DNA from: Dactylorhiza incarnata
Taxonomy: Eukaryota; Streptophyta; Magnoliopsida; Asparagales; Orchidaceae
NCBI GenBank assembly: GCA_033032865.1
Contig: JAWHQI010000074.1
Location: forward strand, 9,232,501-9,296,500
Length of the DNA: 64,000 nt
Direction: 5' to 3'
The notes beneath the pieces were generated by a model. That model saw only the letters and a list, made by a program, of their open reading frames with translations, was not told the DNA's origin and ran no database searches. The first letter of the stretch is position 1. The number at the start of each line of letters is the position of its first letter. The translations under genes and the position numbers were made by a program. Positions 1 through 64,000 of the stretch are shown here, piece after piece.

Positions 1-185
1 GGTTTTACGCTACGACTACAATCCGAGGGGGTTCGAGCAGAATTTGGCGATATCTCAGAGGTTCGGGGAGTGAGATATGTGTGTTTATATTTATGATGCG
101 GAGAACCATCATACAAGAAGGAAATGTCAGTATAGGGCTTTTTATTAAATACCAAAAAGAAATGTAAAGAATAAAAGAAATAGTT

Positions 186-3038
186 TCAAGGATAGAACCG
201 TTTGAGATCGTCACCGCTCCACGTGCGTGGGATGTCTTCTCCTTCGTTGGTTTGGAGACGGTAGGCCCCATTCTTAGATACTTCTTTGATGATGAAAGGT
301 CCTGCCCAATTAGGATCCAGCTTTCCAACATTACCAGACCTTGCTGCGGCATCCACCTTTTTTAACACCAAATCCCCGACTACAAACTGCTTTACTCTGA
401 CATTCTTATCAAAATATTTTGCCATTCTCCTTTTAACTTCTTCCTGCCTGATTGTTGCTTCATCCTGAAGTTCCTCGATTAGATCAAGATTATGCATGAG
501 GGCCTCACCATTTTCATCTATCCAGGATTCTGCTCCTTCTTTGGCGTAAATAACCCTTGGAGTGACTACCTCGAATTCCACAGGGACAACAGCTTCCGAG
601 CCATGAGATAATTTGAAAGGTGTCTCCCCGGTAGCCGAAGACGGAGTAGTACGAAGGGTCCACAGGATGGAAGGAAGTTGGTCCGCCCAATTCCCTTTCT
701 GGTTCAAGACTCTTTTCATTAAAAGCTGCCGAATTTGCCTGTTTGCCGCCTCCACTTGACCATTGGTCCTTGGATGGTGTACTGAGGCAAACCGAAGATC
801 AATTCCTATCTGATCACAGAAGTTTATCATCTCTGGATTGTTGAATTGTGGGCCATTATCGGTGACGATTGCCAACGGAATTCCATGTCGGCAGATAATC
901 TCTCCCCAGACGAAGTTTCTGACAATTTGGGTGGTAGTTCTTGCTAATGCTTTTGCTTCGATCCACTTACTGAAATAATCGATCATTACCAGGATAAAGC
1001 GACGTTGTCCGCTGGCCATTGGGAAAGGCCCCATAAGATCCATTCCCCATACTGCAAAAGGCCATGGCGCAGTTATTGACCTGAGTGACTGAGCAGGCAA
1101 ATGTTGAAGAGGAGCGAACTTTTGACACTGGACACATCGCTTGGCGAAGGCTTCAGCATCCTTTCTCATGGTTGGCCAGAAGTATCCTTGCCGCAGGATC
1201 CTTTTTTCTAAGGTTTTCGCCCCTGAATGGCTACCACACTCCCCAGAATGAACTTCCTGAAGTATGACCGGGATCTCCTCTTCTGAAACGCACCGTGCCG
1301 AGGGAGAAATCAGAGTTTTTCGGTACAAGACTCCTGCTATCAAGTAGTAGTAAGCCGCCTTTCTTCTGAATCTATTTTTGTCCTTGATTGATGGATGATA
1401 TTCTCCCTTTGTCAGGAACAATTCGTAGGGATCTTTCCAAGAAGGATGTTGATCGATCTGCATGAGCTCTTCTTCCTCTGTTTCTTCTGTTGCCGGGTGG
1501 AAAAGTTCTGAGGTTACTCCCCCTGATGGAAGACCAAATTTTGACAATTCGTCTGCCTCTTCATTCTGCGTTCTCGGAATATGCTCGATGATGAAGGATT
1601 TGAATTTCCCGATTTCTTTCTTAGCTAGGAATAGGTATTTTCTCAACATCGGTTCTCTTGTCTCGTAGTTCCCCAGAATCTGCGAGGCCATTACAAGAGA
1701 ATCAGTTTTCACATGAACATGTTCTATCCCAAGCTCCTTTGCGAGTCTCAGGCCGGCCAAGAGTGCTTCGTATTCGGCCTGGTTATTTGTAACTGAAAAG
1801 AAGAATTTAACAGCTTGTTCCAGCCTGATGCCGTTTGGACTGATCAAAACCACTCCGGCTCCCACGGAGTTTCTGCCAGAAGCCCCATCCACATAAATGA
1901 TCCAAGCCAAAGGAGTTTGCACTACCTGCTCTGGATTAGATTCCATTGTGTCTACCAAGAAATCTGCCAATACTTGTGCCTTTATTGCCGTTCTGGGAGT
2001 GTACAATATTTCGAACTCGCTTAGCTCGATTGCCCATTTGGCCAACCTTCCTGAATGTTCCGGCTTCTCCAAGATATTCCTCAGTGGATGATCTGAAACC
2101 ACCTGAATAGGATGAGCTTGAAAATAGGGGCGGAGCCTTCGTGATGACATGACTAAAGCCAAGGCTAATTTCTCCAGGATTGAATATCTAGTTTCTGCAT
2201 CTTTAAGGATATGGCTGACATAGTATATCGGAAACTGTTTCTTTTTCTCTTCCCGAACCAGGACAGAGCTTATTGCATCAGGGCCTACCCCCAAATACAA
2301 GAATAGTGTTTCTCCTTCGCGAGGGCTTTGAAGAAGGGGGGTTGAAGTTAATTGCTTTTTCAATTGTTCGAAAGCATTATTGCATTCCTTGTTCCATTCA
2401 AACTTAGATCCTCCCCTAAGTGTTTTGAAGAACGGAGCGCTTTTATCTCCCGATTTGGAAATGAATCGGCTCAATCCTGCCAACCTTCCACCAAGTTGCT
2501 GTATCTCTTTCGGACTACGAGGAGGGGTCATGTCTAGGATGGCTTTTACTTTATCTGGGTTCGGTGCGAGACCATCAGGAGTGAGAAGATGTCCAAGAAA
2601 TTTCCCCTTGTTCGCCCCGAACACGCATTTCGAGGGGTTTAATTTTAATTTGAACCTCCGTAGAGTAGCGAACGTCTCTACGAGGTCTTCCAGATGGATT
2701 AAAAAAGTTTTACTTTTTAGAAGGAGATCATCAACATATACTTCCAGATTTCTCCCTTTTTGTTTTTCAAAAACTGTGTCCATCATCCTCTGATATGTTG
2801 CCCCCGCATTTTTGAGGCCAAAAGGCATGACGAGATAACAATAACATCCATCATTGGTAATGAAGGATGTATGCGGGATATCAGGCTTATGCATCTTAAT
2901 CTGGTGATAACCAGAAAATGCATCTAAAAAACTCATAAAACTATATCCCACCGCGGAATCTACCAAAACATCTATCCGAGGCAAGGGATAACAATCCTTG
3001 GGGCATGCTTTATTGAGTTTAGTGAAATCAACACACAT
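186..3038 (-). CDS. pol: E1 pol: reverse transcriptase, RNase H, second RNase H, integrase
   Basis: A 950-codon open frame. RT core motifs are at residues about 38-44 (LDAFSGY) and 101-106 (YVDDLL). The RT-linked RNase H follows to about 340. A second RNase H-like domain opens with YVDGASG near 382 and includes NNQAEYEALLAG. Integrase has an H-H-C-C zinc region (HSGECGSHSGAK ... CVQCQ, about 600-645), then a D-D-E core (WGMDLMGPF, VTDNGPQF, NGQVEAANRQ). The frame lacks the RT N-terminus, which is encoded in the other frame just upstream, so this is the 3' part of one gag-pol polyprotein split by a frameshift at 3048-3054. No other stop was seen inside it, so the element is not old. Confidence 0.9.
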   Translation of the reverse strand: MCVDFTKLNKACPKDCYPLPRIDVLVDSAVGYSFMSFLDAFSGYHQIKMHKPDIPHTSFITNDGCYCYLVMPFGLKNAGATYQRMMDTVFEKQKGRNLEVYVDDLLLKSKTFLIHLEDLVETFATLRRFKLKLNPSKCVFGANKGKFLGHLLTPDGLAPNPDKVKAILDMTPPRSPKEIQQLGGRLAGLSRFISKSGDKSAPFFKTLRGGSKFEWNKECNNAFEQLKKQLTSTPLLQSPREGETLFLYLGVGPDAISSVLVREEKKKQFPIYYVSHILKDAETRYSILEKLALALVMSSRRLRPYFQAHPIQVVSDHPLRNILEKPEHSGRLAKWAIELSEFEILYTPRTAIKAQVLADFLVDTMESNPEQVVQTPLAWIIYVDGASGRNSVGAGVVLISPNGIRLEQAVKFFFSVTNNQAEYEALLAGLRLAKELGIEHVHVKTDSLVMASQILGNYETREPMLRKYLFLAKKEIGKFKSFIIEHIPRTQNEEADELSKFGLPSGGVTSELFHPATEETEEEELMQIDQHPSWKDPYELFLTKGEYHPSIKDKNRFRRKAAYYYLIAGVLYRKTLISPSARCVSEEEIPVILQEVHSGECGSHSGAKTLEKRILRQGYFWPTMRKDAEAFAKRCVQCQKFAPLQHLPAQSLRSITAPWPFAVWGMDLMGPFPMASGQRRFILVMIDYFSKWIEAKALARTTTQIVRNFVWGEIICRHGIPLAIVTDNGPQFNNPEMINFCDQIGIDLRFASVHHPRTNGQVEAANRQIRQLLMKRVLNQKGNWADQLPSILWTLRTTPSSATGETPFKLSHGSEAVVPVEFEVVTPRVIYAKEGAESWIDENGEALMHNLDLIEELQDEATIRQEEVKRRMAKYFDKNVRVKQFVVGDLVLKKVDAAARSGNVGKLDPNWAGPFIIKEVSKNGAYRLQTNEGEDIPRTWSGDDLKRFYP

Positions 3039-5805
3039 ACGCCATTTCCCCCCCAGACTTTTTCACCATCACTACATTCGACATCCAGGTGGGGTACTGG
3101 ATTTCAGAAATGAAATTGGCCTTAAGAAGCTTTGCAACTTCTTCTTTGATAGGTACCGCCAGCTTAGTTGCTACCTCCCTCTTCTTCTGTTGGATTGGCT
3201 TGAACTCCGGAGAAACGTTGAGGTGATGGCACGCGACATCTGGATCTATTCCAGGCATGTCTTCCGCCGACCAAGCGAAGATGTCCAAGTTATTCAGCAG
3301 GCAGGAGGTTAACTGGAGCTTTTCCTCTTCTGATAGCTCGGCGTTGATGATCAGCTTCTTCCCTTCCCCTTCAACAATGGGGATCTCTTGGGTCTCCTGG
3401 GCAGGTTCCAGGTAGGTCCCTTTCCGTTCCGCGCTCTCCTCAGCTTCTTCAGGGAGTTCGGACACCTCTTGGATGTCATTCTGGGGCTTGTGAAGTGGTG
3501 CCTCGGTGATCACATTAACTGTCTTCACATAACATTCGCGTGCCACCTTTGGATCGCTCCGGATCCGGTACTGACGCCCCTCAGCAGCGAATTTCAAGGC
3601 CAAATGGAAAGTAGATACCACCGCTCTGTAAGCATTCAGGATTGGCCTTCCGAAAATTGCGCAGTAGCTACTTGGGGCTTCCACTACTACGAAGTTCACC
3701 AACTTTGTTATGCCCCCTAGCGATACCAGAAGCTTCACGTACCCTTCTACTTCCTTCTTTTCTCCTGAGAAGCCATAGAGGGGGCCTTCCGTAGAGAGTA
3801 AGGCCTTTCCAGTCTTGAGGGCCTCAAACGTTTGGCGAAAGATGAGATTAACTGAGCTGCCTGTATCGATCAAAATTTTGTGCACTGCGTAATTCTCAAT
3901 AACCGCCTTTATCACCACCGTGTCATCGAACGGATTCGCATTCGGGGAGAGATCTTCCTGGCCAAACGTAACAACCGTCCTTTCCGGGGCAGAAGTGGAG
4001 GCAACTGCCACTTCTTGCTTTGTAACTCTCCCGATGCTAGATTTTCGGGAGGATTCTACCCCTGCCCCACCATGGATGCAATAGATATTACCGAGAGGGC
4101 CAACATCATTCACCTCTATGCATTCGGCTGCAGGATGTATATCCCCATAACTACCGGCCTCCTCTACATCAGCACACTCCCATGTTACTTCGACTGCCTC
4201 CTTCTTCTTCTCAGCTCGTGGTTCAACCGGAGTTTCTTGCCGAATCAACCCCCGAAGCTTTCCCTCTTTCAAGAGTTTTTCTATCAACCACCGGAGGGCC
4301 CGGCAATCTTCAGTTAGATGCCCCTCTTCTTTATGATATTCACAGTAAAGGTTTGGGTTCCGATTGCGAACTTCTGATTTCAAAGGAGGGGGCCTTTTAA
4401 AGTCAGGCCTCTTCTGAAGAATCTGCACGACCTCATTCATGGTAACGTTGAGTGGGGTGAACGAATCTTGTGATTCATCATATCGGATGGATGGGATAGG
4501 TGGAGATGGTTGTGCGATGTATTGTGGCAGATATACGGGCATGATTTGCGGGACTCCCATGGGTTGAGTGGGTGCGATGGCCAACGGCGGCTTCTGATCC
4601 TGAAACCGTTGATGGCCAATGAATGGTTGCTTGGGCTTAAGATTCCTTCCCCTTTGAGCCCGAGGCTCGAAATCAGGCCGAGACGAGTGATTATAACGTT
4701 GCTGATGGGTTGATGCAGAATTGAACTGATCGTTGTCGCTGAGCAACTTAGCAACGTAACCCGGATTAGTCTTTTCCCCCCTGATGAATTTGTTTGCCAG
4801 ACTAATCATTTCTTGATATGTCTTTGGTTCTCTGATTTGGGCTTCAAACTTCAGTGGCCCCTCCCTAAGGCCATGCATTAGTGCGACCCTATATAACTCC
4901 GGATCGACGTTTTGTACCTCCATTATTTCCCTTTGGAAACGATCGACGAAACGGGCCCACGTTTCGTTTTCTTGTTGTCGTATTTCGAATAAGGCTGCCG
5001 GACCATTCTTTCTCTTCTTAGAGGTAGAGAATCGAAGCAGAAATTCTCTACGCAACTCCGCAAAGCATCTGATAGATCGAGGATGCAATCCATAGAACCA
5101 TTCTCTGGCCTGCCCATCAAAGGATGTCACCAGGAGCTTGCACTTTGTTGCGTCAGTGATGGTCCTCAGAGCAACAGCTGATTCAAATGCCTGGAGGTGT
5201 ATTGCTGGATCGGACTCCCCACTATATGCTGACATACGTGGTTCTCGAAAGTTGTTTGGGGCCGGCTCTCCTCGGATTTCGTCGGTGAAGGGAGAACTCT
5301 CCTCGGCATCCTCATACAGGGGGAAAGCAGAGTTATAAGGGACCTCGGCTGCGGTCATTGGCGGACAGGCCGCATGATAGGAGCGGGCAGGTGCTCCAGT
5401 CGGATATGATTGGAAGGCGGCGACCTCAGGCGGATAGGGAAAATGAGCGGCCTGAGAGGTCGCCCCTTGAAAGTCAAGGACCCGAGCTGGCATACATCGC
5501 GCGGCCTCTTGGTAGAGATTCGGACGGTCCGCGGAACCTTCTTGTGGTGGTCGGGAATGAGCGACTTGCGCGAACGGATATGGAGGTGGAGGAGGTAGAA
5601 CAGGAGTGACCGCCTGGGGAGCCGCGGCCTGCTGAGGGGCTAACCGCTCGGTCAGTAGAGTTAGGGCCTGAGTGATCGCGTCCAGACGCTGATCAGTCGC
5701 CTGCCGAGCCTGGTCGGCCTCTCTCTTTGTCTGCTCCAGAGCTTCCCACAAAGAGTCTTCACTGTGGTCGGATCGGTCTCTTGGAGGGAGCTGGCGATCT
5801 GGCAT
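3028..5805 (-). CDS. gag: E1 gag, protease and RT N-terminus
   Basis: A 925-codon frame. The N-terminus is charged and probably coiled-coil (about 20-55), followed by a Pro-rich stretch. A retrotransposon gag domain lies at about 190-310 (REWFYGLHPRSI, RFVDRFQREI). A CCHC-like knuckle (CEYHKEEGHLTEDC) is near 485. The aspartic protease motif LIDTGSSVNLIF is near 640, and the first RT block is at the C-terminal end (KFISEIQYPTWMSNVV-like). It overlaps the pol frame by 11 bp in another frame. ATG at 5805 is taken because the acidic and basic N-terminus typical of Tat gag starts there. It encodes the capsid protein and the enzyme that matures it. Confidence 0.88.
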   Translation of the reverse strand: MPDRQLPPRDRSDHSEDSLWEALEQTKREADQARQATDQRLDAITQALTLLTERLAPQQAAAPQAVTPVLPPPPPYPFAQVAHSRPPQEGSADRPNLYQEAARCMPARVLDFQGATSQAAHFPYPPEVAAFQSYPTGAPARSYHAACPPMTAAEVPYNSAFPLYEDAEESSPFTDEIRGEPAPNNFREPRMSAYSGESDPAIHLQAFESAVALRTITDATKCKLLVTSFDGQAREWFYGLHPRSIRCFAELRREFLLRFSTSKKRKNGPAALFEIRQQENETWARFVDRFQREIMEVQNVDPELYRVALMHGLREGPLKFEAQIREPKTYQEMISLANKFIRGEKTNPGYVAKLLSDNDQFNSASTHQQRYNHSSRPDFEPRAQRGRNLKPKQPFIGHQRFQDQKPPLAIAPTQPMGVPQIMPVYLPQYIAQPSPPIPSIRYDESQDSFTPLNVTMNEVVQILQKRPDFKRPPPLKSEVRNRNPNLYCEYHKEEGHLTEDCRALRWLIEKLLKEGKLRGLIRQETPVEPRAEKKKEAVEVTWECADVEEAGSYGDIHPAAECIEVNDVGPLGNIYCIHGGAGVESSRKSSIGRVTKQEVAVASTSAPERTVVTFGQEDLSPNANPFDDTVVIKAVIENYAVHKILIDTGSSVNLIFRQTFEALKTGKALLSTEGPLYGFSGEKKEVEGYVKLLVSLGGITKLVNFVVVEAPSSYCAIFGRPILNAYRAVVSTFHLALKFAAEGRQYRIRSDPKVARECYVKTVNVITEAPLHKPQNDIQEVSELPEEAEESAERKGTYLEPAQETQEIPIVEGEGKKLIINAELSEEEKLQLTSCLLNNLDIFAWSAEDMPGIDPDVACHHLNVSPEFKPIQQKKREVATKLAVPIKEEVAKLLKANFISEIQYPTWMSNVVMVKKSGGEMAYVC
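3048..3054 (-). other. Homopolymer frameshift between gag and pol of E1
   Basis: Seven C on the + strand (seven G in the sense strand). With seven, the gag frame runs out a few codons later; with six, the residues before and after would fall into one frame across a conserved RT block. So one extra base in a homopolymer splits an otherwise open polyprotein. It may be a real mutation or a sequencing error; homopolymers are error-prone. Confidence 0.8.
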
Positions 5806-5962
5806 TCTGAGCTAAGGATTTCGCTGACAGTCTGCGATCTGAAGGTCGCGTGTTTCTGTTCGATTCAAAAGTGCGCCTCCGAAGGAAAACGAGGGTTGCG
5901 GACTATCAGTTACTATTTGGCTAGAGAATTCAGACCGCTAGCAGCGGTCGAGGCCAGACTTC

Positions 5963-5996
5963 GCCCGTCGCGGCAAATGCCACTCCTGCGACGGGC
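5963..5996. other. Strong hairpin in E1 leader/U5
   Basis: GCCCGTCGC at 5963-5971 is perfectly complementary to GCGACGGGC at 5988-5996, a 9-bp GC-rich stem with a 16-nt loop. It lies between the gag start (5805) and the TATA box (6146), so it should be in the 5' leader of the element RNA. A second small dyad, GACCGCT-AGC-AGCGGTC, lies near 5936. No certain PBS or inner LTR edge could be placed here. Confidence 0.55.
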
Positions 5997-6145
5997 TTTC
6001 CTTTGATTGAAAAGTAGCGGTTACAAATGTGAGAAAGTAGAAGCCGGCCGGTCAGCAGTTCGCGAGACCTGAAACTCGAGACCGGAGCTCAGACAAGCGA
6101 GCTCTTGGATTCGAGTGTGCGTGTCTTGGGAACAGTGCCGCCCCC

Positions 6146-6688
6146 TATTTATAGGCTTGGGGGCCTTCCCGATCGGGCAGGGATAAAATAACCTCCTGCC
6201 CGGGTACAGGAGAAACGGGCAGGCGGTGACGGGATACACAAAGAAGAGAAAGAAAGAGGCCGCGCGATCTGACGGCCTGCTTTCCCGACCTGTCTTGCTT
6301 GCGGCTGAGGACACTGGAACCAAGTCAATAATGCAGACCGCGCGGTTTGGAGATTGAGACCGCGGTCTGCCTTCTGGTCATGACTTAGCCGATTCTTCAA
6401 GAGGTAACTTGGATAGCCTTCGATCTGGAGCCCCGGCTTGTTCTTTGGGGCTGGAACTTCGAGTTTCTATGGGACAACCCGCGCGGCCTTCTGGCTGAGA
6501 CCGCGGATGAACTTCTTGCCTTGGCTCTTTGACGATCTTATCCCTTTGGGGGTGATCCGGAAATGACACCAGGCCGCCCGGCCTGGCCCTTCTTGAACTG
6601 AGAACCGCCGATCCCGGGACCCAGCGGCTTGGCCCAGGAGTCCGCGCGGTCTGATAATGGTTCAAACCGAGAAGCGGTTTTCCGGGCA
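6146..6688 (-). promoter_or_regulatory. E1 LTR U3: TATA box plus dyad cluster
   Basis: TATAAATA on the minus strand occupies 6146-6153. Upstream of it (6265-6688) lie repeats of a dyad of the form GCGGYYT-N8-AGACCGC. The clearest are near 6338 (GCGGTTT...AGACCGC) and 6483 (GCGGCCT...AGACCGC), with further GCGGTCT, CCGCGCGG and CCGCGGTC words to 6670. The GC-rich, CpG-rich block contrasts with the AT-rich flank. This is the promoter part of the 5' LTR. The same dyad is found in the Copia element E3. Confidence 0.7.
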
Positions 6689-6816
6689 AACAAAACAAAT
6701 GATTTAATCAAAAATACAAGACATATGCAGAGTAAAGTTCACAATAAAACACAAATAATTTTACTTCCACACACTTTAATGCACACAGAAAATGTACAAC
6801 TACCAAGGTGTTTTGC

Positions 6817-7040
6817 ACACACAATGCTCATTAAGACTTATCAGGGTGCAAGGTAGTGCTTGGGGGATCACACACTTTATTTTTCAATATTTATTTTTGT
6901 GATCCGGTGTACTTAAGAATAAGTGGTGTAAAAATAAAGGTTTGCACAAGACACTTTACTATTCTATCCAAGGTGCTCAACCTCACAACGCTTATTAAGA
7001 CTTATCAAGAGGTTCAAGTAGTGCTTGGTGGAGTTATCTT
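6817..7040 (-). repeat. Imperfect tandem duplication in the H tail
   Basis: Two units share a core (ATTAAGACTTATCA, then GTAGTGCTTGG), at about 6817-6873 and 6966-7040. The same pair is present in inverted orientation in H2 at about 55160-55430. Conservation in both copies shows the duplication predates their separation. Function unknown; it could be part of the LTR or packaging region. Confidence 0.55.
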
Positions 7041-7884
7041 TGTCAGTTTATTTCATGATTATTTTTTATACAAAGTTCTCTGAATACACTTGTTTTGCAA
7101 ACCAATGTAATTTTGAAAGCACAACTACTTTTCATAATTTTTAATTATGCAAATAAATGTACTGTAGGTAAGATACTTGTGCAAATTTAATTTGTTGTAC
7201 AATTATAATACACAAGCAAGCATTCTTGGATTAAAAACACATGTAGACTTTGCCAAAATAAGTGAGTGAATAAATATCATTATCAATCATAAAACATTTA
7301 CTCATACTTAGAGGCATGCTAAGCTTGGTTCTACACAACCTTTTTAATATATCAAAGCATGATAAAAACAATGTTCAAAGTAGTATGAACCGATGAATTG
7401 CAACATTATAGAAGTTCTAAATAATAGATAAAATCATGCTTGATTTTCACAATAAAGTCCATACAGTATTTTTGATATTTTTTTTAATTTGATTTAAAGT
7501 TTGAACTCTTAAAATTGATCTTGGACTTCCTGAGGTCTACCTTATGAGGGGTTCACCCGGTACTAGAATATGTGATGTGATGATAGCCCAAATCTCCTTT
7601 TTGCAAGATACATGTAAATAGAAAAGTTAAGTTCAAAAATAATTTTTGATACTTGTTTTTGTTTTATATTTTTGTATTTTATTTTTGCATATACACATAG
7701 AAATCAAACAAACCAAAGAAAGGAAGTAAGAAAAAATATTTTTTGTACTTTGGCTTTTATAATTTTGTATTTTAATTTTTCAAAAATCAATTAATGACAT
7801 AAATGCAAAAATGAGTAGTACATATAAACTAACATATTTTTATTGATTTTTCAGAATTTTAAAATTACAGAAAATCAGAAACTC

Positions 7885-7915
7885 GAGCTAGCACCGGCGC
7901 TAGCGCTAGCGCGAC
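7885..7915. repeat. Dyad cluster GCGCTAGCGCTAGCGC in H tail
   Basis: A short CpG-rich palindromic island (CTAGC, CCGGCGCTAGCGCTAGCGCG) in otherwise AT-rich DNA. The same words occur in the U3 part of H (25291-25512). Related GGCGGTA/GCTACCGC words occur in the H2 tail at 49043-49080 and 50455-50490. So the H family carries its dyads both in the LTR and in the noncoding tail. Confidence 0.6.
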
Positions 7916-9007
7916 AAACAGTACACTATTTTTTAAGATTTTGGAAATTCTGATTATTGATCTTGATTAAGTGTCCCAAGAGTAGTTTCATGCACAAATT
8001 TCAGAATTTTTGGAGATGTCTAGATAGTGCAAATTTGCATGAAATGTTAGCGATTTCTTATATGACATGACAACGCATGATATATATTTTCTTATATCTT
8101 CATTTAGATTTTTTAAGGCTTATATTTGTCAATTATGGTGTAAGTTGAAAATGATAGGAGATGTAAGCACAAGATATCAGTTCGAATAAGCCAAATAAGG
8201 ATAATTTAAATGATTAGTATGATGTTTATGCAAAGAATATCATGGATAAGCCCTATATAATAATACTCAGCCTGTATATATTGGTAAACATATAAAGCCT
8301 AACATAGACACAAATATTCTTTAGGTGACAATGTTAGTATGATAAGTTTGAGATTAATGTTATGCCAAAGTTTGATAGTGTTTCAACTTATAGACCTAGA
8401 ATGAAGTGAATATTCTATTTGATTTGATCTTATTGATATCAAGATGATTCTAAGGTCTAAACTTGAAATAAATCACAATACACACATAATACACCAACCA
8501 TGGTAAATAATTATAATATCAATTGTCATCATATAATTCATATACATGTGATAGAGATAGTTGTTTTAGATGATTTTTGATATGAATTATGATATATGAT
8601 TTTTAGAGAATTTTATCAAAGGACATCAATAGACCATGGTGGTGTGTGTGGCATTAGTATTTAAGGCACTTAATCTTTCAATATGTCTTTTGTGATTTTC
8701 TTTATAATTTAGATAAATATCTCATAACAATTTTAGAATTTGATTTATATGGATATTTATAGGCAATGAATATAAGAAAGACAGATCGGTCATCACAATA
8801 AAATATGATTTTGAATTTTGATCAATTTGATTTATAAACTCATTAAGTTTTAAGAGATAAAATCATATTTCCAAAAATATATAAGATGACTATAACATGA
8901 TAGCTTAAGAAATAAGAGAATAAAAAAAGACATTAAAGCATATCATGAAGTAGAAAATTTGTATATTTCATTTTTGAAAATATTCTACTTCATACATTTG
9001 GTGATAC

Positions 9008-9072
9008 CTAATGAATAAGAGATTTAGGCATCCAAAGGGGACCAAGTGTGGTGGTTCCTTTGGGTACCCAAA
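9008..9072 (-). pseudogene. H gag-like ORF, C-terminal end (split by E2)
   Basis: On the minus strand these codons read on from 16491 once E2 and one copy of its CCAAA duplication are ignored, and end at TAG 9010-9008. The peptide matches the C-terminus of the H2 ORF (residue pattern G-LW-PKSLIH, 48481-48543). This proves that E2 is inserted in H and that H and H2 are one family. Confidence 0.85.
9068..9072. repeat. Target-site duplication of E2, left (CCAAA)
   Basis: CCAAA directly before the 5' LTR of E2; the same five bases follow the 3' LTR at 16491-16495. A 5-bp duplication is what LTR-retrotransposon integrases produce. Confidence 0.92.
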
Positions 9073-9155
9073 TGTTGGGGAAATGATTTCTCTTAACCCC
9101 TAGAAATGAGTTAAAGACAGAGTTTTATGAATGAAAAACAAGACTAAGTAAATAT

Positions 9156-9689
9156 GCGTCAAATAGTATTCGACGCAACGTCGAAATGTAGTCGACGTTT
9201 TCTTCAGGTTATGTCGAAGTAACTTTAGGAAGATTTCGACGTATGTGTTGTCGACGCTACTCTGATTTCTAGTCGACGCATATAGAGAAGTCGACGCACC
9301 TTAGTCGACGCACCTTAGTCGACGCACCTTCCTTATTCTTCTCTCGACGTCCAGCCAGGATGAATTCGACGCTTACGTCGAATAGTAATCGACGCACGTC
9401 GATTTATATGACAGATTTAAATATGCGCCAGATCTCTTTCCTTCTTTCAGTAGATCTAATTTACATGGAATAATGTTAATATTTTATAGCCGTTCTGAAT
9501 CATTCTTTCCTTCTATTTTGATTCTTGGCTAATCTGATAAAACTCATTATGGATATTATTTGAATTTGGAATGAATTCTTTCCTTCTATTGGTATGCTAA
9601 TTATAGAAACATTTCTATTTTTCAAATTCTCTGACTGCTAATTAATTATCCTCCTATAGCATTATTTTGAATACACAGAGCTATAAATA
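9156..9689 (+). promoter_or_regulatory. E2 U3: TCGACGC dyad cluster and TATA box
   Basis: 9156-9402 holds more than ten TCGACG/CGTCGA words, several as a 21-bp dyad with 7-bp arms and 7-bp spacer: GCGTCAA-N7-TCGACGC at 9156 and ACGTCGA-N7-TCGACGC near 9375. TATAAATA lies at 9682-9689, about 280 bp downstream. The cluster is CpG-rich in an AT-rich LTR. By position it is an enhancer-like part of the LTR promoter; the binding factor is unknown. Confidence 0.72.
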
Positions 9690-10017
9690 AAGAGGAGGTC
9701 AGCAGAAAATAAATAAGTTGAGTGATCTACCACATACATTCTGAAATAGAGGAAAAGCTCCCAAAAGAAAAGAGAGATATTGTCAAACAGCTCTGCAGCA
9801 ACAATCTGAAATCTCCCTGCTGCAAACTCTGATTGCTCTCACTAAAAGAGAGAAAGGCTACAAATATTCTTCTCTCTATAGAAATAAGATTTAATTCACT
9901 TCTTGTGCTTCCAATCTTCTTGATAGGAAGAAGATTCATTATTGTTTCTTTCTTTCTTTCTTACTTAAATATTGTAAAAGAGTTTTTAGAATCTCTCTTC
10001 AAAAAATTCAGTGTACT

Positions 10018-10120
10018 GGTTCTAAGAGTCTCCTTGTCAAAAGACTCAGTTGGTTCTAAGAGTCTCCTTGTCAAAAGACTCAGGGTGGTTCTAAGAGTCT
10101 CCTTATCAAAAGACTCAGTG
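10018..10120 (+). repeat. Three 34-bp tandem units in R-U5 of E2
   Basis: Units begin at 10018, 10052 and 10087 (GGTTCTAAGAGTCTCC...). Each can fold (GAGTC ... GACTC), so the RNA leader would carry three similar small hairpins. The same array is at 16121-16222 in the 3' LTR. Apparent ORFs across it (repeating VSLSKDSV) are a by-product of the repeat. Confidence 0.75.
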
Positions 10121-10377
10121 CAAGATAGTGAATTCCTACCAAGGGGGTAGAAGAGTGGACTACCCAAAGTTTGGGGAACCACTATATTTTCTTGTGTTGT
10201 GCTGTGATTTTCTCTCTTGCATTTACTTTAATTACTTGTCTAATTCTTGTTGGTGTGTGGGAAGCTCTAATCTGTGATCATACACATATATATATATTAA
10301 CTTAGCACAAAATATTTTAAATCTCTATTCACCCCCCCTCTAGAGAATTCTAGTGAGGTTAACTGTGCACTTTCAAT

Positions 10378-10395
10378 TGGTATCAGAGGCAGGTT
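10378..10395 (+). promoter_or_regulatory. E2 primer binding site (tRNA-iMet type)
   Basis: TGGTATCAGAGGCAGGTT begins 2 bp after the LTR. It matches the complement of the 3' end of plant initiator tRNA-Met apart from small differences and would prime minus-strand DNA synthesis. Confidence 0.9.
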
Positions 10396-10470
10396 GGTCT
10401 AAAAAGGATAACTCCTTGATCAAAAGATTCTACCTCTTATATATATATATCTTCAAAACTATTTTTTTTC

Positions 10471-12838
10471 ATGGCACAAATCAAAGATTATGCTTCCACC
10501 AGACCACCAATGTGCAATCTGGAAAAGTTTGCAGTTTGGAAAACAAGAATCAGAATCTATATGAATTCCATTGATGCTGACTTGTTCAATATTACTGTAA
10601 CAGGTCCCCCAAAGCCTTATAGAAAGGATGCAAATGGCAATATCACACAAACACTTGTTCCAAGATCTGAATGGACAGAAGATGAGAAGAAGGCAAGAAC
10701 TCATGATCTAAAGGCCATGAACATACTTGTCTCAACTCTCTCAGATGACATCTTTCAAAAGGTTGTTGATTGTGAATCATCCAAAGAAATTTGGGATGCC
10801 CTCACAAAGATGGTGGAAGGAAGTGCTGATGAAAAGAAAGACAAGAAGGCCCTATTGATCTCTCAATATGAGAACTTTCAAAAGAAGGCTGAAGAAAGCA
10901 TCTCTGAAATGTATGACAGATTCAGTCTGATCATTAATCAACTAAGAGACTTGGATAGAGAAATCTCTCTCACTGAGATTAATGACAAATTGCTAATGAG
11001 TCTCCCTAGTTCATGGGACTCAAGAATATGGGCAATAAGAGACACAAGAGGACAAAAAGAGATCTCAACAGATGCTCTCTTAGGAAAACTCAGATCCTAT
11101 GAGCAATTGCTGAAAACTAGAGAAGGAAAGAAGAGAAAACACCTCAACTTCCTCAAAAGACAGGAACATTGCCTTAAAGGCAACATAAGAAGGGACTCCT
11201 GTCACTGAAGAAGAACTATTCAGTTTCCTAGCAAGAAGATTTAAGAGATGGGTCAAGACTGATGGATCAAAAAGGAGGGAGTCAAAACCAAGGTATGACA
11301 AAACCCCCACTAAAGAAATTATTTGCTATTCTTGCAGGAAACCTGGACACATTGCCCCAGAATGTCCAGAGAATGCTGAAACAGGAAAGGATCTGAAAAA
11401 GAAAGATCTGAAGAAAAAGGGGAAGAAGAAAGAAAGAGGCTTCATTGCAGAAGTCTGGAGTGAAACAAACTCTGAGGATAGTTCATCCTCTAAGAGTGAC
11501 AATGAAGAATCTAGGCAAGAAGACTTATGCTTGATGGCCCTTGAAGACTCAAAGAATGATGATAAATCATGGAGTGAAACAGGATCAGAAGAAAGCATAT
11601 CTTCTGATGATGAAAAAGAAAAGAACCTCATTCTCATTGAGGAATCTGAGGATGAGGATGAGGTAAGCATGTTTGATGAAATAGATTTTCAATGTGATGA
11701 CTTTAGAAATGATTTTATGGGAATGTATATAGATCAACTAAAAACAAAACAAGAAATCAAAGATCTAAAAGAACAAATTAACATGGTTAAGAACCAAAGT
11801 GATAAAGAGAAAATATGCTCAAAAGATTATGCACTAAAAGCTAAAGAAATAGAAAGGGCTAAAATAGAAAACCAGTTCCTTAAAGATAAAGTAATCCAGG
11901 CAAAGGCCTTTGAAGAATTAATAAAAATGAGAAGCCAAACACTTAAGGAAATCACTGAAAAACAAAAACTAAGACACAAGAATCTTGGGCTAGGGGCTGA
12001 TCCCTTAATCAGCCTAATTCCATCCAACAAACCTGCTTGGATGAGCCCTGTAAAATTCACTAAACCTGTTAATTTGTTAAACCCAGAAAAAGACCCACAG
12101 GAAGAAAACTCCTTCAAAGAAATAAAAGAATTGGATGAAACATCTTATTATTCAGCTGATGACTCACAAACTTCATCTGAAGAAACAATCAATCCAAGAA
12201 AAACAACACATAAAGGAGTAAAAATAGAGAAAGGCAAAATGAAAATTTGTGAAGGCACAGATGCGTCGACTTCATATCGACGCATGCACGATAGTGCGTC
12301 GACTTCTACTCAACGCAATCTCTCAGATGCTTCGATCTCTTCTAGACGGCTGAACAAAAGCACGTCGACTTCCAATCGACGCAACCTTTTTTATGCGTCG
12401 AAATCAGATCGACGCCATCTGGAGAAAGCGCCGAATACAAATTGACGCGACTATCAACATGCGTCGAATAGATATCGACGCACAAAAGTTCAGAGCAACT
12501 TAAATACCTTTCATCCAAAACCCTTTCACCCTAACCTCCATTCAGGACCCATTCATCCTGATCATGATCAACATCTCTATTCTAACCAAAATTTCTACCC
12601 AAAACTTAGTAAACAAAATTCTCATCCTAATTTCTTTCATAACCATAGTTTCTATCCAAAACAAAACTTCCATCCTAAACAAAGATTCTATCAAATTCAA
12701 GACTCTTATTCTAATCAATACCACCATCCCTATCTAAACTCAAACTTTCAAAATCTCAAAATACTCAAATGTTGTATATGCAACAAAAATGGCCACCTTG
12801 CCAAACAATGTTGGTATAATCAATCAAACTATCTATAA
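10471..12838 (+). pseudogene. gag: E2 gag (two zinc knuckles, broken)
   Basis: Starts MAQIKDYAS; residues 1-220 form a Copia-type (UBN2-like) gag domain. The frame shifts once near 11135, then meets TAA at 11186-11188. The first CCHC knuckle (CYSCRKPGHIAPEC) is at 11324. A long acidic and coiled-coil-like part follows (11531-12120). TGA at 12443-12445 ends the visible frame but falls where a dyad repeat should read CGA, so it looks like a CpG-deamination stop. The same frame then continues with His/Asn/Tyr-rich sequence to a second knuckle (CICNKNGHLAKQC, about 12776) and ends at 12838. Two knuckles are also seen in gag of E4. Confidence 0.85.
12263..12482 (+). repeat. Dyad cluster inside E2 gag coding sequence
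   Basis: Five well-formed copies of the 21-bp dyad GCGTCGA-N7-TCGACGC (or one change from it), at about 12263, 12297, 12361, 12394 and 12461, plus weaker ones. The length is exactly seven codons and the phase is constant, so the protein gains the repeat ASTSYRR/ASTSTQR/ASKSDRR. The same dyad is in the U3 of the LTRs. Confidence 0.85.
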
Positions 12839-12929
12839 AATCTAGTCTTAGGCTGACTTAGAAAACTTTAGGATCAGGAAGAGACAACAAGAAATAAGAA
12901 CATAGAGTGGTTCTGAAAAACCAAAAGTC

Positions 12930-13196
12930 ACGTCGACTTCTAATCGACGCACCGTCGATGACTCAGATTAACAGTTGTAATCGGCGCATGCGTCGACTAC
13001 TATCGACGCATACGTCGATAGGAAACCCTATCATACCAAATCAGACCATATCGACGTTCACGTCGAATTCCACTCGCCGTAACGTCGACTTCATGATAAA
13101 GAGCGGCAACATTAGAATATTTTCGGTCACATCCACTGGAGTACCGAAAAAGCCTCGAATTGAGCCCTGTCTCGACGTTTCACCTGGCTTAAAAAG
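12930..13196 (+). promoter_or_regulatory. E2 internal promoter-like module before ORF2
   Basis: 12930-13090 repeats the same TCGACG/CGTCGA dyads as the LTR, with a last word at 13171. A TATA-like CTTAAAAAG follows at 13188-13196, 92 bp before the ORF2 start. No open frame spans this part. The arrangement copies that of the LTR promoter and suggests separate transcription of ORF2. The TATA-like box is weak, so this is inference by analogy with E4. Confidence 0.5.
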
Positions 13197-13287
13197 ACTC
13201 TTCAGAAACCTCCACTACTCTGCATCTTTTATCCTTCGTGCTCCTTTGTCCAGCTGATTCTTCTTGCTTCTCTCTCACTGATCTTCA

Positions 13288-15005
13288 ATGGCTCCCAAAA
13301 TAAATTCTGGGTTCGACATCGATCTTGAATCCTTCCAAGCAGCAGCAGAGAACTATAAAAGCATCATTGATCTCTTCACTGAAGCAGGACTGAACAAGCT
13401 CATCTCCACTAGGTGCAAGCTCCTGGAAACTGAGCTCACTGAGCTCATAACTCATGTTCAGATTTCTGAACAAGGAGAAATCCAAGGAACACTCTATGAG
13501 ACACCAGTCTCAATCTCAGCAGACCACATTAGGGCCACCTTTGATCTTCCATCAGGTATATCCTACTATCATCTTAGTTTAAAAGAAATAAGGATAGACA
13601 ATGAGTTTCTAAAAGAATGATTAAACAAGTCTTGATTATTCCCTTATTAGGGGATGAATCCATTGAACTCACACCTGATGAAGTCAAGCATTTACTTACC
13701 ACCATGAAATTCTCAAAAGATAGACCAATCCATCTGAAAAAGGTAGACTTTTCTGATGAATATAGGCTGCTGGCTGATATAGTAGGGAAAGTTCTACTGT
13801 GCAAGATCTCAGCACATGATGCAGTACCAAAACAACAACTGAACATCATGGGGGCCCTTGTGTTGAAGAAGAAGGTAGACTGGGCCACATGGCTACTCAA
13901 GATGATAGGCTCTAAATACTCTCACAAAGAGAATGCCTACATGAGAATGATGAGTCAAGTACTGTTCCATTCCTTCCCTAACCTATGTAGGTCAAAAGGA
14001 ATTCCCATCCCTCTAGGAAAAAGGATGTCCATAGCCCTATTTTCTAAATGGGCCAGGCAAATCCCTAAGCCTGGTTCCATCCCTGAAAGGACTCCATCTC
14101 CTCCTATCTCTCCTGCTCATCCTACTCCTCCTCCTCCTTCTCAAACAGTCACATCTTCTGTACCTTCTTCATCCACAAAAATACCACCTCAATCACATGC
14201 CCAAGTCTCATCTATTCCTCCACCTCCTCCATCAAATATATCTCCTCAAGATGATAGAATCCCCTCTCCACATACATCATCTCCTCATCCTCCACCATCT
14301 GCATCCACTGAGGCTCTACTCACTCAGTGCATCCAATCTACAGCCCAAAAATTTCAGGCAATGCTAGATGAGCATTGCTCCCAGATTCATTCCTCCATCC
14401 TTCACATGCACACCCAAATAGATGGGGTCAGTGCCTCTGTGCAAGATCTAAAGTCGTCTCTCTCTTCCTCTAGAGTGACTAGGTCTTTCTTAACCTCCTT
14501 GGCCAAGGAGGTCAAGAAGGGGGAGAATCTAGATGAAGATCAGCTCTCCAATCCTAAATCTCCTTCTCACAAATCCCTTCCTACCTCAAAAACTGACAGT
14601 CTAGCACTGCTCAAAACCCTTGGGAATGAGATAGTACCTGAGCTCCATATTGATGAACAAATAATAGAGATACTCAACATAGCAAGAGATGCTGCAAATC
14701 AAATGACACCACTACAGGGCGAAGTAAGCAGAGCAGTGAATGAGGCTGAAAATGAAGCTGGTACAAATCTAGATGGAAATGAACTAGCTGATGGAACTGA
14801 GAAAGGAAATGAAGCTGATACTGGAAAAGAAAAAGATATTATGTTGGCTGAAGAAGAAAGAATAAAAGGAGCTCTATCCCAGGGGGAGCTACCTGCTCAG
14901 GGGGAGCTAAATGAACTTCTTACAAGTGGGAAAGAGAAATCCTCCTCTCCTCAAACATTAGTATTCAAGAGAAAAAGAAAGACTCCTCCTACCCCACCTG
15001 AGTAG
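13288..15005 (+). pseudogene. E2 ORF2: accessory (env-position) protein, one frameshift
   Basis: Two frames overlap by ATGA at 13617-13620 (110 and 462 codons), so one indel splits a protein of about 570 residues. The N-terminal 250 residues look globular (LLADIVGKVLLCKISAHDAV near 170). A Pro/Ser-rich linker (about 270-350), a possible coiled coil (about 350-400) and an acidic C-terminus with a basic end (KRKRKTPP) follow. It aligns with ORF2 of E4 (LLSDIVGMAILCKPGSHD). It holds the place of the env-like ORF of SIRE-type Copia elements, but I see no signal peptide or membrane segment. It may be a nuclear or nucleic-acid-binding protein; function unknown. ATG 13288 is chosen because E4 also starts MAPK. 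Confidence 0.75.
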
Positions 15006-15175
15006 TATTTGAAAACATTGCTAATATATCTCATTCTATAGTTGAAAATGAATTGGTATGAAAATGAAATCTGTTTATATGATTCTGGAGTATTTGATCT
15101 CCTTATCTAAATTTCACTTTTTAAAGTGACATACTTCTTATGCTAATACAATTTCTCTCTAAATAGGGTTAAGAC

Positions 15176-15189
15176 AAATAGGGGGAGAT
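15176..15189 (+). promoter_or_regulatory. E2 polypurine tract
   Basis: AAATAGGGGGAGAT directly before the 3' LTR. The same tract, in minus orientation, precedes the 3' LTR of E4 (33419-33432) and E5 (27021-27034). It primes plus-strand DNA synthesis, and its near identity supports a common SIRE-like group. Confidence 0.85.
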
Positions 15190-16490
15190 TGTTGGGGAAA
15201 TGATTTCTCTTAACCCCTAGAAATGAGTTAAAGAAAGAGTTTTATGAATGAAAAACAAGACTAAGTAAATATGCGTCGAATAGTATTCGACGCAACGTCG
15301 AAATGTAGTCGACATTTTCTTCAGGTTATGTCGAAGTAACTTTAGGAAGATTTCGACGTATGTGTTGTCGACGCTACTCTGATTTCTAGTCGATGCATAT
15401 AGAGAAGTCGACGCACCTTAGTCGACGCACCTTCCTTATTCTTCTCTCGACGTCCAGCCAGGATGAATTCGACGCTTACGTCGAATAGTAATCGACGCAC
15501 GTCGATTTATATGACAGATTTAAATATGCGCCAGATCTCTTTCCTTCTTTCAGTAGATCTAATTTACATGGAATAATGTTAATATTTTATAGCCGTTCTG
15601 AATCATTCTTTCCTTCTATTTTGATTCTTGGCTAATCTGATAAAACTCATTATGGATATTATTTGAATTTGGAATGAATTCTTTCCTTCTATTGGTATGC
15701 TAATTATAGAAACATTTCTATTTTTCAAATTCTCTGACTGCTAATTAATTATCCTCCTATAGCATTATTTTGAATACACAGAGCTATAAATAAAGAGGAG
15801 GTCGGCAGAAAATAAATAAGTTGAGTGATCTACCACATACATTTTGAAATAGAGGAAAAGCTCCCAAAAGAAAAGAGAGATATTGTCAAACAGCTCTGCA
15901 GCAACAATCTGAAATCTCCCTGCTGCAAACTCTGATTGCTCTCACTAAAAGAGAGAAAGGCTACAAATCTTCTTCTCTCTATAGAAGAAAGATTTAATTC
16001 ACTTCTTGTGCTTCCAATCTTATTGATAGGAAGAAGATTCATTATTGTTTCTTTCTTTCTTTCTTACTTAAATATTGTAAAAGAGTTTTTAGAATCTCTC
16101 TTCAAAAAATTCAGTGTACTGGTTCTAAGAGTCTCCTTGTCAAAAGACTCAGTTGGTTCTAAGAGTCTCCTTGTCAAAAGACTCAGGGTGGTTCTAAGAG
16201 TCTCCTTATCAAAAGACTCAGTGCAAGATAGTGAATTCCTACCAAGGGGGTAGAAGAGTGGACTACCCAAAGTTTGGGGAACCACTATATTTTCTTGTGT
16301 TGTGCTGTGATTTTCTCTCTTGCATTTACTTTAATTACTTGTCTAATTCTTGTTGGTGTGTGGGAAGCTCTAATCTGTGATCATACACATATATATATTA
16401 ACTCAGCACAAAATATTTTAAATCTCTATTCACCCCCCCCCCCCCCCCCCCCCTCTAGAGAATTCTAGTGAGGTTAACTGTGCACTTTCA
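15190..16490 (+). repeat. E2 3' LTR
   Basis: Nearly identical to the 5' LTR. Dyad cluster at 15273-15506 (one 14-bp unit fewer), TATAAATA at 15785-15792, three hairpin units at 16121-16222, and 21 C at 16433-16453. Several point differences are CpG transitions (TCGACG to TCGACA, TCGACG to TCGATG). Confidence 0.93.
16433..16453 (+). repeat. Run of 21 C in the E2 3' LTR
   Basis: The 5' LTR has 7 C at the same site. Long C runs are also at 47035-47057 (H2 LTR, homologous site) and 53621-53643 (S). Either slippage expansion or an assembly or read artefact. Confidence 0.8.
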
Positions 16491-17923
16491 CCAAATATAA
16501 CGTGTTGACTTTTGGGGAGACAAGAATGGATGGACCCTTTCTTTTGACATTAGTGCATCATTCTTAAGTATGGGTTTCCATTCATACCTTGGACAAACAT
16601 TATTTTTAGCTTTCAAATTTCCATAGTCATTTACTTGAATATTTGGATAAAAATGATTTATGAATTTATAATTTGAAGGAAATTTGTTTGCATTTAATTT
16701 TAGGTTGGGAGAATAATTATGTTGTAAATGATAATGATGATAAAGTTTTGGAATTTCATTTAGAAGCTTTTGTTGTTTTTCATTTCCTATGTTTTGCTTG
16801 AATAAATTATGAAAAATCATATTTAACTTTCTTTTGGATTTTGCTTGATAATTTGAATTTATGTGTTGAGAATTTTCCTTATAATTTTCTTAAGCAAGTT
16901 AATTTTATTTTCTAATTCATAGTTTTTAACTTTGAGATTGTGTCTAGCTTTATTATAAGCAATTGTGTTATTCTTAAGAGTGGAAATAATAGAGTCAATA
17001 TGATTTTGATAGTTATTTCTAAATTCCTCAAATGTTTCATCCATCTCTTTAATTTCAATTTTATAACTTGTACACATAGCACAATCAATTTTCAAAGTTG
17101 AATTTTATAAAGACAATTTTTCATTGTGTTCTTTTACAATAAGAAGTTCCATTTCAAGTCCCTTGTATTTTTCTTTTAAAACATTAAATTCGAAATAAGG
17201 TGTAATAGTTTTATTCAAAGAGACATGGGTAAGACTAGATGAATTAGCATTTGATTCTACTTTAACTTTTGCTTTTAAACTTATATTTTCTAAGCACAAT
17301 TTGCAATTTGCATTTTTCTATTTCTTAATTTTGCGCTTTGTAATTTGTAGCAATTGAAAAGTACAAATAGAATTACAAACAATAAGAGAATTTGATTTCC
17401 TTACAGTGCTATCAGACGCGGCAAGATTTGAACAAATAGTTCCTTTGACATCCTTTTGGCACTCCTCTTCCAATTATGTCATATCATCATCCCTTTCGCT
17501 TGACGTGCCTTCCATGGATCCATCATGTGTGGAGCTTTCTTGATTATTTGAGCAATCTTGTATGTTCTCCACTTCTTGTATTTGTTCCATACCTGTAGAT
17601 GGAGAATAATACATTTCTTCAAGAAAATTCCAAACTTTATATGCACAAGAAAAATAATATATTAATTTGAAAACTTCATTAGATAAACCACAAAATAAAT
17701 AGTGTTTGGCTTTTGCATTTAGATGACGTTCCTTTTTATTTGATTCATTCGCTGGTCTAACTATTGCTAAATTCCATGCTTCTATATCTATAGTTTTAAT
17801 AAATTTTTCAATTAAAATTTTCCATCCTTTATAATTTGTTCCTTCAAAAAAAGGTGGTTTAAGAGATTTTTCTTCTTCACAAAAATTTACCCCACTAGTA
17901 GAAGCGAGATCATGATACGTCAT
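16491..17923 (-). pseudogene. gag: H gag-like ORF, main part
   Basis: Starts at ATG 17923 (MTYHDLASTSG). Residues about 20-110 match Copia gag (FFEGTNYKGWKILIEKFIK, AKAKHYLFCGLSNEVFKLI). The frame breaks at 17474, and further pieces (17299-17105, 17095-16859, 16820-16491) hold Lys/Asn-rich, coiled-coil-like sequence. It then continues at 9072. Relative of the H2 ORF (47130-48543). No protease, integrase or RT follows in either copy, so the family appears to be gag-only and non-autonomous. The first five bases, 16491-16495, are the right CCAAA duplication of E2. Confidence 0.8.
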
Positions 17924-17957
17924 TATTCTTGGTTGTTAAGCCGATTGGAATAAAACT

Positions 17958-17969
17958 GCTCTGATACCA
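17958..17969 (-). promoter_or_regulatory. H primer binding site
   Basis: The minus strand reads TGGTATCAGAGC, complement of initiator tRNA-Met 3' end, 2 bp inside the LTR edge at 17972. It fixes the orientation of H. Confidence 0.88.
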
Positions 17970-17971
17970 AT

Positions 17972-18586
17972 TGTTGAATCGGTAGGCGCCCTTAGAGGGG
18001 GGTGAATAAGGGTTTTAAAAACTTATATTATATTTTGAAATACTTGCTTATGATAAGAGATTAAAATAGTGATTTTAATAAAGATCTAAATTATTTTATA
18101 ATGAAGGAGATGATAATAAACAATTTAGATACATGAAGAATAAAATCAATTTTATTACACAAAGAGAGACATGATTACTATTAATAAAATTGATTACGAA
18201 ACTAGATTTCAATAAGGCTAGAAATCTGAGGCGAATAATAATAAAAACTCTTTTTCATTTTCTATCCCGACTCGTATCCCCACGAACCGGTGGCCCTAGC
18301 CTATCCTTCCCCGGATACGGCCTCAAGCCGCTCTAGACAATCTTTCCCCTGATATGGCCTCGAACACCCCCTAGATCTACACCCTAGACCTAGTCGCCAA
18401 TATGAGGCGAATTTCTGCCTTAAGTCCTACCCAGACCTAGTCGCCAACACGAGGAGAATTTACTTAAGCGATTAAGAATGAAAAGAACAATAATATTAAA
18501 AACTCCCTCTATGTGGATCTCTTGGAGAAGTAGACGAAGACCCGCAGAGTATGATCGTAGTCGATGCGGTCTTTCGTCACGATGAT
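17972..18586 (-). repeat. H 5' LTR, R-U5 part (interrupted by E3)
   Basis: The + strand starts TGTTGAATCGG, followed by the AGAGGGGGGTGAATA end motif shared with E4. 18240-18490 (CCTAGACCTAGTCGCC, CCCCTAGATC) matches the rc of the H2 LTR at 46560-46700. The LTR continues after E3 at 25135. Bases 18582-18586 (ATGAT) are the left duplication of E3. Confidence 0.8.
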
Positions 18587-19772
18587 TGTTAAATTTTTGA
18601 AGTGGAAGTGGATTTGAGCTGGGCGGTCTGCGGATTGGAGACCGCGGAGTCCGCGCGGTCTGCGTTGGTTCTCTGGTCAGTTTTGTCTCAGTAGTTTGTT
18701 CTGAGCGGTCTGATCTGGGAGACCGCCTCTTCTGTCCGGGTGGCTTACGCGGGTTGGTCAGGCGACTTGTCCTAAGTCAGCCAGATGTTCTTGGTCTGCC
18801 TTCTTGCAGTGACCGGGCGGTCTGATGACTATTCTAGTCAGTCTGGTTACTGAAGGAGTTCTTTGCTTTACAATAAGACCGGGCAGTCTGCTTATTGAGA
18901 TCGCGGTGACCGGGTGGTTTGGTTATAACTACAAGGTCTAATAAAGGAGTTGTGAGCTATGTCGAGCTCGGGCAGTCTACTTTGCGAGACCGCTCGCGAT
19001 CTGATGGGCGTTTATTGTATCCCGGTTGTGTGGTGATGACATCCGTCTACCTGCCAATAAATAGGGGTGCAGGGCCCGTCATTAATAACAAGAACTGTAA
19101 GAACTCAAAGTTGGCTTGATTGTGTCGGTCTCACTTTGAGGGCGTGCGGTTTGAGATTATTGTCTGACCGGTTTCTGTGTTCGCAGGTTAGTGGCTTGCA
19201 GCTCGCGGTCAGCTTCTCTCCCTTCTTCCAGCTTTGAATAAACTAGTCCAGGCGGACTGTGTTTATGTGTTCGTGGTCTGTGCAGCAGACTCAGTTGATC
19301 AGGCGATCTTGAGTTACAGTCTGTCGCAGGTTGCAGTTCTTCATTCAGAGTTCGCGGGTTCTTCCTTGATCAAGACCGTGCGGTCTGGGCGATCAAGAAG
19401 TGCGAACTGTTTGTTTTCAGCAGTGGAATAAAGCAGCAAGTTGGTGGTCTGTGGTTGCGATATGGAAGGTGCAGTCTGTACTCTATTCGCGTGGTCTCAG
19501 CGGCTTCCGTCCGGCTTGTTCTGTTCACGCGGTCTGGCGGTCTCAAGTGCCTGGTCGCGGCAGCTTGTTTTGCACTTGTGTTTTGTGCTTCTCTCCTCCT
19601 TGATTCTTATGAATCATGTCTCGCCATGTATACCTCGCATTGTAAAGAGATAGTTAATGTCATAGTACTATTCGTTCTTCTCATTATCACTGTTGTGCTA
19701 CACTTTTGAAAGGTTTTGTGAAGTGTGTTCCGCATATTTCTCACTTTATCTCCGGACCTCAAGTTTGTAACA
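18587..19772 (+). repeat. E3 5' LTR
   Basis: TGTTAAATTT ... GTAACA. Compared with the 3' LTR it has lost several CpGs in dyads (GCGGT to GTAGT, GTCGG to GTCAG), and its TATA box region reads CAATAAATA (19056-19064) where the 3' LTR reads CTATAAATA. GC-rich GGTCTG words continue downstream of the TATA position to about 19560. Confidence 0.92.
18622..19064 (+). promoter_or_regulatory. E3 U3: GCGGTCT-N8-AGACCGC dyad cluster and TATA position
   Basis: GCGGTCT and AGACCGC arms are spaced by 8-9 bp at about 18623 (N9), 18708 and later, with degraded forms to 19000. The same cluster is in the 3' LTR at 23962-24335, with good dyads near 24045, 24227 and 24312. A 7-bp-arm dyad read by a dimeric DNA-binding protein would fit. 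E1, a gypsy element, has the same arms and spacing. Confidence 0.72.
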
Positions 19773-19790
19773 TAGTATCAGAGCTAGGTT
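19773..19790 (+). promoter_or_regulatory. E3 primer binding site
   Basis: TAGTATCAGAGCTAGGTT follows the LTR directly. It matches the initiator tRNA-Met complement except G to A at the second base, perhaps a later mutation. Confidence 0.85.
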
Positions 19791-19864
19791 GCTGAGGTTG
19801 TGAAGCTGAAAGTGCTGATACTTCTCTCGGGTTTCTCAAGTGGTTAGCAATCAGTGGGATAGCA

Positions 19865-20700
19865 ATGGAAGGAGGATATGCTAGAGGTCTTGATATTGAG
19901 CTCCTTACGCAGACTAACTTTAAGAAGTGGAAGTCTTGCATGGAGAGCTATCTTCTTGACGAGGACTTATGGGAGGTAGTAGGAGGAGAAGCAAGGCAAG
20001 CTGTTGTTCCTACTGATGGGAATGCTGAGCTCGTGAATGCTTGGAGAAGAACGAATGCTAAGGCGGAGTTCACTCTCAAGAGAGCTATCATTCCAGAGCT
20101 ATTTGATCATATCATTAGATGTGGATCAGCTGCTAAGATTTGGATAGCCTTGGATGACTTTTTTAATATAGTTCTTGGAAAATGAGTTGGCGAAAGCAAC
20201 TCAGGGGCATTTGTCCATTTCAACGTTCTTCTTGAAGATGAAGAACCTCTGCGCAGAGATATCAACTTTGGCCCCGGATGAGCCTATCTCAGAAGCTAAG
20301 CTGAAGAGGCACATAATCGGCGGCTTGCGGAGGGAGTATGTGGCCTTTGTTACTTCTGTTCAAGGCTGGGCCAATCAGCCTTTGTTGCTGGAGCTGGAGA
20401 ACTTACTTGCTTCGTAGGAAAGTTTGGCAAAGCAAATGGCTGGGATGTCTGTCTCTGGGGGAGAAGGCGAGGTTCTCTTTTCTGGCAAGAAGAAGAGATG
20501 GGACAAGAAGAAGAAGTCATCTGGAGATGATGGTCCGTCTACTTCATATCAGCAAGAGAGGAGCTATGCTCCTAAGCGTGATGGGAAGAAGCAGGAAGGA
20601 CCAAGATGCTTCAGGTGCAACAAAGTTGGTCATTTCAAAAGGGACTGCAAAGTCAATCTTCAGCCGGGGCATGCTTCAGGGAAGGAGGAGACTGGTTCCA
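19865..20700 (+). pseudogene. gag: E3 gag, broken
   Basis: ATG 19865. A Copia gag domain (QTNFKKWKSCMESYLLDEDLW) runs to about 20165, where a shift in a poly-T stretch changes frame. It continues at 20175 (LAKATQGHLSISTFFLKMKNL), meets TAG at 20415-20417 (probably once CAG), then carries a CCHC knuckle (CFRCNKVGHFKRDC) at about 20610. It forms the capsid and binds RNA. Confidence 0.85.
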
Positions 20701-21856
20701 ATGCTGAAGGTAGTTGGGGTGGTGGAGGTGCATTCATGACGGGCACGTGTGTTCAGGCTATGACTTCCATCAACTATCAAGACGATTGGATAGTGGACTC
20801 TGGGTGTGGTCATCACCTCACTGGGGATGAGTCGAAGTTCTACTCATTGCAGACATATACAGGTAATGATGTTATCATTACGGCTGATGATATTGTTCAT
20901 GCAGTTGAGAAGCAGGGTGTGGTTTCTTTGAACGATGATAGAGGTACTCTTACATTGAAGAGTGTCTATCATGTTCCGGGGATGAAGAAAAACCTCTTCT
21001 CGGTGACGAATGCGGTGGATGCTGGCTATCACGTTCTGTTCGGTCCAACAGAAGTGAAATTTCTCCGAAATATTTCAGCGGTGAAAGCTGAGGTCACTCA
21101 TGTTGGGAGACAAGTGAAGGATTTGTTTGTTCTTTCAACAAATTCCTATGTTGATAAGATGAGGGCTAACGACAGCGTTGCTATCTGGCACAAATGACTT
21201 GGGCATGTTGGAATGGATAAGTTGAAAGCTATGGCGGGAAGAGGCCTGGTGAAAGGTCTGCCTAGCTTGTCATCTTTCGGAGATGGTCATGTTTGTGCAG
21301 GTTGTCAGTTGGTTAAAGCTCAGCGCTTTCCATTTGACAAATCACAAAGCAGATGTAAAAGACCATTGGAGTGCATCCATAGTGATCTGTTTGGACCTAC
21401 CAACACTACCAGTCTTGGAGGTAGTAGGTATATGCTGATTTTGGTTGATGACTTCACCAGATATACCTGGGTATATTTTCTGAAGTAGAAGTCAGAGGCA
21501 TTCAAGAAGTTTGTGGAGTTCAAGGATCTAGTGGAAGGTCGGCTAAACCTACGGGTGAAGAAGTTCAGAACAGATAATGGAGGGGAGTTTACCTCCAAGG
21601 AGTTCTTTAACTTCTCCAGGAAGCATGGCATCCAAATGGAGATTTCTTGTGCTCACACTCCACAACAGAACGAAGTTGCAGAGCAGAAGATCCGTCACCT
21701 GATGGAGACTTGCAAATGCTGGCTTCATGCCAAGAATATCCCAAAGTCTTTTTGGGCAGAGGGTATGTCTTGTGCAGTTTCTGTTATCAACCGGATGCCC
21801 CTCAGTCCCATCAACATGAAGACTCCTAATGAGTTGATTTCAAGGAGAAGCCAAGC
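20700..21856 (+). pseudogene. pol: E3 protease and integrase, broken
   Basis: In the gag frame: protease motif DDWIVDSGCGHHLTG near 20780; GAG-pre-integrase zinc region (LGHVGM ... CAGCQLVKAQ) to 21330; integrase core with HSDLFGP, RTDNGGEF and NEVAEQKIR. In-frame stops are TGA 21195-21197 (CGA expected) and TAG 21486-21488 (AAG expected). The frame changes near 21840-21856 into the RT frame. Usually NG(V/M)AE precedes the catalytic E; here NEVAE. Confidence 0.85.
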
Positions 21857-23932
21857 GTGGAACACTTTCAAGTGTTCGGTTCTACCTATTATGTGCAGGT
21901 TCTGGATGCCCTTCGAATGAAGCTAGATGCTAAGGCAAGGAAGCTAGTCTTCATCGCTTATGATGACCGGAAGAAAGGGTGGAGATGCATGGATCCTGAG
22001 ACACAGAGATATGTGGTATCAAGGGATGTGGTATTCGACGAGCTGATGTCATACCAAGGTAGATATTTTGTGGAGTTACAAGGAAGAAGGGTGGATGGTG
22101 GACCAGTGGATGCAGCAAGGGAAGCTCTGGTGGAGTTGTCTGTTTCTCCAGGTGCTCTAGGTATTTCTTGCTCAGGATCAGGTGCTATAGGTTCTGGAAG
22201 CAGGGGAAGCGAGGCTCTATGTCTACCTGAGAGGAGAGCTAGTCCAGAAGCTACAGTGGATGAGGTGGTTCAGAGTCAAGCTCTGAGGAGGTCCAAGAGG
22301 ACCATTATTCCACCTGATCGGTATACGGGCGGGAACTTGGTGAGCTTTGTTTCATGTTTTTTCGCAGGTCCCCTGGATGAGAGAGATCCATCTTATTATG
22401 AAAATTCCGTTGGAGTCAAGGAGTGGGAAGGAGCCATGAATGAAGAGATGGCTGCCCTCAGGAAGAATGAGACTTGGGACTTGGTGTCTAAGGTTGAGGG
22501 AGTTACTCCGGTGACTTGCAAGTGGGTTTTCAAACTAAAGAAGAAGATTGATGGGAGTATTGAGCGGTACAATGCTCGCCTTGTAGCTCGAGGTTTCTCT
22601 CAGAAGTATGGGGAGAATTATGAAGAAACGTTTAGCCCCATTGCCAAGATGACTTCGGTACGAGTGGTGATCGCATTGGCAGCTTGCCAAGGGTGGAAGA
22701 TTTGGCAACTCGACGTGAAGAATGCTTTCTTATATGGCGAGATTGACAAGGATATCTTCATGGATCAGCAACCTGGTTATGTTTCCAAAGAGCACCCAAG
22801 ATATGTTTGTAAGCTCAAGAAGGCTCTTTACAGCTTGAAGCAAGCGCCTCGGGCGTGGTACGGGAAGATCGCAGAATACCTCCAGTTCTGCGGATACTTT
22901 GCTTCTAATTTAGATTCGAGCTTATTTGTAAAGAAGATGGGGGAGCTTCAGCTCTTGGTGCTGCTGTATGTTGATGATATGATCGTCACGGGAAATTCTG
23001 AGATTGAGGTAGCTAGGCTTCGTGCAGAGCTAGCTATCATATTTGAGATGAAGGATTTGGGCGAGCTCCACCATTTCCTTGGGCTCGAAGTGGAGAGGAA
23101 GGAGAGCGGTATGTTCATTTCCCAGAAGGGCTATGCGGATCGAATCGTGAAGAGATTCGGCATGGAAGGGGGGAAGAGCAGCTCTACTCCACTGGAGGCT
23201 GGAGTTCATCTTCGTCGAGATGAATGGAAGGATCTTACCGATCCTTTGGTGTTCCGGGCTTTGGTCGGAAGCTTGATATACTTGACGATCACGAGGCCAG
23301 ATATTGATTATGAAGTTGGCATGGTGAGTCAGTTTATGGCAGAGCCTCGGAAGCCTCATCTTGTGGCGGCTAGGAGTATATTAAAATATGTCAAATCCAC
23401 CTCGGATTTGGGTCTCTTCTACGGGAGAGATTCAGGCTTTTGCTTGCACGGGTACATGGACGCTGATTATGGAGGAGATTCGGATGATCGGAGATCGATG
23501 TCTAGATATGTCTTTATGACGGGCTCTACAGCTATATCATGGTGCAGCAAGAAGCAGGATTCTGTGTCTGTCTCTACCATGGAAGCAGAGTACAAAGCTT
23601 CATCTTTGGCGGCTCAGGAAGCCATCTGGCTTAGGAGGCCTATGGAGGACATTCATAGGGAGGTGGTAGGTCCTACTCTGCTACGTGGTGACAACGAGAG
23701 TGCTCTCAAACTGGTGAACAATCTAGTTTGTCACACACGTATGAAGCACATAGAGATTTATCATCATTTCATTCGTGAGAAGGTGTTGGAGGGATCTCTG
23801 ATTGTGGAGCATGTGCAGAGCAAGGAGAACGTTGCTAACATATTCACTAAGCTGCTGGAGAAGGGACCTTTTGGTCGGTTGCGAAGTTTGCTTGGGATGA
23901 CTTCTACTTCCCACTTCAAGGGGGAGTGTTAA
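21857..23932 (+). CDS. pol: E3 pol: integrase C-terminus, reverse transcriptase, RNase H
   Basis: An open frame of 691 codons. The first about 180 residues are the integrase C-terminal region and linker. RT begins near 190 (WEGAMNEEMAALRKNETWDLV), with the YVDD catalytic motif near 375 (VLLYVDDMIVTG). RNase H lies at about 520-640 with DADYGGD, STMEAEYKA and DNESAL supplying the acidic residues. It ends with a normal Copia tail (ENVANIFTKLL) just before the polypurine tract. The listed first codon is GTG, so translation would start upstream in the polyprotein. Confidence 0.93.
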   Translation: MEHFQVFGSTYYVQVLDALRMKLDAKARKLVFIAYDDRKKGWRCMDPETQRYVVSRDVVFDELMSYQGRYFVELQGRRVDGGPVDAAREALVELSVSPGALGISCSGSGAIGSGSRGSEALCLPERRASPEATVDEVVQSQALRRSKRTIIPPDRYTGGNLVSFVSCFFAGPLDERDPSYYENSVGVKEWEGAMNEEMAALRKNETWDLVSKVEGVTPVTCKWVFKLKKKIDGSIERYNARLVARGFSQKYGENYEETFSPIAKMTSVRVVIALAACQGWKIWQLDVKNAFLYGEIDKDIFMDQQPGYVSKEHPRYVCKLKKALYSLKQAPRAWYGKIAEYLQFCGYFASNLDSSLFVKKMGELQLLVLLYVDDMIVTGNSEIEVARLRAELAIIFEMKDLGELHHFLGLEVERKESGMFISQKGYADRIVKRFGMEGGKSSSTPLEAGVHLRRDEWKDLTDPLVFRALVGSLIYLTITRPDIDYEVGMVSQFMAEPRKPHLVAARSILKYVKSTSDLGLFYGRDSGFCLHGYMDADYGGDSDDRRSMSRYVFMTGSTAISWCSKKQDSVSVSTMEAEYKASSLAAQEAIWLRRPMEDIHREVVGPTLLRGDNESALKLVNNLVCHTRMKHIEIYHHFIREKVLEGSLIVEHVQSKENVANIFTKLLEKGPFGRLRSLLGMTSTSHFKGEC

Positions 23933-25129
23933 ATTTTTGAAGTGGAAGTGGATTTGAGCTGGGCGGTCTGCGGATTGGAGACCGCAGAGACCGCGCGGTC
24001 TGCGTTGGTTCTCTGGTCGGTTTTGTCTCAGCGGTTTGTTCTGAGCGGTCTAATCTGGGAGACCGCCTCTTCTGTCTGGGCGGCTTACGCGGGTTGGTCT
24101 GGCGACTTGTCCTAAGTCGGCCAGATGTTCTTGGTCTGCCTTCTTGCAGTGACCGGGCGGTCTGACGACTATTCTAGTCGGTCTAGTTACTGAAGACGTT
24201 CTTTGCTTTGCAATAAGGCCGGGCGGTCTGCTTATTGAGACCGCGGTGACCGAGCGGTTTGATTGTAATCGCAAGGTTTAATAAAGGATCTGTGAGCTAT
24301 GCCGAGCTCGGGCGGTCTGCTTTGCGAGACTGCTCACGATCTGATGGATGATTATTGTATCCCGATTGTGCGGTGACGACATCCGTCTACCCGCCTATAA
24401 ATAGGGGTGCAGGGCCCGTCATTAATAATGAGAACTATAAGAACTCAAAGTTGGCTTGATTGTGCCGGTCTCACTTTGAGGTCGTGCGGTCTGAGATTAT
24501 TGTCTGACCGGTTTCTGTGTTTGCAGGTTAGTGGCTTGCAGCTCGCGGTCAGCTTGTCTCCCTTCTTCTAGCTTTGAATAAACCAGTCCGGGCGGACTGT
24601 GTTTAGGTGTTCGCGGTATGTGCAGTGGACTCAGTTGATTAGGCGGTCTTAAGTGACCAGGCGATCTTGAGTTGCAGTCTGTCGCAGGTTGCAGTTCTTC
24701 ATTCAGAGTTTGCGGGTTCTTCTTTAATCAAGACCGTGCGGTCTGGGCGATCAAGAAGTGCGAACTGTTTGTTTTCAGCAGAGGTATAAAGCAGCAAGTT
24801 GGCGGTCTGTGGTTGTGTTCTGGTAGGTGCAGTCTGTACTCTGTTCGCACGGTCTCAGCGCCTTCCGTCCGGCTTGTTCTATTCGCGCGGTCTGGCGGTC
24901 TCAAGTGCCAGGTCGCTGCAGCTTGTTATACACTTGTGTTTTGTGCTTCTCTCCTCCGTGATTCTTATGAATCATGTCTCGCCATGTATACCTCACATTG
25001 TAAAGAGATAGTTAATGTCATAGTACTATTCGTTCTTCTCATTATCACTGTTGTGCTACACTTTTGAAAGGTTTTGTGAAGTGTGTTCCGCATATTTCTC
25101 ACTTTATCTCCAGACCTTAAGTTTTAACA
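23927..25129 (+). repeat. E3 3' LTR
   Basis: Direct repeat of 18587-19772. Dyad cluster 23962-24335; intact TATAAATA at 24396-24403; ends TTTTAACA. The downstream GGTCTG-rich stretch includes a short expansion near 24640-24670 absent from the 5' copy. Apparent ORFs of 60-130 codons here also occur in the 5' LTR and have no protein signature. Confidence 0.92.
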
Positions 25130-25512
25130 ATGATGACGTGTGTTGAACTCTTCTCCACGGATCTCCTTAAGCCTTCATGGATTTATGGGAGTATCTCTCT
25201 GGACCTTCCTCTCTAATGTGGCACAAAGTTCTGGAATTTAGGATCTAAAGAGGATGAAGAAGACGGATCCAAGGGGTCCTTTTTATAGCCTCAGCGCTAG
25301 CGCCCGCGCTACCGCTACCGCCGACTCTATCCCATATTAGGACATATTCTGCGCGGGAGAATCTTCAATCCGAGGAAATATTTCTGCCTTGCCTTCTGTG
25401 CTCCGCGCTACCGCCTGCGCTATCCGCAACCGCCGAGCGCTAGCTCCTTCTAAATGTGCTCCCGGATTGCGCTAATCATAGCTAACGTCGGGCTAATCAT
25501 AGCTAGCGTCCA
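25130..25512 (-). repeat. H 5' LTR, U3 part with dyads and TATA box
   Basis: Resumes H after E3 (25130-25134 is the duplication). The minus strand has CTATAAAA at 25281-25288. Upstream (25291-25505) are repeated GCGCTAGCG, GGCGGTAGCGG and GCGCTACCG words. The right edge at 25512 (GTCCA) is a best guess because the next bases read as coding sequence of G. Confidence 0.6.
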
Positions 25513-25575
25513 TGGCATGGCTTTGGATGAAGAGGTGGAGCTTGGCCTCATAGCCCCCCCAGGGTGGGAGGCCTG
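25513..25575 (-). pseudogene. Remnant of the G antisense ORF left of E5
   Basis: Removing E5 and one copy of its GCCTG/GCCTA duplication joins this stretch to 29934: the reading passes from DESTYR into PPTLGG with a later G-run shift. It shows that E5 sits in G and that H bounds G here. Confidence 0.5.
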
Positions 25576-25807
25576 TGAAGGAGAGTTTAGTTCTTAAGTT
25601 AAAACTTTTTGGGTATTTCAAAATAGTGATATATAGATATGTGTAATGCTGAGTGAGTTATAAAATACTGAATAAATAAAGAAATCAGCAACAAATCACA
25701 GCAAAATAATCACATCACAGATGACACAAAGATATATAGTAGTTCCCCACTAAACCTGGGTACATCTACTCTTCTACCACACTTGGTAGGAATCCACTAC
25801 AGGTTGT

Positions 25808-25922
25808 TGATCAGGTGCCCTGCCACCAAGGGAGTTTTGATCAGGTGTCCAGACACCAAGTGAGCTTTTGATCAGGTGCTCTAACCAATCTACAGGTTTT
25901 TGATCAGGTGCCCTGCCACCAA
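25808..25922 (-). repeat. Four tandem GATCAGGTG units in R-U5 of E5
   Basis: About 37-bp units starting (T)GATCAGGTG; the minus strand can form small hairpins such as GGTGTC-TG-GACACC. Also at 28717-28831. Same place in the LTR as the triple hairpin repeat of E2. Confidence 0.65.
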
Positions 25923-26643
25923 TGGCTGTAACTTTTGAAGGGAGTTATAACACTTTACAAGATGGAAAGGGAAAAGAATATGTTGTTCTTCTCTTTCTAA
26001 GAAGACTCTAGAGATCCAGATAGTGTTGTTGAGATTGGATCTTTGAAGATGATGTTGAAGAGATCCCCCTGTCTGATTGAAATTGATGACAGCTTGTGGA
26101 GGCTTCTTCTCCTGATTATAAATACTCCTTTTCTTCTTCTGCAGTTTGATTCTGAGCAAATGATATTGATTGGTGTCTCAGGATAAATATGTTCTGCAGA
26201 GAAGAGTTAGCAAAAAGAAGATAGATAGATAGATAAAATATATTGTTCTTATAAAGAACTCTGCTGATGTATTCTTCTTTTTGCTTCTCTGTTTTTCTCC
26301 TGTATCTTTCCTTGTTTATTCTTCCTGGTTCTTCCTATTCTCTCATTCTTCTTCTCTGCTCTTCTCCTTTTGTATATATTCTGGAGAAGGCTTCAGGGCT
26401 GATTTGAATTCTTGCCCGACAAGGAAAGAGATAATATCTCTTTAATTTCCTCGAGCAGACAAATTCTCGTCTTTGTCTTTTCTGCCAACGGCTATAATAT
26501 TTAATGTTGCAACGACTATAATATTAATTCATAAAGAAGACTGACAACAATAAATAGCAATATATAAAATAGAAATTAATCAAGAATATTGCTGAGAATA
26601 TTAGATGAGCTGAGAAAGGAGAAATATAATTGTTGATGATAAT

Positions 26644-26886
26644 TTCGTCGAGCTCAGCTTCAATGTTGGTCGATCTGATTATTTAATTCATCGTTCTGAG
26701 CTTCTGCTGAATATTCGTCGAACGCAGATTTGAGATCGTCGAACACAGCTTTTAGTCGACCGCTGAGACGAGCTGTATTTTGTCGACCGCTGAGATGGGA
26801 TGGATTTCGTCGACCGCTGAGACAGGATCGTCGACCGCTGAGATAGCTGTTCTTCGAACGCAGATAGTCGTTCGTCGAACCCAGAG
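26644..26886 (-). promoter_or_regulatory. E5 U3 cluster: TTTCGTCGACCGCTGAGAC
   Basis: Four to five direct copies of CGTCGACCGCTGAGAC, flanked by TTCGTCGAAC words; the same in the other LTR at 29552-29794. The two word types are those of E4: CGCTGAGAC occurs in the E4 LTR and TTCGTCGAAC in the E4 internal cluster. It lies about 260 bp upstream of the minus-strand TATA-like box. Confidence 0.65.
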
Positions 26887-27020
26887 AACATGTCTAATTT
26901 ATATATATATATATTATTTTCTCCTGTCTCCTGTCTTAATGGAATTTGATCTAAGTTATACAAGATGTGTTATGATCATAAAGATGGATCCTAACTCAAA
27001 TCAAAACTAAGGTTCCAACA

Positions 27021-28322
27021 ATCTCCCCCTATTTGAGTTGGGATCCTAAGCCAAATCAAGACTAGGTGTTCTAATAATCTCCCCCTATTTGGTTTAGGAT
27101 ACCTAAGCATAAAAAAGATATTGAATAACTTAAAGCATTATTGTCAGAGATTATAGAAGAATTTATTGTTCTTTTTGAAAATATTTAACCATAAATTATA
27201 TTATTTCTTCTTCTTTTAAAATACATTTAAGCAATTTCTGATTCCTAGATTTTGATTTAAATAGAATTTTTAATATTATGAATTGCTACAGCTGTTAATG
27301 GATTATAAGGAATTTTAAAATCAGAAAAACATTGCCTGATACCTTCCTTCTATAGAATCCCCTTAATCAGAAGAGACTCATACTCAGTGCCCTGATCATT
27401 TCTGATCTATACAATCTGAGTAGAATGCTCAACATGATTTTGGAGAAAGTCTGTAAGAATGTGAAGTTATCTGACTTTGTTTTTAAAATAAAAAATCTAA
27501 AAGATTCTTATAATTGCTGTTTAATTATAATTGAGTTAAAAGATTAAAAGGTTAAGTATTTTCTTATAGTTAGATATATTAGTCTTTTATCTCATTAAAA
27601 TATTAATTTGTAAAATTTCTTTGATTTTGTTGAACATACACAATTTCCTTTTTAAAAGATTGTCCAAATTTTTCAGCATTAATTACTTTATTTTTTAAAG
27701 AAATAATTTTCTTTTCTGATACTTTCAGATCTTCTTTAAGTTTATCAGAAGTTAAATTTTTTATTGTTAACTCTTTTCTGATTTCATTTTCGGATTTTAT
27801 TAAATCTGTATATGGAATTTTAGAATCTGATTTGATTTGTTCTGAAGTAAAATTAGGAGTTGAAGTTACCTCGGTTACCTTATCTGATTCAGCTTCTGCA
27901 TCTGAGTTGTGATATGAGCCATATATGGCCATCATGTAGAAAGCTCTAGCTTTTTGTTCTTCTTCTTCTTCACTTAGACTAGATGATGGTTCTGCATCAT
28001 AAATACAGCTAGTGAAAGAGGGTTCAGTTACCATCTTTGTGAGGGAGTTCCAGATGCCTCTTGCTGAAGTGCAGTCAGCAACTTTTTGATGAATGTCATT
28101 TGACATTGATTGAGCTAATATGTCCATAGCCTTTGCATCAGCACTTTTCAGCTTCTTTTGAGCATCTGTTGATGTTTATGAAGATGGAGGTCCTGTCAAA
28201 ATGGAATTATAGATTTCTTCATCTATGGCATTCATATATAATTTAATTCTAGCTTGCCATAAAGAAAATCTATTTAGATTACAGATTGGTGGACTAGCGA
28301 TTAAATAATCTTCTTGTGCCAT
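27021..28322 (-). pseudogene. gag: E5 gag and integrase remnants
   Basis: gag starts at ATG 28322 (MAQEDYLIASPPICNLNRF), meets TAA at 28178-28176, and continues open at 28127-27603 (MDILAQSMSNDIHQK; acidic and Lys/Ile-rich coiled-coil-like region). 27300-27450 translates to a scrap resembling the second integrase block (RNDQGTEYE). The rest of 27021-27600 is AT-rich without recognisable coding. gag resembles that of E2. Confidence 0.75.
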
Positions 28323-28470
28323 GAGATTTTAGAAAAACCATTAAAAAAACTTAAGAACTAATTGATCTTTATGATTCAGGTGTTAGCCTATATAAATAAT
28401 CAACTACCCTCTGATACTAATTGAAAGTGCAATTGAGTATCAGTTGAAGGTGATTAATATAATCAACCTT

Positions 28471-28482
28471 GCTTTGATACCA
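28471..28482 (-). promoter_or_regulatory. E5 primer binding site
   Basis: The minus strand reads TGGTATCAAAGC, one base from the initiator tRNA-Met complement, 2 bp from the LTR. A second degraded copy of this neighbourhood (CTCTGATACTAATTGAAAG) is at about 28410, so the junction seems partly duplicated. Confidence 0.8.
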
Positions 28483-28484
28483 AT

Positions 28485-29928
28485 TGAAAGTGAGGTTAGA
28501 TCTTAAATTAACTCTTTTTGGGTATTTCAAAATAGTGATATATAGATATGTGTAATGCTGAGTGAGTTATAAAATACTGAATAAATAAAGAAATCAGCAA
28601 CAAATCACAGCAAAATAATCACTTCACAGACGACACAAAGATATATAGTAGTTCCCCACTAAACCTGGGTGCATCTACTCTTCTACCACACTTGATAGGA
28701 ATCCACTACATGTTGTTGATCAGGTGCCCTGCCACCAAGGGAGTTTTGATCAGGTGTCCACACACTAAGTGAGCTTTTGATCAGGTGCTCTAACCAATCT
28801 ACAGGTTTTAGATCAGGTGCCCTGCCACCAATGGCTATAACTTTTGAAGGGAGTTATAACCCTTTACAAAATGGAAAGGGAAAAGAATATGTTGTTCTTC
28901 TCTTTCTAAGAAGACTCTAGAGATCCAGATGGTGTTGTTGAGATTGGATCTTTGAAGATGATGTTGAAGAGTTCCCCCTGTCTGATAGAAATTGATGACA
29001 GCTTGTGGAGGCTTCTTCTCCTGATTGTAAATACTCCTTTTCTTCTTCTGCAGTTTGATCCTGAGCAAAGGATATTGATTGGTGTCTCAGGATAAATATG
29101 TTCTGCAGAGAAGAGTTAGCAAAAAGAAGATAGATAGATAGATAAAATATATTGTTCTTATAAAGAACTCTGCTGATGTATTCTTCTTTTTGCTTCTCTG
29201 TTTTTCTCCTGTATCTTTCCTTGTTTATTCTTCCTAGTTCTTCCTATTCTCTAGTTCTTCTTCTCTGCTCTTCTCTTCTTGTATATATTCTGGAGAAGGG
29301 TTCAGGGCTGACTTGAATTCTTGCCCGACAAGGAAAGAGATAATATCTCTTTAATTTCCTCGAGCAGACAAATTTCCGTCTTTGTCTTTTCTGCCAACGG
29401 CTATAATATTTAATGCTGCAATGGCTATAATATTAATTCATAAAGAAGACGGGCAGCAATAAATAGCAATATATAAAATAGAAATTAATCAAGAATATTG
29501 TTGAGAATATTAGATGAGCTGAGAAAGGAGAAATATAATTGCTGATGATAATTTCGTCGAGCTCAGCTTCAAGTTCGTCGATCTGATTATTTAATTCATC
29601 GTTCCGAGCTTCTGCTGAATATTCGTCGAACGCAGACTTGAGATCATCGAACACAGCTTTTCATCGACCACTGAGATGAGCTGGATTTCGTCGACCGCTG
29701 AGACGGGCTGGATTTCGTTGACCGCTGAGACGGGAACGTCGACCGCAGAGATAGTTGTTCTTAGAACGCAGATAGCCATTCGTCGAACCCAGAGAACATG
29801 TCTAATTTATATATATATATATTATTTTCTCCTATCTCCTGTATTAATGGAATTTGATCTAAGTTATACAAGATGTGTTATGACCATAAAGATGGATCCT
29901 AACTCAAATCAATACTAAGGTTCCAACA
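28485..29928 (-). repeat. E5 5' LTR
   Basis: TGAAAGTGAGG ... TTCCAACA on the + strand, direct repeat of 25576-27020. Cluster 29552-29794; hairpin units 28717-28831. Confidence 0.9.
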
Positions 29929-30472
29929 GCCTATAGGTCGACTCATCCTCCTGCACAGGCATGAGGAGAGTGTTGCTGAAGCTCCCGGTCACGAAGATGA
30001 ACCGCCGAATCCAGACATAGTTCTTGTTGGCGGTGCCAGTGACCTTGAGCGGGTTTTGGCCGGAGAAGAAGGCCACCCCGCTCTTCGCCCGAAAGTTGAA
30101 GAGCTTGCGGAAGATGGGGAGGGAGAATTCGATCCCCTCCTCCTGCAATTAGCAGGCGAATGCTACCAGCATCGCAATGGAGTTGGGGTTCAGCTGTGCA
30201 TGGACTACACCAAAGTAGCAGAAAGTCTGGCGCAGCTCGGGCCAGAGGGGAAGGCGGAGCCCCGCCTCAATGTGCTCCAAAGGGATGGCGAGGGTGTCTG
30301 GAGAGAACTGGTTGATGCGGTCACGATCTCCCGGGCGGCGCGCAATGAACCCCTATGGGACATAGTCCGCGATCGCCAGGGTGAAGTCCTCCTTGGACAG
30401 GTCGCAGGTGGAAAAGTCATGGTTGGCGAATGCTTGGGCACACCTGCCCCTCCCATCGGACTCTACGACCAT
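29929..30472 (-). pseudogene. G antisense ORF-B: gypsy-type transposon domain protein
   Basis: From ATG 30472 the minus strand encodes a protein like the plant putative gypsy-type transposon domain (Pfam Transposase_28): IEAGLRLPLWPELRQTFCYFG, LNPNSIAMLVAFAC, FRAKSGVAFFSGQN, ENES-type VQEDESTYR. Stops at 30355-30353 and 30151-30149 are in frame, so it is dead. It is cut by E5 at 29928 and resumes briefly at 25575. The function of this family is unknown; in Tat elements such ORFs can lie antisense to pol. 29929-29933 is the right E5 duplication. Confidence 0.75.
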
Positions 30473-30575
30473 CGCGCAAAGGGAAGGTTGCGGATAAATC
30501 TAGAGAGAGGTGCGAGTGCGAGTGTGAAAGCAAAGAAGGAAGAAGGAATCAAAGTGATAAATATGGTCGGTAGGG

Positions 30576-30700
30576 GATTTATAGAAAAATAAGGAAATCA
30601 AGAACTTCCCGAAGCGCGGGGGTGCAGATAGAAATCGTGTTACCTTCGACGCCTCGGGATTCGAGTCAGCCCCACCTCTGTCCCACTCGCCGGCGAGTGG
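30576..30700 (-). promoter_or_regulatory. Promoter module in front of G ORF-B
   Basis: The minus strand carries TATAAATC at 30576-30583, 104 bp before the ORF-B ATG. About 100 bp further upstream lies the perfect 18-bp palindrome CCACTCGCCGGCGAGTGG (30683-30700), the motif that clusters in the G LTR (44780-45030). Confidence 0.6.
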
Positions 30701-31096
30701 CAAGGTTCGTGCGCAGAGTCCTACCGAAGGGCAAAAGCAACACAAAGCAAAGCGAGATCAAAGAAATAAGCTCACCACTCGGCAAAATAGAAAGAAAATT
30801 ACGTGAAATAGAAACACGATCAACATCAAAAGTACACGATTGTTACATTACAAAGCCGGTATCAACATACAATACAGATCAGTCAATTGCGAGCGGTGAG
30901 GGGATACATGGGGCGAGTGCTGGTAGGCTCAATACTTAATCCATTGCAATCGACCCCAGCCTCGCCTCCCCGTCCTCGGTGGCACTCACGGGTAGTAGTA
31001 CGCGCTTACGACCGTGAGCTCTTGATGAACCAGGCGAATCTGATCAATAGCCCGCGCAATATGCCTCCCGGGGGAAGTCCCCTCACACCTGCCTCC
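30701..31096 (-). other. Noncoding spacer between G ORF-A and ORF-B
   Basis: About 400 bp without convincing coding capacity on either strand. The minus strand turns AT-rich near 30780-30880 (possible 3' untranslated and polyadenylation region of ORF-A). Scattered CACTCG/GAGTG words occur. Confidence 0.4.
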
Positions 31097-31909
31097 CTAC
31101 CGCTCCATCTCACCCATGAGATGTGAGTAATCCCGCTTGAGAGCGCTAAGCCTGCAGTCGATAGCCTTCCGGTGCGCATTCGTCTGGCTGGCTTTCTCTT
31201 GCTGCATCCAGATCAGCTTGTCGAGGACTTCCATCATCCTCTCCTTCATCATCCTAGGATCAGCATGATCTCCGAGAAAATCCGAGAGGTCCTTGGGGTA
31301 AGGTGGAGGCAAGATCACCTCATCTTCAAACCGAGGGTCCATCGGTGAGGCCTCCCGGTAGCCTGTGGGAGCAAAAGTTAGTCTTTTCCAGCTACTCGCG
31401 AATAAATTTGAGGCAATAGTGATGCTAACCCACGGGATGGAGCAATTTCCCCTTGCTAGGATGAGAGAGAACCTGGTTGGCGAAGGAATATGTGGCTAAG
31501 TCGGCGGCAGGGGAATGGCGGTTGAGTTCCCTTCCGGATGAGTGCTCTGGCTCCTGCACCGGAAGAGTGGAAATGTTCTTGCGGGTCAGAGTGCTGCGCG
31601 GGACCAGTGATAGCCCCGTGGTTCCTTAGGTGGGGGCTGCCGGAGACAAGGTAAGAAAGAAGACTAGGTATTAAGGCGGTAAAGAGAGCAACAAGCGGCT
31701 TACCGATCTCAGGCAGGGTCCCGCCGAGAGTGGCGGGAGGGCAGGACTCCTGGGCCGGTGGAACGGTTTCAACAACAGGCGGTAGTACGTTATCACCAGC
31801 CAGGCTGGCCTCGGGTTTGCCTCCCGTACTCGGCATGTCCTGCGAATGATCTTGAGTATTGAGTCGGCGCGTCAACCGATGTTAACCATAGAATAAGCTA
31901 GGTCATTAC
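31097..31909 (-). pseudogene. G antisense ORF-A, probably spliced
   Basis: Two minus-strand open pieces: 31875-31456 (PSTGGKPEASLAGDNVLPP, Pro-rich) and 31342-31097 (EVILPPPYPKDLSDFLGDHA, then charged, coiled-coil-like, ending in a stop). Plausible introns start GTAATG near 31908 and GTAAGC near 31703 and end with CAG. I do not recognise a family with certainty; the second piece resembles C-terminal parts of gypsy-type antisense ORFs. The AT/GC balance is much higher in GC than the neighbours E4 and E5. Confidence 0.4.
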
Positions 31910-32139
31910 CTCGATAGTGTTGTCAGGAGGGTTGCGAGAAGAGGGGGGAGTCCTTGAAGCGGACTCATTCGCCAAAGGGCCCCACCGACATGCCTCGGCC
32001 TTCCTTGAATAATAGGGTAGGACTGGATCCCACTTCGTCGAGAGCTAGGGGGCGTAACGAGCGGACTTAGTGGTGTTCTCCTTCTGCGCCGCGGAAGAGA
32101 CGCTCCAGCAGACTTTATGAGGGGGGTCTCGGGGAAGGT
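31910..32139 (-). other. 5' part of G ORF-A transcript region, interrupted by E4
   Basis: GC-rich minus-strand sequence that continues at 44497 beyond E4 and leads to a TATA box at 44581-44596. No certain start codon. 32135-32139 (AAGGT) is the left duplication of E4. Confidence 0.45.
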
Positions 32140-33418
32140 TGAAAGAACTTAGGGGTTTAGATTAATTCACCTAGAGGGGGGTGAATAGGTTTTTCTTATT
32201 TCTTTTAAGCTTAGAGCTGTTAGTAGCCTAATATGCCTACACAACCAATAAATTCAAGCTCAAGGAACCACAACCACAACACAAAGGATTTTATAGTGGT
32301 TCCCCAAGTGATGGGTAGTCCACTGTCCCTCTACACCCCTCTAACTCCAATGTTAGATATGGTCAAAGATACTCCTTCAAGTTATCTTCTCAGCTTTTAG
32401 AGCTTACACCACAAGTTCCTCAGAACTTCTCAGATATCAGATGAACCTTCCTCAGGACAATAGTCCCTACAGCTCAGAGCTATTACTAGCTCCTACCTTA
32501 GGCATAGCAGCCCTACAACTCAGAGGAATCCTCCTCCTACAACTCAGACCACCTCCTGGTCCTACTTCAGACAACACCCTTTTTCAACCTTCTCAGAGCT
32601 GAATAGCTCTTACAAAATAAAGTTATAATAGAATGAAATCCTCTACTACTGATTCAATCTTATCAATAGAATATTTCAGCAGATGCTGATTTTGAGCTGA
32701 TCCTGGACAGGTTGGTTCAGAGCAGCTCAACTGTATTCTTCTTCAGAAGGAAGAAAGAAGTCTTCTATCTCTCTTGATGATGAAGGCTTGAATCTCTGCA
32801 AGAGAGAACAACTTCTGTTCAAGGCAAGAAGGCTGTTGCAGCTTCAGGAATTTGCAGCCGGCTTTCTTTTCAGCTTGAACAACTTTTCAAAGATGAAGGA
32901 GGAGTTCTCTTTGTTGCCCTAGCTTTAGCTTTTATAGTACTGTACATCTTCAACGGCTATAAGCACGACCTCGCTTTCCCATGCCGATAAAGGCATTACT
33001 TTATCACTTATTGCGCCTTTATCAAATTCTGGGCGGCGCCAGTCATGGGGAAATATGTTTGATTCGGTCTCAGCGGATCTGCTGAGACGGCTCCTTGTCT
33101 CAGCGGATTAACAGCTGAGACATTCTTCTTCTCAGCGGTTGGCGCAAGCTGAGACAGCTACTCCTTTACAGCGGTTCCGCTGAGATGGCTCCTCGTCTCA
33201 GGGGATCTGACCCTTCGTCTCAGCGGTTCAGCTGAGATAGATCTCCATCTCTTAGGAGTTGATTTCTCCTGATCTTACGTCATGATTGGCCCTTTATCTT
33301 TGAGTCACCTAAGCCTGTGTATCTTACAAAAACATGGCTTTATCAAATACATCTTGTACTTAGCATTGCAAAGTGCCCCCTCTTCAAATCAAGGGAATTT
33401 GAGGGAAAATTCCCAACA
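32140..33418 (-). repeat. E4 3' LTR
   Basis: TGAAAGAACTTAGG ... TTCCCAACA on the + strand. Minus-strand CTATAAAA at 32930-32937; dyad cluster upstream at 33067-33240, with most CpGs intact. It is 23 bp longer than the other LTR, mainly one extra GTCTCAG unit near 33200. Confidence 0.93.
33067..33240 (-). promoter_or_regulatory. E4 U3 dyad cluster GTCTCAGC...GCTGAGAC
   Basis: Pairs of CTCAGC and GCTGAG arms with 6-11 bp between, e.g. GTCTCAGC-N6-GCTGAGAC at 33067 and GTCTCAGC-N9-GCTGAGAC at 33099. About 130 bp upstream of the minus-strand TATA box. The matching cluster in the 5' LTR (44162-44313) has lost most CpGs. Confidence 0.7.
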
Positions 33419-33856
33419 ATCTCCCCCTATTTGAAGAGGGCAAAACTCCTACCAATGCTAAGTAGCCTCTTAATCAAAAATATGTCATTTTACTGAAATT
33501 GATTAAATAAGTGGAGTTATGACATTTCATGATACATATAGCTTGAGTAAATTTCTGGGGACATTAACAGTTTCTTATTTATACCAAGCATCATTAGATA
33601 CACATATCAACAACTCATGAAGACACATCACATATATTTCAATTATATAATGACTCAGCATTTCTTCATTGTTATATGAATTGTGCACAAGATATTTAAT
33701 AACTATTTAAGGTAAATCATAAATATTCAAATGCAACATACATACATAAACAATAAATGACACAACATAATTTTCAGGGAATAAATGATCATTTCATTCA
33801 ATTTTCCAAAACTGATATACACTATCAGTTCAAATCGCATAGCTACATCAAACATC
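33419..33856 (-). other. E4 polypurine tract and 3' untranslated stretch
   Basis: Minus-strand AAATAGGGGGAGAT abuts the LTR (33419-33432). The remaining about 420 bp are AT-rich without coding signs. Confidence 0.75.
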
Positions 33857-36600
33857 CTAAGGAGCTCCTAAGTATAGAATTTTCTTAGATGATCCCTGGG
33901 TTGATGTGGAGCTTTCTTCTATTTCCATAGACTTTCTCTTCCTTGCTTCAGCAACAACCCTCATATTTTCCTTCCTTTTGAAGTACAGGAATGGCTTTGG
34001 AAGATATCTTGGGGGTACCCTTATAGGGATTTCCCTTCTCACCAGATTTTCTTTGTGGATTCTTTCCCTTAGAGACTCCCTCTCAAGATGCTTGATCCAT
34101 TCAACAGATGAGTAGACATGGTCAATATCCTTGAGTGGATTGCCATGACTGACCTAGGTGTTGACAACTATGGTATCCAGTTTCAGATTATCTTCCTCAG
34201 CAAATGTATCATTCTCCCTTTCCATCCTCTTCTGGGCCATGTACTCTTCAGCAGTCTGAATTCCCTCTCTACTTCTCCTCTTTGCTTCCCTCTCATCTTG
34301 AATCTGTTCAGATTGATTTTGAAAGTCAAAATCTTCAGGCCTGTCTGGGATCAGTACAGGAAGATTTAAGGCAATTCTGGTTCCTTATAGCACCTTCAGA
34401 CTTGTGGCCGTATGATCATCATTTACCATCTTAACAACTCTTAGAAGTTGATTTTGAATTTCATTTCAGGCATTGTTGACTTCTTCCACCACTTTATTTT
34501 AGGCTGCTTCCTGGTTAGTGTGAAACAGTTGGTGGGCATTCTCCAGGTTGGTGTCCAACCTTATGTGAGCCTCCTCCAGGTTTGTACTTAGCTTGGCAAT
34601 TTCTTCCTCCCCCTTTTTGCTCTCTTCATATATCTTCTTTTCAATCTCAGAGTGTTGGTCAAGTATGGATTGGGAGAGGGTTTGGAAAGTACTGTTCGCA
34701 TCATCCAATATGTTCTCCTTGGCCTTGTCAATGTGGGACATGACATGGCTGCTGGTTGTATTGGCCACTTGTACCATTATGGCCACTACCCTTTCCCAGA
34801 CATTTTCATTCTTATAGACTTGATGTTTTACATAGGCAATGTCCCTTGTGGAGTCCCCTTGTTTGTCTGCAATTTGCTTTAGTATGGTGAGCTGGGCAGC
34901 AACAGTGCTTTTATCCATCTCAAACCAGCTGGTCATCTGCTGGAGGATATGAGCAGAGGCTGTGTTGACACCTTGGACCTGAGAATTCAGCTCAGTCCTT
35001 ACTGAATCCACCCTGGATTCCATTCCTTGCTCACTGGCTTGGATCTCCTGAGTCAATGCTGCCCTTGTAGCATTTAGCTCAGTTTTGAGTTGGGCAGTGG
35101 CACCATGAACTTTTTTTCAATGTGCTCCTTGACAGACAACATCTGACCCTCAATAATGGATTTTATTGAGCTTAGTAGGTCAGATGTGTTCAGCACAGCT
35201 GCTGGCCATTCTTGGGCATATTCCTTCTCCATTACCTCTTCAGCCCTATCCTTTTCCTTCTCCACTGCAGGGTCAGATCTTGGCAGCTAATCAGAGTGGA
35301 GTAGATAGTGTGGTTGTAACTCAACTGTCATGTTGTCAATTATCTTGTTCACCTCTTCCTCAATCTGAGCTTGAGATCTGCCAGCATCTGGGCTGTGCTC
35401 CCCCTCACTAGTACCCCCACCTTACTCTTCACAGTGTGAGCTCTGCTCCCCCTTTGAGCCAGGATCAACATTTGCCACATCATCTTCCCAGTAACCTGCT
35501 GGTTCAGGAGGGATTTGATTAAACCTTTTGTTTAGGTTGAGGATAATTGAATCAATCTCACCTTGAAGATCAATAGGGTCATTGTCTTCATTGTCTTCAG
35601 GGGAGGAGTGTGAGATGGTGATATTTCTATTAGTTGTGGCACTGTCTTCTTTATCCTCTTGATGCATTATCTCAGCATCATCATATCTCTCTGGTTCGGG
35701 ATTAATGCATGCATGACTTTCAGTGTTATGATTATTTCCTTGGTTATCCTGTGGAGGACTGCTTGCTGTAACTTGATTATCCAAATCTTTTATATCTTCT
35801 CCTGGCTCTTGTTCTGAGTCAGAGTATATCATTCTTCTTCTCCCATCTCCTTCACCAGAACTCCCTTTTTCTTTTCCTTCAATGGAGAAGGTTGGCTCAT
35901 TGGAAGAGCCCTAGTGAATCTGTCTAGAGTTTTATGTCCATTCTTTTTAGATAATGGAGGTTGAGTCCTTTGGATTTGTTAAAGTAGTCTGGGTAGGTGT
36001 TTAGAAGATAGATAGATATGATTCTTCCTAAGTTGGGGGCTTGCAGACATTTTATAGTTCTCTGAAACAGTACCTTTGCCCAGGAAGTCTTCTTTTGTAT
36101 GATAACTCTTGACATCAATTCAAACATGTTTGGGAGATTGTGTCATGAGAGCCTGGTTTGCACAGTATGGCCATCCCAACTATGTCAGAGAGCAATTTGT
36201 CTCTTTGGTTGAAGAACTTCCTCTTAAGAGAGCCAAGTTTGGCATCAGTGTAGGCACATCACTGTAAGGCATTGACTTTGTCTTCCTCAGAGACAGCATC
36301 CTCTTCTTCTTTACTGCAGGAGGGCAGTTGAAGAGCCTTTTCAATTTTCTTATGGGATATCCTTATCCTCCTACTTCCTATCTTTCCCATAATGGTTGAC
36401 TTTGAGGAGGACAACTTAACACTGGAGAAAAATGCCAGAACTTCTGTTTTGAGAATTGTTGATGGCTCAGATAGGGTATATTCAAGACCTTGGGCAGATA
36501 GAAGATCAATCACAGCTGTAATTTCCTCTGGAGCATGCAAGAATCCATCCCTAACTATTTCATTGCCATCTTGCAGCTCTTTTGCCATCTTCGGCGCCAT
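33857..36600 (-). pseudogene. E4 ORF2: accessory protein in env position, degraded
   Basis: Begins MAPKMAKELQDG at 36600. Open pieces: 36600-36259, 35832-35422 (acidic, low complexity), 35265-35074, 35056-34499 (long amphipathic coiled coil, ELNSQVQGVN to HQLFHTNQEAA) and 34042-33857 (basic, RRE..RYLPKPF, RKRK). Between them stops and shifts occur, but matching residues continue, e.g. LLSDIVGMAILCKPGSHD near 36180, homologous to E2 ORF2. Full length was perhaps about 900 residues. Coiled coil plus basic end fits a multimeric nucleic-acid-binding protein as well as a structural one; no membrane segment seen. Confidence 0.7.
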
Positions 36601-36696
36601 TTCTTTTGAGTTACAGGTCGCTGAGTCGTAGGGGAGAAGGGTTTGTCTCGCCGGCTAGGTTGAAGGAAAGTGTGATATTTTAATCAATCATTAAGC

Positions 36697-36704
36697 TATT
36701 TATA
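36697..36704 (-). promoter_or_regulatory. Internal TATA box of E4 ORF2
   Basis: TATAAATA on the minus strand (context CATATAAATAGC), 97 bp upstream of the ORF2 ATG and about 90 bp downstream of the dyad cluster. This spacing equals that of an RNA polymerase II promoter with a short 5' untranslated region and indicates separate ORF2 transcription. Confidence 0.6.
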
Positions 36705-36793
36705 TGGCTTAAGACTTAGGTAAAATTAAACCTACTAATTGAATTTGATTGTTCTTATAATTGTAAGTTTAAATGAAACTTATGTCATAAGGC

Positions 36794-37255
36794 TGAGTTC
36801 GTCGAACTCAACTGAGTTCGTCGAACTCAACTGAGTTCATCGAACTCAAACTGGAGTTTGTCGAACACACACTGAGTTCATATAAAACTACATCATAAGG
36901 CTGAGTTCGTCGAACTCAAACTGAGTTCATCGAACACAAACTGAGTTCATCTAAAAGTACATCATAAGGCTGAGTTCGTCGAACTCAAAGCTGAGTTCGT
37001 CGAACTCAAATTGGAGTTCATCGAACACAGAGCTGAGTTCATCTGAACTACATCATACAGTTGAGTTCGTTGAACACAAAACTGAGTTCGTCCAACTCAA
37101 AGCTGAGTTCGTCGAACTCAAACTGGAGTTCGTCGAACTCAAATCTTAGTTCAACTGAACTACATCATACAACTGAGTTCATTGAACTCAAAGCTGAGTT
37201 CGTCGAACTCAAACTCAACATTTGTCAAACTCAGGAAAGAGTTCGTCGAACCCAG
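36794..37255 (-). promoter_or_regulatory. E4 internal cluster of GAGTTCGTCGAACTC dyads
   Basis: About 20 copies, exact or decayed, of a 15-bp dyad with 7-bp arms around one central base. Decayed copies mostly show CG to TG or CA (TTCATCGAAC, TTTGTCGAAC). Spacers are irregular (3-25 bp) and include CATCATAAGGCT repeats. It lies between the end of pol and the ORF2 promoter and is different from the E4 LTR dyad. Confidence 0.85.
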
Positions 37256-37448
37256 ACTTTTCCCAGCTTTCTAAGTGCAACATGAAGCTCAGCTGAAACA
37301 GATTGTTCTAGTTAATTAAGCTAATCATCCTACTTTAAAATCATTAGAGATAGGATTGCTTGAATGCCTAATCATGTCTCTTATAGGGTTGATGTTTCAA
37401 TATTTTAAGTTATATCAAATCAAGATTGGAAGAATGAAGAGTTTTACA

Positions 37449-40400
37449 CTATTCTACATTTAACATTCCTAGTTCAATCTTGAAGGCATTAAACTTGGCC
37501 TCATCCAATGGCTTAGTGAAGATATCAGCCACTTGATTGTCAGTGGGGACAAATTCAAGGCAGATATCTTGAGATTCTACATGTTCTCTTATAAAATGAT
37601 ATCTTATTTCTATATGCTTAGTCCTACTGTGAGAGACAGGATTCTTAGCAATAGAAATAGCACTGGATGAGTCACAATAAAGAGGAGAGTTACTTACCTT
37701 GAGGTTGTAGTCCTCTAGCTGGTGTTGAATCCACAATAGATGTGCACAACAGCTCCCTGCAGCAATGTATTCAGACTCAGGAGTGGAAATAGCCACACTT
37801 GTCTGCTTTTTGCTGCTCCATGATATCAACCTTCTTCCTAGGAATTGACAAGTGCCACTTGTGCTTTTCCTGACTTCTTTGCAGCCTGCAAAATCTGCAT
37901 CTAAAAATCATGATAGTTCGAAATCATTATTCTTAGAGTACCAAAGGCCAAGATGTAGGCTGCCTTTAAGGTATCTCAAAATCCTCTTTGCAGCTGAGTA
38001 GTGAGATTCCTTAGGACATGCCTGGTACCTAGCACACACATATGTAGCATACATAATATTTGGTCTACTAGCAGTTAAATATAATAGGGATCCAATGATG
38101 CACCTGTACATGAATTCATCAAAGGCCTTCCCATTTTCATCCTTATCTAGTGATACATTAGATCCCATGGGTGTTCTCATGGTGGAGGCTGACTCCATCC
38201 CAAATTTCTTGATGAGCTCCTTGGTGTACTTAGTCTGTGAAATGAAAATTCCATCATCAGACTGTTTCACTTGGAGCCCAAGGAAATATTTGAGCTCACC
38301 CATACTGCTCATCTCAAACTCCCCCTGCATTAGATAATCAAATCTCTTACAGAGGTTGTCATCAGTAGACCCAAATATTATGTCATCAACATAGATTTGG
38401 ACTAGGAGACACTTGCCCCTTGTTTCCCTAAGAAACAATGTGCTATCTATCTTTCCTCTCAAGAATTTGTTCTTGATGAAAAAGCTAGACAAGGTCTCAT
38501 ACCAAGCTCTTGGAGCTTGTTTGAGACCATAAAGGGCTTTCCTAAGGAAGTAAACATGAGATGTGAGAGTTGGATGAACAAAACCTGATGGATGCTCTAC
38601 ATATACCTCCTCTTTCAGATTTCCATTTAGGAATACTGATTTGACATCCATCCAGTACACTTTGAAGCCTTTGTGGGATGCATAGGCAAGGAATAACCTT
38701 ATGGCCTCCAACCTTGCAACTGGGGCAAAGGTTTGGTCAAAGTTTATTCCCTCCTCTTGCCTATACCCCTTTGCAACAAGCCTTGCCTCATTCTTGATGA
38801 TTGTCCCATTTTCATCCATCTTGTTCATGAAGATCCATTTGGTTCCTATCAAATTATGTCCTTGTGATCTTGGCACCAACTTCCATACTTTGCACCTCTT
38901 GAATTGCAAGAGTTCTTTCTGCATTTCCTGAATACAGAGTGGATCCATGTTGGCCTCTTCAAACTTCTTGGGCTCTACCTGTGACAGAAAACTGAGGAAC
39001 AAAGCCTCATTGTGAGCCCTGCTTCTAGTCGTTACACCTTGTTGAACATCCCCAATGATCTGCTCCAAGGGATGATTTCTGTCAACCCTTAGAGCAGGAG
39101 GCAATCTGGCAGCTCCTATTTGCTGTTCATTTACTGCATCCTGCTGAACTTCTTCCAAAGCAGCAGTTTCTTCATGCAGTTGAGGATCATCATCTTGTGC
39201 TTCTTCATGGTCAGTTCCAGTTAATGCTGGAGGCTGACTTGTGCTTGGTCTATCCTGAAGTCTCATTTCCTGCAATTTCTCTGAAATTCCTGCACTTGGA
39301 GGTTGGTTAGACCTTTCCTTATGAACAAGGTCAAATTCATCAAAGACTACATGCATGGTTTCTTCAACAACATGTGTTATGCTGTTGAAGACCCTATAGG
39401 CTCTACTACTAGAGTTGTATCCAACAAGGATACCCACCTTGCATTTCTCAGCAAACTTGGTGAGGGGTTGTTTCCCATTGATCAGGATGTAGCATTTGCA
39501 ACCTAAGATTCTAAAGTACGAGATGGTTGGTTGTTTGCCCTTGAGAATTTCATATGGGGTGATACCAAAAGCCTTATTGATGGAGGCCGTATTGAGGACA
39601 TGGCAAGCTGAGTTGACAGCCTCAACCCAAAAATATTCTGGGAGAGAGTAGTCACTCAGCAGGGTTCTGCCAGCCTCAATCAAAGTTCTGTTCCTTCTCT
39701 CAGCTACTCCATTTTGTTGTGGAGTTCTAGGAGAGGAGAACTCTTGGGTGATACCAAGTTCTTGGCAGAAACTTGTCATGGCTTTAGACTGGAATTCTGT
39801 GCCATGGTCTGATCTTATTCTGACCACTGAGCACAGCAATTCATTCTGAATAGCCTTGATAAATGTCTTGAAGACATCCAAGGTATCAGACTTCTTCTTT
39901 AAGAAGTGCACCCAGCTATACTTTGAGTGATCATCAACAATCACCAAGGTATACCTCTTCCCATTTAAGCTCTCAATTGACAAAGGACCAAACAAATCCT
40001 TATGCAATAGGTAAAGACACCTTTCAGTATCTTTGGAGCTAATACTATTAAAAGTTGCCCTTGTTTGCTTCCCCATATGGCAAGCATGACAAGGGCAGCT
40101 TTTAATACACTTGATCTTGGGACAGTCCCTCACAAGGTTTTTGGAAAAGAGCTTGTTCATAGTCTTGTAGTTTATGTGAGCAAGTCTCTTGTGCCATTGG
40201 ACACAAAGTGACTCATTCTCATTAGCTACAAGGCAAACATGCATGGAGGAATTTATATTAATGAAGTCTAAACTATAGACATTACCATAACTAGTGCCTG
40301 AGAGAATGACTTGATTGTCACTCTTCCTTTTTATCAGACACTTCTCACTAGTGAATTTTACTACATGACCTAAGTCACATAATTGGCTTATGCTCAACAG

Positions 40401-40631
40401 GTTTTGTTTCAACCCATCAACATGAGCTATATTGGTGATAGAGATTATGCCATTGGAAATCATACCAAAATCTTTTATTCTTCCCTGTTCAGAGCCTCCA
40501 AAGATGACCTTTCTTCCTTTGAGTTCTGGAATGAAATCCTTAAGGACCTTCCTTTTTCCAGTCATATGCCTGGAACACCCACTGTCCAAGTACCAAATCA
40601 TGTTGGCACTTGAACTATCCTGCAACCACAA
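37449..40631 (-). pseudogene. pol: E4 pol: protease, integrase, RT, RNase H (one stop)
   Basis: The 907-codon open part (40631-37908) has the protease motif [13 protein letters not shown] (about 15-27), GAG-pre-integrase ([13 protein letters not shown] ... CHACHMGKQ), integrase D-D-E ([25 protein letters not shown]), RT from about 560 with YVDDIIFGS near 750. One in-frame TGA (37910-37908, a Gly or Arg codon expected) precedes DADFAGC of RNase H, which runs open to 37449 (ESEYIAAGS, CDSSSAI). This is the only element here with full SIRE-like enzymes, a possible former helper of E2 and E5. Confidence 0.9.
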
Positions 40632-40633
40632 AA

Positions 40634-43156
40634 TTAGTAAGCCTTAGGACCCCAATAAGGATTGGGTCCTAGGAAACAGTTAGTCAATGGGTAATTGTAT
40701 ATGATGGCTGCACTTCTAGGAGGAAATCTACTCCTAGCACTTGGGGGACTTGAGTTGTGCCAACAATCTATGGCAAAGTAACCCACTTTACCACAGCACC
40801 AACACTCATGAATGTTGTATCTCCTTTTCTGAACCATCTTGGAAGGATCAGAAGTCTGCTTAGGTTGAGAGAAGGAGACATCCTTCTTCTTAGGCTTTGC
40901 TGCTGGAGGAGGTGTGACAGCTATTTGGGGCTTGTGCACATGAGAGGATTTCTTCATGTCACCAACAGATTTCAGCTTTTCAGCTCTCATACTGTTGACA
41001 GCATCAGAAATGCTCTGATATGGGTTTGTCCCACTATAGCAGCCAACATTTTTCTCAGCTGGGCCAGTCTTGGAAGTGCTGGCTCCCTTTCCCTTGAGTG
41101 AGGGTGCTGAGGTACCAAAGACAAATGGTCCAGGTTGGACCATCTGAATTTCCTCATGGCGAGCTTTCATTGCACTCAACCCAAGTCCCTTTCTCCTTGC
41201 AATGCTTGATTCATTCAAACTACAAGGAGCCTGTTCATTTTTCCTCTGACCATATATGATTGCTTGGTCATACTGGTTGGAGGGCAGCCACACCTTTTGA
41301 AAGGTAGTTTTAAGATTAGCTGGAGTCCTGCCCTTTCTATCATTCCCTGCCTTGGTTGCCTTATTATTGTAACCTAATCCCCCCTAATCAGATTGGGAGG
41401 AGAAGGTCCCAATAATGGGAAGAACAGTTTTGGGTTTGGAGAATTGGGCTACTAAGTTTTGTTCCTTGAGAAGCTAATTGTTATTCTTCTTGATATACAC
41501 CCACATTTTCTGTTTCTCATCAAGAAGATTATCAATCACCTTCTGAAGCTTTATGGACTTTTGTCCATCTTGATGGAAGATGTCCATCTTGCTTTGTAGC
41601 TTAGCCTTAAGTGGCCTTAGCTCTTTGAGCTCTTTAGCTTGTTCTTTAACAAGCTTTTTCTTCCTGCCCAAGGCATCAATGAGAGCCCCATATCCGTCGA
41701 TCAGATGATCAACATCTATGTTTGATCTTGATTCATCCTCACCTCCAGCCCTTGAGGATGTATCAAAATCTGGGCTGGTCTCATACTCAGAATCTGAATG
41801 GGATACGTTGAAAGCTGGTACCTCATCAACATCACATATTCTGCTTGAGGAGCCTTCAGATATGGCCATCAGACCATTGAACTTCTCTTCTTCATCCACC
41901 TCATCATCATTTTCATAGTGAGATAGAGGGGGCCTGAGTGCAATCCTGTCAGTAGTAGGTTCTTTAACAGCAACCAGCCCAATGAGGGGTTCTTCCTTTT
42001 CAGATTCTGATGAGCTGGAGTCTGATTCACTCCATCTCTTCTCCTTATTAGCTAGAAAGGATTTCACTCCTTTATTTCCTTTTAGCTGATGAGCCTTCTT
42101 CTCATCCTTCTCTCTTCTCTTGACAGGGCAGTCAGCAATGACATGCCCAGGCTTGCTGCAGCAATAACAAACAACTTTAGAGGAATTAAATTTAGAGTTG
42201 GAGCCATACCTGTCACTCCTGGAGTGATGCTTTGACTCCTTGCTATCCTCCTTATTGTGATATGAGGAGTAAGGCTTGTTCTTCCATTGTTTCCTCCTCA
42301 TCAACTTTTTGAAATGCCTTGTGAAGGCAGCAAATTTCTCATCAAAAGAGGAGCAACCAGATGAGTCGGGCTTAGAAATTTCTGGTTCAGCAGATCTTCT
42401 GGGAGGTGAGCTAGCCTTATCCTTCACTCTTCTAGAGCTTTTAGCCTTGAAGGCCAGGGATTTCTCCCTGGTATTACTCCTTGCATTCTGCTCTTCTTCC
42501 TTCCTAGCAGTCAGCTGCATCTCATAGGAGAGCAGCTTTCCATAGAGAGTGTGGGGAGGAGTTTCAACCAACTTATCCATTTCCCTTATGACACAGATTT
42601 TGTTGTCCCACTCTCTAGTAAGAGATCTCAGGAACTTATCATTCAGTTCATAATTGCTGAACACTCTCTGATAGGTTCTTAACTCATTGACTATCCTGAA
42701 GAACCTTTCATAGCACACAGCTATTCCCTCCATGTTCAGCTGCCTAAAGGCTTCATACTCCTGGTTAAGAAGTGACTTCCTGTCATCCCTAACTTCTTCA
42801 GTGCCCTCCATATAGACAATGAGGGTGTCCCACATCTCCTTGGCTGTTTGGCAATGGACAAGGTTCTAGAAGGTGGAATCATCAATAGAACTAACAATAA
42901 TGTTTTGTGCTCTCTTGTCCATGCAAGCCAGGAGCATCTCATCCTTGGTCAGTTCAGCATATGGCTTTGGCACCTTCACCACTGGCACAGTAGTGGTAGT
43001 CTTAGTGAAGGTAAAGGGACCTTCCTCTACTGTCACAAAAATCCTAGGGTCAGTTGCTTCCATATACAACCTTACCCTTTGCTTCCACATACCAAAGGAC
43101 TCTTTCCTACAAATTGGCAACTTCATTGAACTCATCTCCTTTTGGTGGCCAGCCAT
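40634..43156 (-). pseudogene. gag: E4 gag (two zinc knuckles, three stops)
   Basis: ATG 43156 (MAGHQKEMSSMKLP). All pieces share one frame: 43156-42866, 42835-41474, 41293-40634. Stops are TAG 42868-42866 (CAG expected), TAG at 41476-41474 and TAG 41386-41384. The first knuckle CYCCSKPGHVIADC is at about 42170. The second, near 40800, reads CWCCGKVGYFAIDC: Tyr replaces the zinc-binding His. Then a +1/-1 change of frame leads into pol. Acidic and coiled-coil regions lie between the knuckles as in E2. Confidence 0.88.
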
Positions 43157-43221
43157 GGAGATAAACTTTTAATCTAACCCTTGGGATCTTGCTTGGCTGT
43201 TAAGCCTTTTAAAGCAACCTC

Positions 43222-43233
43222 GCTCTGATACCA
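43222..43233 (-). promoter_or_regulatory. E4 primer binding site
   Basis: The minus strand reads TGGTATCAGAGC, 2 bp from the LTR edge at 43236; initiator tRNA-Met type. Confidence 0.9.
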
Positions 43234-43235
43234 CT

Positions 43236-44491
43236 TGAAAGAACTTAGGGGTTTAGATTAATTCACCTAGAGGGGGGAGAATAGGTTTTTCTTATTTCTT
43301 TTAAGCTTAGAGTTGTTAGTAGCCAAATATGCCTACACAACCAATAAATTCAAGCTCAAAGAATCACAGCCACAACACAAAGGATTTTATAGTGGTTCCC
43401 CAAGTGATGGGTAGTCCACGGTCCCCCTACACCCATCTAACTCCAATGTTAGATAGGGTCAAAGATACTCCTTCAAGTTATCTTCTCAGCTTTTAGAGCT
43501 TACACCACAAGTTCCTCAGAACTTCTCAGATATCAGATGAACCTTCCTCAGGACAATAGTCCCTACAGCTCAGAGCTATTACTAGCTCCTACCTTAGGCA
43601 TAGCAGCCCTACAACTCAGAGGAATCCTCCTCCTACAACTCAGACCACCTCCTGGTCCTACTTCAGACAACACCCTTTTTCAACCTTCTCAGAGCTGATA
43701 GCTCTTACAAAATAAAGATATAATAGAATGAAAACCTCTACTACTGATTCAATCTTATCAATAGAATATTTCAGCAGATGCTGATTTTGAGCTGATCCTG
43801 GACAGGTTGGTTCAGAGCAGCTCTAATGTCTTCTTCGTCAGAAGGAAGAAAGAAGACTTCTATCTCTCTTGATGATGAAGGCTTGAATCTCTGCAAGAGA
43901 GAACAACTTCTGTTCAAGGCAGGAAGGTTGTTGCAGCTTCAGGAATTTGCATCCGGCTTTCTTTTCAGCTTGAACAACTTTTCAAAGATGAAGGAGGAGT
44001 TCTCTTTGTTGCCCTATCTTTAGCTTTTATAGTACTGTACATCTTCAACGACTATAAGCACGACCTCCCTTGCCCATGCCAATAAAGGCATTACTTTATC
44101 ACTTTTTGCGCCTTTATTAAATTCTGGGCGGCGCCAGTCAACGGGAAATATATTTGATTTAGTCTCAGCAGATCCACTGAGATGGCTCCTTGTCTCAGTG
44201 GATTAACAGCTGACACAGTCTTCTTCTCAGTGGTTGGCACAAGCTGAGACAACTACTCCTTTACAGTGGTTCTGCTGAGATGGCTCCTCGTCTCAGCGGT
44301 TCAGCTGAGACAGATCTCCATCTCTTAGGAGTTGATTTCTCCTGATCTTAGGTCATGATTGGCCCTTTCTCTTTGAGTCACCTAAGCCTGTGTATCTTAC
44401 AAAAACATGGCTTTATCAAATACATCTTGTACTTAGCATTGCAAAGTGCCCCCTCTTCAAATCAAGGGAATTTGAGGGCAAATTCCCAACA
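43236..44491 (-). repeat. E4 5' LTR
   Basis: Direct repeat of 32140-33418. Minus-strand CTATAAAA at 44025-44032. Its dyad cluster (44162-44313) has CG changed to CA or TG at nearly every site relative to the 3' LTR, while sequence outside the cluster is far better conserved. Confidence 0.93.
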
Positions 44492-44496
44492 AAGGT

Positions 44497-45450
44497 CTCA
44501 TGGACGTCATAGAGATGGCGAGAGCTCAGAGGTGAAAAAGAGAAACAGTAATTGGAAGACAGACACCCTCAAGGCAGCGGCCTGAAATATATATAGAAGA
44601 GGGGTGGGGTCCACCAAAAAGATTCCCTCCAGGTCAGCAAGCACTCACCGAATACCAGGGGTTGGACTCTGCTTTTCGAGCATAGGACACGCTCCAAAAG
44701 AGTGGGGATTGTGTACAGCCCTTTATTCGTCGAGTGGGTCCCCAGGTCCCAAAGGTTCAAAAGGCATGCAAGGTAGGTCAAGAAGAGCACTCGCCCGGGT
44801 TAGGGGAGGCAGGGGAGCCTCAGGGCAAGTCCGAGTGCGAGCCTCATCTGCAGCGCACTCGCTCGCTTAAGAGTGCGAGAGCATGGGAGGCCAGGCGAGT
44901 GAGGGCAGAACCCCACTCTCCAAGCAAGCCAGGTATCAGGCGAGTGGTGTCCCGCGGACCACTCACCGATTAGAAATCTAGTGTGCGAGAGGTCCGGCCA
45001 GTGGTGCCTTCACGGACCACTTGCCCAGAGGGATTTAGTGAGGAAATGACCTAGATACCCTTTGTGGGTTTCCAATAGCCTTTCAGAACAGCGGAGTTAG
45101 GCTATTAGCAGACCAATTTGGGGTGTGATTAGTAAAACTAAAAGGCGGATTTACGCTATTAGCAGACCAGAAGAGGAAAACTATAAATAGACCCTTAAGG
45201 GCATCTTGGAGAGGGCAGATCTCTTTGGCTCTCTCCTCCTAGCTAGTTTTGGTTGGCTCGTATTGCCCTCCAAGGTGCCCGGTTGAGCATTGGTTTGGGA
45301 GGGGAAGCTCTCTAAGATCTTCTGTGTGTGTGGAGGGACCTCGCTATAGCTTTGGCTCTATTCCTTTTTCTTCATCCACAGTCAAGAGTGCAAGTGAGGG
45401 ATAAGTAGGTGTACGCTACACCCCCTTGTAGGTCCGAACTCGAGAGACCG
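44497..45450 (+). repeat. G 3' end and LTR, with CACTCGCC/GGCGAGTG cluster and divergent TATA boxes
   Basis: A polypurine-like AGAAGAGGGG ends at 44604 and TGGGGTCC starts at 44605, a likely LTR start. 44780-45030 repeats CACTCGCC/GGCGAGTG words. TATAAATA on the + strand at 45182-45189 is followed by a CT-rich transcribed-looking region to about 45450. On the minus strand TATATATA (44585-44596) faces the other way, toward ORF-A. The LTR right edge and target duplication could not be fixed. Confidence 0.5.
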
Positions 45451-47080
45451 GTTGACAGTTTCAACCGATATGACAATGAATTGCTTATTTTATAACATTT
45501 GATAAAAATATTTCTAAACTCATTTATTCTTATTCACAACTTTTGAGAACTTGAGATTTTTTTTTTAAAAAGTGTGATTCTCTCTGTAGGAACTGAGTAA
45601 TTAAAGGAATTTGGCTCACAAAAAAATGTTGGAACATGCTTTCCACATCTCTTGGTTTGAGAATAACAATTCCCATTGTATTTGATCATACTTGTCAATT
45701 ATTTATAGTGTGCAGGAACTTCATCTCTCAAGCCCCCATGAGTACAAAAAAGAAAGATGACAATCCTCTATCATTACGAAGCTATGTTGCTATCATGGCG
45801 CATTAACGCTACCACTGGTGGTAGCTTCTACATACTTTGAAATATCGTCGAGATGGCAATATCGTCGAGATCGAAATATCGATGTGACTCATATATAACA
45901 AGTTCTACCGCGGCGCGTTAACGCTATCGCTGGCGATAAAATAAGCATATTTGGAAACAGCGTCGAGATGGAAATATCATCGAGAAAGGAATGTCGATGG
46001 GACTCTGATATAACAAGTTCTACCGTGACGTGTTAAGGATAACGCTCGGCGGTAACTTATGGAAGTCCCTCCATCACGTTGTTGATTGAGGAGAAAAAGA
46101 GGAAGGAGATCCGACGGTAAGAAAAGATATATCGCTAATGCGGTGCGTTAGGATTACCGCAATGCGGTAGGAGGGGTGCCAGTTTTGGAGAAAGAATGTT
46201 CAATAAGATGACTCAATCTGTATGCCAGCCTATTTCCTAAAGAGGATACCGCCTGGCAGTAGCTCTACCGTTGGCGCTAGGATCCGAGTCTATTTAAAGA
46301 GTGGCCCTCCTCCTTTTTGTGGTGTTGAATAACGACGAATCAAAAGCTATAACTCCTGAACTTTCTTGAGAGTCTCCTCCCTGCAGCCAAGAGAACTCGA
46401 TCAACTCTTGTGAACGCTAAGAACTTGAAGATAGATCAATCACGCATACATCATCTTCAAGTTCAACATTTGAGGAAGTTTTTGATGTTTTAGTTTTTAT
46501 TATTAAATGTAACTCTTATCTTTTGTCGAATGAGAAATTTGCCTGTGGTTGTCGACTAGGGCCTTGTGAGGACTAAGGAGAATTTGTTGCACGGGTGTGG
46601 CGACTAGGTCTAGGGTTAGATCTAAGGGGAGGCTTGAGGCCTCATCTGGGAGAGATAGGCTAGAGCCAACCGGTTCTTGGGGAAAAGGTCGGTATAGAAA
46701 ACCAAACAGGTTTTTACATTCACCTTTATTCCAAGTGTCATTGGGATTAAGTTTTGTAATCATGTTTAAAGCAATAATATTAACTTTTTCTCTATGATTG
46801 ACTTGTTATCTCTGATCTTTGAAATCTAAACGAAAAGGAGTTTTTTGTCACTAACGCTGAGCGGTAACTTCTACTGCTGGTGGTAGCAACAGAGTCTCCA
46901 TCTCTCTTGCTTTGTGCAATACAGTTTCATAAAAAGCTTACACCATTGTCTTGACTGAAATATTTTCAAAAATATATTCAACTTATTTGTATAGTTTCAC
47001 CGAAGCTTTGAAAAGTTTTAAAACCCTTATTCCACCCCCCCCCCCCCCCCCCCCCCCTTAGAGCGCCTATAGATCCATCA
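45451..47080 (+). repeat. H2 5' LTR (left edge unresolved)
   Basis: Ends ...GATCCATCA at 47080, before a PBS. U3 words GCGTTAACGC, GGTGGTAGC and GGCGGTA cluster at 45799-46275; TATTTAAA at 46291-46298 serves as TATA box; R-U5 shares CCCTAGTCG/CGACTAGG and GAGGCCTCAT-type sequence with the H LTR. TGTTGGAAC at 45628 could be the start. 45451-45627 is AT-rich and unassigned. Confidence 0.6.
47035..47057 (+). repeat. Run of 23 C in the H2 LTR
   Basis: At the place where H, E2 and E4 LTRs have 5-7 C (TTCACCCCCCTCTA). Expansion or artefact. Confidence 0.8.
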
Positions 47081-47082
47081 AG

Positions 47083-47100
47083 TGGTATCATAGGTAGGTT
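47083..47100 (+). promoter_or_regulatory. H2 primer binding site
   Basis: TGGTATCATAGGTAGGTT, initiator tRNA-Met type with a few changes, 2 bp after the LTR. Confidence 0.82.
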
Positions 47101-47129
47101 ATTCAAAAATGGTTTCACCACCGGGAATA

Positions 47130-48543
47130 ATGACACTTCATGATCATGATCTCGCTTCTACTAGTGGGGAGAAATTTTATATGAATGAAAAATCATAATC
47201 ACCACCTCTATTTATGGGTGAAAATTACAAAGGGTGAAAAATCTTAATGGAGAAATTTCTACAATCTTTAGATATAGAAGTTTGGAATATTACAATCAAA
47301 AATCCCCAAAGTGTCTTAAATAGGAACGAATGTTCGTTAAATGCTAAAGCAATGAATAGTTTATATTGCGGGCTTGATCAAAATATTTTCAAACTCATTT
47401 ATACATTTACTACTGCTTTTAAAATTTTAATTTTCTTTAAAATACTTATAATTCCCCTTCTACAGAGAGTGCACAACAAATGGAATAGAGGAATACAACT
47501 CATCAAGAGGAAGGGAAGATGGAAACTCATGTATGGAAGAGGAATGTCAAGAAGTCCAAGGAACTTAATGTTCAAATCTTGCCCCATCCAAGAGATTTGT
47601 AAGAAATTCTAAATCACTTCTTGCATCCAATTTCATATCTACATTACATGTGTTAGTGATTGCTAAACATAAAATTAAAAATTTGAAAAATGCTAATTCA
47701 AAATTACGGATAGAAAATAAAAGTTTAAAAGTAAATGCTAATGTAGAATCAAATTCTGATGTGTCAAGTTTTTCTTCTTGCTCTTTACTTAAGATTGACA
47801 CACCTTGTATAAAATATAATGAATTAAAAGAAAATTACAAGAAACTTGAAAAGGAGGGTGTTTTTGTAAAAGAACAAAATAAAAGTTTATGTTTATTAAA
47901 TTCATCATTGAAAAGTGACTGTATTATGTGCAAAAATTATAATATTGAAATTAAAGAGATAGATGAAATATTTGAAGAATTGAGAAATGATTATCAAACG
48001 CATATTAGTTTTATAACATTAATTCTTACAAATAGCATGCTTGTTTATAATACAGCTAGACATAATCCCAAGATTAAGAATAATGAATTGAAAACAAAAA
48101 TCAACTTGCTTAAGGAAATTATAAATAAAAACTCACAAAACATAAATCCACAATATCAAGCAAAATCCAAAAGCAAGTTGAAAATGAATTCTCATATCTT
48201 GACTAAGCCAAACAAAGGAAATGAAAAACACAAAGTATTTGTAAATGAAATCCCAAAATACTATCATCATTATAATTTACAACATCAATCTTCTCCCAAC
48301 ATAAAATTGAAAATTAACAAATTTCCTATAAACAATGTTGTTAAAAATCATCATGGAAATTTGTTTTTTAAAAACATTAAACCAAGGTACGAATGTAGAC
48401 CAATACTTAAAAATGACGCACTAATGTCAATTGAAAGGGTCCACTCATTCTTAGTTCCCCAAAAGACAACACGATGTATTTGGGTACTCAAAGGAATCAT
48501 CCCACTTGGTCACCTTTGGATACCTAAATCTCTTATTCATTAG
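47130..48543 (+). pseudogene. gag: H2 gag-like ORF, broken
   Basis: Starts M-TLHDHDLASTSG at 47130, with early stops, then MEKFLQSLDIEVWNITI (47247-47612, Copia gag homology), then a long open piece 47650-48543 rich in Asn/Lys with coiled-coil character (CIMCKNYNIEIKEIDEIFEEL). It ends at the same peptide as H (PKSLIH). Both copies lack enzymes. Confidence 0.82.
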
Positions 48544-50808
48544 CATCCAAAATTAGCATGAAGTAGAAAAATATGAAATATCAATACTCTACTTCATGAT
48601 ATGCTTAATTCCTCTTTTGTTTGTTTTTATATTTTTCTTGAGCCAAAATGTTTTGACCACTTTATATATTTTGAAATATGACTTTATCACATAAAGCCTA
48701 ATGATCAGTAAATTAAATTAAATTAAATTGAATAAAAAGTCATATCATTCTTCAAGTGACCTATCAATATTTTTTGCTCTCATTCTTTTAAATCCATTAA
48801 TTATAAAATGAATACAAAATTTGTTATGTTATATTATCAAAACTAATCTTTCCAAAAATGGATTTAAATAGGCTATTTAGGGGTCTTATGCTAAAATTTA
48901 AAATGCACAATTTTTAAAATATTTTCCCAATTTCGTTGTTGCATGTGATAGCCCCCATAATGTAAGATCATAATCAAGAGAAATCGGAATGAAAAAAAAT
49001 CACAAAAATCATGTTTGTAGATGAAAAATCAAACCTCTGTTTGCTACCGCCTAGTGCTAACTCTATCGCCGGCGGTATCAATAATTTCTGGAAATTCCTG
49101 ATTTTCTCAAAATTACTTCTTTCTGAAAATTATATTACTACTTTAATTATCATTCTCTTATACTTCAGAAAATCTTGTATATGTTTTGGTTATGTTCGCA
49201 AAAAATGAAAAACAATGAAAAATTGCAAAAATCAATCTAAATGATCAATAACATATTCACAATTAATCCATTACTATAAATAATTAAAATAAATATGAAT
49301 AGTTTATCATATGTCGAAGTAAAAGATAATTTATTTATCTCATGTTTAAATTTTCAAATCATCATAAGAATTAATGATCTTATAAAAATTCTCATAATAA
49401 ATACAATTGGAATAAATTCCATTGTTTTCATAACTTGCTTTATGTATGAATTATGTCTTGTGTTATCTCATTATTGTCTAGACCTTAGAATCAACCTTAT
49501 GCTTATTGAAAATAACTCACAAAGCTTATCATCACTCTGGGTCTATGAACATTTAGATTGAAACTCCATGTTGAATACATGCAAATCAGTTATATATTTG
49601 TAATCTTTACATAATGTTGCACCTTATTTTCATAACTCGTCATTCTAGCATCATCTTTTATTATAAGTAGAAATCAATGTCAATGCTAGTTATATCGTGT
49701 CAGGCTATGTTAAAGTAAAATAGAATAATCAAATTTGAAAGTCATGAAAATTTATTTGGCTTAAAATCAACTATCCTCATTTCAAAAATTCATAAAAATA
49801 AAGTCATCATCTATTAAATGTTACTTAGGACTAAAGGCTTAGTATGTTCATGATCATTAACCCATGACATGTGTTTCACAATAGCAAGGGCATATGATTG
49901 TGTTCATTAGAGACCTAACCTCTAAGTCATATATTGTCCTTATCCAGGGAGGGTTCTAGTGGGCCATTGTGAGGCACTGGGGGGGAAAGTGTGCTAGGTT
50001 GAGCATCATCTTTTGTATGCATATGGGATTAACACCCCATCCTATGGCATATGTGCAACACCTCATGCTCATCCGTCACTTAGTACGACGCTAGAGTGTA
50101 GACATGTAGTTAGGATATCTTGAACTTAGATATACTCATATTATATACATTGCAAGAATATTATCTCACTCTTTATGATCATTTTAATCATGCATATTTT
50201 GTTCAAACATGCTATCTTATTTTTTTCACTATATACTCTTTGGGCTTTCATGATTTTCAAAAAAATATAAGTATTTTGAAAGACTATTTTGACACCTCAG
50301 GCCAAAAATCTTTTATGTGCAACCTTTTCATTATTATTCAAAACTCATTGCGGTATTTGATGTTAGTTATCTTAGAAAACATGAATCAAGAAAAACCAGA
50401 ACGAAAAATTATAAAAAACTATGCTTTCAAAGCAAAAGAAAACTACTCTGTTGTTAGCATCGCGCGATAGTACTAGCGTCGGCGGTAGTATAAAATCAAT
50501 TTTTCTTTTCTTTTGTATTATTTCTCTAACATAGAAGATCATTTTACTAATGTGCTCTTAATATACTTTTATGTTTTTCCAGAAGACTATATACTTTAAA
50601 ATGTTTAAAAAACAAATACAAAATAGAAAAACAAACTAAAAACACAAAAACATGCTTTCAATTATTTTAATATTGTCTTTAAATATTAAAAAAAAAGTAT
50701 TGATATTCATTGAAATGTTTCAAGGATGATTAGATTTATCTTTTCAAGATTAAAATACAATGTTAAATTTAAATTTCCAGTATCTTAAAACATTATTTTT
50801 TTGTCACG
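48544..50808 (+). mobile_element. H2 noncoding tail, first part
   Basis: AT-rich, no credible protein. Shares patches with the H tail. CpG islands with GCTACCGCC/GGCGGTA (49043-49080) and GCGATAGTACTAGCG-like words (50455-50490) repeat the family dyad. It is interrupted by S. Confidence 0.65.
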
Positions 50809-51671
50809 TGTCACAACCCGCATTTTCCAACGAATTTAATAAACATTATCAGAGCAAGGGGAAAACACGCGTTATGATGCCACATCATGTAGTGGACAAC
50901 TACAGACGCCTAGGCAAACACTCCTTACGATTAATTTATAAAAGACATAAATATGTTTGAGTAAAAAGAAAATTTACATTTTATGGTTAAGACCGTGTCC
51001 CTCAGTCTGGTGGATCAACTAGTCCACCAGCAGAAGACTATACATACACAACAGAAAAATAAGTTCATTTTATACTACTTGAGCATGAAGAACAAACATT
51101 TTAGCAATGATATGCACATCTCTAATTTAGTATAAGTAAGGAAAGGATTTTCTACGATCTTCAAAGTAGGTGACATTTACTTAAAATCATGCTATGCAAG
51201 AATGACACTTTATATAAATAAAGTAACTTATGCATCCTAACATAAAACTTTCCCAGAGAGCAGTACTTCATCCACAGTAAGAAGTAACAGCATAATAGCA
51301 AGAAAACAGAATTCAACAAGAGAACACAATGGGTGCCAACAAACCCATTGGAAAACAAACTACTACAACCACCAAAAGGCAACCTCTCACCAAGGAGGGA
51401 AGGAAGGAAGCCACCACCAGGGATAGAAAGACTCTGCTCAACCACCTGCGATAGCTACAAACCTGAACCTGAGGCATTCAAAGAAAAGAATGTCTCAGCC
51501 CAAAGGGGCAAGAAAATAGCACAATACTAAAGAAAGATTTAAGGTCAGCATGAAATTAAGAGGGTATGAGCAACTAGACTACAAAGGTAAGGACAAACAA
51601 ATATATATATATATATATGATACAAGAACCTGAGACTGCTTAGCTCAGAAGAAAGGGCAAACCTTAGCCAC

Positions 51672-52105
51672 AAAATAACCCAAACCAGGGGTGTAAAATC
51701 CATAAACGGGCACTGAGGTGGTGGTACTTTATCCACTGCCAACCTTATCCCCAAAATAACCCAAAAACCAGGGGTGTAAAATCAACAAACGGGCACTGAG
51801 GTGGTGGTCCTTTATCCACTGCCAACCTTAGCTCTAAAATAACCCAAAAACCAGGGGTGTAAAATCCACAAATAGGCACTACGGTGGTGGTCCTTTATCC
51901 ATTGCCAACCTTAGCCCCAAAATAACCCAAAACCAGGGGTGTAAAATCCATAAATGGGCATTGAGGTGGTGGTCCTTTATCCACTGCCAACCTTAGCCCC
52001 AAAATAACCCAAACCCAGGGGTGTAAAATCCACAAACGGGCACTGAGGTGGTGGTCATTTATCCACTGCCAACCATAGCCCCAAAATAATACCAAACCAG
52101 GGATG
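51672..52105 (-). repeat. 82-bp tandem repeat inside S
   Basis: Units start at 51672, 51753, 51836, 51919, 52001 and 52083 (partial), each with AAAATAACCC, CCAGGGGTGTAAAATC and GAGGTGGTGG. About five copies. Confidence 0.9.
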
Positions 52106-52547
52106 TTGTGGCAGTGACTCCAGTCCACACAAATCAACAGCGCAAACAGAGGCACTGTGACGGTGACTCTTAGCTCACACACCCAACAGACCCCGACATA
52201 GCTCAACAACCACAGAAGCGGTGGTGCATAAACATATATATGAATATATAAATAAAACACTCTACAGATCATCAGAAAATACTCGGAGCATTGACAACAT
52301 AGATCAAAATAATTAAGAAATACTCACCAAAACTATCCCAGTATATTTGATGAAATAAAACAATATACATGACGAAATAACATGAATAATAGACACTTAA
52401 CATCACGGGACATACCAAGACATGACTTCACCAAAAGAGTCAACAAATGAGCATAAAATGCTCAACAACATAATTTAAGATACTTGGGCCCACACGGGAA
52501 AAAAAGGTTTAAAAACATTGGTGAAACAATTCAAAATACGCGACAAA

Positions 52548-53385
52548 GTCGACGGGAAAAGATTTATCAAAGTCGACGGGAAGCTAACAAAATCGACGGG
52601 AAACCTTATAGAAAAGTCAACTGGAAGACTGCTCGATCGACGGGAAGTCTTAAGAAAAAGTCAACTGGAAACACTTTAGAAAAGTCGACTGGAAGACTGC
52701 CCGGTCGACGGGAAGACTTAAGAAAAAGTTGAATGGAAACACTTTAGAAAAGTCGACTGGAAGACTTCCCGATCGACGGGAAGACTTAAGAAAAAGTCAA
52801 CTAGAAACACTTTAGAAAAGTCGACTGGAAACTCAAGTCATAATCAACGGGAAATCTTTACTTAAAATCGACGGGAAAGCTTATATAACATCGACGGGAA
52901 AAGACTAACTAATAATAGAATGGAAGGTTTACTTATAATCGACGGGAAGAGTCTTCAAAATAGACGGGAAGATTTGACTCAATCGACGGGAAGATCATAG
53001 ACAAGTCCATGGGAAGGATACAAACAAGTCGACGGAAAGGACTAAATTCAAGTCGACGGGAAGAGTTGTAACATAATCGACGGGAAAGCTTACAATAAAT
53101 CGACAGGAAGCTTACTCGATATTGACGGGAAAAGGTCAAGTCATAATCGATTGGAAGCTTACAAAATAATCGACGAGAAGATTATATATCAATCGATAGG
53201 AAAGGACTTAAGACAAAAGCATTGGCTGGAAGAGAGCCCGATCGACGGGACGGGAGCCCGATCGACGGGATGGAGGGACGATCGATGGGTGTCCCATCAA
53301 TTTTTACTTAGAAAATTCAACGAACATGACCTCTCTGCCCGCTCCCGTCGATCGATGGGAAGGGGTGCCGATCGACGGGACGGGA
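52548..53385 (-). promoter_or_regulatory. TCGACGGGAAG cluster in S
   Basis: More than 25 copies of TCGACGGGAA or one-step variants (TCGACTGGAA, TCAACTGGAA), spaced about 15-35 bp, mostly direct. A dyad form TCCCGTCGA-TCGATGGGA is at about 53344. CpG loss explains many variants. A minus-strand TATA-like box (ATTATATAAG) near 54150 would place it inside the transcript, unlike in the other elements. Confidence 0.75.
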
Positions 53386-53620
53386 CTTCAAATAGAAAAT
53401 CTAGGAAAAACAGCTAAGTAAAATAATTTGACAGGAAACATATCAGACTACTTCTAGCATGCCTAAGCCTGAAAATTGAACCATCCAGATTCAGCAAAAC
53501 AAAGGGGTACTTAAACAGCATTAAAAGAGAATGAATAAGAAATGACAGCAAGGATTAAAATCACCATGACTAGGAAAAATCACACAAGCAAGAAAGAAGG
53601 AAAAAACTGCTATTTGCAGA

Positions 53621-53643
53621 CCCCCCCCCCCCCCCCCCCCCCC
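53621..53643 (-). repeat. Run of 23 C in S
   Basis: Third long C run of the window, in a family unrelated to the other two. Confidence 0.85.
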
Positions 53644-54829
53644 ACTAAGAAGACCTCTTATATTTTCCAAAATTTACTCACCTCATAGATCAAAGAGGAA
53701 AAGAAAACATCTAATTGCTCATAACAAATCAGAAAATCTACCCACGGCAATCATAGAAAAAAATCCAAGCTACTAGCAATGAAGGAAAAGAAACACGAAA
53801 AGAAATATTGCAACTTGCCTTGAACTTGCGAGCCGACTCACCGATTAGCACTCCTCAACAAGGGAAGAAGCTAGACATGAAGAAAGAAGAACTCCAACCA
53901 TTAGTGTTAAGCTCGATGACAAAACTCGATGAAACACGAAAAACTTACCGTACACACAAAGATCTCGGCGAGAGCTTTCCAAATCTACGGTCCGGCGACA
54001 AAATCGAGCTCTCGAGCTCCCTCGACGGCCAATGGAAGGAATAAAAACCCTCTTTCAAACTCTCCCTCCCGAACCAGCTAGCTCTCCTTGAAAAAAAAGA
54101 AAGAAAAGAAATGCCTGGACGGCTTGGGGAAGAAGAAGAAAGTACAAGTCTTATATAATTTAATATTATAATTGAATTAATCAAAACTCACTCACCTTAA
54201 ATTATTAATTTATACAAAAATCTCCATCCACTAACTGATTTATCTTTAGGCTTGAATTCTCAATATATATATATAATACTTAAAATAATTCTTATTATAT
54301 ATATAATAATAATACCTAAAGTTAACAAATATAAGATTTAATTTATGTATTTATATAAATTATAATAATTTATAATTATATTAAATTAAGGCTCTTATAT
54401 ATACATAGTACTGTTATATATATTTTAGATTATCTTATTATTTTATATACCTATACATATAGCACTTTTATATAAAATCTTTTGGACAAATCACAAGTAT
54501 TTAAGTGCTTTATATTATCTTAACATTTTAATCATTATGATTAATCCAAATAATGAGACTATCTAGAAAATAAGAATAGTCGCATTCTTTTATAAACTAT
54601 TTTATCATGTATAAACATATTTCATATATATAATATGATATATATATATATATATATATCTTATTATTATTTTCCATCCTTTTATTTTGGTTCTCGCTCT
54701 TTATTAATCATTTATACGCACCCCTAAACGGTAACGCCCTCACACCGCCATTTGGAAGATAATTATATTTAAAATAATTAATAATTTAGATTTAAAATAA
54801 TTAGCGAAAACCCGAGGCATTACATCATG

Positions 54830-55715
54830 CCTTAAAGTTTATCTTGTAATGTGCAACGAAATTGATTATAGAAATCATGTGTAGGATTGCTTAGCATGCC
54901 TCTAAGTATGAGTAATGTTCTATATTTGATAATGATTTACTCAGTCGCATCTTTGATAATCTACATATGATTTTAATCATACTCATGCAAGATTGTGTAG
55001 AGTAACAACTTAACATTATTGGATGTGCGATTAGCTTACCTACACCACAATAAAAAATTCTTTCATGCACCCATATCTGAAGAAGTGTGTTCAATCAATA
55101 ACTTTATTTTTGCAAAAACAAGTGAATTCAGAGACCTTTATTACCAAACTAAAATTCAAATGAATAAATGACAAAGATAACTCCACCAAGCACTACTCAC
55201 CCACCTGATAAGTCTTAATGAGCATTGTGAGGTTGAGTACCTTGGAGAGAATTGTAAAGTGTTTTGTGCAAACACTTCTTTACACTACTTTTTTCTTGTA
55301 TGCTGGATCACAAATAAATCAAAGAAAACATAATATATGTGATCCCCCAAGCACTACTTTGCGCCATGATAAGTCTTAATAAGCGTTGTGTGTGCAGATC
55401 ACCTTGGTAGTTGTACTATTTTTCATGTGCATTGAAAAGAAATTTAGCATTGTGGGTGGAAGTAATTTTAAAAACGCATTTTTGATAATGTTGTGTTTAT
55501 TCCATTATACATTGTTTTGATTAAATCATTTGTATACTCTTATCAAAAACACTATTTGTACACATCATAATCTCTTATAAAACTTCTACTCATGAATATT
55601 GGACTCTAATGCATATCTACATTTTTTTTACAATCTTTAGTAGATACACTAGATAACATTGCATGATCTCTATAATGTATAAGCTTACTTGCATTATGAA
55701 TTCCCTATCATTGTT
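54830..55715 (+). mobile_element. H2 noncoding tail, second part
   Basis: Resumes after S. Matches the rc of 7330-6690 in H, including the duplicated ATTAAGACTTATCA/GTAGTGCTTGG units (55160-55430). No 3' LTR is seen before the LINE, so H2 is truncated or the LTR is unrecognised. Confidence 0.65.
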
Positions 55716-56626
55716 GGCTTACATCAAGGGTAAGCTTTAAGCCCTTATCTCTTTAACCTAATCTTAGATGAGCTCACCAAACATATCCAACAAGCAATAC
55801 CTTGGTGTTTATTATTTGCAGATGATATTGTTTTGCTCGATGAGATGTGTGAGGGTGTAAATGTAAAACTTGAATCTTGGCAAGACACTTTAGAAAAGAA
55901 GGGTTATAGGTTGAGCGGGACAAAGATGGAGTATATAGAGCTTAAATTTAGTAGTGCAAGAAGGTCGAATGACTCCGTCATTAAATTGGGTGACCAAGAT
56001 ATTTCCTGTAGTGAGTGCTTTAAATATCTGGGATCGATAATTCAAAAAGATGAAGGTGTAGATAAAGATGTGATACATAGAATCCAAGTAGGTTCGTTGA
56101 AGTGGAGAGGCGCACCTGAGATCTTATGTGATCGAAAAGTACCATTAAAACTTAAAGGCAAGTTTTATCTTAATGCAATTAGACCAGCAATGCTCTACGG
56201 TTCTGAGTGTTGGGCAGTGAATGGTGTACATGAGCAAAAAATGGGAGTTGCGGAGATGAGAATGCTTAGGTGGATGTGTGGTCATATGAGACTGGATATA
56301 ATTAGGAGTGAATGTACCAGGGATAAGATAGGAGTGATGCCAATTGTAGAGAAGATGTGAGATGCTCGTTTAAGATGGTTCAGACATGTACATAGGAGAC
56401 CATTAGAGGCACACGTTAGGTGTTGTAAGAGTTTAGTCACTAGACATGTTAAACGGGGGAGGGGTAGACCAAAAATGACTTGAAATGTAACTATAAGGAA
56501 AGACATAATGTACTTAGGTATTAGTGAGACTATGATTAAAGATAGGGCGCAATGGCGACAGATGATCCATATAGCCGACCCCACTATGGTGGATAAAGGC
56601 TTAAGTGTTGTTGTTGTATTATTAAT
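55716..56626 (+). pseudogene. RTE-type LINE, 3' fragment
   Basis: The reading frame starts in the RT at GLHQG, continues with LSPYLFNLILDELT, the catalytic FADDIVLL, and the C-terminal region of plant non-LTR RT proteins (GSECWAVN, MRMLRWMCGHMRLD, RRP). Stops at 55731-55733, 56358-56360 and 56481-56483 lie in one frame; the second fits CGA to TGA. The 3' end passes into a short (TTG)n/ATTATTA tail, typical of RTE. The 5' part is missing, as usual after incomplete target-primed reverse transcription. Confidence 0.88.
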
Positions 56627-56682
56627 ATTATTAGAATATTGTTATTTTTTTATAATCTATCTATAATATTTATACTTACTAT

Positions 56683-57540
56683 TGTCGCGGGTCGTTCAAC
56701 GCACTCCTAGATCGGTCGAGCTGAACCACCTTAGCTCGAGAGTGAGCCGAATTTGCAAACAGATAAACGTGAGAACCAACAATAGACAGCGAGAATTTTA
56801 TGTAGAAAACCCGGAAAGGGAAAAAACCACGGGGCCTAACCCAGTTTTGAATGATCCACTAGTTTTGTGTGCTACAAATAGTGTTGTTTTTCGAGGGTAA
56901 TAGGACACCGCTAGTTACAAAGATTTTGCGAAGTCTTCTCAACACTTAGGAGTCGAGTCCGGTGAAACGTGCTCGTGGTCCACCTCAAGCATGGAACTTG
57001 GCTGAGTAGTCCTTAGCGAAGCATTGCAGAGCGCTGCGGAGCAGCTGGAGCGGAGCGCCGTGGAGCATTATAGGGCAGCCTGGAGCGGAGCGTTATAGGG
57101 CAGCCTAGAGCGGAGCGCTGCGAAGCAACCTAGAGCGGAATGCTGTGGAGCAGAGCGGATCAAAGATGTCGAGGGGGTCCGCTCAGGAGAGTTTGGAGCC
57201 CAACCAAGATCCTTCCAAAGTCCTTGAAGGACAGCTAGAAATCTTCAAGGGAGAGCTTGAAGGTTGATGAAGATCTTCAAAGAATCCTCGCCGGAAACCT
57301 CAAGGGCTCCTTCTTCTCCCAATGCCAAAAGGTCCTATCAAATAGAGGCCTGACGCCACTTTTAAAGTTTATGAGGGGTGCGTTCTGGTAACTATGTCAT
57401 ACTAATTCTTGAATGAGCGAATGATAATACTTGATCTGGGGCCCACAGAACGCCAATTATAAGGTTATGACGAGTTTGCCCCCCGGTCATGCTGGACAGC
57501 CCGGGTAGCCCAGGCAGCCTCCCTGGTGGTAGTGGTGGTT
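56683..57540 (-). repeat. LTR-like fragment with GGAGCGGAGCG repeats
   Basis: The + strand starts TGTCGCGGGTCG. 57010-57160 repeats AGCGGAGCG, CTGCGGAGC and TATAGGGCAGCCTGGAGCGG. Minus-strand CTATTTGATAGG near 57338 could be a weak TATA box downstream of that cluster. No partner LTR in the window. Right edge uncertain. Confidence 0.4.
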
Positions 57541-57556
57541 GGCGATGGATGATAGT

Positions 57557-57676
57557 GGCGTGCTTCGTTAAGTGCATTGTTTTGATATTTCCGGTGAAAA
57601 TGTTAGTGGCGTGCTTCGTTAAGTCCAGGAAACCTCTGCGTGCTTCGTTAAGTGCATTGTTTTGATATTTCCGGTC
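57557..57676 (-). repeat. Triplicated GCGTGCTTCGTTAAGT near the A 3' end
   Basis: The 16-mer occurs three times at about 57560, 57608 and 57639; the first and last are followed by the same GCATTGTTTTGATATTTCCGG. Probably a small tandem duplication of the pol end and 3' untranslated region. Confidence 0.75.
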
Positions 57677-57800
57677 GCTGGGTCGCCGGGGTGGTATAAT
57701 TTCAAATGTTGTCCGTTAACCTTAAAAGATCCTTTTTCCAAGTGCTCTATAAGCAAAGTCCCGTATGGCCAAACTCTTTTACTCTGAAGGGACCGGACCA

Positions 57801-59080
57801 TCAGGTTTTTAATTTCCCCGGAAAAAGCTTAAGTCTAGAATTTAAAAGTAGGACAAAATCTCCTGGTGAAAAAGTTTTTGGATGTTTAATTTTTTTATCA
57901 TGATAGAATTTAGTTCGCTCCTTATAAAATTTATTATTTTCATAGGCGTTCGCGCGCCATTCATCGAGTTCATTAATTTGTAGTTTTCTTTGTTCGGAGG
58001 CTAAATCTAAATTCAAATTTAATAATTTTAGCTCCCAAAAAGTGCGATGTCCTAATTCTACCAGCAAATGACAAGCTTTACCATAGCCTAACCGGTGCGG
58101 CGTACATCCAATAGCGGTTGTATACCCTGTCCGATAGGCCCAGAGTGCGTCGTCTAATTTTAAAGCCCAATCTTTTCTATTAACGGACACGGTTTTTTCT
58201 AAAATTCTTTTAATTTCACGATTCACCACTTCCACTTGGCCATTTGCTTGTGGGTGGTAGGCGGTAGAAAGCTTGTGTGTAACTCCATATTTTGCTAAAA
58301 TTTTAGCAAGTTGGTTGTTACAGAAATGTGTGCCCCGATCACTAATTAGTGCTCGGGGTGTGCCAAATCGTGAAAATAATTTTTTTTTAAATGTACAACG
58401 ACTCTCGCATCGTTGGTGGGAAAAGCTTATGCTTTCGCCCACCTAGACACGTAATCCACCGCAACAAGAATATATTTATTATTACAGGAAGAGGATAAGG
58501 GACCTACGAAATCAATTCCCCACAAATTAAAAATTTTGCATTCTAAAAAAATGTTTTGGGGCATTTCATCCCGGTTAGAAATGTTACCTGACCATTGGCA
58601 CCGATCGCAATTTCTCACAAAATTGTGAGCGTCTTTGAATAAGGAGGGCCAATAGAAGCCCGCCTCTAGCACCTTTCTTGCGGTCCGGTTCGCTTGATAG
58701 TGACCACCGGTTGGTCCTTCGTGGCAGTGCCACAAAATTTTGACGCCTTCCTCGCTCGCAATGCAGCTTCTTACCACTTGGTCCGCGCAGACACGAAATA
58801 AAAAGGGGTCCTCCCAAAAATAATTTTTCAAGTCCGAAAAGAATTTCTTCTTTTGCTGACTTGAAAAATGTTTTGGTAGGACCCGGCCCACTAAATAGTT
58901 GGCCAAATCCGCATACCAAGGGGTGGAAGAAGTCGTTACCTTTATGATGGTGAGGAGGCATTCTTCAGGGAATTTGTCGTCAATTTCGGCCTTCACTAGC
59001 GCACCTGCCGCCGAATTCTCCAACCGTGAGAGGTGGTCGGCCGCAATATTCTCCGCTCCCCTTTTGTCTTGGATCTCCAA
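57801..59080 (-). pseudogene. pol: A integrase, two overlapping frames
   Basis: 59080-58427: zinc region ([17 protein letters not shown] ... CDRCQ) and the first catalytic block WGIDFVGPL. 58442-57801, another frame overlapping by 16 bp: [26 protein letters not shown] (catalytic E) and the C-terminal region ([14 protein letters not shown]). One frameshift separates them. Confidence 0.85.
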
Positions 59081-60762
59081 ATCGAATTCTTGTAGTAGGA
59101 GGATCCACCTTAGCAGTCGAGGCTTTGCATCTCCTTTTTATAGTAAATATCGGAAAGCGGAGTGATCTGTAAAAACAATAACTTTTGAAACGTTAAATAT
59201 GATCAAAATTTATTGAACGCAAATATTATTGCCAAAAAATCTTTTTCCGTTGTTGTATAATTTGCTTGTGTGGATGTTAGCGTTTTGCTTGCGTAATAAA
59301 TTGGGTGAAAATGTTTATTCACCCGTTGGCCTAAAACTGCACCTACAGCAAAATCGCTCGCATCGCACATGATTTCAAACGGAAGAGACCAATTTGGCGC
59401 GATTAAAATAGGGGAATTGATAAGTTTGTTTTTAATTTTATTAAACGCTTTTAAACATTCATCATCAAAATGAAATGCGGATTCTTTTTCTAAAAGATGA
59501 GTTAGCGGTTTTATAATTTTTGAAAAAACTTTAATAAATCGCCTATAAAAGCCCGCATGTCCTAGAAAACTTCTAATAGATTTTATATTAGTCGGAGGGG
59601 GAAGTTTTTCTATGACCTCGATCTTGGCCCTATCGACCTCGATCCCTTTATTTGAGATTTTATGCCCAAGGACTAATCCCTCTTGGACCATAAAGTGGCA
59701 CTTCTCCCAGTTGAGTGCCAAATTCGTGTCTTCGCAGCGTTAGAGAACACGATCAAGATTATTTAAATAATTTTTAAATGAATCGCCAAAAACAGAAAAA
59801 TCATCCATGAAAATTTCCATGACGTCTTCTACAAGTTCATTAAATATTACCAACATACATCGTTGAAATGTAGCCGGCGCATTGCAAAGACCAAACAGTA
59901 TTCTTCGATATGCAAAGGTGCCGAACGGACAGGTGAATGTGGTTTTCTCTTGGTCTTCGGGCGCAATTGGGATTTGAAAATATCCCGTAAGACCATCGAG
60001 AAAACAGTAGTATGAGTGACCGGATAAGCGTTCTAAGATTTGGTCAATAAAGGGTAATGGAAAGTGATCCTTGCGGGTAGCATCATTTAATTTCCTGTAA
60101 TCGATGCATACTCGCCAACCCGTAACAGTACGGGTCGGGATCAACTCATTATTTTCATTTGTGATAACCGTTATTCCACCCTTTTTAGGCACGACTTGCA
60201 CTGGGCTAACCCAAGTGCTATCAGAAATTGGTTAAATAATTCCCGCATCTAATAATTTTATTATTTCGGCCTTAACGATGTCCTTAATATTTGGATTAAG
60301 CCGTCGTTGAGGCTGAATAGTACTGTGAGAATTATTTTCTAAATTAATTTTGTGCGTGCAAAATGAGGGGTTAATCCCCTTGATGTCAGAAATTTGCCAT
60401 GCAATTGCATGGCGGTGATTATTTAATATTTTAATTAATTCGGAAATTTCTGAATCGTTAAGCACGGAAGATATAATCACAGGCAATTTTGAATCTTTTT
60501 CAAAAAATATATATTTCAAATGTTCTGGCAATTGTTTTAGTTCCAAACTCGGTGGCTCCTCATAAGATATTTTTATTTTAGAAATATTTAATTTTACTTC
60601 TTCAAATTTGAGCGGCCGAGTTATTTCTTTTAGACAAAATAAATTTTCAATTTCCGGATTTTCAAATAAAGGTGAAATTAATTCAGAAAATGACGTTATT
60701 TCCTCTTCAAAATTTGATTCTAAAGTAAAGCAAGAGTCGTCATTAGAAAAAGAATTTCTCAT
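59081..60762 (-). pseudogene. pol: A reverse transcriptase and RNase H, broken
   Basis: Pieces 60762-60232, 60201-59740 and 59721-59203 share a frame with single stops between. RT shows YRKLNDATRKDHFPLPFIDQ, LDGLTGYFQI and FMDDFSVFG; RNase H-side residues CDASDFAVGAVLGQ are near 59360. After 59203 the frame is lost in degraded sequence before integrase. Confidence 0.87.
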
Positions 60763-60782
60763 AGAGTTGTTAATACTAAAAG

Positions 60783-61872
60783 TTACTTCTTCATCCCCAA
60801 CTCATAGGAGAAGTTTGTCATTACTAACATCAATAATTGCCCGAAAGGACGTCCGAGAATAATAGGGACTTCGGCGTCTTCCTCAATGTCTAGGATGACA
60901 AAATATACCGGGAAGATAAATTTGTCAACCTTGACAAGCACATCCTCAATGACCCCTATCGGGAATTTAATTGATCTGCCTGCTAGTTGGATGCTTATAA
61001 TGGTTGGGCTTGGTGTGCCCAAACCAAGCTTTTTAAATAATGAAAATGGCATCAAATTTATGCTAGCGCCCAAATCTGTCAAGGCGTGTTTATTAAGAAA
61101 TTACCGAACAAGCACGGGATGGAAAACCGTCCCGGATCGTTTAATTTTTGCGGTAATTTATTTAATAAAATTGCCGAGCATTCAGCATTTAAAGATATAC
61201 GCGAAAATTTTCAAGTTTATTTTTATTAGAAAGTAGGCCTTTTAGATATTTTGCGTATTTGGGCATTTGGGTGATTGCTTCGAAAAATGGCACGTTTATT
61301 TGAATTTGTTTAAAAATTTCAGTAAATTTTCTATATTGCTCCTCATTGCGTTCATCTTTAAATTGTGAAGGATAAGGAATAGAAGGATTTTTAAGAATAC
61401 GCGGAGCTAAAGTAGAAGAAGGTAGAGTAGAAGAAGAAATAACCTGCGGAGGTGAAGTTGAAACGTTTACCTCTGGCTCGACCAAATTTGAGGAAGTTAC
61501 CTCCTTTCCACTGCGGAGGGTTATAGCGTTGGCACTCTCCCGTGGATTGGGCTCAGTATTGCCTGGTAGAGCTCCCTGCTGGCGTTCGGAGAACATCTTC
61601 GCGAGCTGTCCAATTTGATTTTCTAGACTTTTAATAGATCCGGAAAGATTCCGGATGTTGGAATCAGTAGAGGCGGCGTATTTGGTGAAGACCTCTTCAA
61701 GTGAAGGGGCCTTTGGTGGTGGTGGAGCGAATCCGGGAGGATTCGCTTGTGGGGGGCGTTGAGCATTATTGGGGTTGCTCCATGAAAAATTTGGGTGGTT
61801 CCTTAAACCCAGATTATAACTATTAGGAAGATTATTATTTGGGTTATAAGGAGGACGATAGGAGTTCCCCAT
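60783..61872 (-). pseudogene. gag: A gag C-terminus and protease, broken
   Basis: 61872-61189 is a Pro/Asn-rich gag C-terminus (MGNSYRPPYNPNNN, PPPPKAPSLEE) whose frame extends upstream through an Asn/Tyr-rich stretch to about 61925. 61082-60783, another frame, has the Athila-type protease DLGASINLMPFSLF and ILGRPF. The main gag domain is missing. Confidence 0.8.
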
Positions 61873-61925
61873 ATAATCTACTTGTTCTTGATTATAATAA
61901 TTATTATTATAATTATTAGCCCCGT

Positions 61926-62165
61926 GATATGTTTTTTTTTCTCTGTGATTGCTCTCTCTCTTTGAAAGAGAGAAGAAAGAGAAGAAAGCTCTTTCTTTCT
62001 TTTCGATTCAACCTTGGGCGGACGTTTTCGAAGAGTCCCGCGAGTAATTCTACTTTGAGGAATTACCCGTTATCCTATCGAAGGATAGAAGTAACGGACT
62101 CTTTCTCTTTCGAAATATCGAGGATTACTCCTCGGTCGCGTCCTTCGAAGGCTAAATGAAAAGAT
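61926..62165. other. Junction replacing gag N-terminus, rich in small palindromes
   Basis: gag homology stops near 61925. The next 240 bp hold adjacent hairpins: GTAATTC...GAATTAC (about 62044-62067), TATCC-TATCGA-AGGATA (about 62071-62086) and CGAGGATTACTCCTCG (62120-62135). No coding signal. It may be a breakpoint insertion or part of the element leader. Confidence 0.45.
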
Positions 62166-63400
62166 TGAAAAAGGGCTTTGCTTTATGTTGAAATTAAAAT
62201 TGAAAGCTTTTTGAAAATATTATTGCAACAATTTTTTGAGTAGTTGCAACAATTCTTTAAGAGCGTTTTAAAACTTCTTTTACCTTGAGCTAGTTGCAAC
62301 AACCAAAGAGGTGTTGCAACAAATTTTTTAGTGTTTTTAAAAGAGAGTTTTAAAAAGTGCTTTAGAGAGAAAGCTTTTGGGTTTATGTAATTATCCGGAC
62401 TAAAATCAATAAAGGCAAGTGGACCTTATCGATAGTAGTATAGGATATTTCTTTTGAATATCAAGGTCGTATTTTTCCAAGGTCGTATCGATTATTTCTA
62501 CTTCTTAGGAACGCGCTATTATTTTATCGAAAAGAGTTTGAAATTGATTTTTATGATTTTATAGAAAAGTTAGTGACGAAAAAGATAACTATCGCGGGCT
62601 TGGTGTGCGTTTAGCAAAAACCAAGAAAAGCGATGAAAAGAAAAAGAACGAAAACGTTAATTTAAAAAGTAGTTTTGCTTAGAATTTTTTAGGGTTTTAT
62701 AAAACGATAATGATAACTACGGCGATAATAAGCGATTGAGCGGGTAGCGGAATTAAGCAAAAAGCAATTATATTAAAAACAAAAGACGCACTAATTGAAA
62801 ACGCACACACTCTACAGAATTAAAATGAAAGCTGTAAATTGCAGAAATTAAAGAAATGCGATCCCTACCCAAATAGGTAGAGGGGAAATAAATGCGTGAG
62901 CAAGTCCTATCCAAACGGATAGGCGGGAAATAAATGCGTGACGGAAATGGAAACTATTCGATTACAAAAAAGGCGCAAACTTTATACTCATACACACACC
63001 CACTCTACGTTAATGAAATCTAATTAAAATAAAACAAATCTAAACTCATACACTCACACACACTAATATGAAATCATCTAAAAATTACAACAAAACTAAA
63101 AACAAGAAAATTACACTCATACACACACACACCCAAATTAAAATGGACAAAACTAATTGAAATAACAAAATCTAAATTAAAAGAAAAAAAACAAAAAGAG
63201 AACACACACACACTTTCACAAGAACAAAGAGAGAGTTACAAAAAACAAGCAAATTTTATTTCATTTTCATCATAAAAAGGGTTACAAAACATGAGAGAGA
63301 AAATGCAAAAAGAGAGCTAAAACATGAAAACAGCAAAAATTGGTCCACAATCTTAAGAAAAGGTCTCAAAATTCTGAACCCTTAGACTCAGCTGAATCTG
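62166..63400 (-). other. A leader and LTR R-U5 region
   Basis: AT-rich, no ORF. In the minus direction it follows the TATA box and should be transcribed leader. GGGAAATAAATGCGTGA occurs twice (about 62884 and 62927), and TTGCAACA words repeat at 62222-62320. The LTR inner border and PBS were not identified. Confidence 0.5.
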
Positions 63401-63402
63401 GC

Positions 63403-63872
63403 TATTTATAGAAAAAAATTTGGAATTACACGCCCTCGGACACGGGCGTGACATGGCTTGGGGTGCGAATAGCCAGAACAGCTGGATCCAGGCAGGTATT
63501 TGGAAGGCTTGACCGGCGACTTGGAAGTACACGGGCGTGTTCCAGGGAACACGGGCGTGTTCGATGTCGGCATTGTGCTGTCGGTTGCTGGGCATGACGG
63601 GCGGCGTGTCCTTTGTTCTTCTGGAAGGAATTGAGGGTCACGGGCGTGTCTGAAATGTCACGGCCGTGACTTTGATTTTTTTGGATGAAATGCTTCAAGT
63701 GGCTGGAATCTGGGATGGATATCCAACACGGGCGTGACCATGGTACACGGCCTCGGTCACGGGCGTGACCGAGGGCGTGACTTGATGTTTGAGTTGGAAA
63801 AAGAACAGAGAAAAGAAAATGTTAGGGATTAGTGAACACGCCCTTGGACACGGGCGTGACCTAGGGCGTGAC
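63403..63872 (-). promoter_or_regulatory. A LTR U3: TATA box and CACGGGCGTG dyad cluster
   Basis: TATAAATA on the minus strand at 63403-63410. Directly upstream (63428-63872) are at least ten CACGGGCGTG(AC) words, the best GGTCACGGGCGTGACC near 63755, with the half-site AGGGCGTGAC between. Same layout as E1, E2, E3 and E4 although the element is unrelated. Confidence 0.75.
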
Positions 63873-64000
63873 TTAACAAAATTACAGAAACTTTACAAAA
63901 TGAAAATAAAACTAAGTTAAAAACAAAAATAACAAAAACAAACATTTTATTCTTTAATTTACATATATTATTTAGAAATCTAATTAAAATTATACTAAAA

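Follow-up and report, generated by a model that had tools for sequence, protein, structure and literature searches.

Clusters of short CpG-containing words in plant LTR retrotransposons have a close precedent in Sireviruses, for which a layout published in 2010 places one array of a repeated motif (RM) in the LTR above the TATA box and a second array before env (PMC2829016). In that study, the motif is Sirevirus-specific within Ty1/copia, RMs being absent from the classic Ty1/copia elements compared; the TATA box averages 37 bp past a motif-bounded CpG island; Tnd-1 is one exception to the CGG-CCG core; and an internal promoter for the env-like gene could not be pinned down conclusively. Further parallels come from the cited portions of other publications. 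According to one of them, the LTRs of ONSEN and EVADE are switched on by factors of the host, HSFA2 and WRKY (PMC12786077), and the ONSEN heat elements and EVADE W-boxes resemble the putative host-factor sites described below, except that their words match known host factors. VANDAL elements, as portrayed in the cited parts of PMC5735166 and PMC10398659, likewise carry short family-specific motifs clustered in their non-coding parts, and these are read by a demonstrated element-encoded protein, VANC, whereas the reader of the present arrays is putative. Moreover, the VANC motifs printed in the cited part of PMC5735166 (YAGTATTAY; AGTTGTCC/AGTTGTAC) are devoid of CpG, and VANC21 motifs lie in one orientation, whereas the arrays below are mixed or inverted, with the exception of the S array.

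CpG Words Are Concentrated in Array Regions

The window is the whole stretch of 64,000 nucleotides of Dactylorhiza incarnata DNA that was analysed. The original prediction had named arrays E1 to E5, G, H, S, and A without coordinates; we placed these labels on coordinates by inference and compared word counts with the mean of 200 dinucleotide-preserving shuffles, the tested words being chosen post hoc. The local word clusters proved real, standing far above shuffles in E1, E2, E3, E4, H, G, S, and A, and weakly in E5. In an unbiased check of 7-mers clustered within 500 bp, with TRF arrays masked, the array regions (14.6% of the window) held 12 CG and 2 non-CG words among the 16 clustered at 6 or more copies, the remainder of the window holding 0 and 2; at 5 or more copies the figures were 20 and 4 against 0 and 9, and at 4 or more, 29 and 5 against 2 and 42. 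Of 14 array regions, 9 had a CpG observed/expected ratio above 1, the rest of the window having 0.50.

The TATA consensus STATAAATAR has 9 matches in the window against 0.90 expected, five of which (G, both E1 LTRs, E2 3′ LTR, and A) lie about 20–280 bp below an array, the other four (33575, 45181, 45699, and 49274) having no such position. The proposed placement of arrays above a TATA or TATA-like box stands for these five and for E4, H, and E5, but the TATA search gave only weak TATATA-like runs in E3 and none in the E2 5′ LTR. The claim that the words usually form inverted repeats was not confirmed in this general form: E1, E4, H, and A bear it out, S does not, and perfect 7-bp arms in E2, E3, E5, G, and S are no more frequent than the background, which averages 2.2 per 500 bp (largest background window, 38), or only about as frequent.

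Could such repetition have arisen with no function, through minisatellite-like slippage and gene conversion that produced repeated words in LTRs by chance? H, S, E3, and E5 partly consist of tandem duplications, as seen from their overlap with TRF arrays, and seven units of the E1 internal array recur every 33 bp when at most 2 mismatches are allowed. The concentration of CpG words nevertheless persists once TRF arrays are masked, and spacing is irregular and flanks unrelated in E1 U3, E2, G, E4, and A. Per position, flank information amounts to 0.11–0.33 bits in E1, E2, G, the E4 LTR, S, and A, which indicates that the words sit in unrelated spacer; it is higher and less clear in H (0.64) and E5 (0.62). 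Inside words it reaches 1.1–1.9 bits per position, partly by construction because matches were preselected. As slippage also leaves unexplained both the position above TATA boxes and the presence of one word in nonalignable LTRs, we deem this account improbable.

Sirevirus-Type Elements Follow and Extend the Published Layout

The arrays of four elements can be set against the Sirevirus motif.

9170..9402, forward: E1 5′ LTR U3 array of TCGACG(CA), including the composite CGTCGA-N7-TCGACG; 11 against 0.49 in shuffles, CpG observed/expected 1.64
9681-9690: E1 5′ LTR TATA box (STATAAATAR match)
12264..13178, forward: E1 internal array of the E1 LTR word; 15 against 0.89, with 19 exact TCGACG
13282..15005, forward: E1 extra (env-like) ORF, two overlapping frames searched separately
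15274..15497, forward: E1 3′ LTR U3 array; 9 against 0.43
15784-15793: E1 3′ LTR TATA box (STATAAATAR match)
26643..26885, reverse: E3 U3 array of one LTR, GTCGACCGCTGAGA and TTCGTCGAAC words; 5 against 0.04, with PPT and PBS
29659..29830, reverse: E3 second LTR, same array; 5 against 0.03
33065..33240, reverse: E4 3′ LTR U3 array of CCGCTGAGAC and its inverted partner GTCTCAGCGG; 10 against 0.36
36598..36705, reverse: candidate internal promoter, ATATAAATAG at 36696-36705 and the E4 env-like ORF ATG at 36600
36795..37253, reverse: H array of GAGTTCGACGAACTC dyads between E4 pol and the E4 env-like ORF; 16 against 0.07
44040..44491, reverse: E4 5′ LTR U3, array as in the 3′ LTR; 9 against 0.28
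45842..46001, forward: E5, TCGTCGAGAT-type words; 4 against 0.34 (weak)

E1, E3, and E4 are Sirevirus-type copia elements: all three carry AGGGGGAGAT|TGTTGG, the Sirevirus junction at which PPT AGGGGGAG is followed by AT and then by the TG of the LTR. Several PPT copies lie above the E1 3′ LTR (14518, 14881, 14899, and 15180), and E4 has copies at 33421, 34607, 35398, and 35446, the last three 1.2–2 kb away, and another in pol (38319). A poly-C integrase signal stands near the LTR end at 10330 in E1 (5′ LTR only) and at 32172 and 43268 in E4. E3 is a short element of this type. E5, which combines a 115-bp duplication, a poly-C and PBS-like sequence, and a TATA-like TATTTAAAG at 46291, is probably the decayed LTR of a Sirevirus-like element, and H is the array that E4 itself carries ahead of its extra (env-like) ORF. 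The at least eight families originally counted thus shrink to about four lineages plus the unclassified S.

Like the Sirevirus RM, these elements show many CpG palindromic words in the upper LTR, a CpG-rich stretch just above TATA, additional copies ahead of the env-like gene, and a word that varies between elements. E1 and E4 fit, having the RM number of 8 or more copies of a single palindromic word across LTR and linker and further copies before the env-like ORF (12931-13178 before the ATG at 13288 in E1; 36795-37253 before the ATG at 36600 in E4); E3 fits in part, with 5 copies per LTR of a longer word, which is under that number. This identity of the E1 and E4 (and partly E3) architecture with the published motif, second pre-env array included, had escaped the original prediction. 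Unlike in the RM, the LTR and internal words of E4 differ, and the CGG-CCG core, found in the E4 LTR (CAGCGG..CCGCTG) and by half in E3 (GACCGC), is absent from the E1 word and the E4 internal word. E4 also differs in having a TATA box between its internal array and the ORF; array, TATA box, and ORF start together make a concrete candidate internal promoter for the env-like gene. Below the E4 LTR array lies a TATA-like CTATAAAAG, and TATAAAAG accompanies the 3′ LTR array at about 32936; CpG observed/expected is 0.37 in the E4 5′ LTR against 0.71 in the 3′ LTR.

The E1 internal array, which begins where the gag-type reading frame ends and stops short of the extra ORF, contains five 13-bp inverted half-site pairs, a maximum matched in 0 of 2000 permutations; in the 5′ LTR, 11 of 14 exact TCGACG share one orientation. 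That E1 has one word in its LTRs and right before its extra ORF is what a self-encoded, VANC-like reader would predict, namely a nuclear Sirevirus extra-ORF protein binding the LTR and pre-ORF words of its own element and lifting silencing. The second frame of this ORF has a match in P0001, a protein whose own match to Transposase_32 (PF20167) is weak, at 26.2 bits; five of its six orchid relatives match this domain too, and all these scores lie under the Pfam cut-off of 45 bits; the E1 ORF itself gave no direct PF20167 match in Pfam. The start of the E4 env-like ORF resembles that of E1 (29% over 90 aa, E 1e-6, when just these two sequences were compared). In the cited parts of the literature, a 3′ extra ORF of sunflower Athila shows partial PF20167 similarity and a predicted nuclear localisation signal (PMC11728184), Retand antisense ORFs contain a domain said to be probably DNA-binding (PMC11963269), and related TEs differ in their VANC target motifs (PMC5735166). 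We nonetheless hold such a reader to be unlikely, considering that the two E4 words differ, that E2 has an array with no room for an extra ORF at its 3′ LTR, that E2 and G have a word in common across superfamilies, and that the VANC motifs in the source portions cited lack CpG. As a side observation, P0001 carries a PF20167 annotation in the protein database despite its sub-cut-off score.

The dyads may alternatively act as RNA, folding in element transcripts for packaging or reverse transcription or feeding silencing siRNA. Compared with 25 shuffles, folding energy is lowered in the internal arrays of E1 (z −9.6 and −4.8) and E4 (−5.9, part), in the U3 of E4 (−5.0) and E1 (−4.0), and in parts of S (−4.5) and E2 (−3.1). 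Maize Sireviruses, too, have LTR cis-region palindromes with strong predicted folding, to which small RNAs map (Bousios 2016, as cited in portions of PMC10760457 and PMC5311732); the maize word CACCGGACTGTCCGGTG given in the cited portions is absent from the window at up to 3 mismatches. Yet z is 0.04 in E3, −1.5 in G, and −2.2 in A, one of six controls reaching −2.3, and the units repeat one specific word rather than any palindrome. Furthermore, the 19 copies of the E4 internal array, which overlaps an 11-copy 21-bp TRF array and longer periods, show 22 one-sided arm changes (15 breaking the pair and 7 leaving G-U, by our own count) against 2 two-sided changes that keep pairing, these being counts of cells rather than independent events, six of them of one A-to-T type. 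An RNA role accordingly seems rather unlikely to us.

One Word in Two Superfamilies

The layout extends beyond Sireviruses, in what is new relative to PMC2829016, to three further elements. E2 is a copia from outside the Sirevirus lineage, G belongs to gypsy and carries two RNase H domains, and A is an Athila-like gypsy element.

6145-6154: G TATA box (STATAAATAR match)
6257..6680, reverse: G U3 array of AGACCGC/GCGGTCT half-sites; 7 GCGGTCTG matches against 0.54
18587..19772, forward: E2 5′ LTR, GCGGTCT array; 18 against 1.25, with TSD ATGAT and termini
23963..24901, forward: E2 3′ LTR array of GCGGTCT/AGACCGC, flanking the TATA box (24395-24404) on either side; 23 against 1.20, with pair spacings and CTATAAATAG
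63402-63411: A TATA box (STATAAATAR match)
63429..63870, reverse: A U3 array of CACGCCCGTG; 12 against 0.56

To judge from its sequence, E2 is a copia outside the Sirevirus lineage: TG immediately follows its PPT (AGGGGGAG at 23919-23926), no poly-C signal was matched in its LTRs, and its pol ORF extends into the 3′ LTR, leaving no space there for a Sirevirus-type extra ORF. G is a gypsy element with RT, RT_RNaseH_2, and a separate RVT_3 at 1623-3062 of the window (reverse strand), that is, with the additional RNase H domain of Tat-type gypsy. A has gypsy-type integrase domains (Pfam rve and Integrase_H2C2 only) and RT-like ORFs. We take A to be Athila-like from its gag and RT features.

E2 and G share AGACCGC half-sites, paired back to back (−+7) or facing each other (+−15). 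The first class occurs 3 times in G (permutation P 0.0001) and the second twice (P 0.0017), both having been picked after viewing E2 and G. Between 6000 and 6700, G has 12 half-sites if 1 mismatch is allowed, of which the one at 6079 stands past the TATA box; only 5 are exact, and every pair includes a mismatch. Among the BLAST matches listed between the two LTRs there are just 12–15 bp stretches, mostly words or the TATA box; word and spacing are common to E2 and G, whose LTRs are otherwise nonalignable.

Elsewhere, E3 has words in common with the E4 LTR and internal array, and the E1 word overlaps that of S, which, with the identity of E2 and G, runs counter to the idea that words differ between most families. 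More specifically, a private code is contradicted by the grammar common to copia E2 and gypsy G, and the original alternative of enhancer words for host dimeric factors is better supported by the dyads and paired half-sites, the position above TATA, the unrelated spacer, and this shared grammar. Since the same word occurs in unrelated groups, shared host switches are indicated.

A Model of Host-Read Enhancer Clusters

With moderate confidence, we interpret the arrays as homotypic enhancer clusters that dimeric factors of the host would recognise in the form of double-stranded DNA. Each word would provide one half or the whole of the binding site of a putative dimeric host factor, which many copies beside a TATA box could recruit cooperatively, AGACCGC, CCGCTGAGAC, TCGACGCA, and CACGCCCGTG being the candidate factor-bound arrays. 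The clusters would serve LTR promoters and, in Sireviruses, also the internal promoter of the extra 3′ ORF. Words may turn over by local duplication and be retained, CpGs included, in lineages still transposing; after insertion, copies would be silenced and their word CpGs decay as methylated CpGs do. Four points of this model are inferred: that a protein binds the words, that this reader comes from the host, that the copies are methylated, and that the words act as enhancers.

The LTR pairs of E1 to E4, which the conservation comparison covers, bear on the last step. Word CpG sites changed in 27 of 184 cases, 25 by transition, against 40 of 164 other LTR CpGs (Fisher P 0.029, biased because word status requires at least one copy still matching). 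Non-CpG word positions were no less changed than positions outside words (15/365 against 125/4461, P 0.15), as the no-function account would have it, so purifying selection after insertion is not seen.

If copia and gypsy LTRs do have words such as AGACCGC/GCGGTCT in common, a single host factor could activate several unrelated families together, and what awakens plant retrotransposons would become testable with a handful of oligonucleotides. A bolder version, in which a few CpG dyad words, Sirevirus motifs included, are common to plant LTR retrotransposons of different superfamilies and form a host-read promoter code, with a nuclear, VANC-like extra-ORF protein acting in addition on its own family through the Sirevirus internal arrays, strikes us as quite improbable.

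The unclassified S array is the only one with a VANC-like layout.

52549..53381, forward: S direct array of TCGACGGGAA; 31 against 2.25, overlapping TRF arrays

Its words lie in one orientation in 29 of 31 cases, mostly spaced about 18–24 bp apart.

Elements of the window

The window is made up of nested plant LTR retrotransposons, whose lineage names rest on sequence features and domains.

Elements of the window (coordinates, strand, description)
left end of window, - strand: G, gypsy element with two RNase H domains
9073-16490, + strand: E1, Sirevirus-type copia with gag and an extra ORF 5' of the 3' LTR
18587-25129, + strand: E2, non-Sirevirus copia whose PPT abuts the TG directly
25576-29928, - strand: E3, short Sirevirus-type copia
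32140-44491, - strand: E4, Sirevirus-type copia with gag and pol, its env-like region degenerate
about 45.6-48.5 kb, + strand: E5, decayed, Sirevirus-like copy
about 57.8-64 kb, - strand: A, gypsy element

Exact 5-bp target duplications were found for E1 (CCAAA), E2 (ATGAT) and E4 (ACCTT), all three with paired LTRs, PBS and PPT, and that of E3 matches at 4 of 5 positions. No pol was found within E1, and an ORF scan returned no internal ORF of at least 200 aa in E3. The gag region of E5 is 70% identical to the gag of an older element interrupted by E1 and perhaps also by E2. By features of the lineage, A is presumably Athila-like. A related-locus search found no relatives of the E4, G and E2 pol or of the A integrase piece in viral contigs; pattern-matching stretches in two of those searches (6 and 3) were rejected as relatives. 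A reverse-transcriptase fragment (RVT_1), apparently from a non-LTR element, lies at 55734-56360.

Short words are clustered and often rich in CpG

The local word clusters of the original prediction hold against shuffled controls: an unbiased scan of the window recovered 112 clustered 8-mers, 50 of them with CG, when three shuffles gave 3, 0, and 3. Because many of the non-CG ones derive from minisatellites, TRF arrays were masked before counting 7-mers; 16 then reached at least 6 copies per 500 bp, 14 of them in array regions and 12 containing CG, and outside array regions no CG 7-mer clustered at the 6-copy level and two did at the 4-copy level. In ten arrays, 7-mers repeated at least three times were 3- to 32-fold above their own shuffles. 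For six control regions this ratio was 1.1-1.4 in four, with 15 versus 9.0 in another and 21 versus 9.2 at 7700-8300, which contains a GCGCTAGCGC repeat. Words for the per-array counts were picked by eye.

CpG enrichment of the arrays is frequent, not universal. Observed/expected ratios exceed 1 in 9 of 14 array regions (E1, 1.64, 1.58, and 1.37; E3, 1.82 and 1.63; E5, 1.69; the unclassified array S, 1.52; the E4 internal array, between pol and the env-like ORF, 1.19; A, 1.06), the others being E2 (0.99 and 0.90), G (0.90), and the E4 LTRs (0.71 and 0.37), against 0.50 in the rest of the window. This tally leaves out a cluster 3' of the A integrase that was dropped from the array list for its overlap with a 25-bp tandem repeat:

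57040-57200: GAGCGGAACG cluster, 6 copies versus 0.25 in shuffles, CpG ratio 0.86 (GAGCGGA words at 57048-57178)

GCGCTA words form a further candidate array, with seven in 25130-25575 (25294-25475) and four near 7900 (7897-7912); both regions may derive from the LTRs of an older element that was interrupted. A minisatellite of about five 82-83-bp units (51660-52106) adjoins the S array on its left.

Words are shared between families

Words of the window's arrays include AGACCGC/GCGGTCT, CCGCTGAGAC, TCGACGCA, and CACGCCCGTG, the last repeated in A; GTCTCAGCGG is paired with CCGCTGAGAC in the E4 LTR, and TCGACGGGAA recurs in S, mainly in one direction. The idea that each family owns a private word was not borne out when the six best 7-mers of each array were counted in the others and compared with expectation. 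E2 words occur in G (17 vs. 0.5), as do G words in E2 (38 vs. 0.9); E4 words recur in E3 (16 vs. 0.4), with a weaker signal in E2 (8 vs. 1.3), E3 words in E4 (9 vs. 0.3) and its internal array (9 vs. 0.6), and E1 words in S (15 vs. 1.1), E3 (6 vs. 0.8), and the E4 internal array (9 vs. 1.1); the A and E5 arrays have words common to no other. E2 and G are members of separate superfamilies, and among the first seven matches listed between their LTRs the best are 12-15 bp long and mostly words plus the TATA box. This pair thus speaks against private codes, and argues for a common reader or for convergence on one. A single LTR of E3 holds words that E4 splits between its LTR and internal array, as if E3 were co-regulated with an E4-like partner.

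Within arrays, the frequent E1 unit CGTCGA-N7-TCGACG has 18 matches in the window at up to 2 mismatches, all in E1 (0.41 expected). GCGGTCT/AGACCGC half-sites form a back-to-back pair (AGACCGCGCGGTCT) 11 times when up to 2 mismatches are allowed, once exactly (0.03 expected), and a facing pair at 8 bp 11 times when up to 3 are allowed, three times exactly (0.70 expected). Every one of these pairs lies within E2 or G, and those that match exactly are confined to E2. The commonest half-site pair class reached a permutation P of 0.023 in the E1 5' LTR, and was not above the permutation maximum in the two E2 LTRs (P 0.10-0.23), the E4 5' LTR (0.18), and A (0.09). Seven composite units at a 33-bp period (12264-12480), where the gag-type reading frame of E1 ends, encode an 11-residue repeat (like ASTSxxRR), each unit bearing the DNA word; a dual-coding array is thus possible.

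Decay of the words and their putative reader

Between paired LTRs, 27 of 184 word CpGs have changed, 25 by transition, as have 40 of 164 other CpGs; word CpGs would thus change as methylated CpGs do, somewhat less than the others. Non-CpG sites changed at 15 of 365 positions in words and 125 of 4,461 outside. The LTR pairs show no sign of selection after insertion, and the high word-CpG density must stem from the active lineage. In the E4 internal array, 15 of 28 substitutions fall on the 4 CpG positions out of 15, 11 of these 15 changes being transitions.

Most arrays fold better than shuffles, as would be expected if they acted as folded RNA. However, arm changes in the E4 internal array are one-sided in 22 cases and two-sided and paired in 2, which disfavors that reading and favors sequence-specific recognition as double-stranded DNA. 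The arrays are best seen as homotypic enhancer clusters whose most economical reader would be a host dimeric factor, an explanation to which we lean with some reserve. The lack of constraint at non-CpG word sites counts slightly against it, and slightly in favor of a self-encoded reader and of absence of function. A VANC-like protein from an extra ORF nevertheless seems improbable as the reader, with more room for it in E1 than in E4. These conclusions concern one window, conservation being judged from a single genomic copy of each family.

Relation to Sirevirus motifs

According to PMC2829016, Sirevirus LTRs carry repeated palindromic motifs a short way upstream of a conserved TATA box, and env-bearing members have a second cluster 5' of env. 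The paper calls the motif Sirevirus-specific and absent from classic elements, for a Ty1/copia set, and states that an internal promoter could not be conclusively identified. E1 and E4 match this layout, with LTR motifs above the TATA box and a second cluster before the env-like ORF, whereas E4 uses two words (LTR and internal array) where the paper has one per element for LTR and linker. Four of the patterns for the 13 published words (one pattern spans two words) were compared with the window. CACCGGACTGTCCGGTG and AGCGGTASTACCGCT are absent at up to 3 mismatches. CGGTCWGACCG gave 12 matches versus 4.14 and CGGTCGACCG 17 versus 4.59 at up to 2 mismatches; none is exact, and the resemblance is therefore limited to half-sites. 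Judging by titles and abstract openings, none of the best-ranked open-licence papers describes CpG dyad arrays for the LTRs of Athila or Tat elements.

In E4, the internal array (37253-36795) is followed by the TATA box ATATAAATAG (36705-36696) and an ATG at 36600, a candidate internal promoter. The orchid gene model P0122 carries three RRTE, one RRPE, and one HRTK upstream of the same ORF start as the E4 env-like ORF, a stretch that, from its protein letters, may represent the translation of a CGACGAACTGA-like array.
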